From Spongiibacter nanhainus (GTDB lineage Bacteria > Pseudomonadota > Gammaproteobacteria > Pseudomonadales > Spongiibacteraceae), in NCBI RefSeq assembly GCF_016132545.1, contig NZ_CP066167.1, positions 2,817,001 through 2,881,000 of the forward strand: a DNA stretch of 64,000 nt, in the 5' to 3' direction. The notes under the pieces are model-generated. The model made no database searches and had not been told where the DNA came from. It saw only the letters and a list, made by a program, of their open reading frames with translations. This document shows, piece after piece, positions 1 through 64,000 of this stretch; the stretch's first letter is position 1, and every line of letters starts with the position of its first letter. The translations under genes were made by a program, and so were the position numbers.

Positions 1-1
1 T

Positions 2-1015
2 ACCAATTCAACGCCGGACCCCGAACTGATGCATGCCGCCGAGTCCGGTGAACTAGACACTCAAGCTGGACTGGAAAAACATGTTGATCGACTGCTTTCA
101 TCGGCGAAGTTCAATCAGGCTTTGCGCGCCTTTTTTGCAGACATGCTGGAATTTGAGCTATTCGATGACGTTGCCAAGGATGCGGCAATTTACCCCGCCT
201 ATAATTCCACTGTTGCCATGGATGCCCAGGAGCAAACACTGCGAACCGTGCTGTATCACCTGGTAGAGAAGCATGGGGATTACCGGGAACTGTTTACCCT
301 CAAGGAAACCTTCCTGACCCGTGCACTCGGTATTGTCTACCGCCTGCCAGTGCCAACTCGCAATGGCTGGGAAAAAACCCACTTTCCCGACGACAGTGAG
401 CGCGCCGGTATTCAAAGCCATATTTCATTTCTCAGTCTGCACTCTCATCCGGGCCGCTCGTCCCCAACACTGAGGGGCATGGCAGTACGGGAGGTCTTCT
501 TGTGTCAGGAGGTACCCGACCCTCCCCCCGACGTCGACTTCAGCGCGATAGATGATCCCGACGGCAACCCAATGCCCACCGCCAGAGATCGACTGTGGGC
601 GCACAATAGCCAGCCTGCGTGTGCGGGTTGCCATAAAATCATGGATCCGCCAGGTCTAGCATTGGAAAACTTTGACGGTATTGGCACTTGGCGCAAGACA
701 GAAAACGAGGCTGTGATAGATGCCAGCGGTACACTGGATGGCTTCGACTTCAGTAATCCTGTGGAATTTGGCGCGGCGCTGGCCAAGCACCCGGAAACAC
801 CACGCTGCCTCACTGAAAAACTGTATCGCTTTGCCGTCGGTCGGGACACGGTGTGGGAGGAGCGAGCCTACATGGACTACCTCATCGACCAGTTTGCCCA
901 GCACAACTATCGCGTTCCGGATCTAATGCGCACTATTGCGCTCAGCGACAATTTTTTTGCTATAAGCCAGCCGCAGCCCTCGCTGCCCCTCGCCCATCGG
1001 GAAGGAGTCAAATAA
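2..1015 (+). CDS. DUF1592/DUF1588/DUF1585 heme-motif protein (5' end outside window)
   Basis: The reading frame is open from base 2, so the gene begins left of the window and only the C-terminal 337 residues are visible. The order matches the end of DUF1592 (FFADMLEFELFDD), then DUF1588 (HSHPGRSSPTLRGMAVREVFLCQEVP), then a cytochrome-like CAGCH motif, then DUF1585 (CLTEKLYRFAVGR) at the C-terminus. The family is common in planctomycetes and marine proteobacteria and its biochemical role is not established; the CxxCH suggests c-type heme and hence a periplasmic location. Its stop overlaps the start of the DUF1552 gene by one base (TAATG), so the two are translationally coupled, as is usual for this pair. 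Confidence 0.85.
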   Translation, partial: TNSTPDPELMHAAESGELDTQAGLEKHVDRLLSSAKFNQALRAFFADMLEFELFDDVAKDAAIYPAYNSTVAMDAQEQTLRTVLYHLVEKHGDYRELFTLKETFLTRALGIVYRLPVPTRNGWEKTHFPDDSERAGIQSHISFLSLHSHPGRSSPTLRGMAVREVFLCQEVPDPPPDVDFSAIDDPDGNPMPTARDRLWAHNSQPACAGCHKIMDPPGLALENFDGIGTWRKTENEAVIDASGTLDGFDFSNPVEFGAALAKHPETPRCLTEKLYRFAVGRDTVWEERAYMDYLIDQFAQHNYRVPDLMRTIALSDNFFAISQPQPSLPLAHREGVK

Positions 1016-2388
1016 TGAGTTTTCTGATTAAAAACTCCAAATCTGCCAACAACTCCACCAACACTGCAATCTCACGAAGGGGCTTCCTTCGGGGCACACT
1101 AAAAGGTGCCGCTGTGGGGATGGCATTACCGCTGCTGGACTGCTTTCTCAACGACTCTGGCCGCGTATTCGCCGCAACGGGCCAGCGCATTCCGCTGCGT
1201 TTCGGCACCTGGATTTGGGGCTGCGGTCATATCCCCGAGCTATGGGTACCCTCGCAAACGGGCCGGGATTACGTAATGCCTACACACTTGGCGCCGATTG
1301 CTCCGTACCGAGATAAAATTGCGTTATTGAGTGGATTTGATGTCAAGCTGGACGGCGTGCCCAACAAGCCCCATGTCACCGGTTGCTTCGGCCTTCGTAC
1401 CGGCATACCCGTCCCCAACCGTGAGGTTAAAGCCCCCACCTTTGATGTACTGATCGCTGATGCCATCGCCGACACCCGTTTTCGCTCCATTGAGATGTGC
1501 ACTTCGGCAAAGCAGGCCTCCTATTCCTACCGGGATGCAGGTTCGCCCAATCCCAGTGAAACATCGCCACTGGCGCTTTATCAGCGCTTGTTTGGCGAGG
1601 GCTTTCGGAATCCCAACGATGCTGTTTTTACTCCAGACCCAGGCTATATGGTACACAAGAGCGTACTGTCAGCAGTGCAGGAAGAACGCCGGGCCCTGCT
1701 CCAGGTTGTGGGCGCGGAGGACCGCCACAGACTGGATGAGTATTTCACTTCAGTTAGGGAGCTTGAACAAAAAATGGCCCTGCAGTTACAGCCCCCGGCC
1801 CCGGTTGAGAACTTTACCATGCCAACTCCCCCCTCCGCTTTCACTGTGGATGCTGAAATCGACAATGTAATGGAAAACCACCGGATTATGTCGCAACTGC
1901 TGGCAAGAGCCCTTCAGTGCAACCAAACCAAAGTATTCAATATGTTGTTTTCTGATACTGCCTCTAATTTACGACGTCCAGGGGTAACCTCTACCCACCA
2001 CACGCTCACCCACGAAGAGCCCGTTGACCCCGAGCTGGGGCACCAACGGGAAGTCGCCTGGTTTGCAAAGCGCAGTATGGAGGCCTGGCGAGACTTCCTG
2101 GACGCCCTGGACGGCATTCCCGAGGGTGACGGCACTCTACTGGATAACTGCCTGGTTCTCGCCCACTCCGATTGTTCTATCGCAAAATCTCATGCCGTGG
2201 AGGGGATTCCCGCCATGATAGCGGGTAACGCCGGCGGTCGAATTAAAACGGGCTTTCATCTGGCAGGCAAAGCCGACCCCATCACACGAATTGGTCTTAC
2301 CGTCCAACAGGCGATGGGGCTGCCCGTTGCCAAGTGGGGTGGCTTATCCATGGAGACGGACAGAACCATTACCGAACTCATGGCGTGA
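1015..2388 (+). CDS. Tat-exported DUF1552 family protein
   Basis: This is a 457-residue protein. I place the start at the ATG at 1015, which overlaps the upstream stop and gives an N-terminus with a twin-arginine motif (SRRGFLRG, residues 20-27) and a hydrophobic stretch. An upstream in-frame extension exists but lies inside the preceding gene. DUF1552 proteins are paired genetically with DUF1592/1588/1585 proteins and are thought to be exported partners of unknown function. Typical family features visible are the N-terminal PLRFGTWIWG-like block and a C-terminal LAHSDCSIAKSHAVEGIP block. The role of the pair here is not known. Confidence 0.85.
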   Translation: MSFLIKNSKSANNSTNTAISRRGFLRGTLKGAAVGMALPLLDCFLNDSGRVFAATGQRIPLRFGTWIWGCGHIPELWVPSQTGRDYVMPTHLAPIAPYRDKIALLSGFDVKLDGVPNKPHVTGCFGLRTGIPVPNREVKAPTFDVLIADAIADTRFRSIEMCTSAKQASYSYRDAGSPNPSETSPLALYQRLFGEGFRNPNDAVFTPDPGYMVHKSVLSAVQEERRALLQVVGAEDRHRLDEYFTSVRELEQKMALQLQPPAPVENFTMPTPPSAFTVDAEIDNVMENHRIMSQLLARALQCNQTKVFNMLFSDTASNLRRPGVTSTHHTLTHEEPVDPELGHQREVAWFAKRSMEAWRDFLDALDGIPEGDGTLLDNCLVLAHSDCSIAKSHAVEGIPAMIAGNAGGRIKTGFHLAGKADPITRIGLTVQQAMGLPVAKWGGLSMETDRTITELMA

Positions 2389-2482
2389 TAAAGCATTTGC
2401 ATAAGTAACAGCTAGTCGGCAAATAGCCACGGTAAATGCTACATTTAAAGCAAGACCATAATTAGAAAGATAGAGGGCTGTA

Positions 2483-3136
2483 ATGCGAATCTTGCTGACG
2501 GAAGATGACGCAATGCTGGGTGAATCAGTCAAATCCGCATTAACTGCGGAGGGATATGCAGTGGATTGGTTGACCAACGGCAATCTGATACTCCCGGCAT
2601 TGACGGACAGCAGTCATGACCTGGCCATCCTCGATGTTCGCCTTCCCGGACAGTCAGGCATCGAGGCACTAAAATCGATCCGAGAAGCAGACATCCATAT
2701 CCCGGTTTTACTGCTAACGGCCTGCGATGCCATAGATGACAAGGTGAAAGGGCTCGATGCCGGTGCCGATGACTACCTTACCAAGCCCTTCGAGATGGAT
2801 GAACTCTCGGCCCGCATTCGCTCCCTACTTCGTCGCGCCGGCAGTAAAACCCCAAAACTCACAGCGGATGCCCTGGAGGTCGACCCGGCCAGCCACACAG
2901 TAAGCTATGAAGGCCAGGCTATTACCGACTTAACCGCAAAAGAATTCGCTGTACTTGAAGCACTGCTGCGCAACCGAGGGCGTTTCCTCACCAAATCCCG
3001 TTTACTGGAGTGCAGCAACAGCTGGGGCGAAGAGGTCGAATCCAATACTGTGGAGGTCTATATCTCCCGACTCCGAAAGCGATTCGGTAAAGATAAAATT
3101 GAGACGATGCGCGGCGTGGGTTACAGGTTTAAGTGA
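2483..3136 (+). CDS. OmpR-family response regulator (QseB/PmrA-like)
   Basis: This is a 217-residue two-domain regulator. The receiver domain (about 1-115) has the acidic pair E7-D8-D9, phosphoacceptor D51 (LAILDVRLPG) and the KPF lysine (LTKPFEMDE). The C-terminal winged helix (about 125-217) ends in the typical MRGVGYRFK. A GAGGG ribosome-binding site precedes the ATG. The next gene, a histidine kinase, overlaps its stop, so they form a two-component pair. The genes downstream (hydrolase, TonB receptor) are plausible targets, but nothing in the sequence proves it. Confidence 0.95.
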   Translation: MRILLTEDDAMLGESVKSALTAEGYAVDWLTNGNLILPALTDSSHDLAILDVRLPGQSGIEALKSIREADIHIPVLLLTACDAIDDKVKGLDAGADDYLTKPFEMDELSARIRSLLRRAGSKTPKLTADALEVDPASHTVSYEGQAITDLTAKEFAVLEALLRNRGRFLTKSRLLECSNSWGEEVESNTVEVYISRLRKRFGKDKIETMRGVGYRFK

Positions 3137-4533
3137 TGCGCACGTCATTACGCCGCCGCCTTCTAATTATTGTTATCAGTCTGATACTTCTGGTGTGGGT
3201 GGTAGCCGTCGCTCTGACCGCTGTTCATTCCCGAAGCATTGTGCTTAATCAAATTGATGAGCGTCTTAGACGCTTTGCAGACATGGCGGAGCACACCTTG
3301 TCAGCGGTTACCGCCAACCCTGATGTAGAGCGCTATTTTCAGTCCCGAACACCGCGCTCAGATTCCGGCGCCCATGTCCGGGTTTCCAGTTTGGCGTCGG
3401 ATGATAAAAACCAAAGCATTAACATTTGGTTTAGCGAGAGCCGAATCGTACTGGGAGAAAACACTGTCCTTCTTCCTTTCCCCGATTCTGAGGGGCTGGA
3501 GACATTAAAGCTGGAACAGCTGGGTACCCAGGCGGACTGGCGTGTCATTTACCGCAAGGTGCCCAATTCCACTGTATGGCTGGGTATTGGCGTAAACCTG
3601 ACCCACGCTCGAAACAGCGGCGCTGCGACCACCTGGCAAGCGGTACTCCCCCTACTCATCGTTACCCCTCTAACGTCGCTGCTGCTAGTCCTTGGCATTC
3701 GCCGCGGCCTCAAACCTTTGGATACTCTCGCCGCAAACATATCGGCGAGAAAGCCCCAAGCGTTGGCGCCCTTAAACATCAGTGACGTTCCCATAGAGCT
3801 GGACCCTGTTGTAAACGCCCTGAATGATCTGCTGGCGCGACTTGATCGCGCCCTGGCCAGCGAGCGGCGCTTTACTTCAAACGCGGCCCATGAACTGCAA
3901 ACCCCCTTATCCGCTATTAAAGCTGAAGTACAGCGTTGTATTCGACAGGAAAAGAACCCCGATACCCTGGCAATGCTCAAGGGCATAGAAACTCGGGTTA
4001 GGCGTTCCACAGAAACAGTACAACAGCTTCTTACGCTGGCCAGGCTTGACCCCGAGCAGGAATTCCCTCGCGTAGACATCGACCTCTACGAACTTCTCAT
4101 AGACGTCATCGCCGAAAGCGCCGGCATTGCCCACGACCGTAGCCTGGATCTGGATATAAATGTGCCTCCGGGGGTAACCATAAACGGTCATCCAGATTGG
4201 GTTCGGGTTTTAATCCGCAATTTAATGACCAACGCCTTTAAATACGCCGACACCCACACAACTGTCGCTATTAACACGGAGGCAGAAGACACCTCCCTTA
4301 AGCTGAGTATTAGCAACAGTTGCCAACCCTTAGCCCCCGATATCATCCAGCGTCTCGGTGAGCGCTTTTTTCGCCCAGAAGGCCAACGCAGTAATGGCGT
4401 TGGCCTGGGCCTTTCCATCGCCTACCGGATAGCCGAATTGCACGGCGCAAATCTCGAGCTTGGCTCGGGTAACGAGGGTGAAGGGTTTAGCGTGTGCATC
4501 ATCTGGCCTTTGGGCGTTAAGACCAGTGCCTGA
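3136..4533 (+). CDS. Sensor histidine kinase (QseC-like)
   Basis: The 465-residue partner kinase of the preceding response regulator. The ATG at 3136 overlaps the regulator stop by one base; a GTG one codon earlier (3133) is an alternative. Two membrane segments (about residues 9-30 and 165-188) flank a periplasmic sensor of about 135 residues. A HAMP-like linker is followed by the H-box HELQTPLSAIKAEV (phospho-His near residue 252), the N-box NLMTNAFKYAD and the G-box GVGLGLSIAYRIAELHG. All catalytic boxes are intact. The signal sensed is unknown. Confidence 0.94.
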   Translation: MRTSLRRRLLIIVISLILLVWVVAVALTAVHSRSIVLNQIDERLRRFADMAEHTLSAVTANPDVERYFQSRTPRSDSGAHVRVSSLASDDKNQSINIWFSESRIVLGENTVLLPFPDSEGLETLKLEQLGTQADWRVIYRKVPNSTVWLGIGVNLTHARNSGAATTWQAVLPLLIVTPLTSLLLVLGIRRGLKPLDTLAANISARKPQALAPLNISDVPIELDPVVNALNDLLARLDRALASERRFTSNAAHELQTPLSAIKAEVQRCIRQEKNPDTLAMLKGIETRVRRSTETVQQLLTLARLDPEQEFPRVDIDLYELLIDVIAESAGIAHDRSLDLDINVPPGVTINGHPDWVRVLIRNLMTNAFKYADTHTTVAINTEAEDTSLKLSISNSCQPLAPDIIQRLGERFFRPEGQRSNGVGLGLSIAYRIAELHGANLELGSGNEGEGFSVCIIWPLGVKTSA

Positions 4534-4614
4534 AATCGAGTTATCAACGCCCGTTTTCGGCATTAAGCTTATGCAAGTAATTGTTATTTAAATACACGTT
4601 CACCGCTAAAAGCT

Positions 4615-6774
4615 ATGGGCCAGACAATAATAAGACACCAGAAATTCACTATTCCAATAGCTCTTGGAATATCTTTAATGATTGCAGCATGCAACTCGAA
4701 CAATGCGTTTTTATCGCCATTGAGTGGCCAGAATACTCCTCCATTTACCAACGCTGGAACAGTCATGGATCCTGTATTTTCTGAACCCTATATCGATATC
4801 GATGTATGGCGCAGTACACCGGTTAAGCACCGCTATATTCACGGTGGCTTTAAAGGCACCGACACACGCTTCTCCTACTACTTTCCCCCTGCTTCGCAAT
4901 ATCAGGGCCGCTTTTTCCAGCATGTGACACCCATACCGGACAGCGAAAATCTGGCCACCAACATACCGCCAGGTGAATACAACAAAATTGGTTTTGCTGC
5001 CGACAGTGGCGCCTACTTCGTCGAAACCAACGGCGGCGGCCAGTTAGACCTGACCGCTCAAAATTCGTCAGCTACAGACTCCACTATAGGTGCCTACCGT
5101 GCCAATGCCGCCGCTGCGGCTTACTCCCGAGTTGTGGCCCAAGCAATATATCGCACTGACCATCGTCCCTATGGTTACCTCTACGGCGGGTCCGGAGGCG
5201 GATACCGCACCATAGGCGCCATGGAGAATACTGAAAATGTCTGGGATGGCGCAGTTCCCTATGTCATTGGCTCGACAATGGCAATTCCAAATATGTTTTC
5301 GGTGCGAATGCACGCAATGCGTGTACTGAGGAAAAAATTTCCGCAAATCGTAGCGGCCCTAGAGCCCGGCGGTAGCGGCAATCCCTACGAGGGACTCTCT
5401 GACAGTGAAAGCGCAGCCCTTCGGGAAGTCACCAAAATGGGCTTTCCCCCTGAGTCGTGGTTCGGTTACAAGGATATGGGCATTCACGGATTCGCCGCCC
5501 TTTACAATGGCATCAAAATGGCCGACCCGAGCTATTTTGATGACTTCTGGACCAAACCGGGATATCTGGGACACGATGATCCCCACTCCTTCGATGGCGA
5601 CCGGGTTCAGTTCTCCACTACAGTGTCTCGCGCAATTAGCAGGGGCGAGGCGTCTAAGCTAGGACTAGCTTCCGTTGCTCCGGAGGCAGAAAAACGCGGT
5701 GGGGTCGACAATGCCTTTAAGAATAAAGATGAAGAAAACGATATTATCGGCTTTCTTTTGGACGATGCGCCCCCAGAGGTCTATTTTTTGGGGGGAGATC
5801 TGCATATTCACAGCGGCTCAGCAGCCGGACATCGGCTGACGCTATCCGAGATTGAGGGCCGAGCGGTCATTTTGGGCATTGCGGATGCCAGCATTGCCCA
5901 GCAGATCCAACCGGGTGACGAAATTACCGTCGACAACTCCGATTTCTTAGCGTCGCAGACCTATCACCGCCACCAAGTACCTGAGCAAGGCTTCCCTGTG
6001 TGGGACCAGTTTCGAGACGAATCTGGACAGCCCATCTATCCTCAACGCCCCATGATACTGGGGCCTCTCTTTGTAGAAGCCACCTCAGGGTCCAAAATGA
6101 CCGGGAAATACGACGGGAAGATGATTGTTGTTGCTTCCTTGTGGGATCGAGAGGCCATGCCGTGGCAGGCCGACTGGTATCGCCAGCAAGTCGCTAAACA
6201 TTCAGGCGCTAATACAGTCGACAAATTCAGACTCTACTATACTGAGCACGCCCTCCATGGCGACGAGCCCGAATTAGAGGACCCATCCCGGGTCGTCTCA
6301 TACCAGGGGATGCTTCAACAGGCACTTCGGGACCTCGCCGCATGGGTTGAAGATGGTGTAGCACCGCCGGAAAGTACGAAGTACGAGGTCATTGATGGCC
6401 AAATCATTGTTCCTCAACAAGCACGGCAACGAATGGGGCTGCAGCCAGTAGTCCACCTATCAATAAACGGCGGGAAAAAGATAGAGCTTGAAGCTGGTGA
6501 CACCGTGACCTTTGAGGGCACCGTCTCTGTTCCACCAGGTGCTGGCACCATTGTGAGGATAGAGTGGGACTTCCTCGGCAATGGTAACTACCAAACCGAT
6601 ACAGCTATTTCGATGGGGCAGTCTAATGTGAGCTTTAAAAAAAGCCGAACATTTGAGCATCCGGGGAGCTACTTTGTGTCTGTTCGGGCCACGTCAAAGA
6701 GAAGTGCAGAAAGTAAAGCGCCCTATTCCCTTATCAGCAACCTCGACAGGGCTAAAGTCATTGTAAAAGAATAA
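4615..6774 (+). CDS. Lipoprotein alpha/beta-hydrolase-like enzyme with C-terminal PKD-like domain
   Basis: This is a 719-residue protein with a lipoprotein signal (lipobox MIAAC within the first 30 residues). Around residue 193 the motif YLYGGSGGGY resembles a nucleophile elbow, so I read it as a secreted alpha/beta hydrolase, possibly tannase/feruloyl-esterase related. A late His in TEHALHGDEPE could complete the triad. The last ~110 residues (GDTVTFEGTVSVPPG, FEHPGSYFVSVRA) look like a PKD/Ig-type beta sandwich, which often aids substrate binding. The ribosome-binding site is weak. It lies between a two-component system and a TonB receptor, consistent with outer-surface degradation of a polymer or ester. 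The substrate is unknown. Confidence 0.6.
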   Translation: MGQTIIRHQKFTIPIALGISLMIAACNSNNAFLSPLSGQNTPPFTNAGTVMDPVFSEPYIDIDVWRSTPVKHRYIHGGFKGTDTRFSYYFPPASQYQGRFFQHVTPIPDSENLATNIPPGEYNKIGFAADSGAYFVETNGGGQLDLTAQNSSATDSTIGAYRANAAAAAYSRVVAQAIYRTDHRPYGYLYGGSGGGYRTIGAMENTENVWDGAVPYVIGSTMAIPNMFSVRMHAMRVLRKKFPQIVAALEPGGSGNPYEGLSDSESAALREVTKMGFPPESWFGYKDMGIHGFAALYNGIKMADPSYFDDFWTKPGYLGHDDPHSFDGDRVQFSTTVSRAISRGEASKLGLASVAPEAEKRGGVDNAFKNKDEENDIIGFLLDDAPPEVYFLGGDLHIHSGSAAGHRLTLSEIEGRAVILGIADASIAQQIQPGDEITVDNSDFLASQTYHRHQVPEQGFPVWDQFRDESGQPIYPQRPMILGPLFVEATSGSKMTGKYDGKMIVVASLWDREAMPWQADWYRQQVAKHSGANTVDKFRLYYTEHALHGDEPELEDPSRVVSYQGMLQQALRDLAAWVEDGVAPPESTKYEVIDGQIIVPQQARQRMGLQPVVHLSINGGKKIELEAGDTVTFEGTVSVPPGAGTIVRIEWDFLGNGNYQTDTAISMGQSNVSFKKSRTFEHPGSYFVSVRATSKRSAESKAPYSLISNLDRAKVIVKE

Positions 6775-7006
6775 TTATTCACTATGACCATCACGTATTT
6801 GACCCAGTATATATACATAGCTATACCTACTAGCACCCGGTACAAGCAGGCGGCGTTTTAGAGGTCCGCTGGCGGAAGCCAATAAAATTAAAATAATTTC
6901 ATTTATTTAAGGTTCATTTCAGCTTTAAGGGATTTACTGATCTCAGCCTATGAGATAGGTCAATAAATAATAACTGGCGATACATTCGCCGATGGGAGAA
7001 CACAAA

Positions 7007-9454
7007 ATGCCAACCCCCTTTGACAAGGCTGTGGCCCCTGTCCGCCGCCGACTCACTCGATCCACTTTAATTGCATTGTCACCGAGCCTGATGTTTACCG
7101 CCCTACCGGCATGGTCGCAAGCCGAGGAAAACAAGGCCAGCGAGCAGGGAGCTCAACACAAAATTATAGAGGAAGTGACCGTCACGGCACGGCGTGCTAA
7201 AGAGAGCCTCCAGGACGTACCTCTTTCGGTGAATGCCGTTTCCGCCGAAGCGATCCAGGAAAATAATATCCGGGATCTGGAGGATATCACCGCAATAGTC
7301 GCGGGCCTGACCTTAGAGGAGGATTCCATTGCGCCAAATGCATCGATGCGGGGCGTGCGCTTTGATACCTTTGCCAGTGGCAATAACCCCACTGTTGAAT
7401 TTTATCTTAACGATGCACCTATCGTATCGCTCTCAGCGATGCAGGCGGCATTCGATATCGGACAAGTCGAAGTGCTTAGAGGACCTCAGGGCACACTGCG
7501 TGGCCGCGCCTCTCCGTCGGGCGCCATCACCCTCACAACAATCCGCCCCGACCTGCAGCAATGGGGAGGCTATGTTGATACTACTCTGGATAGCCTGGGC
7601 GGCAAGAACGGAAGACTTGCTGTCAATATGCCGTTTAAGGAAGATGTCCTTGCCGTTCGCTTCGCCGGTTTCTACGAAGAGAATGAAGCTAATCGGGTGG
7701 AAAGCATTAATAGCAAGCAATCCCCGGAGTACGATGGCCAAGGCTACCGTGTCTCAATTCGTTATATTCCTACCGAAACATTTGAAGCGAACTTTATCTA
7801 TCAGCAATTGGATCCGGATCGGGTGATTTTTAAGCAGGTTGAGTCAGCCAACAAAGCTAACTCTGCTCTGGACGATGGTGCGCAGGGCGATTTCTCGGCG
7901 AGCGACCGCAAAGCCGTGAGTGATATCGGACAAAGTACCGAGCAAGACCTTAACCGCATAGGGCTCGAATTGGCCTGGGATATCGACGCGGTGCGACTCA
8001 ATTACGTCGGCTCGGCCACAGATCAAGAAGTTAAGCGCAAGGATATCGATGACAGCGGGGATGTGTTCTTTGGGCCGGACTCTGATCCCCAGCTATCCAC
8101 TCTGGGTCAGGAACTCGAAACCAGTACCTCCGGCTACACCCACGAAATACGACTATCACCGATCGAACTTATTAACGACCAGTGGAACTATGTTGCTGGA
8201 GTGCTTTACCAAAAAAACCGGCCGGATACTGATCTCATCCAGCAAACGCCAGTCTTTCTGCCCAGTTTTGCCGGCGGTGGTCTGGCAACGATAGCGGAAA
8301 CGCCAGTCGCCAGGCGCGCAGAGTCCGAAGAGAGGTCGGTGTTTGCCAACATCACCTGGAAAATGTCCGACGACACCGAGTTTGCGGTGGGCGCACGGCA
8401 CATCAAGTACCAGGAAGAAGATTCAACCGCTGTCTCTGGCAATGTTATTGCCGGTAGGGATGAAGAGTGGTCCCACACTATTTATTCGCTTTCCGCCAAG
8501 CACTACATAAACCAGGACCTGATGGCCTATGCCAATTACGGCACCTCGTGGCGCCCAGGAATCAGCGCCGTGGGTAACTTCAGTGTCGACCAAAGTGAAA
8601 GGGAACGTCAGTTTACCGAGCTCGACCCGGAAGAGTCCGAATCATTCGAGGTGGGGCTAAAATCAACGTCGCTGGACGGACGTTTAAAGGTTAATGCCGC
8701 GGCGTTTTACCAGACCTTTGACAACTACCCCTATCGCGCCGGCGGGTCGGGTGTCTCTTATGTATCAACTGACCGCGATGGTGTCCGCTCTGTTGAGCAG
8801 CATAACTTTGTCGCCGCCGTGCCGGTTGAGGTATATGGCTTCGAGATCGAATCGCAATACCAAATAACAGACCAATGGTACGCCAGTGCCCTGTTCAGTT
8901 ATGCCGACGGCGAAATCGATAACGGTGTTATTCCCTGTAACGATTACAACCCCGCCGATGGCAAGCCAGATGGAAATACCACATCACCGACAGTGGATGA
9001 TATCGACACTGCCACCGACGGTCAGAACGTCGGTGCCTGTCGCGTTTCCATTGCGTCGAATACCACGCCTGACTGGACCGGCACATTCACCTCTAAGTAC
9101 AGCTTTGAGGTGGCCGGTCTGCCCGCTTACGTCCGCGGTTTGATCAATGTCTTTGGCGATTCAGACAACGACCCGACCAACAAAATCGACGATGTAGATA
9201 GCTACAACCTGCTGAACCTCTACACTGGTGTCAGTGATCCAGACGGCAAGTGGCACGTCATGCTCTACGCCCACAACGTGTTGGATAAAGAAGTGGTACT
9301 GAGCCGCGACGCTGAACCCGAGTCAGTGAGTGTGCAAGTATTGCAGCCGCCCGATTTTATGTCCGCCGAGGGTGAAACACGGACCTCGACTTACCGGGAA
9401 ATCAGCACCACGGCAGAGCGCGAGTTTGGCATTAACTTCCGCTACAACTTCTAA
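7007..9454 (+). CDS. TonB-dependent outer-membrane receptor
   Basis: An 815-residue outer-membrane transporter. The start at 7007 is chosen because GGGAGA at 6994-6999 sits seven bases upstream; an ATG five codons earlier overlaps that site. A signal peptide (about 1-38, ending PAWSQA) is followed by a TonB-box-like/plug start EEVTVTARRAKESLQDVP, the plug motif VEVLRGPQGTLRGRASPSGAI, and the barrel ending in the aromatic terminus FGINFRYNF. No FecR/sigma-factor neighbours are seen, so regulation is probably by the nearby two-component system or none. The ligand is unknown. Confidence 0.93.
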   Translation: MPTPFDKAVAPVRRRLTRSTLIALSPSLMFTALPAWSQAEENKASEQGAQHKIIEEVTVTARRAKESLQDVPLSVNAVSAEAIQENNIRDLEDITAIVAGLTLEEDSIAPNASMRGVRFDTFASGNNPTVEFYLNDAPIVSLSAMQAAFDIGQVEVLRGPQGTLRGRASPSGAITLTTIRPDLQQWGGYVDTTLDSLGGKNGRLAVNMPFKEDVLAVRFAGFYEENEANRVESINSKQSPEYDGQGYRVSIRYIPTETFEANFIYQQLDPDRVIFKQVESANKANSALDDGAQGDFSASDRKAVSDIGQSTEQDLNRIGLELAWDIDAVRLNYVGSATDQEVKRKDIDDSGDVFFGPDSDPQLSTLGQELETSTSGYTHEIRLSPIELINDQWNYVAGVLYQKNRPDTDLIQQTPVFLPSFAGGGLATIAETPVARRAESEERSVFANITWKMSDDTEFAVGARHIKYQEEDSTAVSGNVIAGRDEEWSHTIYSLSAKHYINQDLMAYANYGTSWRPGISAVGNFSVDQSERERQFTELDPEESESFEVGLKSTSLDGRLKVNAAAFYQTFDNYPYRAGGSGVSYVSTDRDGVRSVEQHNFVAAVPVEVYGFEIESQYQITDQWYASALFSYADGEIDNGVIPCNDYNPADGKPDGNTTSPTVDDIDTATDGQNVGACRVSIASNTTPDWTGTFTSKYSFEVAGLPAYVRGLINVFGDSDNDPTNKIDDVDSYNLLNLYTGVSDPDGKWHVMLYAHNVLDKEVVLSRDAEPESVSVQVLQPPDFMSAEGETRTSTYREISTTAEREFGINFRYNF

Positions 9455-9472
9455 CCTTTCCGCAGTGAGCTT

Positions 9473-9498
9473 GCCGGGTCTCTGGGCCCGGCTTTTTT
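9473..9498 (+). terminator. Rho-independent terminator after TonB receptor
   Basis: A six-base GC stem (GCCGGG 9473-9478 with CCCGGC 9487-9492), an eight-base loop and a run of six T follow the receptor stop by 18 bases. Confidence 0.85.
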
Positions 9499-9636
9499 AC
9501 CCTAAGGCAAACCACCTTAATGTAAGACATGCGATGCGCTCGCTGGCACTGCAGTGACCTCAGGCAAGACCCTGGTCCTGCCACAGCTGACCCTCGAGCC
9601 AGCACCTCCTTGTCGTAATCCTAGATATCGACCACC

Positions 9637-11265
9637 ATGAAACACCAACGCTCAAATACCGTTCACCATCGTCAAGTCATCGGATTTGCTATTACGGCAT
9701 GCCGTATAGTGCTGACGGCATCCTTATTAAGCGCATGTACTACGCCACCAAGTAGCCAATTCCCCGCTACCGACAACGCGACTAAACATGAGCCAGGTTC
9801 GACGCTGACCGCCGCGAAGAGCTCCGGGCCGAATTCAGCCACGGCATGGCAGTCAGCCCAGGTGTCGGTAGATTTTAGTCTCGAGCAAGGCAAACTGCGT
9901 CGCAGCGAGCAATACAATACCTGGGACAATGGCGATCCCGCCCCGGAACTGCGGGAGAAGGACGTCGAATTTCTGAATGAGCAGGGGCTGCACAGTCGCG
10001 TCGTTCGGGTTGGTATTACCATCGACGAGTTATGTGATCTCAAGACTCACAGCTGTGATTTCAATACCATCGCTCCGTGGCTCGATGACATCAGCCGGGC
10101 TACTGATTCCATGGTCGTCCATGTCACACCCAAACACCTCATCGAGGAGAAGCGTCCACCCAAGGAGCTCGAGCCGCTCCTGTACTTGGCGATTAGAGAG
10201 CTAAAGAAGCGCTTTCCTAAAATCGACTATATCGAGGCAACTAACGAACCGGACTGGGAGTTTCACGGTGCTCAGATCTACGCCGGCAAGTCACCAATTT
10301 TGTCACCTGCCGAGGTCTACCCCTATTACGTACCTTATTACAAGGCAGTGAATAGAGTGAACGCCGAGCTGGCCGACAACCAAAAACTGCGGGTTGGCGG
10401 CCCGGCGCTGACCGGGATGACCGAGTTTTGGATGACGGCTTTCCTGGATGGCTACGCCGCCGATTCTAACCCCCAAAAACAGCTGGATTTTGTCTCCTAC
10501 CACGGCTACGGGGAGTTCAGCGATGACTTTAGCAGCTACCGCAGTTACAAGTCCGACCCCAGCGAGATTCGCGATCAGCGCCAGCGTCTGGACAGGTGGT
10601 TAGTGGAGCGCCAACTCACACCGGGTATTCCAGTATTGGTTACCGAGACTGGTATCTACCCCGGCCCCTCCTTTGACGACCCTGACCCCAGTAAGAAAGA
10701 CTACCTTCGTCAGGCTGCGGGACAGGCATCGCTATTTTATTGGTGGGGTAAACAAGCTGAGATATATCCATTTCACTGGGTGGTTCGACATGCCACACAA
10801 GGCCGCAAAGACCAGCTTATTACCCACTCAGCGGCACAACCGGAGGTAGACACGTTCTCGCCTTATGGCAATTTACTGCTCATGCAATCGATGATGAAGC
10901 AAACACGAGTCAAGGCCAGATCGAACAGTCTCAGCCAGGGGTTGGGCGTCTACGCTATCGCGGCCAAGGATACCACGGGCGTATCCGTCATGGTGTGGAA
11001 TTACCAACATACCAACGCGGGCCGCTTCCGCACCCAGATCCAGCTATCGTCGCTGCCAGCCGAGCTTCGCGACCAAACAGTGAGACAAAGGCTGTATAGA
11101 ATTGATCAGACCACCAGTAATTATTGGCACAACCCGGATAAGGCCAACCTGCAACAGGTCGCTGAAAAAACCTTGGCGCTGGACGATAGTCACACAGAGA
11201 CCGTTGAGCTAGAAGCCAATGGCCTCTATTTAATGGTGCTGGAGCCCGTCTCTGAAACCGACTGA
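9637..11265 (+). CDS. Glycoside hydrolase-like lipoprotein (clan GH-A fold)
   Basis: A 542-residue protein with a signal peptide ending in a lipobox (LLSAC). The body resembles (beta/alpha)8 glycoside hydrolases of the GH39/GH30-like group: ATNEPDWEF carries a candidate acid/base Glu (E204) and LVTETGIYPG a candidate nucleophile Glu (E337), separated by 133 residues, with VSYHGYGEF and FYWWGKQAEIYPFHW between and after them. A C-terminal ~120-residue beta-rich domain follows. It sits after the TonB receptor and its terminator, so it may have its own promoter. I infer hydrolysis of a glycan at the cell surface; the family assignment is by motif only. Confidence 0.65.
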   Translation: MKHQRSNTVHHRQVIGFAITACRIVLTASLLSACTTPPSSQFPATDNATKHEPGSTLTAAKSSGPNSATAWQSAQVSVDFSLEQGKLRRSEQYNTWDNGDPAPELREKDVEFLNEQGLHSRVVRVGITIDELCDLKTHSCDFNTIAPWLDDISRATDSMVVHVTPKHLIEEKRPPKELEPLLYLAIRELKKRFPKIDYIEATNEPDWEFHGAQIYAGKSPILSPAEVYPYYVPYYKAVNRVNAELADNQKLRVGGPALTGMTEFWMTAFLDGYAADSNPQKQLDFVSYHGYGEFSDDFSSYRSYKSDPSEIRDQRQRLDRWLVERQLTPGIPVLVTETGIYPGPSFDDPDPSKKDYLRQAAGQASLFYWWGKQAEIYPFHWVVRHATQGRKDQLITHSAAQPEVDTFSPYGNLLLMQSMMKQTRVKARSNSLSQGLGVYAIAAKDTTGVSVMVWNYQHTNAGRFRTQIQLSSLPAELRDQTVRQRLYRIDQTTSNYWHNPDKANLQQVAEKTLALDDSHTETVELEANGLYLMVLEPVSETD

Positions 11266-11303
11266 GGCTACAATCGTGGAGCCCCCACTCTTGGTGGGCC
11301 GTC

Positions 11304-12050
11304 TCATTCTTCCTCGACCGCCGCAGCGACCTGCAACAGGGCTTCGGTGGTCTCTTCAGGCGCGGAAATCATCAAATCGTGGCCGGTTTCGATTTCCCAG
11401 TAGCGCCCCTGTGTCAGGGCGCGCAAGCCTTCTTTATGCTCGTCTGTCAGGGTATCGCGTTGAATCTCGGTAACCACAAAAGAAACTGGGATGGCGCGCA
11501 TGGCAGCCTCGTTCTGCAACTGCAATTTTTGCGAGAAGCACTTCCAGGGGTGCGCACTGAGTTTTGGCTTCATCCATTCAATCAGCGCCGGATCGGTAAC
11601 GCCGTAGTAATCCTCCGGTGTCATCGGATTGCAGCCCGGGACTAACACGACTTCCACCCCATTCACCGTCTGAACATCCTGATATGCGGCACTCATCATC
11701 TCGGCGGCAATATCGCTAAGGGACTGGCCATCGAAGGGGTAAGCCGCATCCAGGTAGACGATATTGGCGATGCGTTCCGGTGCGCGATCCGCAGCGCCGG
11801 TGATCACCATACCGCCGTAGCTGTGCCCCACCAGAATCACCTCCGTCAGCTCCTCGAACTTCAGTAGGTTCACCACATCCCTAATATGCATATCCAGATC
11901 GACATCTGTGCTGAGCAAATGGGATCGATCTGACAGGCCTGTCAAGGTGGGGGTGTACACCTCGTGGCCATGCTGGCGCAGTATTCTTGCGACAAAGCGG
12001 TAGCACCAGCCACCGTGCCCACCGCCGTGGACCAAGACATAGGTCGCCAT
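11304..12050 (-). CDS. Alpha/beta-hydrolase (esterase, hydroxynitrile-lyase-like group)
   Basis: A 248-residue cytosolic hydrolase. The second ATG (12050) is chosen because AAGGA lies seven bases before it and only one base before the first ATG (12056). The N-terminal VLVHGGGHGGWCY forms the oxyanion region, GHSYGGMV holds the nucleophile Ser, DAAYPFDG may hold the acid and ETGHDLMIS the His. The size and the TGLSDRSHL segment fit the plant-type MeSA esterase/hydroxynitrile lyase subgroup found in bacteria. A copy of the TCAwC-N3-GTTGA palindrome lies about 130 bases upstream, placing it in the inferred catabolic regulon; it could hydrolyse the ester or lactone made by the Baeyer-Villiger enzyme (inference). 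Confidence 0.85.
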   Translation of the reverse strand: MATYVLVHGGGHGGWCYRFVARILRQHGHEVYTPTLTGLSDRSHLLSTDVDLDMHIRDVVNLLKFEELTEVILVGHSYGGMVITGAADRAPERIANIVYLDAAYPFDGQSLSDIAAEMMSAAYQDVQTVNGVEVVLVPGCNPMTPEDYYGVTDPALIEWMKPKLSAHPWKCFSQKLQLQNEAAMRAIPVSFVVTEIQRDTLTDEHKEGLRALTQGRYWEIETGHDLMISAPEETTEALLQVAAAVEEE

Positions 12051-12179
12051 CGTCATATCCTTATTGTGGTTTGAGACTTCTGACGGGGCCGAATAGCAAA
12101 ATCGGCATCATCTCCTCAGAGTCACTTCTTCTGTAGCATTTCAGTAGCGCTGGGGACTTTCGACAGAATCCGTTATTAA

Positions 12180-12192
12180 TCATCTGTGTTGA
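12180..12192. promoter_or_regulatory. Palindromic operator candidate, site A
   Basis: TCATC-TGT-GTTGA, a near-perfect inverted repeat in the 288-base gap upstream of the esterase gene. It is one of seven matches to the same pattern in this window (others at 20175, 31068, 42853, 45872, 48360, 50058). The rest of the gap between 12051 and 12338 shows no gene. Confidence 0.6.
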
Positions 12193-12338
12193 TGACAAAA
12201 TACCATTAGCCAGGCGACCTTGCCACAGTGATCGCGGGAAGGGTCAATCAGGCTGCGTGCTCCTCGACCTGTTCGAGTCAATAGGAGTGTTGCAGGCCGG
12301 CACCACTATCGAGGGATGCCAAGGCGGACAGGATGGGT

Positions 12339-13367
12339 TCAGCCCCGGCGGAACTCTCGGGGGCCGACGCTGACCCAGCGACGAAAGGCGCGTCTAAAGC
12401 TGCGTGAATCGCCGTAGCCACAGAGTTCGGCAACGCGCTCTATCGCCATATCGTTATTGTGTATAAGGTTCATTGCGGTCAATCGACGGGCATTGTCCAC
12501 CAGCTGCTCGAAGGACAATCCATTGTCCGCCAGCCGGCGCCGTAAGGTACGCTCGCTCATGGCCATCCTCACCGCTACCCCGGCCATGGTTGGGCGTTGC
12601 TGCAAACTATCGATAATCACCCGCTCCACCGACGCGGCCAGATCCAACGTCGCCGTGGTATTTTTAAGTTCCCGCTCCAGTATGGCGAGAATTTGTTTAA
12701 GGGCCACCGGGTCGTGACCCGGCAGTTCTTTATCGAGCACTGCGGCATCTATCATGAGCCGATTACCCTCACTGTTAAATTCCACCGGCGCCTGAAAGAT
12801 CTGCGAATACCGGTCGGTGTAAGCTGGGGCCGGGTAAGCTAGCTCCACCTTTATTGGATTGATCTCTTCCCCCCCCAGCTCCCGCAGGTAAACCACAATG
12901 CTGGCAAAGACTTCCTCAATGCACAGTATCTGCACCGGAAGCTCGGGCAAGCGACACAAAGTTTGGGCGTACACGACGCCGTCGGCGATAGTGGTCTGAC
13001 TCTGGGTCATGCCGCCGGTGAGGGTTTGATAACGGCTGCAAATCTCCCAAGCATCCTGCAGGTTTTTACTGAGGGCGGCGGCGTGGCCAACCAGTCCCAG
13101 TGTGCCCAGTACATTGAGGTTGCCCACCGCGAGCCCCAGCCCCGGATAGTCGGGGAGCGCTTCCAGGCCCCGCTTGATCATCGTGTCGGCTTGGCGGTAA
13201 GACACTCTGATGTCCGGGTCATACAGGTCGTCGCGACGAAAACCCAAGCCACGGCACAGCCGCTCGCAGTCGATACCCTGAGAGCTTAAAAACTCCGCCA
13301 GCTTGTTCAGCATAAATGGCGGGAACATCGCCAATTCATACAGCGGATCGGTGGTCGTGAAGGGCAT
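12339..13367 (-). CDS. AraC-family transcriptional regulator (OruR/ArgR-like)
   Basis: A 342-residue regulator with the arabinose-binding-type N-terminal domain seen in OruR-like proteins (GLEALPDYPGLGLAVG, LGLVGHAAALSKNLQDAWE) and a C-terminal double helix-turn-helix (about 240-342; MSERTLRRRLADNG and CGYGDSRSFRRAFRRW). AAAGGA precedes the ATG. It is transcribed divergently from the cytochrome c/FAD oxidase/TonB receptor operon, so it is the most likely controller of that operon. The shared intergenic region holds TGTC direct repeats that fit an AraC site. Confidence 0.92.
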   Translation of the reverse strand: MPFTTTDPLYELAMFPPFMLNKLAEFLSSQGIDCERLCRGLGFRRDDLYDPDIRVSYRQADTMIKRGLEALPDYPGLGLAVGNLNVLGTLGLVGHAAALSKNLQDAWEICSRYQTLTGGMTQSQTTIADGVVYAQTLCRLPELPVQILCIEEVFASIVVYLRELGGEEINPIKVELAYPAPAYTDRYSQIFQAPVEFNSEGNRLMIDAAVLDKELPGHDPVALKQILAILERELKNTTATLDLAASVERVIIDSLQQRPTMAGVAVRMAMSERTLRRRLADNGLSFEQLVDNARRLTAMNLIHNNDMAIERVAELCGYGDSRSFRRAFRRWVSVGPREFRRG

Positions 13368-13451
13368 GGCCGTCCTTTGCTCTCTGGTGATTTACGCCTT
13401 ATTAACTGCCTCAGGCATCGCCCTCATTGTGCCCCAGAGGCATCTTGGCCG

Positions 13452-13480
13452 CAAATGTCCGCTTTTTGTCGTTTCAAGTC
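13452..13480. promoter_or_regulatory. Candidate AraC-type binding site (phased direct repeats)
   Basis: TGTC at 13456, TGTC at 13467 and AGTC at 13477 occur with 11- and 10-base periods in the divergent region between the AraC regulator and the 13635 operon. AraC-type proteins contact two consecutive major grooves per monomer, so helically phased short repeats fit. The site is inferred; no other copy was found. Confidence 0.35.
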
Positions 13481-13634
13481 CTGTTGCAGGCAGGAAGCGG
13501 CGCCTATGGTTAACACGATACAAACCCTCTATGCCTTCGGCGTGCCTCTAAAATTCTGCGCGCCACAGTGGTGAGGGTTGGCCAAAACAATATTTCGTCA
13601 CTATCAATAACTCGCCACTAAGAGATGGGCATAG

Positions 13635-13997
13635 ATGCGCAACATTATTATCCTGTTATTGTTTGTCACCGTCGTGGCGGCCTGCAGCAGCGAGACACCT
13701 ACAGCAAACGCGACTGCGACCACCAAGACGCCAGTCGTCCCCGCCGACCCGGTCCTGGCAGAGCTCTACGCCGCCACCTGCCAGTCCTGCCACAGCAACG
13801 GCATTGGCAATGCACCACTGACCGGTGACCAGGCCGCATGGCAGCCCCGACTCGCCAAGGGTATGGACACCCTCCTTACCCATACCATTACTGGTTTCGG
13901 GGGTATGCCGCCTCTGGGTTCCTGCAGTGACTGTAGCGAAGAGGATTTTGTCGCTCTGATCACCTTTATGAGTACCCCGGCCGGAGACCAACCATGA
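13635..13997 (+). CDS. Lipoprotein c-type cytochrome (small, class I)
   Basis: A 120-residue protein with a short signal peptide and lipobox (VVAAC, Cys17), so it is membrane-anchored in the periplasm. CQSCH is the heme attachment motif and the downstream GFGGMPPLGSCSDCSEEDF contains the methionine expected as the distal ligand, as in cytochrome c5-like proteins. The extra CSDC pair also occurs in c5. It overlaps the next gene by four bases (ATGA). The context suggests it takes electrons from the FAD oxidase encoded next. Confidence 0.88.
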   Translation: MRNIIILLLFVTVVAACSSETPTANATATTKTPVVPADPVLAELYAATCQSCHSNGIGNAPLTGDQAAWQPRLAKGMDTLLTHTITGFGGMPPLGSCSDCSEEDFVALITFMSTPAGDQP

Positions 13998-15403
13998 AGC
14001 GCCGCCAATTTATCACCTCCGCCTCTGCCGTCGCGGCAGCCTCAGCCACTGGACTCACTGCCTGTGGCCAGGCCGAACAGGGCCCCGCTCCGGTGTTACC
14101 CAAAATCGGCCCTGACGGAAAGCGTCTGATTCCCTGGCAGAACTGGTCAGGCTATCGGCACTGCTATCCCGCCGGTCGATCCGCCCCCCAGGACGAAGCC
14201 GCACTTGCAGAACTGCTGAAAAACGCCGAGGGCACGGTCCGGCCGGTGGGCGCCGGTCACTCCTTTACCGAGCTGGTGCCCACCGATGGCGAAATCGTCT
14301 CGCTGCGCCACTTTTCCGGGATGCGCGGGCACGACGCCGAGGCGATGACTGCCACCTTTGGCGCCGGCACCAAGATCTCTCAAATTGGCGCGCCGCTGGA
14401 TGCGGTGGGACAAGCCTTGGCCAATATGCCAGATATCGATGATCAAACGCTGGCTGGTGCCATGGCCACTGCCACCCACGGCACCGGGGAAAGCCTCGGC
14501 GCTCTGCACAGTTACGTGACCGGCCTGCGACTGGTTACACCCACTGGCGAGGTACTGGATTGCAACCGCGAGCAAAATGCCGATGTCTTTGATGCGGCTC
14601 GGGTCTCGGTCGGCGCCCTTGGTGTCATCACCGAGTACACACTGCAAAATGTGCCCGCCACCCGAATGAAACGCACAGTGTGGATGGCTCCCAGGGAAGA
14701 ATTAATGGAGCAGTACGATCAACTGGCGGCGGAAAATCACAGCTTTGAAATTTATGTCGTACCCCATTTCAATCAGGCGCTGGGGGTGACGATCAACCCC
14801 TCCGATGAGCCTATCAGCCCCCGTAGTGGTGATCCCGACAGTAACGCCGCCATGGAGCTAAAAAAGCTGAGGGACCTACTCAGCTGGTGGCCCGCTGCCC
14901 GCCGCCGCATCGGCGACGCAGCCGTCTCCGATTATCCCGCTCAGGAGAATGTCGATAGTTGGTATCGCATCTTTCCCTCAGAGCGCCCGGTCCGCTTTAA
15001 TGAAATGGAATACCACATGGACCGGGAGCAACTGCTGCCGACCCTGCGCAAAGTGCTGGCCCACGTAGAAAAACACCACCCGGAGGTGTTTTTGCCTTTT
15101 GAGGTTCGGGTCGTTAACGGCGAGCAGGACGATGCCTGGCTCAGCCCTTTCTATCGCCACGCCTCGGCGTCAATCGCGGTACACCGCTACTACGCCGAAG
15201 ACCCCCTGCCCCTGTTCAACAGCACGGAGCCGCTGTTGAAAGCGACCGGCGGCAGACCACACTGGGGCAAAATGAACACCATGAGCAGCGCTGAATTTGC
15301 CGCCCGCTATCCCAGGTGGGATGAGTTCTGCCGCCTGCGCGCCGAGCTGGACCCCGCTGGTCGCATGCTCAACCCCTACCTCAAAAAGGTGTTTGCCGTA
15401 TGA
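13994..15403 (+). CDS. Tat-exported FAD-linked oxidoreductase (aldonolactone/alditol oxidase family)
   Basis: A 469-residue protein. The N-terminus has a twin-arginine motif (KRRQFITS) and a lipobox-like LTAC, so it is probably a Tat-exported lipoprotein. The FAD-binding type-4 domain shows VRPVGAGHSFTELVP, where the His is the usual covalent-flavin residue, and MATATHGTGESLG. The C-terminal half matches the D-arabinono-1,4-lactone oxidase domain, ending with the usual DPAGRMLNPYLKKV. It overlaps both neighbours by four bases. The cytochrome partner suggests it works as a dehydrogenase in the periplasm on a sugar lactone, polyol or similar alcohol; the substrate is unknown. Confidence 0.85.
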   Translation: MKRRQFITSASAVAAASATGLTACGQAEQGPAPVLPKIGPDGKRLIPWQNWSGYRHCYPAGRSAPQDEAALAELLKNAEGTVRPVGAGHSFTELVPTDGEIVSLRHFSGMRGHDAEAMTATFGAGTKISQIGAPLDAVGQALANMPDIDDQTLAGAMATATHGTGESLGALHSYVTGLRLVTPTGEVLDCNREQNADVFDAARVSVGALGVITEYTLQNVPATRMKRTVWMAPREELMEQYDQLAAENHSFEIYVVPHFNQALGVTINPSDEPISPRSGDPDSNAAMELKKLRDLLSWWPAARRRIGDAAVSDYPAQENVDSWYRIFPSERPVRFNEMEYHMDREQLLPTLRKVLAHVEKHHPEVFLPFEVRVVNGEQDDAWLSPFYRHASASIAVHRYYAEDPLPLFNSTEPLLKATGGRPHWGKMNTMSSAEFAARYPRWDEFCRLRAELDPAGRMLNPYLKKVFAV

Positions 15404-17754
15404 AGCATAGAAGCCTAAAGCCCGCCACCCTGCTTGCCTGCACCGCCGCCTTTGGCCTGACCACCTCCCTGAGCTACGCCCAGGGGGATGCCACCCGGCG
15501 TACCATCGAGGAGGTGATCGTTACCGCCCAGAAGTCGGAGCAAAGCCTGCAGGATGTGCCGGTATCAGTGAGCACCGTCAAGGCCGATGAGCTGCGGGAA
15601 AGCGGTATCTTCGGCGCTGAGGGCATCGAAAACCAGGTGCCGAATTTACAACTGGACGGCGATCCCCAGGCCCCTTCTATTGGTATTCGCGGCTTCAGTA
15701 CCGACAGCTACAACGTTGGACTGGAGCCGTCTGTGGGCATCATGGTGGACGATGTATTTATCGGTCGCAGCGAATTTATTCCCGACGGCCTGTTTGATAT
15801 GCAGGGTATCGAAGTGCTGCGAGGCCCCCAGGGCACCCTGTTTGGCAAGAACACCATCGCTGGCGTGCTGATCTTTTCCAGCGCCGACCCCAGCGAGGAA
15901 TTCGACGGCCAACTACAAGTCACCGGCGGTGAACTGGGCACCCGCCGTGTCGAGGCCGGCCTCAGCGCCCCCCTTGGTGACCGACTGCTGTCGCGAATAG
16001 CCTTCACCCACTGGGAAACCGATGGCGAGGTGGAAAACAGTTTTCTCAACCGCGACGAGCTAAGCACTGAACAAACTGCCGGCCGCATCAAAATCGAGGC
16101 CGACGTCAGCGACCGCTTGCTATTAAAGTTAGGCGTTCAGGTATCTGAAACCGACCACAACTATCCCGGATGGCAGCTGTACGACCTGGACAGCGACGCT
16201 CTCGCCTACGCCCAAAGCCAACACGCGCCGACCGAGGACAACCCCTACGACGGCCACACGGCCTTTGATCTGCCCGGCTACGTCAAACGCGATTCCGAGA
16301 TCGCCCATCTGATTGCCGAATACGACGCCGGTGAATTTCTTGGCCTGGACAACACCGTGGTTACAGGGATCGTCAGCCACGCTGCGCTGACCAATGACAT
16401 GCTGATTGACTTTGACGTCAGCGCCGCCGACCTGGTCACGGTAACCCCCGTTTTTGACTACACCCAGGACGCCCTGGAACTGCGTATTAATGGCAGCCGC
16501 AACAACATTGGATGGGGCGATGGCCTGGATATCATCGCCGGTATCTTTGCCATGCAAGCGGATATCGACGCACCGACCGAGGTTGCCTTGGGCGAGGACA
16601 TGGTCGACTTTGTCTTTACCCCTGCCGGTGCCGAAGCACTGGGGCTACCAGAGTCCGATATCGGCTCGATACTCGGTCCGCTGTTAAACAACTTGCCAAT
16701 CCCCGGCGTGCCCCTGGACGATGGTGTGCGCAGTCTTTTCACCCAGAGTGCCGAGAGCCTTGCCCTGTTTGGTCAGGCCACCTGGTATTTCAATGAGCGA
16801 TGGTCTGCCATTATTGGCCTGAGACTGGGGCAGGAAAGCAAAGACGCCCGCCGGCAGGTGGCCAGTTATGGCCCCGGCCTGACAGGACTGGTGCTGTCTG
16901 CCGAAGATGTCGACCGCCGCCTGTCCCGAGATGAAAACGAAGTGTCCCCTAAGCTGGGTTTGCGCTACGAACTAAATCCGGCGGTGTCCCTGTACGGCAG
17001 CTGGACCCGTGGCTTTAAGTCCGGCGGTTTCAATGCCATCAGTTTTCAGGGTTCCAACCTGGAGTTTGAACCCGAGCAAGCAGACGCCTTTGAACTGGGG
17101 ATGAAGTCGTTATTTTTCGACGAAACTCTGTCCATCAATGCCGCTCTTTACCACACCCGCGTGACCGATATGCAAGTGGTCAACTTCAACGGCGTGGGCT
17201 TTGATGTCTTTAACGCGGAAGGCGCCGAACTGCAGGGTTTGGAACTGGACTTCAGCTGGCTGCCACCCCTGCAATGGCTGACCTTTGATGGCTCCCTGGG
17301 GCTTTCCAGTGCCGAGTACGTCGACTATCGCAATGGCCCACCGACGGCAACACAACAGGACGCCGCGGCACCCGGGGAAACTCCCCAGCAGGACCTGAGC
17401 GGACGCACCCTACCCCGCGCCCCCGAGGTCTCCGCCTCGCTCCGTCCCACCGTCTTTATGCCGCTAAGTGCCGACCTGGGCCTGCAGTTCTCCCTGGGGG
17501 TGAGCTATCGCAGCGAGCAGTATCTCACCCTGGATCTGGACGAGAAGTCGCGCCAGGGAGGTTATACCCTGTTGGACGCCCGGATTGTGCTGGGACCAGA
17601 AGACGGCTTCTGGTCGCTGGCGCTGAGCGGCACTAACCTGGGTGACAAGTCGGCGCTAAATTTTGTCGCCGACCACAACCTGTTTGCTCGGTCCTATTTT
17701 GCCAATCAGATTGCCCCGCGCTCACTGAAACTTTCCCTTAGCGCCAACTGGTAA
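15400..17754 (+). CDS. TonB-dependent outer-membrane receptor
   Basis: A 784-residue receptor whose ATG overlaps the stop of the FAD oxidase (ATGA). Signal peptide about 1-27 (SLSYAQG), then EEVIVTAQKSEQSLQDVPVSV, the plug with IEVLRGPQGTLFGKNTIAG, and a barrel ending IAPRSLKLSLSANW with a terminal aromatic residue. An insertion at about 380-450 rich in Gly/Pro/Leu (residues around LLNNLPIPGVPLDDG) may be an extracellular loop. Being coupled to periplasmic redox enzymes, it probably imports their substrate. Confidence 0.93.
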   Translation: MKHRSLKPATLLACTAAFGLTTSLSYAQGDATRRTIEEVIVTAQKSEQSLQDVPVSVSTVKADELRESGIFGAEGIENQVPNLQLDGDPQAPSIGIRGFSTDSYNVGLEPSVGIMVDDVFIGRSEFIPDGLFDMQGIEVLRGPQGTLFGKNTIAGVLIFSSADPSEEFDGQLQVTGGELGTRRVEAGLSAPLGDRLLSRIAFTHWETDGEVENSFLNRDELSTEQTAGRIKIEADVSDRLLLKLGVQVSETDHNYPGWQLYDLDSDALAYAQSQHAPTEDNPYDGHTAFDLPGYVKRDSEIAHLIAEYDAGEFLGLDNTVVTGIVSHAALTNDMLIDFDVSAADLVTVTPVFDYTQDALELRINGSRNNIGWGDGLDIIAGIFAMQADIDAPTEVALGEDMVDFVFTPAGAEALGLPESDIGSILGPLLNNLPIPGVPLDDGVRSLFTQSAESLALFGQATWYFNERWSAIIGLRLGQESKDARRQVASYGPGLTGLVLSAEDVDRRLSRDENEVSPKLGLRYELNPAVSLYGSWTRGFKSGGFNAISFQGSNLEFEPEQADAFELGMKSLFFDETLSINAALYHTRVTDMQVVNFNGVGFDVFNAEGAELQGLELDFSWLPPLQWLTFDGSLGLSSAEYVDYRNGPPTATQQDAAAPGETPQQDLSGRTLPRAPEVSASLRPTVFMPLSADLGLQFSLGVSYRSEQYLTLDLDEKSRQGGYTLLDARIVLGPEDGFWSLALSGTNLGDKSALNFVADHNLFARSYFANQIAPRSLKLSLSANW

Positions 17755-17760
17755 CCGACA

Positions 17761-19038
17761 ATGAAACGACGCAATCTACTTCTAGGCGGACTCGGGCTGG
17801 GCATTGGCGGTACGTGGCTGGCCCGCCCCAGCATAGAGGGCGACGGCAAGCACAGCGCTTATTTTCAGCAACTGAATTCACTATTGCATCGGGAAAACCT
17901 GGCCCGGCCCACCATGATCGTGGACCTGGATCGCCTGGATCACAATATTGCTGAAGTCAGGCGCCATATCCCCAACGACAAGACCTACCGGGTGGTCGCC
18001 AAGTCCCTTCCCGCCCAAGGCTTGATTGACTACGCAATGGCCAAGGCCGACACCTCACGGCTGATGGTCTTTCACCAACCCTTTCTCAATCATTTTGTTG
18101 AGTCTAAGCCTGACAGCGACTTGCTGGTGGGCAAGCCAATGCCTATCGGCGCCGCCGCCCGTTTCTATCAGCACTATCAGGCCAACGCATTCGACGTGGG
18201 GCAGCAGCTACAGTGGTTGATCGACACCCCCCAGCGGCTTAAGCAATATGCCCAATTGGCCGAAGCACAGCAGCTGCCGATGCGGATAAACATCGAAGTG
18301 GATATTGGTCTGCACCGGGGCGGCGTGAAAGACCCTGCAGTACTGGCTGGGATGCTCAAGCAAATCGACGCCCACCCCTATCTCACCTTTAGCGGCTTGA
18401 TGGGCTACGACCCCCACGTGAGCAAAGCGCCCGCAATCCTGGGCATGCAAGAGCGGGAAGGAGCGATGGCGCAACACCGCTATCACGAGTTTATGGAGGT
18501 GTGGCGCCGCCACAATGGCGGTGACGGCCGCAGCAATGCCCTTACTCTCAATGCGGCCGGCAGCCCGACTTTTCACCGCTGGTATGACAACGATACGGCC
18601 AACGATTTGTCCGCCGGCAGCGCCTTACTCAAGCCGCTGGATTTCGACATCCCCACATTGGCAAACCACCAACCTGCGCTGTTTATTGGTACCCCAATTC
18701 TCAAGGTCAGTGACGGTATAGAAATGCCCATTGCACCGCTTATCGGTCAGGCCCAGACGGGTTGGAACCCCAACCGTCGCAAGACTCTGTTTGTTTATGG
18801 CGGCTACTGGAAGGCTGAGCCCGTTTCACCGCCAGGGCTACTGACCAACCCCACGTACGGCCGCAGTACCAACCAGGAAATGCTGAATAGCAACGCCCAG
18901 CTGCAATTGGGTGTGGATGACTATGTGTTCTACCGCCCCACGCAAAGTGAATTCGTCATGCTGCAATTTGGCGACATCATCGCCGTCCGGGGCGGCCAAA
19001 TTGAAGCGGTATGGCCGGTTCTGCCACAAGGGGCATAA
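17761..19038 (+). CDS. Exported PLP fold-III protein (alanine racemase / D-threonine aldolase-like)
   Basis: A 425-residue protein starting six bases after the TonB receptor. The N-terminus (KRRNLLLGGLGLGIGG) is a twin-arginine-like signal, unusual for a PLP enzyme. The alanine-racemase-type barrel begins RPTMIVDLDRLDHNIAEV with the likely PLP lysine K81 in RVVAKSLP. The C-terminal region corresponds to the D-serine-dehydratase-like domain, but I do not see the His/Cys zinc pair normally near the end; the terminus reads GDIIAVRGGQIEAVWP. It may act on a D-amino acid or hydroxy-amino acid in the periplasm; the reaction is uncertain. Confidence 0.75.
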   Translation: MKRRNLLLGGLGLGIGGTWLARPSIEGDGKHSAYFQQLNSLLHRENLARPTMIVDLDRLDHNIAEVRRHIPNDKTYRVVAKSLPAQGLIDYAMAKADTSRLMVFHQPFLNHFVESKPDSDLLVGKPMPIGAAARFYQHYQANAFDVGQQLQWLIDTPQRLKQYAQLAEAQQLPMRINIEVDIGLHRGGVKDPAVLAGMLKQIDAHPYLTFSGLMGYDPHVSKAPAILGMQEREGAMAQHRYHEFMEVWRRHNGGDGRSNALTLNAAGSPTFHRWYDNDTANDLSAGSALLKPLDFDIPTLANHQPALFIGTPILKVSDGIEMPIAPLIGQAQTGWNPNRRKTLFVYGGYWKAEPVSPPGLLTNPTYGRSTNQEMLNSNAQLQLGVDDYVFYRPTQSEFVMLQFGDIIAVRGGQIEAVWPVLPQGA

Positions 19039-19146
19039 CCGCAGTAGCCGAAGCAGCAAAAACTACGCCCCGCTTACGCCACTACTTTTTACCACCAGCG
19101 CCGGCCAATTTTAAAAGCCGGTGACAAATATAAATGGAGTCACTAA

Positions 19147-19998
19147 ATGACACGTTACAACCTCACTGTTAAATCCTGCCTGCTAATTACAACGCTCTGT
19201 CTGGCTGCTTGTGGCGGCAGTTCCGGCAATGGGAGCAATGGAGACGATAGTGCCTATCCTGGCGAGGCACAGGATTTTGCCGTTAGCTTCGAGAATACTG
19301 GCGAGAACTGCCGGAACTTTTTGATTATTTCTCCCATCACTGAGGAGAATGCCCGCAAGTTTGTGCCACCGGAGTTTGAACTGTCGCTACCACCGGTAGG
19401 CTTTGTGGAGCTGGCCGACTGCCCAAGCGGCAGCATTGATGGCGTTGAAACCGGGCCGTACCGAATCGCTGAGGCGGCGGTCTTTATCACCCCTCCCGAC
19501 GGCGAAAGCTTCCCCCCCATCACCGCCGCCAATTCAGCCATTTATCTACTGTGGCAGTTGGACACCAACCATCAGTTGTCTGCTAAAAAACGCAATGCCG
19601 GCTTCTTTGGTGAGGTTGTGGAAGATATTGAACTGTCGCTTACAGAGAGCAGCACAGTGCCCGGCGCGCTGAACGGCTACGCTAACGTCCCCTTCGATGT
19701 TTCGCCCTACCAACTTGAAGCCGAACTGCTACCAGAGGGTCCCCAGGGCCCACCACTGCCTAACAGTCTGTGGCACCTTGGCCCCAACGGGGTGATCAAC
19801 ACCTTCAACGACATTTATGCCACCGATCAAATTCTGGCCGGTATTGGCACCATCACGGTTGCTGAAGGCAGCGTGCTTCACGAACTGTTCGGCTCAACCT
19901 CCGTAACCGGCGTGGCGGCATCTGGAGTAGGTTCTTTCGTCAATACCACCCAATTGCGCCCAGATATCGAGGCCACTCCTGCCCCTATGGCGCCATAG
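19147..19998 (+). CDS. Lipoprotein of unknown function
   Basis: A 283-residue protein with a GGAG site seven bases before the ATG and a lipoprotein signal (LCLAAC, followed by a Gly/Ser-rich linker GGSSGNGSNGDD). The mature part is beta-rich. FVPPEFELSLPPVGFVELADCPSG loosely recalls the N-terminal strand pattern of acetoacetate-decarboxylase-like proteins, but no catalytic lysine can be pointed out. It follows the periplasmic oxidation operon after 108 bases and could belong to it. Function not recognised. Confidence 0.6.
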   Translation: MTRYNLTVKSCLLITTLCLAACGGSSGNGSNGDDSAYPGEAQDFAVSFENTGENCRNFLIISPITEENARKFVPPEFELSLPPVGFVELADCPSGSIDGVETGPYRIAEAAVFITPPDGESFPPITAANSAIYLLWQLDTNHQLSAKKRNAGFFGEVVEDIELSLTESSTVPGALNGYANVPFDVSPYQLEAELLPEGPQGPPLPNSLWHLGPNGVINTFNDIYATDQILAGIGTITVAEGSVLHELFGSTSVTGVAASGVGSFVNTTQLRPDIEATPAPMAP

Positions 19999-20012
19999 CC
20001 GCTCAGCCTTAC

Positions 20013-20042
20013 AGAGACCGACTATAGTCAGGGTCGGTCTCT
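20013..20042 (+). terminator. Strong hairpin terminator after lipoprotein gene
   Basis: A perfect ten-base stem (AGAGACCGAC 20013-20022 with GTCGGTCTCT 20033-20042) with a ten-base loop lies 15 bases after the stop. The T-rich tail is weak (GTTCTTCC). Confidence 0.7.
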
Positions 20043-20174
20043 GTTCTTCCCCGAGGGTACTCCCCCTCCATCTGCACAGCGTAAACACCCTCCAACTCAA
20101 CGTTTTGTCACCTTACATTTTTGCATGCTGTTGCAGAACTACGCTGTTGTGATTGGCGCCAAGGTGTTATATGG

Positions 20175-20187
20175 TCAACTGTGTTGA
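20175..20187. promoter_or_regulatory. Palindromic operator candidate, site B
   Basis: TCAAC-TGT-GTTGA is a perfect five-base inverted repeat 35 bases upstream of the DapB-like dehydrogenase start. It is the cleanest of the seven copies. Confidence 0.65.
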
Positions 20188-20222
20188 TTATAAATATAAT
20201 TCACCATCCCTGGCACTAAACC

Positions 20223-21293
20223 ATGACCATGCGTACTGACAATGATAGCCAGCCGACCCTCCGCATCGCCCAATGGGCGACGGGCAAAGTCGGCCAGCGC
20301 AGTTTGAAAGCCGTTATCAACCACCCTGCGATGGAGTTAGTGGGCCTCAAAGTCCATTCCGATGCCAAGGTCGGCAAAGATGCCGGCGAGTTGTGCGGGC
20401 TTCCGCCCCAGGGCGTAGTCGCCACCCAGAGTATCGACGATATCCTCGCTGCCAAACCCGACTGCGTGCTGTATATGCAGGAGGGCGTGGTGATTGAAGA
20501 TATCTGCGCCCTGCTCCGCGCCGGTATCAATATTGTGACAACTCGGGGCGAATTCTTTAATCCGGATTACATGGACGCTGAGCTGAGAGAGCAAACCCTG
20601 GCAGCCTGTCGTGCTGGCAACGCCACCCTTCACGCCACGGGTAGCAGCCCCGGCTTTATCACCGAGGCCATTCCGCTGGTGCTGACTTCAGTAGCCCGCC
20701 GCCTGGATTGCCTGACCATCGACGAGTTTGCGGATATTCCCGCCTCCTGCTCGCCGGAGATGGTATTTGATGTAATGGGCTATGGCCGCCCCGCCAGTGG
20801 GGATTTTGACGCCGGCCTACTCCACCACATGGCTCAGTGCTTTGAGCAGTCCCTGTGTCTGACCGCCAAAGCACTTGGCCTGGAGCTCGACAAGGTGGAA
20901 GCCGCTGGCGAGTACGCCTGTGCCAGTGAAGATGTCGAGATCGCGCCGGGCGCCATCATTAAGGCCGGCACCGTCGCTGCCCAGCGGATTACCGTGGCAG
21001 GAATGCGCAACGGCGCGCCGCTCATTCAGTTCCGCGCCAACTGGTATTGCAGCCACAACATCGATAAAGACTGGGAGTTGGCGGCCAGCGGTTGGCGGGT
21101 AAATGTGGAGGGGGACACGCCTCTGGACGTCACCCTGAAGATGCCCCTGGGGGATGAACCAGTAGCAGAGCAGATGGGCGGCTATACAGCCCACCGCGCA
21201 GTCAATGTGGCCCACGCCGTGTGTGCGGCGCCAGCCGGGATCGCCACCATCGTCGATTTGCCTCAGGTTATCGCCACACTATCAAGCCAATAG
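20223..21293 (+). CDS. DapB-like NAD(P)H-dependent dehydrogenase (2,4-diaminopentanoate dehydrogenase-like)
   Basis: A 356-residue protein with an N-terminal Rossmann fold (LRIAQWATGKVGQRSLKAV) and the dihydrodipicolinate-reductase-like N-terminal layout; the C-terminal half resembles the 2,4-diaminopentanoate dehydrogenase group. It is clearly paralogous to the protein at 31705 (shared QWxTGKV, PxxELVGL, LLRAGINxxTT and NPGW/SPGF blocks) but lacks that protein's extra C-terminal domain. No good ribosome-binding site precedes either ATG (20223 or 20229). It starts a three-gene set with an MFS transporter and a SnoaL-like protein, under operator site B. The real substrate in such catabolic clusters is unknown. 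Confidence 0.8.
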   Translation: MTMRTDNDSQPTLRIAQWATGKVGQRSLKAVINHPAMELVGLKVHSDAKVGKDAGELCGLPPQGVVATQSIDDILAAKPDCVLYMQEGVVIEDICALLRAGINIVTTRGEFFNPDYMDAELREQTLAACRAGNATLHATGSSPGFITEAIPLVLTSVARRLDCLTIDEFADIPASCSPEMVFDVMGYGRPASGDFDAGLLHHMAQCFEQSLCLTAKALGLELDKVEAAGEYACASEDVEIAPGAIIKAGTVAAQRITVAGMRNGAPLIQFRANWYCSHNIDKDWELAASGWRVNVEGDTPLDVTLKMPLGDEPVAEQMGGYTAHRAVNVAHAVCAAPAGIATIVDLPQVIATLSSQ

Positions 21294-21336
21294 AACAGGG
21301 CAACAAGCAATAATAATACTCGGTGAGGATTGAGAT

Positions 21337-22611
21337 ATGTCACACACTCCCAGCGCCGCCCTGGAATGGCGCCACTTCTGGTACCTGCCGATCACTGCCG
21401 CCATGGGCTATGCCACGTCGGTTATGTATGTCTATTCTTTTGGGCCTTTTATCGAGCCGATTCAAACCGAGTTTGGCTGGTCTCGGGCGCAGGTCTCATC
21501 TGGCATCACTATCGCCGCCTTTATCAGCGCGATTTTCTGTATCCCTATGGGTATTTTGGTCGACAAGATCGGTCCGCGGCGGGTAGGCCTGATAGGCGTG
21601 ACTCTGATGCTGGCCGCCGTGGCCGCCCTCAGTACCGCCACGGGTACAGATAGCAACTGGCTGATGTTGTGGCTGCTCCTTGCCGTGGCAACACTGCTGG
21701 TCCAGGCCACGGTCTGGACCAGTGCCGTGACCAGCCGCTTTGCCCGCTCCCGTGGGCTGGCCCTGGCCATTACCCTGTCGGGCGCCTCGCTGGCCGCCAC
21801 GATATTCCCATTGATTGCCACCTGGTTAATCGGTCACTTTGGCTGGCGGGGGGCCTATATCGGCCTCAGCGGCATTTGGGCTGCACTGACCTTACCGGCG
21901 ATGTTTTTTGGCTTCCGCGGCGCCCAGGATCAACGCAAAACCGACACTCACAAAAAAACCGCCAGCGCCGACCTGCCCGGCCTGAGTATTCGGGAAGGTT
22001 TGCGCTGTTCCGCACTCTATAAACTGGTGATGGCGGGCGGATTCTTTGCCTTCACCGCCATCGGTATCGTGGTTCACTTTGTCCCTATACTGACTGACAG
22101 TGGCGCCACTGCCCTACAAGCTGCCGGGGTTGCTTCTCTGATCGGGATTTTTTCGATCGTCGGCCGCCTGGGAACCGGCTTTCTGTTAGATAAGTTCCCG
22201 GCCCATATCATCGGCGGTATCGCCTTTGTCATTCCCATCCTGGGTTGCGGTTTGCTGCTCTACGACGGCAGTCAGCCGGCCTTTCAAATGATTGCCGCCG
22301 CCATTTTCGGCCTGACACTGGGCTCTGAGGTGGATGTTATCGCGTATCTCGCCGCCAAGTATTTCGGCCTAAAGAACTTTGGTGCTCTCTATGGTGCGGC
22401 GGTCATGGCCCTGTCTATGGGCACCGCCTTTGGCCCCCTGGGTGCCGGCGCGGTCTTTGACCACTTTGGCAGCTACAGCCCTTTCCTGCAGCTCACCGCC
22501 ATACTGATGGGTGCCAGCGCTATTGCACTCTTTACCATGGGCAAACCGCCTGAAGAGGCGGTGGCGGCCACTCAGGCGGTGGCAACCGAGTCGGTAACCG
22601 CAGTGGATTAA
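21337..22611 (+). CDS. MFS transporter (oxalate/monocarboxylate-type)
   Basis: A 424-residue inner-membrane carrier with twelve predicted hydrophobic segments; the loop DKIGPRRVGL after helix 2 matches the MFS motif A and the arrangement FGPFIEPIQTEFGWSRAQVSSG is typical of OxlT/monocarboxylate-type members. GAGG precedes the ATG. It lies between the DapB-like dehydrogenase and the SnoaL-like protein on one strand, so it probably imports the compound, likely a carboxylate, handled by this regulon. Confidence 0.9.
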   Translation: MSHTPSAALEWRHFWYLPITAAMGYATSVMYVYSFGPFIEPIQTEFGWSRAQVSSGITIAAFISAIFCIPMGILVDKIGPRRVGLIGVTLMLAAVAALSTATGTDSNWLMLWLLLAVATLLVQATVWTSAVTSRFARSRGLALAITLSGASLAATIFPLIATWLIGHFGWRGAYIGLSGIWAALTLPAMFFGFRGAQDQRKTDTHKKTASADLPGLSIREGLRCSALYKLVMAGGFFAFTAIGIVVHFVPILTDSGATALQAAGVASLIGIFSIVGRLGTGFLLDKFPAHIIGGIAFVIPILGCGLLLYDGSQPAFQMIAAAIFGLTLGSEVDVIAYLAAKYFGLKNFGALYGAAVMALSMGTAFGPLGAGAVFDHFGSYSPFLQLTAILMGASAIALFTMGKPPEEAVAATQAVATESVTAVD

Positions 22612-22650
22612 CTCAGCACACTCGTCACACTTAAAAATTGGAGTATGACT

Positions 22651-23055
22651 ATGAATACAGGTCCGGTAGAAGATCGTCTTGCTATACGCGAGCTGGTAGA
22701 AGAATTCGCCGCCGGCGCCATGCGCATTGATGCCGACGCCTGGGGTGAAACCTGGGCAGAAGAAGCGGTATGGGGCCTGCCCTCCATGGACAAGCCGGTG
22801 GAAGGCAAACAAAACGTCATTGAAGCCTTTCGGGAAAAGCTCGCCTATGTGGAATTTATGAGCATGATCTCCTTCCCCGCCGAGCTGGTTGTGGAAGGCG
22901 ACCGCGCCCACGGCAAATGCTACTGCCGAGAACTGATCTTTCCCAAGGCTGGCGGGCAGGTCGTGGTGGTGGGCTGCTTTGACGACCAGTACGTGAAACG
23001 CGACGGCCGCTGGTACTTCACCTCACGCATTTACGAAGTGATGGGCAAGGGTTAA
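22651..23055 (+). CDS. SnoaL-like (NTF2-fold) protein
   Basis: A 134-residue single-domain protein. GGAG (22640-22643) fits the second ATG at 22651 with seven-base spacing better than the first ATG at 22645. DRLAIRELVEEFAAGAMRIDADAWGETWAEEAVW is the usual start of NTF2-like SnoaL_4 proteins, and the RDGRWYFTSRIYEV end is also typical. Members include dehydratases, isomerases and small subunits of dioxygenases; which applies here cannot be decided. It closes the operon started at 20223. Confidence 0.82.
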   Translation: MNTGPVEDRLAIRELVEEFAAGAMRIDADAWGETWAEEAVWGLPSMDKPVEGKQNVIEAFREKLAYVEFMSMISFPAELVVEGDRAHGKCYCRELIFPKAGGQVVVVGCFDDQYVKRDGRWYFTSRIYEVMGKG

Positions 23056-23089
23056 ACCCCTGCCCGCCCCCACTCAACTGGCTGCTAAA

Positions 23090-23467
23090 TTACAAACCCG
23101 GCAGCGCCAGATCCAGTGGTAAACCGGGCAGCCCGCCCAATACCGGCAGGTTGCCTTCCAGGCCACTGACCAACGCGCTGACCAGTAGCGACTGCACCAG
23201 GGCGGGGTCAACGGTCAAGACTACTCCAACGACCTGCAGCGCAGGCAGGGCATCGGTTAAGCCATCCAGCGGGCTTCCGCCAGCTAAAACGCCACCGCCA
23301 AGCAGGTCTCCCACAACCGGGATCGCTACCAGCAGGTCACCACCCAGCAAGTCCCCGCCGAGCAAGTCACCCACCACCGGCAAACCAGCCAGAGGTGACG
23401 CTGCCATACTGGAGTTAACCGATACTGATAGAGCGAAACACAGCAAAAGGGTTTTTATTGTCTTCAT
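23090..23467 (-). CDS. Small secreted Gly/Leu-rich repeat protein
   Basis: A 125-residue protein. The ATG at 23467 is chosen because GGAGA lies eight bases upstream; the ATG five codons earlier overlaps it. A clear Sec signal peptide (MKTIKTLLLCFALSVSVNSS) is followed by a low-complexity repeat built on LPVVGDLLGG and GDLLGG units, then a less regular Leu/Val/Gly-rich tail (GGLPGLPLDLALPGL). No known domain is recognised. The unit resembles the LLPVVGD motifs of the DUF4112 protein encoded divergently 180 bases away. Confidence 0.6.
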   Translation of the reverse strand: MKTIKTLLLCFALSVSVNSSMAASPLAGLPVVGDLLGGDLLGGDLLVAIPVVGDLLGGGVLAGGSPLDGLTDALPALQVVGVVLTVDPALVQSLLVSALVSGLEGNLPVLGGLPGLPLDLALPGL

Positions 23468-23644
23468 TACACCATTCTCCATTGTTGTTATGCGGCATTG
23501 AATCTACTGGTCAGGGCGCGATGAAGAACTACCCATTTGGGTAGATAGGCGGAATAATGTGAACCGAGTCAGGTTACATGACGTAATCGAAGCTCCAGGG
23601 GGGCATCAAGTCGCAGAGTTATTGCTGCCTAAAACGCCCGAGCC

Positions 23645-24139
23645 ATGGCCGCTGTAAAGAAGCAAATTTATATGGAAGACAACTCGAGCAGGAAAACCAC
23701 CGAGGCCAAACAGAAAGCGGTGCTAATGCGATTGAACAGGTTCAGCCGCATTATGGACAGCAGCATTGGGATACCCTTCACCAGATTCCGCCTCGGTTTG
23801 GAGTCTTTGATTGGGCTGCTACCAGTAGTGGGGGATGTGGCCGGCTTAACCTTATCCTTGTATGTCTTTTTAGAGGCACAACAAGTGGGGGCCAGCGGGG
23901 CCGTTAAACTAAAAATACTGCGCAATATTGGTATCGATTTTGTGGGCGGACTTCTGCCTGTGGTCGGCGATGCCTTCGATGTACTCTTTAAAGCCAATAC
24001 CCGCAATACCAAATTGCTAGAGAACTACCTTAACGATCAACTTGCGGAGCCTGCCCAGCGCGCCTTCCCATGGCAGGCATGGATCGGCCTATCGATACTA
24101 TTCGCGGTGATTGCCCTTGGGCTGGCAGCGATTTTCTAG
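23645..24139 (+). CDS. DUF4112 domain membrane protein
   Basis: A 164-residue protein. The DUF4112 core runs about 38-140: LDS/MDSSIGIPFTRFRLGLESLIGLLPVVGD, then a hydrophobic segment, then IGIDFVGGLLPVVGDAFDVLFKANTRN. The C-terminus (WQAWIGLSILFAVIALGLAAIF) is a membrane anchor. An ATG at 23672 is an alternative start; neither has a strong ribosome-binding site. The function of the family is not known. It is divergent from the secreted LPVVGD-repeat protein. Confidence 0.82.
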   Translation: MAAVKKQIYMEDNSSRKTTEAKQKAVLMRLNRFSRIMDSSIGIPFTRFRLGLESLIGLLPVVGDVAGLTLSLYVFLEAQQVGASGAVKLKILRNIGIDFVGGLLPVVGDAFDVLFKANTRNTKLLENYLNDQLAEPAQRAFPWQAWIGLSILFAVIALGLAAIF

Positions 24140-24361
24140 ATTGGAATAAACCTTGACGGTGAACAGGCCCTAGCTATTTCGAGCCAGGTACTTCACCTTC
24201 AGTACCGGTAACGCCTTATGCCAGCAGTGTTTGGCCATGACAATGAGCGGCCCCTTATTCGTTGATCACTGTTTCGTTGAACACAGCATTCTTGAACACA
24301 GAGACCGCTCATCAACAGAGCTTTTCAGCAAAGACTGGTAAGACAAGTCAGATCAAATACC

Positions 24362-25795
24362 TTACTGCGCCGCCTCCGGCTTAAAGCCCAGAATCCCTTT
24401 AATCTCCAGGTATTCCTCAAAGCCGAACTCGCCCCACTCCCGGCCATTACCGCTCTTTTTGTAGCCGCCAAAGGGGCAGTGGAAGTCAAAACCGTCGTTG
24501 ATGGAGACCCAGCCGGTGCGCATGGCCCGGGCGACGTTTTGGCAAGTTTCCAGGTCGGCACCGTAAACACCGCCAGCTAGGCCAAAGTCACTGTCGTTGG
24601 CAATCTCGATAGCGTGTTCCAGGCTGTCATAGCCGATGATGACTTGTACCGGACCAAAGATTTCTTCCCGGGCAATCACCATGTCGTTGGTGGCATTGGC
24701 AAAGACGGTGGGCTTCACGTACCAGCCCTTATCCAGGCCGTCCGGTCGACCAGGACCGCCAGCAACCAGGGTGGCGCCCTCCTCGATGCCTTTCTCAATG
24801 TACTGCTGAATACTGTTGAACTGGCTTTTGGACACCACTGGGCCCATGGCAAAGTCGCCGCTGGGATCGCCAACAGTCACGCCTTCAGCTGCGGCCTTGG
24901 CGGCGGCGATGGCCTCATCCATGCGGGCGTTGGGAACCAGCAGGCGGGTGGTGGCAGAGCAGGTCTGGCCGGAGTTCATCATCATGCCGCCCACGCCTTT
25001 GGCGACGTTATCGGCAAACTGCTCGTCGTCCAGCACAATCAGGGCGCTCTTGCCGCCCAGCTCCTGGGTGACCCGTTTAACGGTCTCTGCGGCATTGCGG
25101 GCCACTTCGATACCCGCCGCCTCTGAGCCGGTGATCGAGACCATATCGACGCCGGGGTGGCGGGATAGTTCGGCGCCTACCACCGAGCCCCGACCCTGAA
25201 TTAAGTTAAAGACCCCGGCCGGCACATCGGCAGCATCGATAACTTCTGCCAGCACCTGAGCTGAGAAGTGCGCTTCTTGAGAAGGTTTCAGTACCACTGT
25301 GCAACCGGCGGCAATAGCGGGAAAGACTTTGACCGCTATCTGGTTTACCGGCCAGTTCCAGGGGGTAATCATACCCACCACGCCAATAGGTTCACGGCGA
25401 ATCAGACTGGCGCCGCGCAGTTCCTCGAATTCAAAGCTTTCCAGCACTTCAATCGCCGTATTGAGGTGACCGTTGCCCAGCGCCACGTGAAAGCCCTGAG
25501 CCAGGGCTTTGGGCGCCCCCATTTCTTCGGTAATGGCTTCACCAAGGTCAGCGGCACGCTTTTCGTATTCAGCCAAAATCCGCTTGAGTACCGCCAGACG
25601 CTCGTCTTTGCTAGTTTGAGACCAGCTAGTGAAGGCCTGCTGGGCGGCTTTAACCGCGCGATCCACATCGGCCTCTTTACCCAGGGCGATCTTGCCAGAC
25701 ACTGCCTCGGTAGCAGGATTAATGGTCTCGACGGTGCTCATCTCCAGCGGCTCGACCCACTGGCCGTTGACATAAAATTTCAGATACTCACGCAT
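24362..25795 (-). CDS. NAD(P)-dependent aldehyde dehydrogenase
   Basis: A 477-residue ALDH-superfamily enzyme. TPWNWPVNQIAVKVFPA holds the cofactor-binding block, VTQELGGKSALIVLDD the general-base Glu and NSGQTCSATTRLLVP the catalytic Cys; the C-terminal PFGGYKKSGNGREWGEFGFEEYLE is intact. It is the last gene of the minus-strand set monooxygenase, Rieske oxygenase, ThDP enzyme, ALDH, so it probably oxidises an aldehyde released by the ThDP enzyme or by ring-cleavage products. Confidence 0.93.
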   Translation of the reverse strand: MREYLKFYVNGQWVEPLEMSTVETINPATEAVSGKIALGKEADVDRAVKAAQQAFTSWSQTSKDERLAVLKRILAEYEKRAADLGEAITEEMGAPKALAQGFHVALGNGHLNTAIEVLESFEFEELRGASLIRREPIGVVGMITPWNWPVNQIAVKVFPAIAAGCTVVLKPSQEAHFSAQVLAEVIDAADVPAGVFNLIQGRGSVVGAELSRHPGVDMVSITGSEAAGIEVARNAAETVKRVTQELGGKSALIVLDDEQFADNVAKGVGGMMMNSGQTCSATTRLLVPNARMDEAIAAAKAAAEGVTVGDPSGDFAMGPVVSKSQFNSIQQYIEKGIEEGATLVAGGPGRPDGLDKGWYVKPTVFANATNDMVIAREEIFGPVQVIIGYDSLEHAIEIANDSDFGLAGGVYGADLETCQNVARAMRTGWVSINDGFDFHCPFGGYKKSGNGREWGEFGFEEYLEIKGILGFKPEAAQ

Positions 25796-25888
25796 GGCTT
25801 TTATCCTTATCTATTAACGAGAAGTGAAGGTGCAGCACTCATGATACTTAGGGGCTCTCGACACTAATTGCATTAGTGCATGGGAACA

Positions 25889-27628
25889 CTAGTAGGCAAC
25901 ATCCGCCGCGTCGGCGCCGTAGCCCGGTTTAAAATCGGTGTACCAGGACTTGAACTCTTCGTAATTGGGAGCATCCATGGCATTGGCCACCGGATCGATG
26001 GGCACATGAATCACCGTCGGTTTGCCACTGGCCACTGCCTTTTCCACCGCTGCGGCGATATCGTTTTCGTTGTCCACATAGACGCCCTCTGCGCCAAAGC
26101 CTTTGGCGATCACGTCAAAGCGCACCGCCTTGCCCCAGTGGGCCTCGGTCTCGGGAGAGTCCATTGCCACCTGTTTGCGCCAGCAGCCCACTTCCAATCC
26201 CCAGGCGTTGTCTACGCCAACGACGGTAACGATGGGCAGGTTTTTACGCACTGCGGTTTCCAGCTCGGCAATATGGAACATAAAGGAGGAGTCACCAGTC
26301 ACCAGCACCACTGGGCGCTCGCCCTTGGTGGCAATAGCGGCCCCCACCGCATAGGGCAAGCCTGTGCCGAGGTGGCCGGTGTTTTGATTCCAGACCAGAT
26401 CGCTGGGGGCGTACTGGGTGTAGGTCCAGCCAAAGATGGTGACGGAGCCGCCATCGGCCGCGTAGATGGTGTTCTCCGGCAGGGTCCGAGTGGCTTCAAA
26501 AATAAACTTGGCGGGGTGGATCTGCTCGCCACCACTGGGCACTTCAGCCCGCAGTTTGGCTTTAAAGTCTTTTTGCATTTGCACCCAGCCGTCAAACTCT
26601 GAGGAAGGCGTGCGAGGGGTATCCTGAAGAGCGTCGATCAACTGCGGCACAATATCCCGCAAGTCACCCACCAGAGGCACATCAATGGGTCGATTGACAC
26701 CGAAGGCCATAGTGTCCCGTTCAATATAGATCCACTTGCGATTGGCATCGTTGCTCTCCCAGTGCCGGCCTATGCCCATATGGCAGGGCTCGCCCAGCTC
26801 CGTGCCAATGGCAATACACAGGTCCGAGGCCTCAGCCGCTGCTACTCCAGCCGGGGAGAAGCCGTAGGCAAAGGTGCGCTCTTCCATGCCCTTGATCGTC
26901 ATAGCGCAGCCCGAGGTCTGCAAAATTGGGCAGGCCATAAGTTCAGCCAACTGGCCAACTATGTCGTGAGCACGGGCGGTAAACATACCCTGCCCCACCA
27001 ACAGCACCGGGTTTTTGGCTTCTCGGATCAGCGCGGCGGCCTGCGCCACCATGGGACCCGCAGCGGGCTGGCTGGTGAGGCGGTATTTTTCAGGCGGTAG
27101 CACTGGCGTCCACTCGCGCTCTTCATGAATCACACTCAGCGGCAGTTCAATATAGGCCGGACCGGGTTTGCCAGTGGTGACCTGACGAATCGCCTCGCGG
27201 ACAATTTCATCGACTTGATCGGCATCTTCCACTACGCCGACGTATTTCATCATCGGCTCAAAGTGACTGACCTGATCCATAAATTGGATGCGCCCTTTAC
27301 GGACTCGTTGGTAGGCAATACTGGAGCGCTGGCCACCAAAGAAAATGGTCGGCGAGTTCTCTTTGGCGGCGACGATCATCGCCGCCGCGAGATTGGAGAT
27401 CCCCGGCCCCTGGGTACCAAAACACACTCCCGGTTTGCCGGTCATCCGCGACCAGGCATCGGCCATAAAGCCACCGGCCTGCTCGTGGTGAGGCGCGACC
27501 ACATCCCAACCGCGCTGTTCGCAGGTCATCGCCATGTGAATAAAACCGGGATCGGGGATACCAAATAGCGAGTTGATGCCCTCTGCTTCCAAGAGGTCGA
27601 TAATTCGAGAATATACTGGGGAAGCCAT
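25889..27628 (-). CDS. ThDP-dependent enzyme (acetolactate synthase-like / acyloin lyase-like)
   Basis: A 579-residue protein starting at the ATG at 27628, nine bases after AGGAG. The N-terminal PYR domain has the catalytic Glu in APHHEQAGGFMADA; the middle domain is NAD/FAD-type; the C-terminal PP domain carries the ThDP-Mg motif as GDSSFMF...DNAW rather than the canonical GDG...NN. It is like acetolactate synthase but sits among ring-oxidation genes, so a carboligase/lyase or 2-keto acid decarboxylase activity on a pathway intermediate is more likely than valine synthesis (inference). It is followed by an aldehyde dehydrogenase, which fits release of an aldehyde. Confidence 0.85.
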   Translation of the reverse strand: MASPVYSRIIDLLEAEGINSLFGIPDPGFIHMAMTCEQRGWDVVAPHHEQAGGFMADAWSRMTGKPGVCFGTQGPGISNLAAAMIVAAKENSPTIFFGGQRSSIAYQRVRKGRIQFMDQVSHFEPMMKYVGVVEDADQVDEIVREAIRQVTTGKPGPAYIELPLSVIHEEREWTPVLPPEKYRLTSQPAAGPMVAQAAALIREAKNPVLLVGQGMFTARAHDIVGQLAELMACPILQTSGCAMTIKGMEERTFAYGFSPAGVAAAEASDLCIAIGTELGEPCHMGIGRHWESNDANRKWIYIERDTMAFGVNRPIDVPLVGDLRDIVPQLIDALQDTPRTPSSEFDGWVQMQKDFKAKLRAEVPSGGEQIHPAKFIFEATRTLPENTIYAADGGSVTIFGWTYTQYAPSDLVWNQNTGHLGTGLPYAVGAAIATKGERPVVLVTGDSSFMFHIAELETAVRKNLPIVTVVGVDNAWGLEVGCWRKQVAMDSPETEAHWGKAVRFDVIAKGFGAEGVYVDNENDIAAAVEKAVASGKPTVIHVPIDPVANAMDAPNYEEFKSWYTDFKPGYGADAADVAY

Positions 27629-27696
27629 AGCTGTGATCTCCTGAGCGACGCGGCCCAGCGGGACGTTGAGGCCCCGCACCAGACCGGCCCATGTCG

Positions 27697-29088
27697 TTAT
27701 TTTTCCAGAAAGTCGATATGTCCCTTGCCCATATAGGTGGCGAGGTGACGGTGGAAGTTAGTGATTTTCTGTTCCTGGTGGGGGTTGGGCAGCGTGCCGC
27801 GGAAGCCCCGGGATTTCATGCCCTTCTGCACCCACTCCATATTGGCAAAATCCTGGGCAAGCACTTTGCCCCAGTTTTCGGCGGTGGGCTCGGCGTACAC
27901 CCACTCGGTATCCGGCTCTTCCCCCTCCGGGAAGCGCTCCAGGGCGTAGGATTCAAATATGCACATATTGGGATCGTCGCCGTAGGGGCGAGTGCGATAA
28001 CACAGCGCAAAAGTGACGCCTTGCAAAATGGTCTGATTGGGGAACAGGCTCCAGGCCAGCCCCGCCTCGGATTGCTGCTCGGGTGTGATTTCTGGCCAAA
28101 CCACGCCCCGGGCGGCATCGTCGGCCTTGGCGGATTTCATCCAGTGGTTCATTACCTCCTGCACCGGCGTGCCCTCGGGAAGCTCGTCTTTCAAACGACT
28201 GGCCGCGTTGACCAAGGTCTCTGTGGAGGCGGCGTAGTTCACCGTCTCATAGTTTTCCTTAGCCAGCTCGTAGGTAGAGATGCGGGGGTCGCCCAGGCCG
28301 GCCCGGGCTACACCACTACTCTGGGAGGTTTTCTGGCTGGCGTCGCGCTCATCAAAGCCACTGACACCGTGCAATCCGTAGGGTTTGCTGTACGCGTAAA
28401 ACTGGCCGTACTTGGTCAACTGCGAATGGGTACCCGCCACATGGTAGGGCTCCATGAAGGCTTCAATGGCGGTTTTCCAATTACAGGGATAAATTGCCCA
28501 CTGGCGCCATTTATAGCGCATTTTCTCAAATTGATAGGGACTGAGAATGCGGTCCACCTCACCGAGGAATTCCAGCAGAGGCTCGCAGTCCGGATCCATA
28601 TTGATATAGATCCAGCCACCCCAGGTATCCACCTTGACCGGCGACAGGCACACCCGCTCCTTCTGCTCCAGGCTGCCCTTCCAGTCGTCCTTGTCCAGGA
28701 TGTAGGTGTTTTCGCCTTCCAGGTTGTAGGTCCAGCCGTGGAAGCCGCACACAAAGTTCTTCTTGCGCCCTTTAACGCAGTTGACGTCGTCCGGGGTGTT
28801 CACCAGTTGTCGACCGCGGTGGGGACACACATTGTGGTAGGCCCGCAGCTCGTCTTCGGCAATGCGGATAATCACAATGGAGTCGTCGGCGATGTTGTAG
28901 GTAATAAAATCGCCGACCTCGGGAATGTCCTCCAGCCGCGCCGCCATGTTCCAAACCTTGGGCCACAGCAGGTCTTTTTCTTTCTCCGCATAGTCCCGGG
29001 AAAGAAACGGTTCCACTGAGTAGGTCAGCGGTTCGGCCAGATCTTCGTCTCTCAGTTCTTTAACAGGAATATCGTTTTGATTGCTCAT
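27697..29088 (-). CDS. Rieske non-heme iron oxygenase, alpha subunit
   Basis: A 463-residue oxygenase component. The ATG at 29088 follows AAGGTG; a GTG one codon earlier is possible. Rieske ligands are visible as CPHRGRQL and CGFHGWTYNLEG. The catalytic domain shows the mononuclear iron motif EAFMEPYHVAGTH (two His), and a later acidic ligand is expected. No beta subunit, ferredoxin or reductase gene is adjacent, so electron transfer proteins must come from elsewhere; the alpha-only layout is that of O-demethylase/ketosteroid-hydroxylase-like enzymes. Second gene of the operon. Confidence 0.93.
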   Translation of the reverse strand: MSNQNDIPVKELRDEDLAEPLTYSVEPFLSRDYAEKEKDLLWPKVWNMAARLEDIPEVGDFITYNIADDSIVIIRIAEDELRAYHNVCPHRGRQLVNTPDDVNCVKGRKKNFVCGFHGWTYNLEGENTYILDKDDWKGSLEQKERVCLSPVKVDTWGGWIYINMDPDCEPLLEFLGEVDRILSPYQFEKMRYKWRQWAIYPCNWKTAIEAFMEPYHVAGTHSQLTKYGQFYAYSKPYGLHGVSGFDERDASQKTSQSSGVARAGLGDPRISTYELAKENYETVNYAASTETLVNAASRLKDELPEGTPVQEVMNHWMKSAKADDAARGVVWPEITPEQQSEAGLAWSLFPNQTILQGVTFALCYRTRPYGDDPNMCIFESYALERFPEGEEPDTEWVYAEPTAENWGKVLAQDFANMEWVQKGMKSRGFRGTLPNPHQEQKITNFHRHLATYMGKGHIDFLEK

Positions 29089-29144
29089 CACTCACCTTCA
29101 CTATTATTTTGACGACGGATGCGGGGTCTATGTGCCCCGCGCTA

Positions 29145-31001
29145 TTATTTTTTAATGATCATACCTGGCAGTTCGCCACTGTCGCGCCATTCCTGCAACA
29201 GGGCCTGAAAGGCATTCCAACCGGGACCGTAACTTTCGCCCAAGTACCAGCGATATTTTTCGTTACCGTCCTCGTCTTTTTCCTTTTCACCCTCGTTATT
29301 AAAGTAACTGGGGGTACATTCGCTTTGCAGTTCAGAGATATCGATGGCGGTCTCGCGGATGTGTTTCACCCACTCGTCCTGCGCCTCTTCGCTGGGCTCA
29401 ATGGAGCTTGCCCCCTGCGCCAGGCCCTGCTGGATAATATAAGCAATATGCTGCCCCTGACGGTTGAATATCTCCGGGATGGTGGCGTTCAGCCCCCCTT
29501 GATACAAGCCCATATAAAACTGGTTGGGGAAGCCGTGGCTCATCATGCCGTGCAAGGTGCGATAGCCATTACCCCAGTGCTGGTAGATTGACTTGCCATC
29601 CCGGCCTTCCACCTGATCGATACCCCAGCGACGATCCAAGTCCGAGGTCACCTCAAAGCCACTGGCGAAGATCATGCAGTCGATCTCGTACTCCTGACCA
29701 TTGGCCACAAAGCCTTTCTCCGTCATGGCTTCGACGCCTTGGGTGGCCGAAACATCAACGAGAGTGACATTGTCGCGGTTAAAGGTCGGGTAGTAGTCGT
29801 TGTTAGACAGCGGTCGTTTGCAGGGGAAGCGGTACCAGGGCAACAGGGCCTCGGCGGTATCCGGATCTTCCACTAGCTCACAGATGCGCTTGCGGGCCCG
29901 CTCCATCACCCGGTAGTCCATCTCTTCCCGGCGCTGCATAAATTCTTCCATGCTGAGCTGGGGCCAGCCCTCTGCTTCCATCTCCGCCATCATATTGCGG
30001 GTAATTTCTGTCCAGAAGTCGCAGATCAGGTCTTCCTCGCCAGGCTTTAGTGCGCCTTCCATCGCCGCGCGGTGAAAGTTGTCCTGGCGGGCAGCCTGCC
30101 AACCGGGCTCCAGGCTCTGCGCCCAATCGGGGTCAGTGGGCGGGTTGTCTCGCTTATCGACGCTGGAGGGCGTGCGCTGCAGCACATACAAATGTTGTGC
30201 ATGGCGACCGAGGTGGGGAATAGCCTGAATCGCAGTGGCACCAGTGCCGATAATCGCGACCTTTTTGTCACTGAGCTTATCCAGCACCGGCTCAGTCTGA
30301 CTGCCGCCCGTGTAATCGTAGTCCCAGCGTGAGGTATGAAACATCTTGCCCTTAAAGTCACCGATGCCGGGCACCGCGGGGAACTTGGGCATGTTAAGGA
30401 GGCCATTGGCCATAATCACAAAACGGGCACGTAGCTTATCGCCACGATCAGTAGATACCTGCCAACGCTGCAGGTCTTCATCCCAGTGCATACCATTAAT
30501 CAGGGTGTGAAACAGGGCGCCATCGTAGAGCTTAAAGCGATCGCCGATACTGCGCATATACTGGTAAATCTCGGCGCCATCGGAGAATTTCTTGGAGGGC
30601 AAAAAGCCCATTTCTTCCAGCAGCGGCAGATAACAGTAGGCGTCGTTGTCACACTGCACACCGGGGTAGCGATTCCAGTACCACACGCCGCCAAAGTCGC
30701 CGGCAGAGTCGACGATGCAAATATCATCAATCCCCGCTTTTCTTAGGTGAACGCCGGCTAGCACGCCGGACCAACCGCCCCCCAACACCACGACGTCAAT
30801 GTCCTTGCTGACCGGCTCCCGCGCTTGGCGAGGAGTATGTGGATCTTCACTGCTGACTTCTGGCAGTTCACCAGACAGGGCTTGGTATTGTTTTTGTCCT
30901 TCTGGGCGAATGCGTTTCTCCCGCTCCTGGCGGTATTTCTCACGCAATGCGGGGATGTCGATCTCTTCTACCGGTGGAACGGCGGTGGGTTTACAGGTCA
31001 T
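29145..31001 (-). CDS. Flavin-containing monooxygenase, Baeyer-Villiger type
   Basis: A 618-residue enzyme. The ATG at 31001 is chosen since GAGG lies seven bases before it; a GTG five codons upstream is an alternative. Two Rossmann motifs are visible (VVLGGGWSGVLAG and AIIGTGATAIQ) flanking the Baeyer-Villiger fingerprint FKGKMFHTSRWDYDY (FxGxxxHxxxW). An N-terminal ~75-residue extension precedes the first FAD motif, as in larger BVMOs. It should convert a ketone to an ester or lactone with NADPH and O2. First gene of the operon running down to the aldehyde dehydrogenase; operator site C lies 67 bases upstream. Confidence 0.92.
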   Translation of the reverse strand: MTCKPTAVPPVEEIDIPALREKYRQEREKRIRPEGQKQYQALSGELPEVSSEDPHTPRQAREPVSKDIDVVVLGGGWSGVLAGVHLRKAGIDDICIVDSAGDFGGVWYWNRYPGVQCDNDAYCYLPLLEEMGFLPSKKFSDGAEIYQYMRSIGDRFKLYDGALFHTLINGMHWDEDLQRWQVSTDRGDKLRARFVIMANGLLNMPKFPAVPGIGDFKGKMFHTSRWDYDYTGGSQTEPVLDKLSDKKVAIIGTGATAIQAIPHLGRHAQHLYVLQRTPSSVDKRDNPPTDPDWAQSLEPGWQAARQDNFHRAAMEGALKPGEEDLICDFWTEITRNMMAEMEAEGWPQLSMEEFMQRREEMDYRVMERARKRICELVEDPDTAEALLPWYRFPCKRPLSNNDYYPTFNRDNVTLVDVSATQGVEAMTEKGFVANGQEYEIDCMIFASGFEVTSDLDRRWGIDQVEGRDGKSIYQHWGNGYRTLHGMMSHGFPNQFYMGLYQGGLNATIPEIFNRQGQHIAYIIQQGLAQGASSIEPSEEAQDEWVKHIRETAIDISELQSECTPSYFNNEGEKEKDEDGNEKYRWYLGESYGPGWNAFQALLQEWRDSGELPGMIIKK

Positions 31002-31067
31002 GCTAAACCTCGTCACGTAGTACAGCTTTGATGATTATTAATATCCTGAGTCCTAGAATATTTTAAA

Positions 31068-31080
31068 TCAACAATGTTGT
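31068..31080. promoter_or_regulatory. Palindromic operator candidate, site C
   Basis: TCAAC-AAT-GTTGT, 67 bases upstream of the Baeyer-Villiger monooxygenase start in a gap (31002-31234) that otherwise shows no gene. Confidence 0.6.
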
Positions 31081-31234
31081 CTACTTAAATTCACAATCGG
31101 CAAGCGAACCCTCGTCCCTTCGGGGTACGCTATTCGAATGAGATCAGGGGCTTAGGCGGGAATAGGGAGATAGATCGCTGTAAAGCGGGGGAAAGCGGGG
31201 GCAGGTTACTGCGCCCCCGTGGGATAAGTTGCGA

Positions 31235-31549
31235 TCAATCCAGCTTTTTAGAACCGCTGAACTTGTGTGACATCATGCCCACTTTGACCTTGCCGGCAAT
31301 GTCGTTGCCGCTGATTTCGCCGACAAAAGTGACCTTGAGCTTCATGGGTTTGGTGACGTGCTGCACCCAGGAAATGGTGTCGCCATCCACCTTACCTTCC
31401 TCGATTGGCGTGCTGACACCCCGACCGGTTTGGGTGCCAGTTAACGTATCGCCGTCCCGCTGCAGCTCCAACACGGTGTGTTCCTTGCCGGTGGGGCCCT
31501 TAACGGTGATCTCCCAGCTGCCTTCCGGCGCGGCGTTTTCCTCAGACAT
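31235..31549 (-). CDS. Stand-alone small beta-rich domain protein, paralogue of the 31705 C-terminal domain
   Basis: A 104-residue cytosolic protein with a strong GAGGAG site. It aligns by eye over its whole length with the last ~97 residues of the divergent neighbour at 31705: shared positions include G-W near the start, PTG, TPIEE/APIED, VDGxxxSW, TKPxKLKxxF, and GKVKxGxM with a terminal KF. I do not recognise an enzymatic motif. Similar repeats of about 95 residues occur as accessory domains in other bacterial enzymes; the role is unknown. The unusual arrangement suggests a partner or regulatory subunit for the dehydrogenase. Confidence 0.75.
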   Translation of the reverse strand: MSEENAAPEGSWEITVKGPTGKEHTVLELQRDGDTLTGTQTGRGVSTPIEEGKVDGDTISWVQHVTKPMKLKVTFVGEISGNDIAGKVKVGMMSHKFSGSKKLD

Positions 31550-31704
31550 GCTTTACTCCTCATATACAACGTTATTGTGCTGGCTCTATGCAGTCCGGAT
31601 CCGCCCCATCGTCGCCGATAAGTCACGCTTCCCTGCTGGAGCCATAGCGATTTATGGTATACTGTGTTTCACAATAAGCGCAAATAATACTATCAGGAGT
31701 TGCA

Positions 31705-33126
31705 ATGCATTCTCATCCCATCCGCGTCGTGCAGTGGACCACCGGCAAGGTCGCTAAAGAAGCCGTAAAAGCGATTTTGGACCGCCCCGAGCTTGAGTTA
31801 GTGGGTCTCTATGCCTTTTCCGCCGATAAAGTCGGCCGGGATGTGGGCGAGTTAATCGAGCTGGGCCACACCGTAGGGGTTAAAGCCACTAATCGCATTG
31901 AAGAGCTGATCGCCCTCAAGCCGGATATCGTGACCTACATGCCCCTGCACCCTGATGTGGAGCAGATGTGCCAACTGCTGCGCGCTGGCATCAACGTCGC
32001 CACCACCGCCAGTTTTATGACCGGTCGCGGCTACGGCGAGGACGCCCGCAAGGCATTGCAAGACGCCGCCCTGGCCGGCGGGGCGAGTTTGTTTGGCAGC
32101 GGCATCAACCCGGGTTGGATCGACAGCGTGGTGGCCACGGCCTCCAGTGCCTGCCGGGAGGTCAACCTGGTGCAGGTCACCGAATCTTTCAATATCGGCA
32201 TGTGGGCAGGGGACGCCAACCAGGACGAATTGGGCTGGGGACGCCCTGCCGGCGACCCAGGTCACGCTGCGGATATCGAGAAGGCGACCCTGCCCTTTGG
32301 TGACGCCGTGGAGGCCGTTGCCCATATGTTCGACTTCACCCTGGACGATGTTCGCTGTGAGGTCGGCTTTGCCCATGCGACCGAGGACCTCGATATACCC
32401 GGCCGACCAGTAAAACGCGGTCATGTAGCCGGCATTCACGCCAAGTGGCTGGGTATTGCAGAGGGCTTACCAGTGGTTGAGCTCAATGCGCAATGGGTGA
32501 TTTCAGATGACATCGAGCCACAGTGGGACATTCAAATGGCCTACGATGTCGTCATCCATGGCACGCCTCAAATTAAGTTGCGGGCGGACGTGCTGCCCGC
32601 CGATATGTCCTTGCCCATGGAAGAGCTGGTGGCCACGGGCTTTATTATCACGGCTATGCCCGTGGTCAACGCCCTCCCTGGCGTGGTGGCCGCACCTCCG
32701 GGAATCATCACCTACGCCGACATCAAGCCGGTTACATCCGTGCTGCGCCCCAAGCCAGTGACTATCGCAGAGCCTTCAATAGATAACGATACTGATGAGC
32801 TGCAAACTCATGAATCGGCCGGCCCAGACACCTCAGTGGAAGGCACCTGGAAAGTCGCCATCAAAGCGCCCACTGGTGCGATGGAGACGACGCTGGTTAT
32901 CGATAACACCAATGGCCAATACAGCGGCGAGCAGTTCGATGATAAGACGACTGCGCCGATAGAGGATGTGCGTGTCGACGGCAATGAGGTGAGCTGGATA
33001 AACATCGCCACCAAGCCGGTAAAATTAAAATGTCAGTTTAAGGGCACCATCCAAGGTCGGCAGATGACAGGTAAAGTGAAGGCCGGATTTATGGGCTCCT
33101 ACAAATTCACGGCCACCAAAATGTGA
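31705..33126 (+). CDS. DapB-like dehydrogenase fused to a small beta-rich domain
   Basis: A 473-residue protein with AGGAG before the ATG. Residues about 1-350 form a DapB-like NAD(P)-binding dehydrogenase (IRVVQWTTGKVAKEAVKAIL; LLRAGINVATTASF) related to the 356-residue protein at 20223. A short Thr/Ser/Asp-rich linker (about 360-378) leads to a C-terminal domain (about 379-473) that is homologous to the 104-residue protein encoded divergently next door. No enzyme of this exact fused layout is known to me. It is likely a catabolic oxidoreductase of the same pathway. Confidence 0.8.
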   Translation: MHSHPIRVVQWTTGKVAKEAVKAILDRPELELVGLYAFSADKVGRDVGELIELGHTVGVKATNRIEELIALKPDIVTYMPLHPDVEQMCQLLRAGINVATTASFMTGRGYGEDARKALQDAALAGGASLFGSGINPGWIDSVVATASSACREVNLVQVTESFNIGMWAGDANQDELGWGRPAGDPGHAADIEKATLPFGDAVEAVAHMFDFTLDDVRCEVGFAHATEDLDIPGRPVKRGHVAGIHAKWLGIAEGLPVVELNAQWVISDDIEPQWDIQMAYDVVIHGTPQIKLRADVLPADMSLPMEELVATGFIITAMPVVNALPGVVAAPPGIITYADIKPVTSVLRPKPVTIAEPSIDNDTDELQTHESAGPDTSVEGTWKVAIKAPTGAMETTLVIDNTNGQYSGEQFDDKTTAPIEDVRVDGNEVSWINIATKPVKLKCQFKGTIQGRQMTGKVKAGFMGSYKFTATKM

Positions 33127-33207
33127 GCCGCTCGGTGCAAGCGGGTCCGATCTTGCCTATAGTATCGTCCAACAAAAAGACTTATTAGCACCGGATACAG
33201 GACGCAC

Positions 33208-34875
33208 ATGGGCCGCTCGGAAAGCACATCCGTCGACGAGATCACCGCTAAACCCGGTGTCTTTTCGCCACTGAGCCACAATACCTTTCGGGGAATGTGG
33301 TTTAGCAACACCATCAGCAATGCTGGCAGTTTGATTCAGAGTGTTGCCGCAGCCTGGGTGATGGCCAGCATCGCGACCGCCGACTACGTGGCCCTGGTGC
33401 AAACTGCCACCTTTCTACCCATGGCGCTGTTTGCCTTACCCGCCGGTGCCCTGGCGGACATCTACGACCGCCGCAAAGTACAAATCGCGTTTTTCCTGCT
33501 GTCACTGGTGGCGGCCGTTGTCATGACCGCCGCCTCGTTTTTAAACATGATTACGCCCTGGGTGCTGCTTAGCCTGTGCTTTCTGGTGGGCACCGGTGCG
33601 GCTCTGGCAGCCCCAGCCAGGGGCGCCTCCATTGCCGAGCAGGTTCCCAAGGAGCTGATTCCCCAGGCCGTGGCCCTCAACAATATCAGCTACAACTTAG
33701 CTCGCAGCGTGGGGCCCGCCATCGGCGGCATGTTGGTGGCCGCCTTTGGCGCCACCGTCGCCTTTGCCGTGAACGCCATCAGTTTTTTACCCATGCTGGA
33801 GGCCCTGCGGCGCTGGGATCGGGAGAAAGAGGTCTCCCGCTTGCCTCCAGAGGGGCTACTTCGATCGGTGAGTTCCGGGGTCCGCTATGTCGTCCATATG
33901 CAACCGGTTCGCCTGGCGGTGGCCCGGGCTTTTGTGCTGTGCTTACTGGGCGCTGCCCTGCCCTCGCTAATGCCGCTTATTGCCAAGGACCTGCTAGTAG
34001 GCAACGCCAGCGTATTCGGCCTGTTGCTGGGCGCCTTCGGCATCGGCGCGGTGTGCGGGATATTTGTACTGCAACCCATGCGGGATACCTTTGGCAACGA
34101 TGGCACCCTGCGCCTGTGCACCCTCACCGTGGCAGCCTGCCTGATTGCCCTGTCAGTGAGCCGCAACCAATACATTGACTATGCCGTGTTGATGCTGGCC
34201 GGCACCGCCTGGATGATGATCACCACCACCATCAGCGTGATGGTGCAGTTGTTTGTACCCCGCTGGGTGATGGGGCGGGCCATCGCGACCTCCAGCGCTG
34301 CCATCACGCTAGGGGTGGCCATAGGCTCCTGGCTGTGGGGGATTATCGCCCGGGATTACGGTGTGGTGTTGGCGTTTCAATTTGCCTCGGCAAGCTTGGT
34401 GGCCTCGCTGGTATTGACGCGTTTTCTACCGGTGGCGGATCGAACCAGCTCTACCGAGCTGGACGAGCGGGTATTGGATGACCCGGAAGTCAGCCTGGGG
34501 ATTACCGGTCGCAGCGGGCCGGTCAGTATCGAGCTGCAGTACCGTATTCCCGCCGACCGGGCCCGGGAATTTTATAATCTGATGCGGGAACAACAGCGTG
34601 CCCGCTCCCGCAATGGCGCCTACCAATGGTCGCTATCCCGCAATATCGCCGATCCGGAGCAATGGTCAGAGCGCTTCACCTGCCCCACTTGGAACGACTA
34701 TCTGCGCCTGCGCAATCGCCGAACACTGGAAGACTCTGAGCTTCAGCGTCAAGCCGCGGATATGCAGTTGGAACCGATGAAAGTGGTGCGTTGGCTGGAT
34801 CGCCCGGCGGGATCGGTAAGGCTTAGCGAAGAGGCCCCGGACCGAGGCGACGAAGCCCTGCAGATACAGGGCTAA
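33208..34875 (+). CDS. MFS exporter with C-terminal cytoplasmic domain (MFS_3 / EntS-like)
   Basis: A 555-residue membrane protein. Residues about 20-420 hold twelve hydrophobic segments with motif A as GALADIYDRRKVQ, matching the MFS_3 (EntS-like) family. The C-terminal ~130 residues (RSGPVSIELQYRIPADRAREFYNLM onward, cut here) form a soluble ferredoxin-like, antibiotic-biosynthesis-monooxygenase-type domain seen in this subfamily. It probably exports a hydrophobic compound or intermediate. It follows the fused dehydrogenase by 81 bases on the same strand and converges with the START gene. Confidence 0.88.
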   Translation: MGRSESTSVDEITAKPGVFSPLSHNTFRGMWFSNTISNAGSLIQSVAAAWVMASIATADYVALVQTATFLPMALFALPAGALADIYDRRKVQIAFFLLSLVAAVVMTAASFLNMITPWVLLSLCFLVGTGAALAAPARGASIAEQVPKELIPQAVALNNISYNLARSVGPAIGGMLVAAFGATVAFAVNAISFLPMLEALRRWDREKEVSRLPPEGLLRSVSSGVRYVVHMQPVRLAVARAFVLCLLGAALPSLMPLIAKDLLVGNASVFGLLLGAFGIGAVCGIFVLQPMRDTFGNDGTLRLCTLTVAACLIALSVSRNQYIDYAVLMLAGTAWMMITTTISVMVQLFVPRWVMGRAIATSSAAITLGVAIGSWLWGIIARDYGVVLAFQFASASLVASLVLTRFLPVADRTSSTELDERVLDDPEVSLGITGRSGPVSIELQYRIPADRAREFYNLMREQQRARSRNGAYQWSLSRNIADPEQWSERFTCPTWNDYLRLRNRRTLEDSELQRQAADMQLEPMKVVRWLDRPAGSVRLSEEAPDRGDEALQIQG

Positions 34876-34884
34876 GAAAGCTTG

Positions 34885-34909
34885 CCGGCGGGCGCACTGC
34901 GCGCGCCGG
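34885..34909. terminator. GC-rich hairpin between convergent genes
   Basis: CCGGCG (34885-34890) pairs with CGCCGG (34904-34909) around an inner GCGC/GCGC stem, in the 57-base gap between the convergent MFS and START genes. There is no T-run, so termination is only suggested. Confidence 0.4.
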
Positions 34910-34932
34910 ATTAAGGCTTAAAGAACGGCGGC

Positions 34933-35631
34933 TCAGCTTTCCTGGGCCACCACTAATTCGGCGTCCCGGTACTCGGGCTGCTGAACCAGTTTCTTCAGGG
35001 TTTCCATGGTACCTATAGGCTGCCCCACAGACATGGAGTTAATCAGGCTGGAGGGAATCGGGCCATTGGGGTCTACCAAGATCTGCAGCTCTACCTTGGT
35101 TTGGCCGTCTTCCAGCGGGGTCAGACGCCACTGCTGACGGGATGCCTGGATGCGTACCAGATCCTCCTGCTCGGGCTTAATCCCCTGGGTGGCAGTGTCA
35201 GTGATGGTGACCACACCGCTGTCAGCATCGTGCTCTATGACTCGCTGGTTAAAGGAATCCCGGTCACTGAGGGGCCAGGGCATGTCCATTACGGTGTAAA
35301 TGCGATAGCGAGTGGCGGACTCCCGCTGCTCAATCGCCGAGTTGCGAACGACATCGCTGAGCTTGGGGGCGTTCTCCTCAACGTCGTTGAGTACCGCCAG
35401 CACACTGCCCGGCGTGGTGGACAGTGTGGTCACCGCGAGAATCTCGCGGATTTCCCAGCCTTCGACGCTGCGAGCGTAAATTTGCACGCCGTCCTCTTCT
35501 TTTTCCAGCTGCCATTCGCCCACTTTGGCGCCGTCGCCAGCAGTAGCGGCCATCGCGACAAAGGCCATCATTGCGATCATCAGGCGCTTGAGTCCGACAA
35601 AGGCCTTACCAGTGCTCAATACACGTTCCAT
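34933..35631 (-). CDS. START-domain (SRPBCC) protein with signal peptide
   Basis: A 232-residue protein. GGGGAG precedes the ATG. Residues about 15-32 are hydrophobic (LMIAMMAFVAMAATAG), consistent with a signal peptide, giving a periplasmic START/SRPBCC domain: WQLEKEEDGVQIYARSVEG, MDMPWPLSDRDSFNQR and a C-terminal VDPNGPIPSSLINS are typical. START domains bind hydrophobic ligands such as sterols and lipids, which supports a hydrophobic substrate for the whole operon. It is the last gene of the minus-strand run beginning at 42800. Confidence 0.85.
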   Translation of the reverse strand: MERVLSTGKAFVGLKRLMIAMMAFVAMAATAGDGAKVGEWQLEKEEDGVQIYARSVEGWEIREILAVTTLSTTPGSVLAVLNDVEENAPKLSDVVRNSAIEQRESATRYRIYTVMDMPWPLSDRDSFNQRVIEHDADSGVVTITDTATQGIKPEQEDLVRIQASRQQWRLTPLEDGQTKVELQILVDPNGPIPSSLINSMSVGQPIGTMETLKKLVQQPEYRDAELVVAQES

Positions 35632-35650
35632 GTTGCTCCCCTTGGGTTTT

Positions 35651-35690
35651 ATCGAAATTAGGTTCTATCGAAATTACGGTCTATTAGACC
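35651..35690. repeat. Direct repeat and palindrome upstream of START gene
   Basis: ATCGAAATTA occurs at 35651-35660 and 35667-35676 (period 16), followed by the 13-base palindrome GGTCTA-T-TAGACC at 35678-35690, all in the 80-base gap before the START gene. They may be a regulator site or a promoter-proximal structure. Confidence 0.45.
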
Positions 35691-35711
35691 CGATGGAAGC
35701 TGAATCCGCGA

Positions 35712-36131
35712 TTAACGTTTGGTAAAGACTCGCCAGACCCCACTCACTTCCATCACCGGGTCGTCGCCGACGCGCAATATAGCGTGGGCGAAGATCATTT
35801 GCCGACCCTTCTTGGTAATTGTGGTGTCGATTTGGACAAAGGCGGGCGCCTTTAGTGCCGACAAGAAGTTGCTGTTCATCTGTACGGTGGAGCAGTTGGC
35901 TCGCTCAGACGCTTCCCACACCGCTAAGGACATGGCGTGATCGGCAAAGGAAGTCAGCACCCCACCGTGAATATAGCCCTGGGCGTTGTGGTGGCGCTCC
36001 TCCAATTGCACGCCGTAGTGATAGCCGGTGTCGTCCTTGTGTACCCATAGCGCCTCCAGGGAGGCGGGAATACCGGGAAATTCGCGGCGTTTCCAGTTTT
36101 CCGGGACTGTTGACCCGCTGTCATCACTCAC
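35712..36131 (-). CDS. PaaI-type hotdog thioesterase
   Basis: A 139-residue hotdog-fold protein of the PaaI/4HBT group. HHNAQGYIHGGVLTSFADHAMS is the family core with the HGG motif and catalytic acidic residue (D in FADHAM). It would hydrolyse acyl-CoA or aryl-CoA thioesters, releasing CoA from dead-end intermediates. It follows the SMP-30-like gene by 13 bases in the same operon. Confidence 0.9.
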   Translation of the reverse strand: MSDDSGSTVPENWKRREFPGIPASLEALWVHKDDTGYHYGVQLEERHHNAQGYIHGGVLTSFADHAMSLAVWEASERANCSTVQMNSNFLSALKAPAFVQIDTTITKKGRQMIFAHAILRVGDDPVMEVSGVWRVFTKR

Positions 36132-36144
36132 TCACCACTCCCCT

Positions 36145-37758
36145 TTATTGGCTATCGGGTCTCAGGCACAACACGCTGCCCTCGGCGTCGGCGGCAATAT
36201 ACAGCGCGCCACCGCCGTCCACTGCCAGACCGGTAAAGGAAATCATCGGCCCCGCCAATTCACCGACGCCACCCAGCGGCTCCACCTCAACGCCGCTGGG
36301 GGTACCCACGGGTAAGCCAGACGCCAGAGTCTGGCGCTGGCCATCGGCCAAGTTCACCGCAATCAGCTCCTTTAACTCGCTATCGACGATATACAGAGTC
36401 TCGCCGCGTATAGCGATACCCTGTGGTTTGGCCAAGCCGTCTACGGCGGTATCACGCCGGCTGCCCCGCAGCACGCTGACGCGCCCGGCAGCCGCTTCAG
36501 CCACATAAACGCCCCCCTCGGCATCCACGGCCACCCCGGCAGGATCGGCCAGTTCTTCTGCCAGTACTGTCGGCGCGTCGCCGTCCAGCAGCAACAGCCG
36601 ACCTCGGCCCAGCTCGGCGAATACCGGAACCCCCTGACTGGTCAACGCAACGCCCATCAGGCGGTCAAAGCCACTGGCCAGCACCTCCGAGTGCTGACTA
36701 CCGGGTTGGAAACGGGCGACATCGCCATTGGCGGTGGTCACGATCCAACTTCCCTGGCCGCTACTGACCACACCCCGGGTGAACCCCGGGAAGCCAGGGG
36801 AAAACAGCATGCCAGCACACTGTTTTTCAGCGCCGGGAGTTTTGGTATAGGTGTATCCACCATCGGCAATAAACAGGGTTCCGTCGTCGGCAAGGGCGAG
36901 GCCCATCGGCCACTGCAGGCCATCGGAGATTAACGGGCGGGTCTGATCCTGGCCCAGTATCTCGGTAATCTGCCCGGAAATACTGGAGACAAACAGGCGG
37001 TCGCCGACAAAACTCAGGTTATCCAGCCCCGGTGCCACGCTTGCCAGCACCGTTTTTTCGCCAGTATTGGGGTTGATCCTCAATACCTGACCGGTAGCAA
37101 CCTGGGTGGAGACGATATAGCCGTCCTTGTCGAATTTAACGGCGTCGGGCACCCCCAGCTCGGTGGCCACCACTTCCGGCGCGCCCCCTTCCAGATCAAC
37201 CCGCCAGATTTCGTTAGTGCCCATCAGCGGAATGTAAAGCTTGCCATCGGGCCCCACTTCAAAGGCATTGGGCATAGGCACGTTGTCGAGGATTATCCGC
37301 GGTGGACCTCCATTAAGGTCCAGCTCCATAATCCGGCCGCCGGGACGGCACTCCCCGGCAATTAATCGACCTTGATAGATAGTGATGGGGTTAGCACAGG
37401 GCATGTTGTCCTGCACCACCCGATACTGGCCGCGGGCGTCCCGCATACCGATCCGGCCCTTGGTCAACTCAGTGGCAAACAAGTTGCCGTGATCGTCAAA
37501 GGCGACGTCGTCCGGCGCCACAATACCGCTGCCCATGGGACTGATGGTTTCTATCGCGCCGCTGTCGACATCGATAGCGCTGACCTGACTGCCAGCCACC
37601 TGTGCCACGTAGAGTCGACCGTCAGCCCCGGTGCGAATCCCGTTGGCACCGTGCAGGCGACTGGCCGAGGTGATGTGTTCAACGGTCCAGCCATCAGCCG
37701 TGACAATACTGCTCTGATACCGCCCCGCACTGTCATTCATACCCGTACTGTCAGCCAT
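36145..37758 (-). CDS. SMP-30/gluconolactonase-like beta-propeller protein
   Basis: A 537-residue protein made of NHL/SMP-30-type repeats, with recurrent units such as NGIRTGADGRLYVAQV, PDDVAFDDHGNLFATE, PNAFEVGPDGKLYIPL and PAGVAVDAEGGVYVAEA. The length suggests two fused propellers. No signal peptide is apparent. Members hydrolyse lactones; as the cluster contains a Baeyer-Villiger enzyme, lactone opening is a natural guess, but the repeats alone do not show it. Gene order places it between an SDR and a thioesterase. Confidence 0.8.
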   Translation of the reverse strand: MADSTGMNDSAGRYQSSIVTADGWTVEHITSASRLHGANGIRTGADGRLYVAQVAGSQVSAIDVDSGAIETISPMGSGIVAPDDVAFDDHGNLFATELTKGRIGMRDARGQYRVVQDNMPCANPITIYQGRLIAGECRPGGRIMELDLNGGPPRIILDNVPMPNAFEVGPDGKLYIPLMGTNEIWRVDLEGGAPEVVATELGVPDAVKFDKDGYIVSTQVATGQVLRINPNTGEKTVLASVAPGLDNLSFVGDRLFVSSISGQITEILGQDQTRPLISDGLQWPMGLALADDGTLFIADGGYTYTKTPGAEKQCAGMLFSPGFPGFTRGVVSSGQGSWIVTTANGDVARFQPGSQHSEVLASGFDRLMGVALTSQGVPVFAELGRGRLLLLDGDAPTVLAEELADPAGVAVDAEGGVYVAEAAAGRVSVLRGSRRDTAVDGLAKPQGIAIRGETLYIVDSELKELIAVNLADGQRQTLASGLPVGTPSGVEVEPLGGVGELAGPMISFTGLAVDGGGALYIAADAEGSVLCLRPDSQ

Positions 37759-37794
37759 AAAAGTATCCCCGTATTTTATTGTAAGCGTTGATGG

Positions 37795-38709
37795 TTACTT
37801 GCCCTTGGCGGCCATGGCAAAACTGTATTTCAGGTGATCCATATGCCCGCTGGGCACCGGCTCAAACACCACGCTATCGTCGCGGTCACGGATCGCTGAA
37901 ATTTGAGCACCGATATCTTCGATGGTCCAGGCAGGCTGATATACCCCTTGAGTTTCCGCCACATATGCCTGGGCAACGCGGCCCGCCGCCGATACGTACA
38001 TTTCGCCGGTGACTTCACAGCTTTCATGAGCCAGCCAAGCCACGCAGGGTGCCACCAACTCCGGGTCCATGGGGGGGAACTGGCTGGTATCGATGCCCGC
38101 CGACATGCGCGTCACCGCCGCGGGCAGGATCAGGTTACTCTTAACGTTGTGCTCGGCCCCCTCAATCGCGGCAACATGGGAGAGCCCCTGCAAGCCGGCT
38201 TTGGACATGCAGTAATTCACCACACCGGCATTACCATAAAGGCCGCCGATAGACCCGGTGAGAACAATGCGGCCGTAGCCGGCATCACACATATGGGGAA
38301 AAGCCTCACGAACCACATTAAAGCCACCCCGCAGATGCACATCCATCACCGCCTCGCAGTCCTCGTAGGACATCTCTCTAAGGGGGCTGCGCCGCACATT
38401 GCCGGCGTTATGGATGACAATGTCGATGCGACCGTACGCCTGCAACGCAGCCTCCACCATCGCTTTGGCCCCCGCCTGAGTGGCCACAGAATCGAGGCTG
38501 GCAATGGCCTCGCCGCCGGCAGCCTGAATGGCAGCAACAACTTCATCAGCAGGGCGTTCGTCAGTGCCGTCGCCCCCCATACTCACACCGGGGTCGTTGA
38601 CAACCACCTTAGCACCCCGGGAAGCTAATAACTCGGCATAGGCCCGTCCCAGGCCCCGGCCGCCGCCGGTAACCAAGGCAACGCGATCGTCAAATCTCAG
38701 TTCGGTCAT
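37795..38709 (-). CDS. SDR dehydrogenase, MFE-2-like (3-hydroxyacyl-CoA dehydrogenase type)
   Basis: A 304-residue short-chain dehydrogenase. VTGGGRGLGRAYAELLASRGAKVVVNDPG is the signature start of the MFE-2/17-beta-HSD4-type SDRs; NAGN, and the catalytic YCMSKAG are present. The additional C-terminal tail (about 255-304) is also typical of this subgroup. It likely oxidises a 3-hydroxyacyl-CoA produced by the hotdog hydratase encoded upstream. It sits 27 bases after the CoA-transferase gene. Confidence 0.9.
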   Translation of the reverse strand: MTELRFDDRVALVTGGGRGLGRAYAELLASRGAKVVVNDPGVSMGGDGTDERPADEVVAAIQAAGGEAIASLDSVATQAGAKAMVEAALQAYGRIDIVIHNAGNVRRSPLREMSYEDCEAVMDVHLRGGFNVVREAFPHMCDAGYGRIVLTGSIGGLYGNAGVVNYCMSKAGLQGLSHVAAIEGAEHNVKSNLILPAAVTRMSAGIDTSQFPPMDPELVAPCVAWLAHESCEVTGEMYVSAAGRVAQAYVAETQGVYQPAWTIEDIGAQISAIRDRDDSVVFEPVPSGHMDHLKYSFAMAAKGK

Positions 38710-38736
38710 AGGAGCTTTCCTTTTACTTATCTTAAG

Positions 38737-39951
38737 TTAGCCAATCACACCACTATGTTTTAGTTCAGCGATCTGTGCGGCACTCAAGCCCAGTGTCGAT
38801 GACAACACCGCATCGGTGTGCTCGCCCAGGGTTGGCGGTGGCGTCGGCGCGCTCTGAGTAGCATCGCTAAACTGAATACTGCGATTCACGATGGGCACTT
38901 CACCTAAGGTGGTGTGGGGCGTGTTGACCACCATATTGCGCGCCACCACTTGAGGCTGAGCCAGCGCTTCTCCGACACCCAGTATCGGCGCATTGGGGAC
39001 TTGATGCTCGTTGAGAATCGCTTCCAGCTCTGCCACCGTCTTACTGGCAGTCACACCTTCTATAATCGCGTTAACCTCGTCTCGCCGCTCCCGGCGCTGC
39101 TCCAGGGAATTGTAGCGGGGGTCGAGCTCATAATCTTCGAGTCCCAACGCCCGGCAAATCCGGCCCCAAAAGTTGTTGGTTAAACAGGCGATGATGATGG
39201 CGCCATCACTGGCGGCAAAAGAGCCGTAGGGCACCAGGTTGGGATGCTGAGATCCCTGGGGCACCGGATCTTCGCCTGTGAAAAATGACAGTTGGGCCAA
39301 ATACCCTAACATGCCAATCATGCCGTCCAGCAGGCTGACATCAATATGCCGCCCTTTACCGGTGGCGTGACGTTCATGTAGGGCAGCCAGTATGCCAATA
39401 GGGCCATTAATGCCGCCCACCAGATCACCCAGCGGAATACCCAGTTTGGTAGGTTCACCGCCGGCAGAACCATTAACACTCATGGCTCCGGACAATGCCT
39501 GCAAAACAATATCGAAGGAGGGCCGATCCCGCAGCGGACCGTACTGGCCAAAGCCGGAAATCGAGCAGTAGATGAGTTTGGGGTTAATCGCCGAGAGCTC
39601 CGCATACCCCAAACCCAGGCGATCCATCACCCCTGGGCGATAGTTTTCGATCAAGACATCGCAGCTGGCGACCAGCTGTTTGACCAGCTCGACACCGCGC
39701 TCGGTTTTTAGATCGATAACGATGCTCTTCTTACCCCGGTTAACGGCCAGATAATAGTGACTCTCGCCGTCCCGGAATGGCGGAAAGCTGCGGGTTTCGT
39801 CACCGCCACCCGGCGGCTCCACCTTTATGACTTCCGCGCCCAGATCGGCCAGTGCCAGTGCCGCCGCTGGACCCGCCAGCACCCGGGTCAGATCCAGTAC
39901 GCGGATATCGCTAAGGGGGCCCGACCAGTTGGCATTATCTTTATCTGTCAT
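38737..39951 (-). CDS. CaiB/BaiF family (type III) CoA transferase
   Basis: A 404-residue enzyme. I place the start at the ATG at 39951, giving the usual short leader before GPLSDIRVLDLTRVLAGP; an ATG ten codons upstream adds an atypical Cys/Phe-rich tail. The catalytic Asp is expected in GRHIDVSLLDGM. It transfers CoA between carboxylates without ATP, so it can recycle CoA to the pathway acid. It lies between the hotdog hydratase and the MFE-2-like SDR. Confidence 0.92.
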   Translation of the reverse strand: MTDKDNANWSGPLSDIRVLDLTRVLAGPAAALALADLGAEVIKVEPPGGGDETRSFPPFRDGESHYYLAVNRGKKSIVIDLKTERGVELVKQLVASCDVLIENYRPGVMDRLGLGYAELSAINPKLIYCSISGFGQYGPLRDRPSFDIVLQALSGAMSVNGSAGGEPTKLGIPLGDLVGGINGPIGILAALHERHATGKGRHIDVSLLDGMIGMLGYLAQLSFFTGEDPVPQGSQHPNLVPYGSFAASDGAIIIACLTNNFWGRICRALGLEDYELDPRYNSLEQRRERRDEVNAIIEGVTASKTVAELEAILNEHQVPNAPILGVGEALAQPQVVARNMVVNTPHTTLGEVPIVNRSIQFSDATQSAPTPPPTLGEHTDAVLSSTLGLSAAQIAELKHSGVIG

Positions 39952-40073
39952 GACTGCCAATCCCGTGCAAAAACAAAACAACCGCGGCCGATAAATCGAC
40001 CGCGGTCCAGGTTACTTACCTGCTGCGCATTGCGATTAGACATCGCGGGCTGCGCAGCGGTATCGCGCCAGGT

Positions 40074-41201
40074 TTAGCCGCGGCTGGGCAGCTCAACAAT
40101 GGCCGCACCCGTCGCCGACAGTTCACCGCGATGGGTTTCAGCGCGCTGACTGATTTCCACATAGCACTTGCCGTTCTCCTGGAACTTGCGGGTTACCTGC
40201 CCCTTGATGAAGATAACATCACCGTCCGGATTGTGGCGGCGGATCTGGCTCTTGTGCTTGCTCAGGAAGCCGTCATCACCCATCCAGTTAGTGCAGTGGT
40301 GAGTCAGCCAGGAAGTCCGCTCCGGGCCATAGTCATAGGCACCCGGGGCACCCACTTGCAGCGCAAAGTCTTCATCCCAGTGAACACGCTCAGGGCAATC
40401 TGGCACATTGAAGCGGTTTTTAATGCCGGTACCGGGGTGAGCTTGCTGCATCTTGTAGGCCAGCTTGTTGGCGCGGATATACAAACCGCCCCAGCCCTGG
40501 GCATAGCAGATAAAACCGGTGACGGTCATCGGTCCCTTCATCATCGTCGGCAGCTCTTCGCCTTCCATGACATCTTCCCAATAACGGGGCGTAGCGCCGC
40601 GAATTTCTTCTTTATCGTAGAGCTTGCTCCACTCTGCCAGTTGCTCATCGGTGTGAGGCTCAACCTTGCCCTTCACATCGGTGTACTTGGTGCCGCGCTC
40701 CCGAGCTTCGTCACGGTCGGTGCGGAATACCCAGCTGTCGGCGTCGGCAACCAGGTCACCGTGCTGATTGTAGAAATCAACGTGGTAGATCTGCTGGAAG
40801 GAACGGCCGGCAAATTTGGTTTGATGCTCTACCAAGTCTTTGAGATAGGCTTCTGTTCTGATTTCGTCGTTGCGCAGCACCGGCTTGTGCCAGTTCCAAT
40901 CGGCCCCGGCCCACATCGCGTGGATGCCGGACAGACCGCCGCAGTAACCAGAAATGATGCGGCTGGTGGTGAACATAAAGCTGGGCAGCGCAACCACATC
41001 GCCAAACTTGGTGTTCTTTGCATACTCTGGATCACACCACAGCGGATTGTCGTCACCGATGCCGTGGGCGTAGTGGCGAATCGCGTCGCGAGTCGCTTCG
41101 TAGTTCCATGGCTCGATGGTGTTGGTGATCTTTACACCAATCCGCTCGCGCAGCGAGGCCAGGCCCTCTTCGGTAATCTTGGGAAACTTGTTTTCTGACA
41201 T
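40074..41201 (-). CDS. Double-hotdog hydratase (FAS1-DH/MaoC-like)
   Basis: A 375-residue protein; AGGAG lies eight bases before the ATG at 41201. Two hotdog domains in tandem are suggested by the FAS1-dehydratase-like N-terminal half (DAIRHYAHGIGDDNPLWCD) and the second half beginning near the WEDVMEGEELP block. It has the same layout as the protein at 43787 (shared RYWEDV, GDELP/GEELP, YNQHGD). The usual job is hydration of an enoyl-CoA. It is directly downstream of the acyl-CoA ligase gene, so it acts early in the CoA pathway. Confidence 0.85.
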   Translation of the reverse strand: MSENKFPKITEEGLASLRERIGVKITNTIEPWNYEATRDAIRHYAHGIGDDNPLWCDPEYAKNTKFGDVVALPSFMFTTSRIISGYCGGLSGIHAMWAGADWNWHKPVLRNDEIRTEAYLKDLVEHQTKFAGRSFQQIYHVDFYNQHGDLVADADSWVFRTDRDEARERGTKYTDVKGKVEPHTDEQLAEWSKLYDKEEIRGATPRYWEDVMEGEELPTMMKGPMTVTGFICYAQGWGGLYIRANKLAYKMQQAHPGTGIKNRFNVPDCPERVHWDEDFALQVGAPGAYDYGPERTSWLTHHCTNWMGDDGFLSKHKSQIRRHNPDGDVIFIKGQVTRKFQENGKCYVEISQRAETHRGELSATGAAIVELPSRG

Positions 41202-41240
41202 TGTTTGTTCTCCTGTGTTTATCAAACGCCGGCCCGGGCT

Positions 41241-42800
41241 TTATACCTTAGCGGCCTTGGCAGCTTCCGCATCGCGAAGCTTTTTGCGGTGAACCTTGCC
41301 TGCCGGCGTTTTCGGAAGCTCACTCACAAATTCGACTATCCGGGGAAACTCATGTTGAGCCAGTCGCTCCCGGGTAAAATCCTGAAGTTCTTTAACAAAT
41401 TCATCGCTACCCTCGCGGTTGGCAATGACAAAGGCCTTTACCACCTGACCGCGTTTTTCATCGGGCACACCGATAACCCCGACTTCCTGAACGTTGTCGT
41501 GCTTGAGCATGGTGTGCTCGATTTCCACGGCGCTCATTGTCCAGCCCGCCGAGATAATCACGTCGTCGGCTCGACCACAGTGGTAGAGGTAACCATCGGC
41601 ATCGACCTTGGCCCGATCCTTGGTGGTCTCCCAGTGATCCCGCTTCCACAGCATCAACTCGCCAACTTCTTCGGGCTCGGTGGGCGTGCCGTCGGGGCGA
41701 TGGACTTCCAGCTTGAGGCCGGGAATGGGCTTGCCCAGAGAGCCAGGCTTGCGTTCGAAGTCTTCAGCGCCGGGGAAGTTCACCAACACCACGCCGATTT
41801 CGGTGGTGCCGTACATACTGCAGGCGGGAACCTTGAAGTAGCGGTCGATAAACTCCAGCGTCGCCGGGTCGATGGGTTCGCCGGTAAAGGACAACTTGTT
41901 AAAGAAAAACTGAAACTGATCGGCACCGCCGGCGTTTTTCATTAGCCGGTAATGGGTCGCCGCGGCCGACATATTGGTGATTTTAAAATCCTGCAGCGCC
42001 TGCATCAGCCGGGTGGCGTCAAACTTGCCCGCAAAGGTGCCGGTGGTCACGCCCAACGCCAAAGGCGCCAGGGTGCCGTGCCATAGGCCGTGCCCCCAGG
42101 CCGGCGAGGACGGGCAAAAATACTCGTCACCGGGGCGAATACCCGTGCCATACAGCGCGGCAAACATCAGCGTGACGATGGATTTGTGGGTATGTTTAAC
42201 CGCCTCGGGCAGCTCCCGAGTGGTCCCCGACGTGTATTGGAATACGGCTAAATCCGAGGCTTTGGTGTTGGGTTGGTAGGTCGAGGGATATTGCGCAATA
42301 TCGTCCAACAGCCCCTGATCCGCGACCACGACCCGCAAACCATCGATCTGGCTGGCCATGTCGGCTTTTTCAGCATTGGTGATAAGAATCGAGGGCTTGC
42401 AGTCGTCGACCCGCAAACGCAGCGCATCCGGGCCAAACAGGGTAAACAGCGGCACGCTGATAGCGCCGGTTTGCATGGCACCAAACAGGCAAACGTAAAA
42501 CGGCAGCGAGGGCTCCAGCATAAAGGCAATGCGCTCACCTGGCGCTATGCCGTTGGCGTCCAGCCAGTGAGCAAATTGGGCCGCCCCAGAGGCGATCTGG
42601 TCAAAGCTTAAAATCTCATCACTGCCGTCGGCGTGGGCGATACGCACTGCTGCGCGACCGGAGCCATCGGCGTGGCGAGTCATGCACTCGTTGGCGATGT
42701 TCAGGGTTTCCCGATCGCCATCAAACAACTCCCACAGGGCCGCCGAATTGGCATGGGCCTGAGCGTCCGCATAGGAGGTGTAGTCGGTCAATTTGGTCAT
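41241..42800 (-). CDS. Acyl/aryl-CoA ligase (AMP-forming) with variant P-loop
   Basis: A 519-residue adenylate-forming enzyme. The phosphate-binding loop reads YTSGTTRELPEAVKHTH instead of the usual YTSGTTGxPKGV, so the conserved Gly and Lys are changed. Other motifs are normal: YGTTEIGV, GRADDVIISAG and the C-terminal lysine region KTPAGKVHRKKLR. It should activate a carboxylic acid. It heads the minus-strand set of seven genes down to 34933 and has operator site D 53 bases upstream. Confidence 0.9.
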   Translation of the reverse strand: MTKLTDYTSYADAQAHANSAALWELFDGDRETLNIANECMTRHADGSGRAAVRIAHADGSDEILSFDQIASGAAQFAHWLDANGIAPGERIAFMLEPSLPFYVCLFGAMQTGAISVPLFTLFGPDALRLRVDDCKPSILITNAEKADMASQIDGLRVVVADQGLLDDIAQYPSTYQPNTKASDLAVFQYTSGTTRELPEAVKHTHKSIVTLMFAALYGTGIRPGDEYFCPSSPAWGHGLWHGTLAPLALGVTTGTFAGKFDATRLMQALQDFKITNMSAAATHYRLMKNAGGADQFQFFFNKLSFTGEPIDPATLEFIDRYFKVPACSMYGTTEIGVVLVNFPGAEDFERKPGSLGKPIPGLKLEVHRPDGTPTEPEEVGELMLWKRDHWETTKDRAKVDADGYLYHCGRADDVIISAGWTMSAVEIEHTMLKHDNVQEVGVIGVPDEKRGQVVKAFVIANREGSDEFVKELQDFTRERLAQHEFPRIVEFVSELPKTPAGKVHRKKLRDAEAAKAAKV

Positions 42801-42852
42801 GGTGTCGTTATATCTTAGTGTCTTTGTATTTTAGTGTATTTCTGTCTTATAA

Positions 42853-42865
42853 ACATCAGTGTTGA
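42853..42865. promoter_or_regulatory. Palindromic operator candidate, site D
   Basis: ACATC-AGT-GTTGA, 53 bases upstream of the acyl-CoA ligase that heads a seven-gene operon, in the divergent gap shared with the IclR regulator. Confidence 0.5.
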
Positions 42866-42974
42866 TTATGGGGATACCATGCCACAGCTTTAAAAGATTG
42901 TAAATATTGAATCTAATTTTATATACTGAATCTTATTAAGCCTATTTGTGCCGCTCAGCGGCGATGAGACAACC

Positions 42975-43769
42975 ATGACCAGCCCAAGCAACGATACCCC
43001 TCCCGCAGCGATCAAAACCAGCAAAGCCCCAGCAATATCCAGGGCGGCAGCCGTACTGAGACTGTTGGGAAAGAGCGAGTCGCCGCTGAACCTGCAAACC
43101 ATTGCCGACCGCTTAGAGCTGGTGCCCAGCACCTGCCTCAATATTTTGCGGGCACTGGTGGCGGAAGAGTTCGTCGCCTTCGACAGCGATAGCAAGCGCT
43201 ACTCCCTGGAAGCCGGCGTACTGACCCTGGCCAGACAGTGGCTGCGCCGCAGTGCCTTCAACGACCTGGTGCAACCGGTACTGGATCGCATCAGTCGCGA
43301 GCGTGAAATCACCATGCTGGGGGTCAATATTGTCGGGCTTGAGCATATTGTCGTTGTCGCCAGCTCCCAGGCGGGCAACAACCTTCAGATCAGCGCCCAA
43401 ATTGGCACCCGCTTCCCCGCCCTGCTCAGCGCAACCGGGCGCTGTATCGCCGCGTTTGGCAACCACCGGGAAGAGGATATCAAGCGGCGTTTTGACACCT
43501 TGCGCTGGGACGATCCGCCCAGCTGGACGCAGTGGCAGCAGCAAGTTAAGGAGACCCGGGAACGCGGCTACGCGATAGATACCGGCAACTACATTGCCGG
43601 TGTGACGGTACTCGCTGCGCCGGTGTGGAACGCATCTGGCAAACTGCGCCACGCGCTGGTAGCACTGGGCATTAGTAGCACCGTGCAGCGCCGAGGCATG
43701 GGCAAGTTAGAGAAGGACCTACTGAGCGCCGCCAAGTCGCTGTCACAGCAACTTAGCGGCGAGGGGTAG
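42975..43769 (+). CDS. IclR-family transcriptional regulator
   Basis: A 264-residue regulator. The ATG at 42975 is preferred to a GTG at 42948. The N-terminal winged helix (about 12-75: RAAAVLRLLGKSESPLNLQTIADRL cut here; VPSTCLNILRALVAEEFV) is followed by the IclR effector domain (VAGVTVLAAPVWNASGKLRHALVALG). It is divergent from the acyl-CoA ligase operon, which it probably controls together with or besides the protein that binds site D. Confidence 0.93.
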   Translation: MTSPSNDTPPAAIKTSKAPAISRAAAVLRLLGKSESPLNLQTIADRLELVPSTCLNILRALVAEEFVAFDSDSKRYSLEAGVLTLARQWLRRSAFNDLVQPVLDRISREREITMLGVNIVGLEHIVVVASSQAGNNLQISAQIGTRFPALLSATGRCIAAFGNHREEDIKRRFDTLRWDDPPSWTQWQQQVKETRERGYAIDTGNYIAGVTVLAAPVWNASGKLRHALVALGISSTVQRRGMGKLEKDLLSAAKSLSQQLSGEG

Positions 43770-43786
43770 TCGACCTACTTGGGCCT

Positions 43787-44953
43787 TTAACCTTTGGTCG
43801 GCAGGGCGACCTCCGCGGTTGCCGTCGCCATCACCGCATTGGCCTGAGTCACCATTTTGCACTCCACCTGAATTAGGTGACCATTGTCCTCGTCGACAAT
43901 CTTGTCCACCACCTTGGCGGTCATAATGGTGATGTCGCCAGTGAAAGCCGGCCCACGGTAGTTGGCCTTTGAGTGGACAACGCTACCCCACTCCCCCGCC
44001 CAACCGCCGAGATAATCGAGAATCCAGGCGCCCATGGATGCACCGTAACCGTAGGCCCGGGACATACCGATGCGGTGCGCCCACTCCGGGAACAAGTGAC
44101 CACGCGAGGGGCCGAAATAAGCGCCATCAGTCCACTCGGGATTGTCCCTCTCCATCACCGGATCGTTCTCATGACCGGCAAACTCCTTGGTAAAACCCAT
44201 GGCCTCCATGTCCATCCCCGGGCGATGGGTGCCGCCCCAGATGGTGAATAAATAGGCCCGCCACTCAGTGGTAAAGCTGGCAATACTGTGGGGACCAATG
44301 ACCCGCACCGGCAGCTCATCGCCGACCTGAACGTCCTCCCAGTAGCGCTTACCGTGACCCAAATCGTGCATCATCTTGATGTACTCGTATTTGCGGTCTT
44401 CCAGCTCCTTCAGCTCCGCATCGCTCCAGACCGGGTCTTCAGAGGGCTCCATGGCGCCCATCTCCACGGCCGCCTCACGGCTGTAGCGAATGGCGGTAGA
44501 GCGCTGACGGGCAACAAAATCGCCGTGCTGGTTGTAGTAATTATTGTCGCCGCGCTGGAAGCAGGTTGGCCCGGCAAAAGACGTTTCCTTAACACTGTAG
44601 TCGTAGGGAATTTTCTCGTTGGTGATTTCATCACCACCGAATATTTTGGGCCCGTAGAACCACCATTCGTCGCCGCCAAATATCAGGTGGGAATCCGGGA
44701 TACAGCCTACGCAGGCGGGCCCCGCACCGTGGCCGTCATCGCAGGCCACAGCAAAAGATTGTGGAGCGACCAACTTACCGTAACGCCCCTCTGCAGCGAA
44801 GTCGTGATCGTAGTGCAGCAGATTGGGATAGTGCATCGCCTGCACCCAGCGACGGATATCGTTATTGTGCAATGGCTCTTTCATTTTGGCCGGCGCAATG
44901 GCTTTGCCCATATGCTGGTCCAGATCTGAGCAATCCAGTGTTTTCTTGGTCAT
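43787..44953 (-). CDS. Double-hotdog hydratase (FAS1-DH/MaoC-like), second copy
   Basis: A 388-residue protein with the same double-hotdog layout as that at 40074, including NNYYNQHGDFVA, GKRYWEDVQVGDELP and a C-terminal MATATAEVALP strand. GGGAG precedes the ATG. Identity between the two copies looks low outside the motifs, so they probably serve different steps or substrates. It is downstream of an SDR gene and thus in the operon under operator site E. Confidence 0.85.
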   Translation of the reverse strand: MTKKTLDCSDLDQHMGKAIAPAKMKEPLHNNDIRRWVQAMHYPNLLHYDHDFAAEGRYGKLVAPQSFAVACDDGHGAGPACVGCIPDSHLIFGGDEWWFYGPKIFGGDEITNEKIPYDYSVKETSFAGPTCFQRGDNNYYNQHGDFVARQRSTAIRYSREAAVEMGAMEPSEDPVWSDAELKELEDRKYEYIKMMHDLGHGKRYWEDVQVGDELPVRVIGPHSIASFTTEWRAYLFTIWGGTHRPGMDMEAMGFTKEFAGHENDPVMERDNPEWTDGAYFGPSRGHLFPEWAHRIGMSRAYGYGASMGAWILDYLGGWAGEWGSVVHSKANYRGPAFTGDITIMTAKVVDKIVDEDNGHLIQVECKMVTQANAVMATATAEVALPTKG

Positions 44954-45000
44954 CGGGGAACTCCCATATTATTGGTGTGTGACGAAGCGCAAGCCTTGCT

Positions 45001-45759
45001 CTAGCTATTGAGAATGCGCGGCGACAGGTACTTGGTGTTGTGCCAGCCGCCGTCAACCACGATGGTCTGGCCGTTAATAAATTCGCCGCCCGGCGAACAT
45101 AGAAAGGCGATGGTGCTGGCGATATCATCCACCTCCCCCAGTCGAGGATAGGGGGTGGTATCGACATTCATTTTTTGAAAAGCGGGGTCATTGAAGCGCT
45201 CCCGCACCATGTCGGTCATGGTGACTCCCGGGGCCACGCAGTTGGAGCGAATACCCTGGGGACCGTATTCACAAGCCATATGCATGGTCAGCGAGGTCAA
45301 CCCGCCCTTGGCGGCAGAATAAGCGCCGCCGCGACGCCCCCCCACCACAGCAAAGGTTGAAGTGACATTAACGATGCCCGCTCCGGACTCCATATGGGGA
45401 ATCACATCTCTGGCCAAGCGAAACGGTGCCCGCAGCATAATGCCCAGGAACTGATCCAGGGTCTCATCATCGGTTTCATGGAGGGGTTTAGGACTGCCGA
45501 TACCGGCATTGTTGACCAGGAAATCAATGCGCCCAAAGCGCTCCAGCGCCAAGTCCACGACTTTCTTGGGCGCATCGTCTGCGGTGAGATCCACCGACAG
45601 TGTCGCCACCCGGGCCGGGTCACCCAGCTGCGCAGCCATCGCCTCGAGTTTGTCGGCGCTGCGACCCACGCCCACGATGGCCATACCCATATCGAATAGT
45701 TGCTGAGCTGTGGCGAGGCCGATTCCCCCGCCCGCTCCGGTCACGATCGCTAGTTGCAT
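45001..45759 (-). CDS. SDR-family oxidoreductase (FabG-like)
   Basis: A 252-residue classical SDR. The ATG at 45759 has AGAGGT eight bases upstream; a longer reading (33 more codons) has no support. TGAGGGIG is the cofactor motif, NNAGIG follows, and YSAAKGG carries the catalytic Tyr and Lys. It probably oxidises a hydroxyl group of a pathway intermediate. The gene is followed by the second double-hotdog hydratase. Confidence 0.93.
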   Translation of the reverse strand: MQLAIVTGAGGGIGLATAQQLFDMGMAIVGVGRSADKLEAMAAQLGDPARVATLSVDLTADDAPKKVVDLALERFGRIDFLVNNAGIGSPKPLHETDDETLDQFLGIMLRAPFRLARDVIPHMESGAGIVNVTSTFAVVGGRRGGAYSAAKGGLTSLTMHMACEYGPQGIRSNCVAPGVTMTDMVRERFNDPAFQKMNVDTTPYPRLGEVDDIASTIAFLCSPGGEFINGQTIVVDGGWHNTKYLSPRILNS

Positions 45760-45871
45760 TGAATACACCTCTTGCGGTGGTGGCAGTGATACTGCCCACT
45801 CAGTTTTATTGTGTGCAGCGCCGCAATGTGAATCTCGGGATGTCGTTACGGCGGCCAATGGTCTATTATAA

Positions 45872-45884
45872 TCATCGTTGTTGA
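45872..45884. promoter_or_regulatory. Palindromic operator candidate, site E
   Basis: TCATC-GTT-GTTGA in the 293-base gap between the divergent SDR (start 45759) and acyl-CoA ligase (start 46053) genes. It could serve either or both. The remainder of the gap shows no gene. Confidence 0.55.
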
Positions 45885-46052
45885 TTAATTACCAGAATAT
45901 CCCTATCTCCGCGGCGCCAACCCCGGATACTGGCGATATCAAACCCCAGGGTTATTCATTCGCGCTATTTGGCCGATTGAACCAGCGGGGAGAATCAGCA
46001 AAACAAACAAGCCAAACCAATAAAATAAAGCATTGATGAGCAGAGTATAGCT

Positions 46053-47648
46053 ATGAGCCTTCAGCGCAGAACTATCGACGGCCACTCCCGCCGCTGGGAC
46101 GCAGATTTGGCGGACGATGCCTACCGGCAGGGCCAGTGGGTTAAGGATACGCTGGCTGAGCAACTGGCCCGCACCGCGGCAGAGGCGCCCAACACCGTGC
46201 TGGTTGTGGATGACCAACGGCAACTGAGTGCCGCGGACCTCTACAAACACGCCAGCGGCTTGGCCAGAACCCTGGCCTCGCGCTATTCCCCCGGCAGCGT
46301 GGTCTCCTTTATGTTGCCCAATTGGCACGAGGCAGCCATTATCTATCTGGGCGCCACCATGGCGGGTATGGTGGCGCATCCGGTGCTGCCCTCACTGCGG
46401 GAGCACGACCTGGCGTTTATGCTGAAGGATGTCGATAGTCGCATTATCTTTATTCCCCAGCAGTTTCGCGGCCAGGCCCACGCCGAGATGCTAGCCAGCA
46501 TTGTGAAGACGCTGCCCAGCCCCCCGGATGTGGTGGTGGTCCGCGGTGACGGATCGCAGCATGAGTCCCATACTGACCTACTGGACGCCCATCCGCCGGG
46601 AGAATTGCCTGCGCTCGACAGTGACGCTGTGCGCATGATTATGTACACCTCAGGAACGACCGGGCGCCCCAAGGGGGTGATGCACAGCCACAACTCGATT
46701 CACGCCTTGATTCAGCAGTTGGGCCAACACTGGTTGATCGAGCCTGGCGACAGCTTTCTGGTGGCCTCACCGATTAGCCATATTGGCGGCTCGATTTATG
46801 CCTTTGAGATTCCCATTCTATTGGGTGCCACGGCAGTATTGATGGAGCGCTGGGACGCCAGTGACGCCGTCAACACACTGGCGACGCGGCGCTGCACTCA
46901 CTTTGCCGGTGCAACGCCATTTTTGAGCCAACTCCTTGACGCCGCCCAACAAGCGGGCACACGCCTGCCCGATCTCAAAGTATTTATCTGTGGTGGTGCA
47001 TCGGTACCGCCAACACTGATCCGGGAAGCACGGGAGTACTTCCAGCAGGCCCGGGTTACCCGGGTATATGGATCGACCGAAGTGCCGGTAATGAGTGTGG
47101 GCGTGGTTGAACCCTACGACGTGCACTACGCCTCTGAAACCGACGGCCGCCCCGGTATCGCCAACCTGGAATTAAGTGACAGAGGCGAAGTCTTGGCCAA
47201 AGGACCACAAATGCTAGTGGGCTACCATCACGCAGAAGATGAAGAAGGGGCATTCGATGAGCGGGGTTTTTTCCGCACCGGCGACCTGGCGCGCTGGATC
47301 GACGGCGACTACCTGGTGATTGCCGGCCGGCTCAAAGACATTATTATCCGCCACGGCGAAAACATCGCCCCCAAGGAAATCGAAGACCTGCTGATCAAGC
47401 ATCCGGCCATTGCAGATATCGCCATTGTCGGGCTGCCCGACCAACGCACTGGCGAGCGAGCCTGCGCTGTCATTGTAGCGGCTCCGCAAGAAGCACCTGG
47501 CCTGGAAGACATCCGGGATTATCTCAATGAGCTGGGTGTCGCCAAGTTCAAGATTCCGGAGCAGGTAGCGTTGTGGGAGGCCTTACCCAAGAACGACGCG
47601 GGTAAAGTGCTAAAGCACCAAATCCGCGCCACGTTATTGGAGCAATAG
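46053..47648 (+). CDS. Acyl-CoA ligase (AMP-forming)
   Basis: A 531-residue adenylate-forming ligase with canonical motifs: MYTSGTTGRPKGVMHSH, YGSTEVPV, GRLKDIIIRHGENIAPKE and the C-terminal catalytic lysine in NDAGKVLKHQIR. It is one of three such ligases in this region; three different acids or side chains may be activated. It is divergent from the SDR gene and converges with the TetR gene. Confidence 0.92.
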   Translation: MSLQRRTIDGHSRRWDADLADDAYRQGQWVKDTLAEQLARTAAEAPNTVLVVDDQRQLSAADLYKHASGLARTLASRYSPGSVVSFMLPNWHEAAIIYLGATMAGMVAHPVLPSLREHDLAFMLKDVDSRIIFIPQQFRGQAHAEMLASIVKTLPSPPDVVVVRGDGSQHESHTDLLDAHPPGELPALDSDAVRMIMYTSGTTGRPKGVMHSHNSIHALIQQLGQHWLIEPGDSFLVASPISHIGGSIYAFEIPILLGATAVLMERWDASDAVNTLATRRCTHFAGATPFLSQLLDAAQQAGTRLPDLKVFICGGASVPPTLIREAREYFQQARVTRVYGSTEVPVMSVGVVEPYDVHYASETDGRPGIANLELSDRGEVLAKGPQMLVGYHHAEDEEGAFDERGFFRTGDLARWIDGDYLVIAGRLKDIIIRHGENIAPKEIEDLLIKHPAIADIAIVGLPDQRTGERACAVIVAAPQEAPGLEDIRDYLNELGVAKFKIPEQVALWEALPKNDAGKVLKHQIRATLLEQ

Positions 47649-47672
47649 ACTGCAAACTTGGCCCGCCAGGGG

Positions 47673-48353
47673 CTACTCCTCGCCTTTTAGCAAGGCGACC
47701 AGCTTGGGATATTTTTGCGGCTTAAGTGTGCCGTACATACACAGGCGCAGCAGCTCCCTTGAGAAGCGCTTGGTCATTTTGGCCTGCTCGCGCTTACTCT
47801 TGGCATGCGCCTGCACCCATACCGGCCACAGGAATATTCCCGCCAGAATAATGACCGACAAGGGCTCGGGGTCGACATCTTCCCGCCCGGCACCACTTTG
47901 TGCCAAGGTCTCAATACCCTTTTTATAGCGATTAAAAAACAGGTCACCGGCGGGATCTTCAGAGCCCAGCATCCCAAACAGCCAGATTCGACCCAGCTCC
48001 GGGTTTTCAACCGCAAAGTTCACCACCCGCTCGATGGTTTCAAAGACTGGCTGCTCTTTGGGCGGCAATTTAGAGGTGTTCTCACCATCAAAGGCTTCGG
48101 CAAATATACCCTGAGAAATAAGCTGATTGGCAACCCAGTCCGCTGTCGCCTGCAGCAGTTCCTCCCTGGTGGCAAAGTGCTGGTAAGCCGTACCCCGGTT
48201 TACGCCAGCCAGGTTTGCCACCCGGGACACACTCAGACCTTCTGGGCCGTCTTCTGAAAGCACGGTGCGTGCTGCCTTAAGAATCGCCTCCCGAGTCGCC
48301 TCAGGATTCCTAACCCGTTTTTTCTCCGGCGCCGCAGCCGATTTCTTTGCCAT
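47673..48353 (-). CDS. TetR-family transcriptional regulator
   Basis: A 226-residue regulator with the TetR helix-turn-helix near the N-terminus (REAILKAARTVLSEDGPEG, VANLAGVNRGTAYQHFATREEL) preceded by a Lys/Ala-rich tail. A copy of the TCAwC-N3-GTTGA palindrome (site F) begins seven bases before its start codon, the usual place for autoregulation. Since the same pattern precedes the surrounding catabolic operons, I infer it is the pathway repressor; the ligand is probably an acyl-CoA or the substrate. Confidence 0.9.
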   Translation of the reverse strand: MAKKSAAAPEKKRVRNPEATREAILKAARTVLSEDGPEGLSVSRVANLAGVNRGTAYQHFATREELLQATADWVANQLISQGIFAEAFDGENTSKLPPKEQPVFETIERVVNFAVENPELGRIWLFGMLGSEDPAGDLFFNRYKKGIETLAQSGAGREDVDPEPLSVIILAGIFLWPVWVQAHAKSKREQAKMTKRFSRELLRLCMYGTLKPQKYPKLVALLKGEE

Positions 48354-48359
48354 ACTTGA

Positions 48360-48372
48360 TCACCAGTGTTGT
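48360..48372. promoter_or_regulatory. Palindromic operator candidate, site F (TetR autoregulation)
   Basis: TCACC-AGT-GTTGT, directly upstream of the TetR start at 48353. A second, poorer match with a two-base spacer (ACATC-GT-GTTGT) lies at 48402-48413. Confidence 0.5.
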
Positions 48373-48435
48373 TCCTGAAAAGCGCGAATTTTAGTTACTG
48401 AACATCGTGTTGTATAGAATAGAAAATGTTGATAT

Positions 48436-50007
48436 TTACTCAGCGGTAATTAAGGACTGGCTTCGATACTGCTCCCGCAGCGCCTTTTTATCCGGCTTGC
48501 CCAAAGCCGTTAGCGGCAGGGACTCGACAAACTCCACCGCCTTGGGTGCCTGAAACCGCCCCTTGCGATCCGCCACCCTGGCCACCAATTCCTCTTTCTC
48601 AACGCTTGCGTCACTGCGCAGCACCACCACCGCCAATACCGCCTCCCCCCACTTGGGGTGGGGCACGCCAACTACCCCGACCTGCGCCACAGCAGGGTGT
48701 TCGGCAATGATATCCTCCACTTCCCGTGGGTAGACGTTGAAGCCGCCGGTGACGATCATATCCTTGGTGCGATCGATAATTCTAAGAAATCCGCCGGGAT
48801 CGCGAATCGCAACGTCGCCGCTGTGCAGCCAGCCACCGGCAAAGGCCTGCTCTGTCAGTTCCGGCATATCGCGGTAACCATTCATTACCAAAGGCCCCCG
48901 CACGCAGATTTCCCCTGGCTCACCGTCCGCCACCGGCTGGTTGGCCTCATCTAACAGGGCCACATTCAGCCATGGCACCGCTCGCCCACAGCTGGCCAAG
49001 CGCTGCAGGTCGTTAACATCGTGCTCTCGCTTGCGCAGTACCGTTACGGCCATAGGCGCTTCCGCTTGGCCGTAAAACTGCATAAATACCGGCCCAATAC
49101 GCTCTATGGCCTCTTTAAGGCGCGGCGGCGATATCGCCGATGCACCGTAAAACACCGTATCCAGACTGGACAGGTCAAACTCGTCAAAACGCGGACAATC
49201 CAGCAAGGCATAGATCATGGTGGGGACCAACATCACACAGTTGATCCGATAGTCCTGAATAGCTTGCAAGACCTGGACCGGATCGAAGCCGGGAAGCACC
49301 AACATTTGCCCGCCTTTAAGTAATGTGGGTAGAAACATCGCCGCGCCGGCATGACTGAGGGGAGTACAACACAGGAAATTTGGCGGACTGGGCCACTCCC
49401 ATTCCGCCATCATGATCTGCACAGTGACAAGCCCGGTGCGTTGCACACTGGCCAGTGCCTTGGGCTTGCCAGTAGTCCCGCCGGAGTAACCCAGGCGCAT
49501 AATATCGTCGCCCTCCACCTGTGCGGGCTCCAACTGTTGAGGGTCAAACGACGTCGCTATCTCACACAGATTGGCGCCGAGATCATTGTCGCCAATTCCC
49601 AACAAGACCAGTCCGGGTAGCTTTTGCGCGATTGCTTGGGCGCGCTCCGCGTAGCGAGAGGGCTCAAAGATCAGCACATCCAAACCCGCATCCTCGGCGA
49701 CAAAGGCGTGGTCTTCCAAGCCCCCCAAAGGGTGCATGGGCACATAGATGGCCGCCATCATCTGCACAGCATTGGCCAGATACAGCACTTCGGGAAGGTT
49801 GGAGGACAGCAGGCCGATACGACTGCCCTTCCCCAAGCCCAAGCTTTGCAAAGTCTGAATGTATTGGCTGGTGGCGTCTCGCACATCGCCAACACTAAGT
49901 AGGTCGCCACCGTGTAACTGCAACAGTGGTCGATCCGGATCCTGCTGCAGCACATTGGCCAAAATATCGGGGACATAGAGGGGACGATGAAGCGCGTCGT
50001 TGATCAT
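48436..50007 (-). CDS. Acyl-CoA ligase (AMP-forming)
   Basis: A 523-residue ligase with RLGYSGGTTGKPKA as P-loop, YGQAEAPM, DRTKDMIVTGGFNVYPRE and the lysine in LTALGKPDKKALRE. Third ligase of the cluster. It lies upstream of the TetR gene on the same strand, 82 bases apart, and has operator site G 50 bases before its start. Confidence 0.92.
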   Translation of the reverse strand: MINDALHRPLYVPDILANVLQQDPDRPLLQLHGGDLLSVGDVRDATSQYIQTLQSLGLGKGSRIGLLSSNLPEVLYLANAVQMMAAIYVPMHPLGGLEDHAFVAEDAGLDVLIFEPSRYAERAQAIAQKLPGLVLLGIGDNDLGANLCEIATSFDPQQLEPAQVEGDDIMRLGYSGGTTGKPKALASVQRTGLVTVQIMMAEWEWPSPPNFLCCTPLSHAGAAMFLPTLLKGGQMLVLPGFDPVQVLQAIQDYRINCVMLVPTMIYALLDCPRFDEFDLSSLDTVFYGASAISPPRLKEAIERIGPVFMQFYGQAEAPMAVTVLRKREHDVNDLQRLASCGRAVPWLNVALLDEANQPVADGEPGEICVRGPLVMNGYRDMPELTEQAFAGGWLHSGDVAIRDPGGFLRIIDRTKDMIVTGGFNVYPREVEDIIAEHPAVAQVGVVGVPHPKWGEAVLAVVVLRSDASVEKEELVARVADRKGRFQAPKAVEFVESLPLTALGKPDKKALREQYRSQSLITAE

Positions 50008-50057
50008 TGCTTGACTGCCTTAAAGCTTGGAACTCGGTGCCCTAAGGATACTAATGA

Positions 50058-50070
50058 TCAACGATGATGA
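50058..50070. promoter_or_regulatory. Palindromic operator candidate, site G
   Basis: TCAAC-GAT-GATGA, the same pattern read from the other strand as TCATC-ATC-GTTGA, 50 bases upstream of the acyl-CoA ligase at 50007. Confidence 0.5.
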
Positions 50071-50113
50071 ACATCGCCCCAAAAGAGGGTATCACCCGGC
50101 GCAATGTCTGGGG

Positions 50114-50701
50114 TCAAATACCGATATCTTCATCGTATTCTTTGGTCGCATAGTTCATCACTGTGGCCGACTCGTCACAGCTGGGTTTGTGGGTGAAATT
50201 TTTTGATACATCCACCAAGCCGAGACTCTGAATGGTGCGGCGCCCCAGCAGCACCGGGTAGTGCATATCGCCTCGGTCCCGCAGGCTAAACTGTTCTTCG
50301 TATACGGTGTCTTTAAGACACAGCTTCATCAATACCACCGGACGGCGGTCTGTGCCCCCCGCTCCGCGCAGCAACAGCCGGCGATGCACAGGCAATTCAA
50401 AGGTCTTAGAGACATCCTCGTCTTCGTACTCATCCTCCACATCGACGGTGAAGCGGACCCATTCCTCGCCATCTTTTTCAAACTCTTCAATTTCCGTGGC
50501 ATGCATGGAAGACGTTAATGCGCCACTGTCCAACTTGGCCTTGACCGCGACGCCCCAAGGCTCAATCGTTGCCATCTCCAACCAGCCAAATTGTTTTTTG
50601 GCGGGGGACGCCTCTTTCTCTGCGGACTCGGCCGACCAAGCCAGACTGTGCGTAAGAGCAAATAAAACAGCCGCCGAAGTCATCACAATCCGTTTGAGCA
50701 T
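50114..50701 (-). CDS. Retropepsin-like zinc-protease-family protein (RimB/DUF785 type), exported
   Basis: A 195-residue protein with a Sec signal peptide (MLKRIVMTSAAVLFALTHSLAWSA) and the domain named ATP-dependent zinc protease (PF05618 group). KLDSGALTSSMHA has the retropepsin-like D-S-G-A motif; RRTIQSLGLVDVS is the family C-terminal block. Exported forms of this family are common in gammaproteobacteria; the substrate is unknown. It is unrelated to the catabolic operons and marks the return to housekeeping sequence before the tRNA. Confidence 0.88.
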   Translation of the reverse strand: MLKRIVMTSAAVLFALTHSLAWSAESAEKEASPAKKQFGWLEMATIEPWGVAVKAKLDSGALTSSMHATEIEEFEKDGEEWVRFTVDVEDEYEDEDVSKTFELPVHRRLLLRGAGGTDRRPVVLMKLCLKDTVYEEQFSLRDRGDMHYPVLLGRRTIQSLGLVDVSKNFTHKPSCDESATVMNYATKEYDEDIGI

Positions 50702-50838
50702 AGTATTTCACTCTCCTGCCTTTGCTGATACTTATGCCACTGGACAGCGATCACGGTGACCGGTTCCCTCGCTTAACCCTGGTAAAACCGCCTACAGCAC
50801 CGATCCTGCGGTATTTTTACGAAGTTACCGACAGTCCG

Positions 50839-50867
50839 TTGACAGCCACTTCGCCCTTCACTATAGT
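50839..50867 (+). promoter_or_regulatory. Sigma-70 promoter of tRNA-Arg
   Basis: TTGACA (50839-50844), a 17-base spacer and TATAGT (50862-50867) precede the mature tRNA by 13 bases. Confidence 0.85.
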
Positions 50868-50880
50868 ACGCACCCTCAGC

Positions 50881-50957
50881 GCGCTCGTAGCTCAGCTGGA
50901 TAGAGTACCTGGCTACGAACCAGGCGGTCGGAGGTTCGAATCCTCCCGAGCGCGCCA
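50881..50957 (+). tRNA. tRNA-Arg (anticodon ACG), CCA encoded
   Basis: A complete cloverleaf of 77 bases. Acceptor GCGCTCG (50881-50887) pairs with CGAGCGC (50947-50953), then discriminator G and CCA. The anticodon arm CCTGG-CTACGAA-CCAGG gives ACG, and the T arm GGAGG-TTCGAAT-CCTCC is perfect. An integrase element starts just downstream, so its 3' end is the likely attachment site. I found no second copy of that 3' end inside the window. Confidence 0.97.
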
Positions 50958-50981
50958 TATATAAGCTGTTGATCAGCAACG

Positions 50982-51011
50982 AAAAACCCGACCAAAGTGT
51001 CGGGTTTTTTT
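50982..51011 (+). terminator. Rho-independent terminator after tRNA-Arg
   Basis: AAAAACCCGAC and GTCGGGTTTTT form an 11-base stem with an eight-base loop, with a T-run, 24 bases after the tRNA. Confidence 0.92.
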
Positions 51012-51028
51012 GTGCCTGTCAAATGCCT

Positions 51029-51060
51029 TTGTGCCCAAGTTGTGCCCAATCTGTGCCCAT
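51029..51060 (+). repeat. Three 11-base phased repeats (candidate integrase arm sites)
   Basis: TTGTGCCCAA (51029-51038), TTGTGCCCAA (51040-51049) and CTGTGCCCAT (51051-51060) occur exactly 11 bases apart, directly after the tRNA terminator. Multiple short direct repeats near the attachment core are the usual form of arm-type sites for tyrosine integrases; this role is inferred. Confidence 0.6.
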
Positions 51061-51318
51061 AATTTTGCCTTAAATTTAAGATTGACCTCTTGGCTACGGA
51101 ATTTCGATGACCACCTGGCTGACGGACAAGTTGTCAAAAGGTCCTGACCTTTTGGCTCTGGAAAGTAGATGGGCTCAGGCAGGGACTTAGAGGTCAGCAC
51201 TGTTGGGGAACAAAATGTGGGCTCTACTCTATAAACGAGGGGTGGCACTCATCTCACTCTGTTAATCACACCGTCCCAACCGCAATGGGCCAGTACCCTT
51301 AACCTGTAATTGCTTGAT

Positions 51319-51333
51319 GTCACAAATTGTGAC
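51319..51333. promoter_or_regulatory. Perfect palindrome in left arm of the element
   Basis: GTCACAA-A-TTGTGAC, a seven-base inverted repeat around one base. It may be a regulator or recombination-accessory site; nothing else supports a specific role. Confidence 0.4.
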
Positions 51334-51455
51334 TTCAAGAAGAGAGCTCTGCGACAAAAGCTGTCTATGGGTTTAGCTGTATATGGGGAATATCGTTTCG
51401 AGAATTTCAAATGTATTCCCAAAGTTAGAATCTAACGCCTCGCTCAAGGCATGAC

Positions 51456-51680
51456 TCACCCTTCCTTTATATAAGTCATCAGATCAGAGACTTCACACTC
51501 AAAATAAGCACAGAGCTTATCAATGTTCCCTGTCACGGTGTTGTAGCCTTTTTCGTTAGCAATCTTGGAAAGAGTACCTCTGCTTATTCCGGTTTGTTCA
51601 GCAATCTCCACCAAGGAGATTGAATGCCCCAACTGGAACTCTCTTTCTGCAATCAGTTCTTTCAACCTAAATCTAATCAT
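51456..51680 (-). CDS. XRE-family (Cro/C1-type) repressor
   Basis: A 74-residue helix-turn-helix protein. I use the ATG at 51680; a GTG two codons upstream is possible. IRFRLKELIAEREFQ is the usual opening of the small Cro/C1 group, and ISLVEIAEQTGISRGTLSKIAN is the HTH. It is divergent from the excisionase/integrase operon, with inverted repeats between them, so it is the likely repressor of the element. Confidence 0.9.
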   Translation of the reverse strand: MIRFRLKELIAEREFQLGHSISLVEIAEQTGISRGTLSKIANEKGYNTVTGNIDKLCAYFECEVSDLMTYIKEG

Positions 51681-51714
51681 ATGCACAAACGCTCAATATA
51701 ATGCACATATAGTC

Positions 51715-51742
51715 TTGACATGACTCATATGTTGCGTATTAT
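51715..51742 (+). promoter_or_regulatory. Sigma-70 promoter of the excisionase/integrase operon
   Basis: TTGACA (51715-51720), a 16-base spacer and TATTAT (51737-51742) lie 63 bases before the excisionase start. The spacer contains CATATGTT, a half-site of the palindrome just downstream, so a bound repressor would block the polymerase. Confidence 0.8.
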
Positions 51743-51748
51743 CTGAAG

Positions 51749-51774
51749 CATATGTTCAATTAAATGAACATATG
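51749..51774. promoter_or_regulatory. Ten-base inverted repeat, candidate XRE operator
   Basis: CATATGTTCA (51749-51758) and TGAACATATG (51765-51774) are perfect inverted repeats around ATTAAA, immediately downstream of the -10 box. With the CATATGTT half-site in the promoter spacer this forms a likely operator for the divergent XRE repressor. Confidence 0.75.
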
Positions 51775-51804
51775 GGCAATGCAAAGTTCAACTGGAGATA
51801 GTAC

Positions 51805-52041
51805 ATGACTACGACATACCTGACTACAGACCAACTTTCCGAGCGTATTCACTACGATGCTAGAACAATCCGGAACCAGCTTAAGGATTCAGTTCTACTA
51901 GAGGGGGTCCACTACTTCCGCCCATTTGGAGGCCGGAAAATACTTTATATCTGGGAGAAGATTGAAGCCGATATGCAGAACACCTCACCTGCGCAGGCTA
52001 TCGATATCCCCATGGCTTCTGGAGGGGTTTGCCATGGGTAG
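51805..52041 (+). CDS. Excisionase-like small DNA-binding protein
   Basis: A 78-residue protein with GGAGA upstream of the ATG. TTDQLSERIHYDARTIRNQLKDS and GVHYFRPFGGRKILYIWEKIE match the winged-HTH excisionase-type pattern seen next to integrases of this kind. Its end overlaps the integrase start by eight bases. It is expected to direct excision and probably also bind near the arm sites. Confidence 0.85.
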   Translation: MTTTYLTTDQLSERIHYDARTIRNQLKDSVLLEGVHYFRPFGGRKILYIWEKIEADMQNTSPAQAIDIPMASGGVCHG

Positions 52042-53272
52042 CATCAGAGCACGTAACGAGACACGGCGACTCTTTTTCGAGTTTCGATATCGTGGGAAAA
52101 GGTGCAGGGAACAGACGGCTCTAGAAGACACTCCTGCCAATCGCCGCAAAATGGAGCAGGTCCTGAAGAAAATAGAAGCGGAGATCACCTTGGGGCAGTT
52201 TGATTACCTGGCCTACTTCCCCAACTCCAAGACTGGTCAAAAACTTGTAGCGGAAACTGTAGTCGCTGCGCCGCCTACCTTACCTCCGGCGGGAAGCCGC
52301 CAGTTAGTGAGGACCGAGGCAACTGATGAGGATGTGGATTGCCCTACCTTTGATGACTTTGCCAAGCAATGGCTCATGGAAAACGAAGTTCGATGGCGAA
52401 AGTCGACCCTGGAGCTTCAGCAGTCGTTTTTGTCCCGCCATTTGATCCCGGCCTTTGGGGAAAGAAAGGTCAACAGCATCACCAAAGCGGAAGTACTGTC
52501 ATTCAGGTCTAAACTCGCCAAAGTCCCAGGCCATCATGACAAATTACTTAGCGCTAAAACAATCAACGAGATAGTGGGCTCCTTAAAGGCCATCCTTGAT
52601 GAAGCTGCTGACCGCTATGAGTTTACCAGTCCGACTGAGCGCATCAAGCGGCTCAAGGTGCAGAAAAAGGACATCCACCCGTTCTCTTTAGAACAGGTCA
52701 GATTGATTCTGGAAAACGTCCGTGAAGACTATCACTGCTACATGACTGTGCGCTTCTTTACGGGTATGCGTTCTGGTGAGCTACACGGTCTCAAATGGAA
52801 GTACATCGATTTTGAGCGTCGCCAGATCCTGATACGGGAGACGTTCACTAAGGGGAGAGTCGAGTACACCAAAACCGATGGCAGTCAGCGAGAAATCCGC
52901 ATGTCTGAAGCGGTATATATGGCCCTCAAGAAGCAGGAGGCGGCTACACGCCGCGTTAGTGAGTACGTGTTCTGTAATCGCCTTGGCCAGCCGCTGGACA
53001 ACAAAAACTTCACCGACAGGGTGTGGTACCCCCTCCTCCGCTACCTTGGTTTGGCTATTCGGCGTCCCTACCAAACCCGACATACCGCAGCGACACTATG
53101 GTTGGCCTCCGGAGAATCCCCTGAGTGGATTGCCACTCAGCTTGGCCACACCTCTACTGAAATGCTCTTCCGGGTGTATTCCCGGTATGTCCCCAATCTC
53201 ACACGCCAAGATGGCTCAGCCTTTGAAAAAATGCTGGGTACTACTGAAGCGTCTGCTCTGGAGGAGTCGTGA
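52034..53272 (+). CDS. int: Tyrosine recombinase (phage-type integrase)
   Basis: A 412-residue integrase. GGAGGGG at 52021-52027 supports the ATG at 52034; reading further upstream would run deep into the excisionase gene. The N-terminal arm-binding domain (SIRARNETRRLFFEFRYRGKR) is of the DUF3596 type, then a SAM-like core-binding domain (about 115-210) and a catalytic domain with R246 (TGMRSGELHGLKW), R349 in PYQTRHTAATLW where Tyr stands at the usual HxxR His position, LGH and the nucleophile Tyr in RVYSRYV. All essential residues appear present, so it is probably active. Confidence 0.95.
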   Translation: MGSIRARNETRRLFFEFRYRGKRCREQTALEDTPANRRKMEQVLKKIEAEITLGQFDYLAYFPNSKTGQKLVAETVVAAPPTLPPAGSRQLVRTEATDEDVDCPTFDDFAKQWLMENEVRWRKSTLELQQSFLSRHLIPAFGERKVNSITKAEVLSFRSKLAKVPGHHDKLLSAKTINEIVGSLKAILDEAADRYEFTSPTERIKRLKVQKKDIHPFSLEQVRLILENVREDYHCYMTVRFFTGMRSGELHGLKWKYIDFERRQILIRETFTKGRVEYTKTDGSQREIRMSEAVYMALKKQEAATRRVSEYVFCNRLGQPLDNKNFTDRVWYPLLRYLGLAIRRPYQTRHTAATLWLASGESPEWIATQLGHTSTEMLFRVYSRYVPNLTRQDGSAFEKMLGTTEASALEES

Positions 53273-53273
53273 T

Positions 53274-54197
53274 ATGCCACTAATCCATTCGGAACTCTCC
53301 CTCACCCCACTCCGTTCCGAGATACTGACATCTAGGCGGCTGGAACGCTGCCAGTTCCGGGTGCTGGGCAGCCAGGACCAGCTAGACCGCTCAGGTAGAC
53401 CAACCCGGTACCTGCAGCTGGGGAATCTGGCGGGAACCGCCTTGTCCGCAATTCCGCTGGGCGGCAACCCCACGCCGCTTCACAGTGCCGATCATAGCGA
53501 TATCATTGAAGTCACTGGAGAGTTGTGTGCCTACCCGTCGCATTGGCAGCTCATGCCGGAGATCACTGCATTACCCCAACGCCAGACGTTAAAACCTACG
53601 GCGCTATTGCCCCGGGAGTGGGTACTACCGACTTTTCTTCCCGCACTCCGGGTGATCATCCGACATTGGTCGCGCTTGAGTACGCCAGCACTGCGTCAGT
53701 TTCTGAACAGTGTATTTGTCGACAGCAGTAATGCCATGGGAGTGTTAAATGCCCCTGGCAGCCTGCGGCACCACCACGCTTACCAAGGGGGTCTACTGGA
53801 GCACACAGCCGATATGTTGGTCCGTTACGGCGGCACCTATCCCAGCTCACACGATGATCTAGAGCGGGATATCGCTACCACCCTGATCATCATCCACGAC
53901 CTGGGTAAGACCCTCACGCTCGTTGGTGCTGACCGCGGCGCCACGCAGCCCCACGATATGGCGGCCTTAGAGCTGTTGGCCACCCCACTGGCGGAACTGG
54001 AGATGTTCGATCCAGCGCTAGCCAATATCCTCCGCGGCTACTTTAGGCCCAAGCAGTGGTACCCCAAGGCTGATCACCCATCCTATGCGCTGATATCCAG
54101 GCTCGATAAACAAAGTGGCGTGAATGCCCTCCAGTCGGCGCGCTGCCAGAGATCAACGCCATATCCACACAACAACGCGTCTTACTCAGAACAGTAA
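53274..54197 (+). CDS. OB-fold plus HD-domain phosphohydrolase (YhaM-like)
   Basis: A 307-residue protein. AGGAG sits seven bases before the ATG, one base after the integrase stop; longer readings run into the integrase gene. The N-terminal ~110 residues look like an OB fold (CQFRVLGSQDQLDRSGRPTR..., IIEVTGELC). The HD domain has HHHAYQGGLLEHT (His 166-168) and IIIHDLGK (H208-D209). Length and order match the YhaM family of 3'-5' exonucleases. The HD region also resembles the TraI_2 domain of MOBH relaxases, which sit near integrases, but the OB half argues against that. The target is unknown. Confidence 0.75.
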   Translation: MPLIHSELSLTPLRSEILTSRRLERCQFRVLGSQDQLDRSGRPTRYLQLGNLAGTALSAIPLGGNPTPLHSADHSDIIEVTGELCAYPSHWQLMPEITALPQRQTLKPTALLPREWVLPTFLPALRVIIRHWSRLSTPALRQFLNSVFVDSSNAMGVLNAPGSLRHHHAYQGGLLEHTADMLVRYGGTYPSSHDDLERDIATTLIIIHDLGKTLTLVGADRGATQPHDMAALELLATPLAELEMFDPALANILRGYFRPKQWYPKADHPSYALISRLDKQSGVNALQSARCQRSTPYPHNNASYSEQ

Positions 54198-54260
54198 TTC
54201 AACAAGTGATTGTCAATGCAGGCGATACCGCCATACGACTACATCAATGAGGACGATTCC

Positions 54261-54602
54261 ATGACAGACACCATCGATACAAAGCAACAACAAGAGCTCA
54301 AAGCCCTCACTCAACAGCCAGACACCCTCTGCTATATGGAGGCGCTGGCCGATAAAGACCTCTCCGGACTGACTTGGACGATCTACGGGGTCCCTGATAG
54401 CAATCTGATCATCGTGCAGGCGATAGCGGGCTCCTTTGAAGTCCTGGCCTCCAGCCCCTCTACGGTGCTTTACCCTGCAATGGCAGACCGGGTCTTTGGG
54501 ATCGATGTTGAGGACCAAGCTCTGGCAGCACAGTTATCAGATCAATTGTGGGCCACGCACCAGCAGGACTTTGAAAATGCTCTGCAAGGAGGAAGCAACT
54601 GA
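54261..54602 (+). CDS. Unknown protein of the integrase-linked operon
   Basis: A 113-residue protein. GAGGA seven bases before the ATG at 54261 favours this start over others upstream. The sequence is acidic and has no recognised domain; a block near IYGVPDSNLIIVQAIAGSF looks beta-rich. Its stop overlaps the next ATG by one base (TGATG), so it is translationally coupled to the Phd-like genes downstream. Confidence 0.65.
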   Translation: MTDTIDTKQQQELKALTQQPDTLCYMEALADKDLSGLTWTIYGVPDSNLIIVQAIAGSFEVLASSPSTVLYPAMADRVFGIDVEDQALAAQLSDQLWATHQQDFENALQGGSN

Positions 54603-54853
54603 TGCGCCAGAAAACCATCACGATCGGACACTACCACAAAGCCCAGATCGCCATAGAGCGGAATATGTGCAAGGGCATTGTGCGGCACTATGTGCTGACT
54701 CACCGGGGTAAAATCGTAGGGCATCTGCTGCGATTAGACGACTACCTGGCTATGCAGCGTCGCATTGAGCTCAATCAGGTATGGGGAGAGGCCCTGCGGC
54801 GTTATCGCGAGGCGGGTATAACCGACAGCGACCTGCAGGGAAAATCACAATGA
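54602..54853 (+). CDS. Phd-like small protein 1
   Basis: An 83-residue protein whose start overlaps the upstream stop. The centre, HYVLTHRGKIVGHLLRLDDYLAMQ (cut here), follows the strand-turn-helix pattern of the Phd/YefM antitoxin N-terminal domain end. It lies in a pair with the next gene, which is a clearer Phd/YefM match. No toxin gene is coupled to either. A role as antitoxin or as transcription factor is possible. Confidence 0.55.
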   Translation: MRQKTITIGHYHKAQIAIERNMCKGIVRHYVLTHRGKIVGHLLRLDDYLAMQRRIELNQVWGEALRRYREAGITDSDLQGKSQ

Positions 54854-55089
54854 TTTTGGAGCTACTACCCCTCAGTCGACTGAAGCGAGAACTGAACCGA
54901 ATCGTCCGGCAGCTCGACAATGGAAATCCGGAGGTTTACATCATCACCTGCAGAGGTGAGCGGGTAGCCTACGTGCTAAACCCTGAATTATTCCATGAGA
55001 TGATGGATCAGGTTGACCACGCTGAGCTTGAGAACGCCCTTCTCAAGAAAAAGAGCCTCTCCGATACAGAGCGAGGAAATACAAAATGA
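54850..55089 (+). CDS. Phd/YefM-type antitoxin-like protein 2
   Basis: A 79-residue protein beginning at the ATG at 54850 (ATGA overlap with the upstream stop). ELLPLSRLKRELNRIVRQL and PEVYIITCRGERVAYVLNPEL match the Phd/YefM fold: helix, then a beta turn with RGER, then the VAYVL strand. Its usual partner, a RelE/Doc-type toxin, is absent; the next gene is a zinc-finger-like protein. It may be an orphan antitoxin or a DNA-binding regulator. Confidence 0.75.
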   Translation: MILELLPLSRLKRELNRIVRQLDNGNPEVYIITCRGERVAYVLNPELFHEMMDQVDHAELENALLKKKSLSDTERGNTK

Positions 55090-55328
55090 AGCACACCACT
55101 CGGATCACAGTAGAGCAGGACACCGTCACGGCGATCACTTGCGACGCCTGTGAGCAGCGGTATGACGACGTTCTGGAAATGCAAGCCTTCGTGCATATTG
55201 TAAAAACGGGGGGATATGGCAGTATCTTTGGGGATGGCACCGCGATGGAGTGCGACTTGTGTCAGCACTGCCTGCAAGCGCGGCTTAGGGATGCCTTACG
55301 GCTTGAAGCACAGCCAGGCAGGCTGTGA
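55086..55328 (+). CDS. Small zinc-ribbon-like protein
   Basis: An 80-residue protein overlapping the Phd-like gene by four bases. TCDACEQRY and ECDLCQHC give four or five cysteines about 40 residues apart in a CxxC...CxxCxxC layout, consistent with a zinc ribbon. The segment between carries AFVHIVKTGGYGSIFGDG. Function not recognised; its coupling to the Phd-like genes suggests a common role. Confidence 0.65.
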   Translation: MKHTTRITVEQDTVTAITCDACEQRYDDVLEMQAFVHIVKTGGYGSIFGDGTAMECDLCQHCLQARLRDALRLEAQPGRL

Positions 55329-55355
55329 GCACCCTAATAGGAGGAATAGACTAGG

Positions 55356-55505
55356 ATGGATTTAACGAGTGCAATGCTGGCCATTTTGTTGATCGCTTGC
55401 GCTATAAGTATTCCACTGTTGTTCTACATCAATGCCGAGCGGCTGAGCCGGTTCGTGGAGCGGCGATTTCCGCATTGGGTAGACACCAAATCCGAAGTTA
55501 CCTGA
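55356..55505 (+). CDS. 49-residue single-pass membrane protein
   Basis: An uninterrupted frame with AGGAGG about ten bases before the ATG, 27 bases after the zinc-ribbon gene. Residues about 5-24 (SAMLAILLIACAISIPLLF) form one membrane helix, followed by a basic/aromatic cytosolic tail (RLSRFVERRFPHW). Too small for family recognition. It is the last gene of the compact operon. Confidence 0.6.
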   Translation: MDLTSAMLAILLIACAISIPLLFYINAERLSRFVERRFPHWVDTKSEVT

Positions 55506-55559
55506 GCTAAGCGACATTGCATACAGAGAAGTCGCTGGTTGGGCAATGGCACCTCCGAC

Positions 55560-55663
55560 TGTTTTAACCAAACATTGCCGAGGAAAGATGCGATCCATGT
55601 CTTCGGGAGGAAATCTTTGAGAAACTCCGCAATCTGGCTGTCGTAAAATCGAGACCTCCTCAT
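55560..55663 (-). pseudogene. IS3-type transposase OrfA fragment (N-terminal start only)
   Basis: The minus strand from 55663 reads MRRSRFYDSQIAEFLKD, the usual opening of IS3-family OrfA (RSRFTDSQI). Similarity then stops in that frame; a shifted frame reads RRHGSHLSSAMF, resembling the OrfA CREHGISSATFY segment, so a deletion and frameshift are likely. Confidence 0.6.
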
Positions 55664-55749
55664 ATTTCGCTCCTTATGCGAGTATTGTAAAAATCTCTAC
55701 CCAAAACCTCGATTATTTTTCGGGGGGATTACAAAGGATGGTTTCTTGA

Positions 55750-55975
55750 ACGATTACAGAGCTACAGCGTGACCTGGGAAACTGGCTGGATTATTAAAAA
55801 ATTGAACGAACACATCATCGCAAACGTGCGGTGGCAGAACGTCAATGGAAACCATGCTCGAAGGAAATATAATCTGAAAGGAAAGGTTTTTGAATTGCCC
55901 CCGACCTGACAGAAACCTAGTGAAGAATCGGTAACTGTCAGATCAAGTCTGAATTACTACATCTCATCAGAGCTG
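55750..55975 (+). pseudogene. Degenerate transposase C-terminus (IS481/IS3-like)
   Basis: One frame from 55759 reads ELQRDLGNWLDY, then two stops, then TNTSSQTCGGRTSMETMLEG, the same order as ELQxxLDxWLxYYNNERTHQGxxCCGRTPMQTLLDG of transposase C-terminal ends. A further shifted frame continues to sequence like the element end (GTAACTGTCAGATC near 55940). In-frame stops and a shift show it is dead. Confidence 0.65.
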
Positions 55976-56001
55976 TGGTAGGTAGTGACTCGAGGGAAAG
56001 G

Positions 56002-58371
56002 TCAGTCTCCACCAAACTCCCAATTCACCCTAATACCATAGCTAACCGGCCTGGCTAACTTTCCAACCACGCCGAAATCAGTTTGAAACTGATAAATGTA
56101 GTATTTGGAGTTTTCCAAGTTGCCTCCAAACAATGAGACGTCAATATTGGAATCGTCATGGGAATATGTGGCGCGGGCATTCAATACTGTATAGCTTTTC
56201 TGTTCTAGCTGATTTGCTGCATCGTAGTAAAAGCCGTCATTGTAGTAATAATCAAGGCCTATATTTAACTCACCGCCGGGCAAAGGGGTAAACCAGTTTA
56301 TCCCCAACGTCGCCGTCAGTTCGGGATTGCGGACAATGGTATTACCACTGTAGTTTTCATCCGGGCTGTACATTCCGGCGAACTCTCCATTTGATTCGGT
56401 ATAGCCAACAGCATCGTCGAATTTATCATAGCGACCGTCTAAATAACTGGCACCTAAACTGAACCGCCAAGCTTCACTAGCTGCCCATTGAATATCGATA
56501 TCCGCGCCCTCTACGACAGCTAGCTCTGCATTCTGAAACTGGACGACACCACCTGACAGCAGGGAAACAAATTGGGACTGAAGGTCCTCTATCTCTGTTT
56601 TGAAAATAGCGGCGTTAATCTGCAAACGCCGATCCAGAAGTGATGACTTAACCCCCAACTCATAACTAGTCACAGTTTCCGGCCGTATGAATGTAGGTGA
56701 CTCAGTTAAATTAACGATATTGTAGCTTCCGCTCTTAAAGGCTTGTTGGTAAGACGCATAAATTATCTGGCCATCTGCGGGAACGACAGAGATGTTAAGC
56801 TTTGGAGAAAAGTTTGTCTCTTCAAATTCTTCAGCCGGATAGCCAATTGCCTCTACGTAAGCGGTCTCACCGACAAGCTGTGTGCTCAACTGCAAGTTTG
56901 CATTGTAGACGCGGCGTTTTTCCCTCTGGAAACGACCGCCCAAGGTAATATCCAACCAGTTAATTGGCGTCCAGGTAGCCTGAGTGAAAGCTGACTCAGC
57001 AACAGTGTCCAGCGAGCCAGTGACATTGATTTTCGCTTGCACGAGATTATCCAAAGGCGACAGGATACTCCCTAAAGTGTCTGTTAAAGGCGCCAGGGCG
57101 CTTAGATCAATAGGTAAGGGAAGATCGCCACCCAATAACCCCGAAAGACCGTTATTAAGACCGGCAAGCGCAAAGCCAACGGGATCGTAGCCCACTGTGC
57201 TGTCAAGGTAGTAAAGACCGAAGATCCACTCCAACTGATCTCCACCTGGGGATTCATTATTGGAGATGAACTGAATTTCCTGAGTAAATATCTCGCCAAA
57301 CAACTGCGGGGTATTTTCCTTTTGGGTACCGTCACCACCAAACTCAACAAGGTTTGCACTGGATCCGTCAAAATCTACCAAGGACTGCCCATTAGTATCC
57401 TGGTAGGCCGTAATGGATTTTATGTCAAAGGGTCCCGGAAAGAATTGTAGAGTTAATGCACCCGCCTTCAGTTCACTGTAAGCGGTATTGTCAAGATTGG
57501 TATTACTTTTGTAATCAGGAGCACAAGATATACCTAGCGTTGAACCCAAGGCCGAAGGTTGCAGGCAAGCAAGCAGGGATGTACCCACGCCCTCGGAGTC
57601 AAAGTAGTAAGCTGACAGGGTAGCTTCCGCCCACTCGCTGGGTAACCAACGGGCGGTAAAATTAGCACCCCGCTCACGGTAGGGTTGCAGCTCGTCGTAA
57701 GATAAGCCTGCCACGGGTTCGTAGTAGTCGTCTCGCGTGTTATAAATCACCGCCGCACTGGCCGATAGCTCATCGGTCAACGGGCCACTAACATAGAGGC
57801 GATTATTATTCTCAGAAAAACGCTCATAACTCGTTGATGCCTTAGCGGTAAAGCTATCGCTAGGCTGGCGAGTGGTAATACTGATGGCCCCACCGGTAGA
57901 GTTTCGACCGAATAAGGTGCCCTGAGGCCCTTTCAGTACCTCTACTCGCTCCACTTCCCCTAGAGAGCGAGCAAGTCCGAAGGAAATCGGGAAATATACA
58001 CCGTCAATATAGGGAGCGACACTTAGATCCGCCGAGGGAATAAAGGCATCAGTGCCAACACCGCGTATAAAGATTACCGCGTAATTAACCAACGTATCAT
58101 AAACTAGTCCTGGCGTTTTTATGGCAAGATCCGCCATGCTTTTCACCCCAGCCTTTTCCAAGGCATCACCACTGAAGGCATTGATGGCGATGGGAACTTC
58201 GTTAACATTTTCCGCGCGCTTCTGAGCCGTAACCACAATCTCCTCAAGGGCATACTGCGGAGATTGTTTCTCTTGGGCGTTAAGTAATAGTGGCGAGAAG
58301 CCTCCCAGCCCAATCAGAGCTGGGATCAGACAGAAAACCGAACACCTTTCAAAACCTGTTTTTAAACGCAT
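56002..58371 (-). CDS. TonB-dependent outer-membrane receptor
   Basis: A 789-residue receptor; the ATG at 58371 gives a signal peptide (FCLIPALIGLGGFSPLLLNA), and a longer reading is unlikely. EEIVVTAQKRAENVNEVPIAIN starts the plug, VEVLKGPQGTLFGRNSTGGAI follows, and the barrel ends with VSYGIRVNWEFGGD. It shares its layout with the receptors at 7007 and 15400. It lies 58 bases after the multi-pass membrane protein gene on the same strand, so the two are probably cotranscribed. Confidence 0.93.
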   Translation of the reverse strand: MRLKTGFERCSVFCLIPALIGLGGFSPLLLNAQEKQSPQYALEEIVVTAQKRAENVNEVPIAINAFSGDALEKAGVKSMADLAIKTPGLVYDTLVNYAVIFIRGVGTDAFIPSADLSVAPYIDGVYFPISFGLARSLGEVERVEVLKGPQGTLFGRNSTGGAISITTRQPSDSFTAKASTSYERFSENNNRLYVSGPLTDELSASAAVIYNTRDDYYEPVAGLSYDELQPYRERGANFTARWLPSEWAEATLSAYYFDSEGVGTSLLACLQPSALGSTLGISCAPDYKSNTNLDNTAYSELKAGALTLQFFPGPFDIKSITAYQDTNGQSLVDFDGSSANLVEFGGDGTQKENTPQLFGEIFTQEIQFISNNESPGGDQLEWIFGLYYLDSTVGYDPVGFALAGLNNGLSGLLGGDLPLPIDLSALAPLTDTLGSILSPLDNLVQAKINVTGSLDTVAESAFTQATWTPINWLDITLGGRFQREKRRVYNANLQLSTQLVGETAYVEAIGYPAEEFEETNFSPKLNISVVPADGQIIYASYQQAFKSGSYNIVNLTESPTFIRPETVTSYELGVKSSLLDRRLQINAAIFKTEIEDLQSQFVSLLSGGVVQFQNAELAVVEGADIDIQWAASEAWRFSLGASYLDGRYDKFDDAVGYTESNGEFAGMYSPDENYSGNTIVRNPELTATLGINWFTPLPGGELNIGLDYYYNDGFYYDAANQLEQKSYTVLNARATYSHDDSNIDVSLFGGNLENSKYYIYQFQTDFGVVGKLARPVSYGIRVNWEFGGD

Positions 58372-58429
58372 TTTCTTATCCACTAACAAATACAAAGACG
58401 TGAGATACCAAATTTTACTGCCCGGTCTG

Positions 58430-59350
58430 TTAGGGCAAATACAGGCTGTCCCAACCAGTCAACAACCTTAGCCCCAGCAACGGCACAATCAGGCAAATAA
58501 TGAAAGTCACATTGAATATCGCCACCCAGGCAGCGAGACGCATCAAAGGAGCGGACGCTGTTGTACCTAGCGCCAATGAGCTGTCATTGTTATCAAACTT
58601 AAAACTCTGTGATAATCCACAAAGCCTCTCTAAGCGATTGGGACCGCTTTCTTCTGGCGCACCAACCAGCCATGAAATCAGATTTGGCCAGATGAACATG
58701 GTGAGCATGGGCCACATGAGCGGAAAATTGCCGCGACCCATGTCGAGATAAGGCCCTATAGGTGGATCATAAGTCCACCAACCCATATAAGCCGCAGTCC
58801 CTTCCACTGCAATATTCCAGACAAAGGTTAAAGGTACGGTGAAGACGATAATGGCCTTGCCTAAGCTCGCACCGGGATGCCGACGCTGGTAGAACTTGGC
58901 CAATTCCAGAATCGCCCAGGTATGGAGCACCCAATACACCGCATACATAAAGGGCATCCACGCAGGGTTATGAGGTGCAGTGAACGGAAGATCCAGCGCA
59001 TAGTGGTGAAAGTTTGGGCTGTACAACAGATGTTGCCCCCAATCACCAAAGGTTTCTAACCAGAAGGTGGATGCACTAGCAATGCACATCAACACCCACC
59101 AGGTAAGCTCTCCCTTTTTTATACTGTCGCGGACCAGAACAATCAGGACAAGAATGGCTAGGGCGGGAATAAGGTAATTCAGCAGCCAGGGCATGGGCGG
59201 GTCAACAATACCTTCGGGGACGCACTTCCCATCCAGCCAAAACACGCCGTCGCCCCCGGCGCAGACTTCCCCAGGTACACCCAAATATGGCGATTGCTTT
59301 TCTATCAAGTCAGCATGAGCGTTATTATTCGACCAGTGAAACGAGATCAT
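58430..59350 (-). CDS. Multi-pass membrane protein, possibly AveC-like
   Basis: A 306-residue protein with about six or seven hydrophobic segments (LLNYLIPALAILVLIVLVRD; WWVLMCIASASTFWLETFGDW; others). Aromatic-rich loops (NFHHYALDLPFTAPHNPAWMPF; WWTYDPPIGPYLD) and conserved-looking His/Asp/Trp residues recall spirocyclase AveC-type proteins found near P450 and terpenoid/steroid genes, but I am not sure of this assignment. The adjacent TonB receptor suggests a link to uptake or processing of a hydrophobic compound. The 224-base gap upstream (59351-59574) shows no gene and must hold its promoter. Confidence 0.5.
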   Translation of the reverse strand: MISFHWSNNNAHADLIEKQSPYLGVPGEVCAGGDGVFWLDGKCVPEGIVDPPMPWLLNYLIPALAILVLIVLVRDSIKKGELTWWVLMCIASASTFWLETFGDWGQHLLYSPNFHHYALDLPFTAPHNPAWMPFMYAVYWVLHTWAILELAKFYQRRHPGASLGKAIIVFTVPLTFVWNIAVEGTAAYMGWWTYDPPIGPYLDMGRGNFPLMWPMLTMFIWPNLISWLVGAPEESGPNRLERLCGLSQSFKFDNNDSSLALGTTASAPLMRLAAWVAIFNVTFIICLIVPLLGLRLLTGWDSLYLP

Positions 59351-59574
59351 TCCCCATCCTGTTATTTTTGTGGCTAAGGAATTTAATGATCACTGTTATC
59401 GTGTCGCGAATGAAGCATATCCGGGTCGGATTTAGTATCACCGAAAAATCCAGCAAAAGACTGATATTTATATTATTTTTATTGGTTCCAAAAAACGCTT
59501 GCCTCTCTGTCCAGATTCTTCGGGCCAAACAAAAGGGGAAGTAAAAACCCGAATAAACCAGGAGAAAGCTCTCG

Positions 59575-60228
59575 CTAGCTTGAGGAATTAAAAAAACTCA
59601 ATGCCATCGACAACATCAGTTCCCGAAGCAGCGGTTGTCTTCGATAATCGGGGTTGTCCCTCAAAATATGGTACGACGACTGTTCGATGGCCCGACCCAT
59701 GGTGTAGGCACGTAAATCCAGCTCTTCTGCCGACATCTCCGGGTAGAGCCGTTTGAAAAACTGCTTGAGAATTTCGGCCCCTGTTTCCCGCCTTTCCGCG
59801 TAGTTATCAAAGGACGTCCAGATTCCAAAGTAGCCACTGTGGGATTGATAAAACTCAGCATCCAGCTCAATCAGTCGGCTGTGCAGTGCCAGGGCCGAAT
59901 CCACTATCAGGGCCAGACCCTCGCCTAGGTCCATACTGTCCTGCATGGACTCAAGGCGGGCGAGCCAGCGCTCGAAATGCTGGTGTATCTCGTGGCGAAA
60001 AACCTCGGCTTTTATTGCATCGAGGTTTGGAAAGTACTGATATATCGAGGCCTTGGGGACACCGGAAACCCACTCCAGCGAGGTGGTGGTTAGGGCCTCA
60101 GCACCGTCCTCTAGCATAATTTTCCGCGCCGCCTGTTCAATGGCCTGGACCATGCGTCGGGAACGCTCCTGCTTTGGCTCCCGGCGCAGTCCGCCGGGGT
60201 TTTCGCCGTCGCCAGCCATATCTGTCAC
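59575..60228 (-). CDS. TetR-family transcriptional regulator
   Basis: A 217-residue TetR-like repressor with the HTH near residues 28-65 (AARKIMLEDGAEALTTTSLEWVSGVPKASIYQYFPN; cut here) followed by a ligand-binding domain. An imperfect palindrome AAACC-AATC-GGTTT (60285-60298) upstream of its start is a good candidate for its operator. It lies between the membrane protein/TonB genes and the ferredoxin gene, both on the minus strand, and so may control the P450 cluster. Confidence 0.92.
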   Translation of the reverse strand: MTDMAGDGENPGGLRREPKQERSRRMVQAIEQAARKIMLEDGAEALTTTSLEWVSGVPKASIYQYFPNLDAIKAEVFRHEIHQHFERWLARLESMQDSMDLGEGLALIVDSALALHSRLIELDAEFYQSHSGYFGIWTSFDNYAERRETGAEILKQFFKRLYPEMSAEELDLRAYTMGRAIEQSSYHILRDNPDYRRQPLLRELMLSMALSFFNSSS

Positions 60229-60284
60229 TCGCTATTATTATCACTTTGCGTGTATCACCATGTTGCGATAAGTTACAAACTCTG

Positions 60285-60298
60285 AAACCAATCGGTTT
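60285..60298. promoter_or_regulatory. Candidate TetR operator AAACC-N4-GGTTT
   Basis: A perfect five-base inverted repeat around AATC, 57 bases upstream of the TetR start. This form of box is common for TetR regulators. It is unlike the TCAwC-N3-GTTGA pattern of the central region, so this cluster appears separately controlled. Confidence 0.5.
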
Positions 60299-60343
60299 TA
60301 CATCGCGTTGTATTTCCTCAACCGCTACTGTAGGGTCGATAAG

Positions 60344-60664
60344 TTAAAACTGCGAATCTGGCAGGATAACTCGCAACCCTTCCATGTTTTCATTCACGAT
60401 GACCTGACAACTTAAGCGACTATTTACTTTTTTCTCTAGTACACAATCCAACATTTCGCTTTCGATTTCTGCCGGTGGCTCGATGCTGTCTAAACAGGAT
60501 TCAGAAATATAGCAGTGACAAGTAGCACATGAACAAGCGCCGCCACATTCTGCAAGAATTTCATCAATTCCGTTATCGACCGCTACTTGCATCACACTAA
60601 CACCTACGTCAGCGACAACCTGAACTTCGTGACCGTCGGGTTTTTCGAAAATTAACTTTGGCAT
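60344..60664 (-). CDS. 2Fe-2S ferredoxin, putidaredoxin/adrenodoxin type
   Basis: A 106-residue electron carrier. CGGACSCATC gives three cluster ligands (C-x5-C-x2-C), and SRLSCQVIV the fourth. This type feeds cytochrome P450s; the P450 gene is at the right edge of the window, on the same strand. No ferredoxin reductase gene is visible here. Confidence 0.95.
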   Translation of the reverse strand: MPKLIFEKPDGHEVQVVADVGVSVMQVAVDNGIDEILAECGGACSCATCHCYISESCLDSIEPPAEIESEMLDCVLEKKVNSRLSCQVIVNENMEGLRVILPDSQF

Positions 60665-60796
60665 TCTGTATATTCGCTCACTTAACTATGAATAAAATAG
60701 ATTCAACAAATTTCCGAAAGTATGCGCGCATTGCGTTTACTGATAGCAAAACAGTTAGCTATATATCCGCAAATGATTCACCTAAAGAAGCTCCTA

Positions 60797-62266
60797 CTAT
60801 TGAGATAAGCTTACGGTCTTCAATCGAACAAATTCATCCAACCCTGGACGACCACCTTCCTTACCGAATCCCGATAGACCCAGGCCGCCAAAGGGCGCAT
60901 GGGAAGGAATATTGCGACTGCCATTAATATGAACAAAGCCGGTTTTCAGGGCGGCGGCAACACGGTGGGCACGCTTTAGGTCATTAGTTTGGATATAGCC
61001 ACCAAGCCCATACTGGGTAGCGTTGGCAATGGTGATAGCCTCTTCCTCGGAACTGAATTTCTGGATCACCAGTACCGGACCGAACACTTCCTGCTGGGCA
61101 ATTTCACTATAGGGGTCTACATCTGCGAAGATCGTCGGAGACACGTAAAAGCCATCGGCCAGATCGCCCTCCAGGCTCAAGCGCTCGCCACCCAGTACCA
61201 GTCGCCCCGCCCCCGCCGCTTTCGCACGGCCTACCATGGAAAGGATGCGATGGCAGGCTTCTGCATTAATTACCGGGCCAATAAAGGTATTCACATCACG
61301 GGGATCGCCAATGGGCAGGGATTTGGCAATGGCCACCACCTTTTCCACCATCTCGTCGTAAACCCCTTCCTGAACCAACAGCCGGGTGGGCAATTCACAA
61401 CCCTGGCCGCTAAGCAGACCAACACTCATCATTGCCGCGTGCTGGGCGGCACTATCCAAGTCGGCATCGTCGAAAACGATATTGGCCGACTTGCCACCCA
61501 GCTCCATCACCGAGGGCTTTAGCAATTCCGCACATTGATGGAGGATTTTTCTCGCCGTTACCGGACCGCCGGTAAAGCTGACTTTTTGCACATCCGGATG
61601 GGCAATCAGGGTCTGGGCAGATTCCACGCCACCGGGCAAAATATTAATCACACCCGGGGGAATGCCCGCTTCCAGCGCCAGCTTGCCAAACAGCGCCGCC
61701 ACAAAAGGAGTCTGCTCGGCAGGTTTAACAACCACCGTATTACCCGCCGCCAATGCAGGAATCACCTTCATACCCAGGCTAATCAGCGGGCCATTCCAAG
61801 TCACCACAATACCGATCACTCCGTAAGGCTCCGGCAGGGTATAGATAAACTCATCGTTGGGATAACTGCTGACCACCTGACCGTCGAGCTTGTCAGCCCA
61901 GCCGGCGTAGTAACGGGTCCATTCCTCGGCCAAACCTGCACCGCCAGCAGCAACGCTAAAGGGCGTGCCACCTTCGATAACCGCCAAACGCTGAAAATCA
62001 GTGGCGTTAGCTTTGATCAGATCGGCAAAGCGGTTCAACAATAGCGCCCGCTCCCGACCCGGCATGGCCCGCCAGACCTCAAAAGCCGATACCGCTGTGG
62101 CGATAGCACTTTCGGTTTCCTCAACACCTGCCAGGGGAATCTCAGCCTGGGCTTTGCCCGTAGCGGGGTTGATATGGGTGTACACGCCACCGGAAGCTTT
62201 TTCGATAATCTGGTCGCCGATCAACAGACAAGCCTGTGGGCAGCTGGCATTAAACTCCATGCTCAT
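60797..62266 (-). CDS. NAD(P)-dependent aldehyde dehydrogenase
   Basis: A 489-residue ALDH. The ATG at 62266 follows GAGGAG at a good distance; further upstream codons have no support. VTWNGPLISLGMKVIPA cofactor block, VMELGGKSANIVFDD with the general-base Glu and LLSGQGCELPTRLLVQ with the catalytic Cys are present. It sits 22 bases after the SDR gene, so together they can take an alcohol to an acid. Confidence 0.93.
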   Translation of the reverse strand: MSMEFNASCPQACLLIGDQIIEKASGGVYTHINPATGKAQAEIPLAGVEETESAIATAVSAFEVWRAMPGRERALLLNRFADLIKANATDFQRLAVIEGGTPFSVAAGGAGLAEEWTRYYAGWADKLDGQVVSSYPNDEFIYTLPEPYGVIGIVVTWNGPLISLGMKVIPALAAGNTVVVKPAEQTPFVAALFGKLALEAGIPPGVINILPGGVESAQTLIAHPDVQKVSFTGGPVTARKILHQCAELLKPSVMELGGKSANIVFDDADLDSAAQHAAMMSVGLLSGQGCELPTRLLVQEGVYDEMVEKVVAIAKSLPIGDPRDVNTFIGPVINAEACHRILSMVGRAKAAGAGRLVLGGERLSLEGDLADGFYVSPTIFADVDPYSEIAQQEVFGPVLVIQKFSSEEEAITIANATQYGLGGYIQTNDLKRAHRVAAALKTGFVHINGSRNIPSHAPFGGLGLSGFGKEGGRPGLDEFVRLKTVSLSQ

Positions 62267-62288
62267 TTTCTTCTCCTCGTTGTCTGAT

Positions 62289-63044
62289 TTAGATGCGAAT
62301 GACGGTGCCGCCATCGACCGGAAAGATCTGGCCGTTGACAAAGGCCGCTTCGTCGCTAAGCAGGAATACGCCAACCTGGGCGATCAACTCGGGGCCCGCC
62401 ACCTGACCAGAGGCCTGACCAGACATTTTTGCCCAGGCGGCCATCTGCTCCACCGACATGATGGGCTTCATGCCCTCAGTATCCACCGTGCCGGGGGCGA
62501 TGGCGTTGACGCGGATATTGTCCGCCGCCAGGGAGTGGGCCAGATTAACAGACAGGGAATTCACACCGGCCTTGGACACCGAATAAATCCCGGTGGCCTG
62601 CCAGCTGCCAATGGATGAGGTATTCACAATGGCACCACCGCCCTGCCTGCGCAACTCCGGCACCACCGCCTGGGTCATATACAGTACACTGTGCATATTC
62701 ACCGACATCACCCGCTGGTAGTCATCCAGGGAAATATCCTGCAGCTGGGGCATCAGGGCGGCGCTCAATAAACCGGCATTGTTGACCAGGTAATTTACCT
62801 TGCCGAAGGCCGCAACGGTGGCCGCCACGCATTCCTTGCAGGACTCCGGCGAACCGACATCGACCTTAACCGCCAGCGCCTTGCCCCCCGCTTCGGTGAT
62901 CTCCGCAACCACCGACTCCGCCAACGCCAGATTAATATCCGCAACAGCAACTGATACGCCACGCTGGCTCAGCAAGCGGGAATAGGCCGCGCCCATGCCC
63001 TGAGCGGCGCCGGTGACAATCACAACTTTATTTTCAAAACTCAT
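62289..63044 (-). CDS. SDR-family oxidoreductase
   Basis: A 251-residue classical SDR. The ATG at 63044 has AGGAG seven bases upstream. VTGAAQGMG, NNAGLL and YSVSKAG are the expected motifs. Likely an alcohol dehydrogenase for the P450-made hydroxyl group, with the ALDH downstream. It is 142 bases after the P450 gene. Confidence 0.93.
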   Translation of the reverse strand: MSFENKVVIVTGAAQGMGAAYSRLLSQRGVSVAVADINLALAESVVAEITEAGGKALAVKVDVGSPESCKECVAATVAAFGKVNYLVNNAGLLSAALMPQLQDISLDDYQRVMSVNMHSVLYMTQAVVPELRRQGGGAIVNTSSIGSWQATGIYSVSKAGVNSLSVNLAHSLAADNIRVNAIAPGTVDTEGMKPIMSVEQMAAWAKMSGQASGQVAGPELIAQVGVFLLSDEAAFVNGQIFPVDGGTVIRI

Positions 63045-63186
63045 ACTGCATCTCCTGATTTCGGGTGTGGCTAATGGACATTCCCCAGTAGCACTGGTAT
63101 TTCTCATCGAGCGCCTATCGCCAGCGCCATTGTTGTTCAGCCATATTTTGGTGCTAGGCCATAACTTGTTGTTTGGATATAAAGTG

Positions 63187-64000
63187 CTACCAACGCAGCT
63201 CCAGACTTTCCATCGCCATCACCGCGCCGCCGCGGACCTCGGGTTTAAAGCCTTCCTTCACCGAAAAGGGAGGAATGCGGGCCAGCCATTCCTGCAAAAA
63301 TACCCGCAGTTCCAATCGCGCCAGAGTCGCACCCGCACAATTGTGGGGTCCACCGTTAAAGGCCATATGCCGAAATTTGGGTCTGTCCAAATCCACATGA
63401 TGGGGATTTTCCAGGGCCCGATCATCGTTATTCGCGGCGGCCAGACTGCAGATGATCCGGTCCCCCCCTCGCATGGTTACGCCTTTAAATTCGGTATCCT
63501 CGGTAACCCGGCGGGGAATATTGGGGAAGGCATAGCGGCGCAGTAATTCTTCCACCGCCGCAGGAATCTGGTCAGGGTTGTCACGAAGTTGCTGCTGAAA
63601 CTCGGGGTTCTCAGCCAGATGCTTTATGGAAAAGGTCATCGCATTGGTCACCGTATCCAGCCCTGCCAGGAACAGCAGATTGCACATTTCCAGCACCCGT
63701 TTATGGCTGAGCTCTTCGCCATTCACTTCAGAGGCGAGCAGTATACTGACCGGATCGTCAGAGGGCTGCTTGATACGCTGGCGAATCAGGGACTTGAGGT
63801 AAAAGCGCATACGAATAAAGGGCAACAGGCGTTTGAGCATGGTATCGGAGGCGAGAATGCCATTGGCCCAGCGGACGAACTCCTCGTAGCGATTCAGATC
63901 CATATGCATCAGCCCCATAAAGGTCTTGACCGGAATGGGTACCGATACCGAGGACATAAACTCGCAGCCTCCTTTGGGTTTGACGTCTTCGATCAGACCC
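63187..64000 (-). CDS. Cytochrome P450 (5' end outside window)
   Basis: The visible C-terminal part continues in frame to the right edge, reading LIEDVKPKGGCEFMSS before the first internal Met at 63957, so the true start lies outside. The I-helix LFLAGLDTVTNAM (AGxDT), the K-helix EELLRRYA (ExxR) and the heme loop FNGGPHNCAGATLARLELRVFL (cut; Cys ligand in HNCAG) are intact. It is a soluble class I P450 expected to use the nearby ferredoxin. Its likely role is hydroxylation of a hydrophobic substrate, followed by SDR and ALDH oxidation. Confidence 0.95.
   Translation of the reverse strand, partial: GLIEDVKPKGGCEFMSSVSVPIPVKTFMGLMHMDLNRYEEFVRWANGILASDTMLKRLLPFIRMRFYLKSLIRQRIKQPSDDPVSILLASEVNGEELSHKRVLEMCNLLFLAGLDTVTNAMTFSIKHLAENPEFQQQLRDNPDQIPAAVEELLRRYAFPNIPRRVTEDTEFKGVTMRGGDRIICSLAAANNDDRALENPHHVDLDRPKFRHMAFNGGPHNCAGATLARLELRVFLQEWLARIPPFSVKEGFKPEVRGGAVMAMESLELRW

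Follow-up and report, generated by a model that had tools for sequence, protein, structure and literature searches.

A 19-bp palindrome as the probable shared operator of three TetR paralogues in Spongiibacter nanhainus

Introduction

The TetR repressors KstR and KstR2, which act in steroid breakdown in Actinobacteria, are among the closest described parallels to the arrangement analyzed here. According to PMC8399759, they control many catabolic genes, occur as two per organism and are relieved by pathway intermediates, and bile-acid-degrading Proteobacteria lack homologues of KstR1/KstR2; the kstR gene itself is preceded by a palindromic operator (PMC8700777). The locus presented in this work is alike in that many catabolic genes appear to be under TetR control and a palindrome precedes the regulator gene.

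In Pseudomonas, the TetR repressors AtuR and RdmA control the use of acyclic terpenes and DSF, their operator being given as AGCAAGCGCTTGG / CCAAGCGCTTGCT in PMC9973270. The likeness lies in the repression of an acyl-CoA catabolic cluster by a TetR protein, and an AtuA-like gene is present in region B of this genome (2795476-2796843); compared by eye, the AtuR operator is unlike our consensus. EdcR, the TetR repressor of oestradiol breakdown in Caenibius tardaugens, has the operator TnnCnnTACnAnTnGTAnnGnnA in two operons of one cluster (PMC8700777). It is similar in being a proteobacterial TetR repressor that acts on a steroid cluster and for which autoregulation is proposed, and its operator also differs from the consensus here by eye. 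Among the matches listed from the open-licence literature, neither this TetR subfamily nor its motif was named in titles or beginnings of abstracts, which is no proof of absence. A motif-like string occurs in three open-licence papers, which deal with a worm synapse, with arsenate in bean and with potassium in E. coli.

A palindrome in the 64-kb window

The window, that is, the whole stretch of 64,000 nucleotides analyzed, had been described in an initial annotation as carrying seven copies of TCAwC-N3-GTTGA. This pattern is exact at four of the seven sites, but there is one mismatch at 31068 and at 42853 and two at 48360; likewise, the third spacer base is always T on the plus strand (7/7), but the exact match at 50058, which is on the minus strand only, has C. 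Exact TCAWCNNNGTTGA was found at five places of the window (12180, 20175, 45872, 50058 and 35378), amounting to seven strand-wise matches versus 0.22 expected in shuffles; the one at 35378 is coding, inside the START-domain gene 34933-35631, and has a matrix score of only 6.7 bits. Genome-wide, the 13-bp pattern gave 21 forward and 19 reverse matches versus 10 and 10 for the backwards pattern, and it was discarded as the motif, being too short and partly wrong.

A symmetric (palindromic) 21-bp matrix built from the seven window sites placed them in ranks 1 to 7 of the window with 22.0-30.5 bits, the next-best place reaching 14.4. Using leave-one-out matrices every site was still in the window's top seven (16.2-28.6 bits), and 100 Markov shuffles of the window gave a mean of 0.06 matches above 16 bits, with 17.6 as the highest single value. 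The true motif is a 19-bp palindrome, about TAAWCAHCANTGDTGWTTA; its seven copies in the window are genuine and belong to a conserved switch of greater extent. The sites, as candidate operators, and the genes around them are listed below.

11304..12056, - strand, alpha/beta hydrolase, putative target (Abhydrolase_6)
12177..12195, operator 1, upstream of the alpha/beta hydrolase gene 11304-12056 (-), gap of 123 bases to its start, 24.0 bits
20172..20190, operator 2, upstream of the DapB-like gene 20223-21293 (+), followed by MFS and SnoaL genes, 27.7 bits
20223..23055, + strand, putative target set of DapB-like oxidoreductase, MFS transporter and SnoaL-like protein (Pfam; presumed single operon)
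24362..31016, - strand, putative target set of aldehyde dehydrogenase, TPP enzyme, Rieske oxygenase and flavin monooxygenase, the last with 5mq6 as nearest solved relative (Pfam; presumed single operon)
31065..31083, operator 3, upstream of the monooxygenase set 24362-31016 (-), 22.5 bits
34933..42800, - strand, putative target set of ligase, MaoC-like, CoA-transferase III, SDR, SGL/NHL, thioesterase and START genes (Pfam; presumed single operon)
42850..42868, operator 4, between the ligase operon (41241-42800 onward, -) and the IclR gene 42948-43769 (+), 30.5 bits
42948..43769, + strand, IclR-family regulator, rival reader or target (IclR_C 5.4e-18)
43787..45858, - strand, putative target set of SDR and FAS1-dehydratase-like genes (Pfam; presumed single operon)
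45869..45887, operator 5, between the SDR gene 45001-45858 (-) and the ligase gene 46053-47648 (+), 28.8 bits
46053..47648, + strand, acyl-CoA ligase divergent from the SDR gene, a probable second target of operator 5 (AMP-binding)
47673..48353, - strand, TetR-family regulator, proposed reader of the operators and one of three paralogues (TetR_N 6.8e-13)
48357..48375, operator 6, its 13-base core ending 6 bases 5' of the TetR start codon, 22.0 bits
48436..50007, - strand, acyl-CoA ligase, putative target (AMP-binding)
50055..50073, operator 7, upstream of the ligase gene 48436-50007 (-), 24.6 bits

As originally claimed, all seven sites are intergenic and close to starts, with gaps of 6 to 123 bases to the nearest one; across three of the sites there is a second ORF start (IclR gene 42948, ligase 46053 and ORF 31263) that had gone unmentioned. 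A search of the window for another copy of the tRNA-Arg 3' end found none.

Sites beyond the window

Outside the window, the window matrix located 16 more strong sites, which fall into two catabolic regions (1.38-1.50 Mb and 2.787-2.817 Mb). Sites above 16 bits numbered 12 in region A (126 kb), four in the 37 kb that precede the window and one in region C (16 kb), and the backwards matrix gave none in any of the three. The regulon proposed earlier, seven sites over 38 kb, appears to be coordinated as suggested, but it is larger, with 23 or more strong sites divided between two regions ~1.3 Mb apart. In the stretches covered by the intergenic versus coding comparison, which the initial annotation had named as a possible refutation, 21 of the 23 strong sites of regions A and B were intergenic and the other two fell in ORFs of 75 and 77 codons; outside both regions, a strong site at 210561 is located inside a 479-codon frame.

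Leaving out 1432431 and 1495369, which are inside small ORFs, the best predicted promoter overlapped the site in 16 of 21 cases, 38% being expected if placed at random; the prediction used assumed promoter weights, and the AT-rich arms of the palindrome themselves resemble -10 boxes. For operator 3, a weaker place of 14.4 bits is found in the promoter at 31022. These overlaps bear on the question of whether the factor could be an activator and not a repressor, which we consider improbable: the five best predicted promoters without overlap and the AraC-type regulator gene that the regulon also includes would fit an activator, while the 16 overlapping ones argue against it, as does the fact that most studied members of the TetR family are repressors (PMC3511530).

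The TetR regulator and its two paralogues

The protein encoded at 47673-48353 displays a TetR_N helix-turn-helix (PF00440) at residues 24-69 (6.8e-13), and its structure model (mean pLDDT 86.4) is an all-helical TetR fold with a separate ligand domain; the 50 PDB matches listed, with identities of 14-22%, are all annotated as regulators of the TetR family or of a similar kind. It is the protein whose binding the initial annotation had proposed to test, and judging from sequence it is the best candidate for reading the palindrome. Two paralogues are encoded at genome positions 2797998-2798675 and 1384906-1385595. The motif precedes all three genes, one of which comes second, after a thiolase gene. 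In a tree that took in 35 of the best 80 relatives, each member of the trio clusters with the matching protein of another genome, G009.

Within the trio the recognition helix is nearly identical; the helix-turn-helix part is 58-73% identical but the remainder only 30-39%, a contrast which suggests one operator read with three different signals, presumably for repression. Across an alignment of 42 relatives, NRGTAY-HF does not vary. A single coordinating factor had been claimed at first, and one kind of factor is indeed well supported by sequence evidence, but it is likely to consist of three paralogous TetRs and not of one protein. It could be argued instead that only one TetR controls all sites and that the other two read their own promoters or variant sites; this would agree with a helix-turn-helix identity below 100% and with several TetR-proximal sites having a CACC/GGTG arm in place of CAAC/GTTG. 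We regard it as a serious yet rather unlikely proposal, as the invariant residues and the motif common to all three genes speak against it.

The motif upstream of TetR relatives in other genomes

A genome scan found 137 TetR relatives, of which the best 80 were kept. In the 450 bp upstream of these, the matrix exceeded 15 bits in 27/80 and the backwards control in 0/80, leaving 53/80 with no such site in that stretch; 28 of 75 matches in the 80 loci were inside predicted coding frames, as called by a crude gene caller. Expectation-maximisation with no seed from the window, applied to 28 relatives dereplicated at 70% identity, gave as the best of 150 starts TaATCAaCAnTGtTGATtA, the same palindrome. 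An in-gene control reached a higher likelihood (213.7 vs 130.2) with another pattern, so the weight rests on the identical consensus and not on the likelihood. Counting exact palindromes with 5-base arms upstream of TetR relatives gave nothing above an in-gene control.

A tight pattern allowing two mismatches was counted in 18 genomes of the same genus, giving 16, 15 and 6 in the TetR-bearing G000, G009 and G014 and 1-5 in the 15 without the TetR; this genome's sites were already known when the pattern was defined, so the G000 count is not independent, and the count of G014 exceeds the best TetR-less member (G013, 5) by one. In another family, two TetR-bearing genomes of one genus had 12 each, and 17 without the TetR had 0-8 (mean 3.4). 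In G001 and G003 the best match is directly upstream of their single TetR. The G009 counterpart of the window TetR (L050) has only a 7.3-bit place before the gene by the window matrix, which still fits the tight pattern with two mismatches.

In other genomes, too, the best-hit relatives of target genes are preceded by sites, namely for the DapB-like gene of operator 2 (L076, L078 and L156), for operator 3 (L109 and L156) and for operator 5 (L055, L070, L076, L090 and L157). The divergent ligase/SDR arrangement recurs in L055, L076 and L157, a divergent arrangement like that of operator 4 has a site in L157, and some TetR relatives (e.g. L052, L063 and L075) have a site placed like operator 6, through which the TetR may regulate its own gene. 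The same pairing of motif and regulator, as predicted here, is recurrent in other bacteria.

A loose form of the 19-bp pattern, with three mismatches, gave 51 versus 9 in this genome, and a similar excess was seen in TetR-less members of the genus (G018, 38 vs 7; G015, 54 vs 13); it was given no weight as a count and was used only for choosing stretches, 50 of the 51 places being scored. The shortness of the motif and the commonness of this loose pattern in the genus could be taken to mean that the palindromes arose by chance or form a repeat without regulatory function, for which we see a negligible probability in view of the leave-one-out ranks, the shuffles, the backwards controls and the recurrence before target-gene relatives.

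Another reader would be the IclR-family protein (42948-43769), the TetRs being merely members of the regulon. The window's strongest site (30.5 bits) is in the divergent promoter of its gene, and a 71% identical relative with the same arrangement is present in the motif-rich G009. However, at E 1e-20 a relative was found in only 2 of 21 genomes, and an IclR gene does not accompany the motif set wherever it occurs, since G014, G001 and G003 have motif and TetR and no IclR relative at that threshold; the palindrome that emerged, without any seed, from the upstream stretches of TetR relatives of other genera counts against it too, and we hold an IclR reader to be very improbable.

Proposed mechanism and substrate

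Our preferred reading, to which we assign a probability of about 80%, is that the palindrome is the shared operator of three TetR paralogues and stands before at least 23 units in two regions. The 19-bp TAAWCAHCANTGDTGWTTA would serve as operator for a single TetR subfamily, whose recognition helix is NRGTAYQHF, and the three paralogues, each encoded behind an operator, would read this one word, perhaps at all sites in common. The regulated set would comprise 23 or more transcription units, with catabolic, uptake and regulatory functions, in the two regions ~1.3 Mb apart. A dimer that sits over the promoter and lets go on ligand binding is usual for TetR proteins; here, the dimer would repress from this position and be released when an intermediate binds, perhaps the acyl-CoA of the degraded compound.

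The steroid core pathway was considered as a possible target: a KstD-like gene is found in region A (1438536-1440302; 7p18, 1.3e-127), but two ring-cleavage-like (HsaC-like) genes, below the curated cut-off, are elsewhere, at 0.30 and 2.34 Mb, and the 3.9 kb surrounding each of them contain nothing that scores above 8 bits. Our guess is a polycyclic or isoprenoid compound.

Significance and comparison with known systems

This short DNA word offers a way to list the genes of a degradation pathway, even those far from the main cluster, wherever the TetR occurs in several groups of gamma- and alphaproteobacteria. Three regulator proteins are named whose ligands would reveal pathway intermediates, and they offer a test case for paralogous repressors sharing one operator while sensing different molecules.

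The operator core of KstR is AAC-N2-GTT, whereas the core here is AAC-N3-GTT; moreover, the phylum is another one and three TetRs would act on one operator. We tentatively suggest, at somewhat less than even odds, that three long-separated TetR paralogues, corresponding one-to-one in two species, have the same helix and operator and a diverged ligand part, that the regulon works as a logic gate for three intermediates, and that it corresponds in Proteobacteria to KstR/KstR2, with a single common operator in place of separate ones and a polycyclic or isoprenoid substrate.

The palindrome in the window

The initial annotation had placed the palindrome TCAwC-N3-GTTGA at seven intergenic positions. 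Those seven sites do outrank the rest of the window when scored by a weight matrix, although three of them need one or two mismatches to fit the pattern; exact matches number five, at 12180, 20175, 45872, 35378 and, on the minus strand, 50058. The match at 35378 is absent from the earlier list and falls within a START-domain gene. The short 13-bp pattern TCAwC-N3-GTTGA is weak by itself. When the seven sites were aligned with their flanks, symmetry extended over some 19 bp. The symmetric 21-bp matrix built from them (window matrix) gave 22.0-30.5 bits for the seven, the next-best place in the window scoring 14.4, and in leave-one-out runs each remained among the window's first seven; 100 Markov shuffles of the window had a mean of 0.06 matches above 16 bits, the highest single value being 17.6. 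A weaker palindrome at 31022 (14.4 bits), 46 bases from the putative operator at 31065..31083 and adjoining the monooxygenase start, is perhaps a second operator.

Sites beyond the window

A single contig of 4,078,570 bases makes up the genome, and the window occupies 2817001-2881000. Matches to a 19-bp pattern with three mismatches (loose pattern) cluster in two stretches, region A at 1.38-1.50 Mb and region B, which runs from 2.787 Mb into the window; both were therefore chosen for the matrix scan, plus a 16-kb region C. Since these stretches were picked where matches crowd, the site density within them is not a genome average. The matrix from window sites alone detected, above 16 bits, 12 sites in A, 4 over the 37 kb that precede the window and 1 in C, while the control matrix, read backwards, had no match above 16 bits in these three stretches. 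Regions A and B hold 23 strong sites, the window's own 7 among them, with a consensus of approximately TAAWCAHCANTGDTGWTTA; 21 occupy intergenic positions and the other 2 fall inside ORFs of 75 and 77 codons, in agreement with the intergenic placement first described. The region C site at 210561 (L048:10562; 21.8 bits) lies outside A and B, within a 479-codon frame, and may be a chance match or a site inside a gene.

A tight pattern, with two mismatches allowed, had 16 matches genome-wide vs 1 for the backwards control, a comparison to be read with reserve as the pattern itself was derived from such sites. All 16 belong to region A or B, and the window holds 4 of them.

Genes at the strong sites (operon limits drawn from strand and spacing)
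Window, hydrolase
Window, DapB-like/MFS/SnoaL set
Window, flavin monooxygenase-Rieske-TPP enzyme-aldehyde dehydrogenase set
Window, ligase operon and IclR (common site)
Window, SDR/dehydratase and ligase (common site)
Window, 47673-48353, minus strand, TetR
Window, 48436, ligase
Regions A/B, MFS transporter and thiolase-TetR pair
Regions A/B, pyruvate-dehydrogenase-like E1
Regions A/B, two TonB receptors
Regions A/B, AraC-type regulator
Regions A/B, SDR
Regions A/B, PcaK-like transporter
Regions A/B, FabK-like reductase
Regions A/B, PQQ dehydrogenase
Regions A/B, aldehyde dehydrogenase
Regions A/B, luciferase-like oxidoreductase
Regions A/B, acyl-CoA dehydrogenase
Regions A/B, enoyl-CoA hydratase
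Regions A/B, SDR divergent from P450, the latter followed by carboxylase subunits and AtuA

The place preceding the region A CoA-transferase scores 13.4 bits only. A GntR-like regulator gene (2798883-2799665, identified by eye from the sequence) stands between two strong putative operators (2798781 and 2799865; L046:18782-19886), one of which precedes the second TetR gene; the GntR-like and TetR genes with their putative operators form a nest of regulators. Region A also holds a hydantoinase A and B pair (L049:9269-13161).

Beside the regulon, an integrated element seems to start directly after the last operon: at 50881-55500 a tRNA-Arg (ACG) precedes a phage-type integrase (about 51926-53272; Arm-DNA-bind_2, Phage_integrase) as well as small genes. 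The tRNA-Arg 3' end has no second copy within the window.

A TetR subfamily as probable reader of the motif

Two paralogues of the window TetR, 50% and 43% identical to it, are encoded in the scanned regions, and the motif precedes both genes. Across 42 aligned relatives the residues NRGTAY-HF do not vary. Upstream sequences were taken from the 80 best loci of 137 relatives in named genomes, which to judge by their titles are mainly gamma- and alphaproteobacteria. The window matrix exceeded 15 bits within 450 bp upstream of 27 of the 80, the backwards matrix upstream of none. Across the 80 loci (0.90 Mb) there were 75 matrix matches, compared with 0 backwards and 0.8 in shuffles; 47 lie in the intergenic 9.5% of the sequence and 28 in predicted coding frames. 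EM without a window seed, applied to 28 dereplicated regions upstream of TetR relatives, returned TaATCAaCAnTGtTGATtA and estimated that 60% of the regions are occupied; because the likelihood was higher for an in-gene control, with a different pattern, the argument here is the sameness of the consensus. Counts of exact short palindromes upstream of the relatives gave no signal. Putative operators by TetR genes often have a CACC/GGTG arm, not CAAC/GTTG (window 48360; L052 5983; L065 5965; L088 5965), and such sites may be weaker, or specific for one paralogue.

Distribution and conservation

At E 1e-20, TetR was found in 5/21 genomes of the family. Within the genus, three members bear the TetR and have tight-pattern counts of 16 (the genome under study), 15 (G009) and 6 (G014); the fifteen without it have 1-5. 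In the other genus of the family, G001 and G003 have one TetR each and 1 and 2 matches, the best directly upstream of TetR; G002, without TetR, has no tight-pattern match. At E 1e-40, 4 genomes in a 116-genome sample of the order have the TetR. The tight-pattern search covered 19 of these genomes: two TetR-bearing ones from another family (one genus) had 12 and 12 matches, and 17 TetR-less ones 0-8 (mean 3.4). The looser pattern fails to separate the two classes. That the IclR protein of the window reads the palindrome instead of TetR is very improbable, this protein being found in 2/21 genomes of the family.

G009 has sites above 15 bits at the counterparts of 4/7 window promoters, before best-hit relatives of the DapB-like gene, the monooxygenase, the ligase/IclR pair and the SDR/ligase pair. 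The place preceding the G009 counterpart of the window TetR (L050) scores 7.3 bits, yet is a two-mismatch match to the tight pattern; in the G009 stretches covered, no site above 15 bits precedes relatives of the hydrolase or the 48436 ligase. G104 and G127 carry sites ahead of relatives of the 46053 ligase and of further genes from regions A and B. Among the 80 TetR loci, the SDR/ligase pair, the DapB-like gene and the monooxygenase have relatives with a preceding site.

Mechanism and paralogues

In 16/21 sites the putative operator shares bases with the best predicted sigma-70 promoter, vs 38% by uniform placement; the count depends on the promoter weights used and is confounded by the AT-rich arms of the palindrome. 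From this overlap we infer repression, in which TetR would occupy an operator over the promoter and an intermediate would release it. The structural matches to the model of the window TetR (mean pLDDT 86.4) are TetR-like regulators, about 20% identical and none of them close. In a tree the three paralogues belong to three distinct groups, and a G009 counterpart accompanies each; the DNA-binding parts of the three are 58-73% identical and the remainder 30-39%. The reading we tentatively favour is that one operator may serve three signals. The earlier proposal was a 38-kb catabolic regulon under a single factor. Coordination by one kind of factor is well supported by the sequence evidence, with TetR as the best candidate; the regulon is larger, with sites outside the window, and its likely readers are three TetR paralogues.

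Substrate and comparison with known systems

The window monooxygenase is closest to 5mq6, which we take to be a polycyclic ketone monooxygenase, and KstD-like and AtuA-like proteins are encoded in the site-bearing regions. The motif is absent near two HsaC/BphC-like extradiol dioxygenase genes (300302-301183, L140; 2338884-2339765, L139), both scoring below the curated cut-off. Our guess is a polycyclic or isoprenoid substrate. Among the matches listed, titles and abstract beginnings of open-licence papers do not name the motif or the TetR subfamily. According to PMC8399759, bile-acid-degrading Proteobacteria lack KstR homologues. TetR-controlled catabolic regulons are of an already known kind, and the palindrome presented here differs from the operators of AtuR and EdcR given in PMC9973270 and PMC8700777, respectively.
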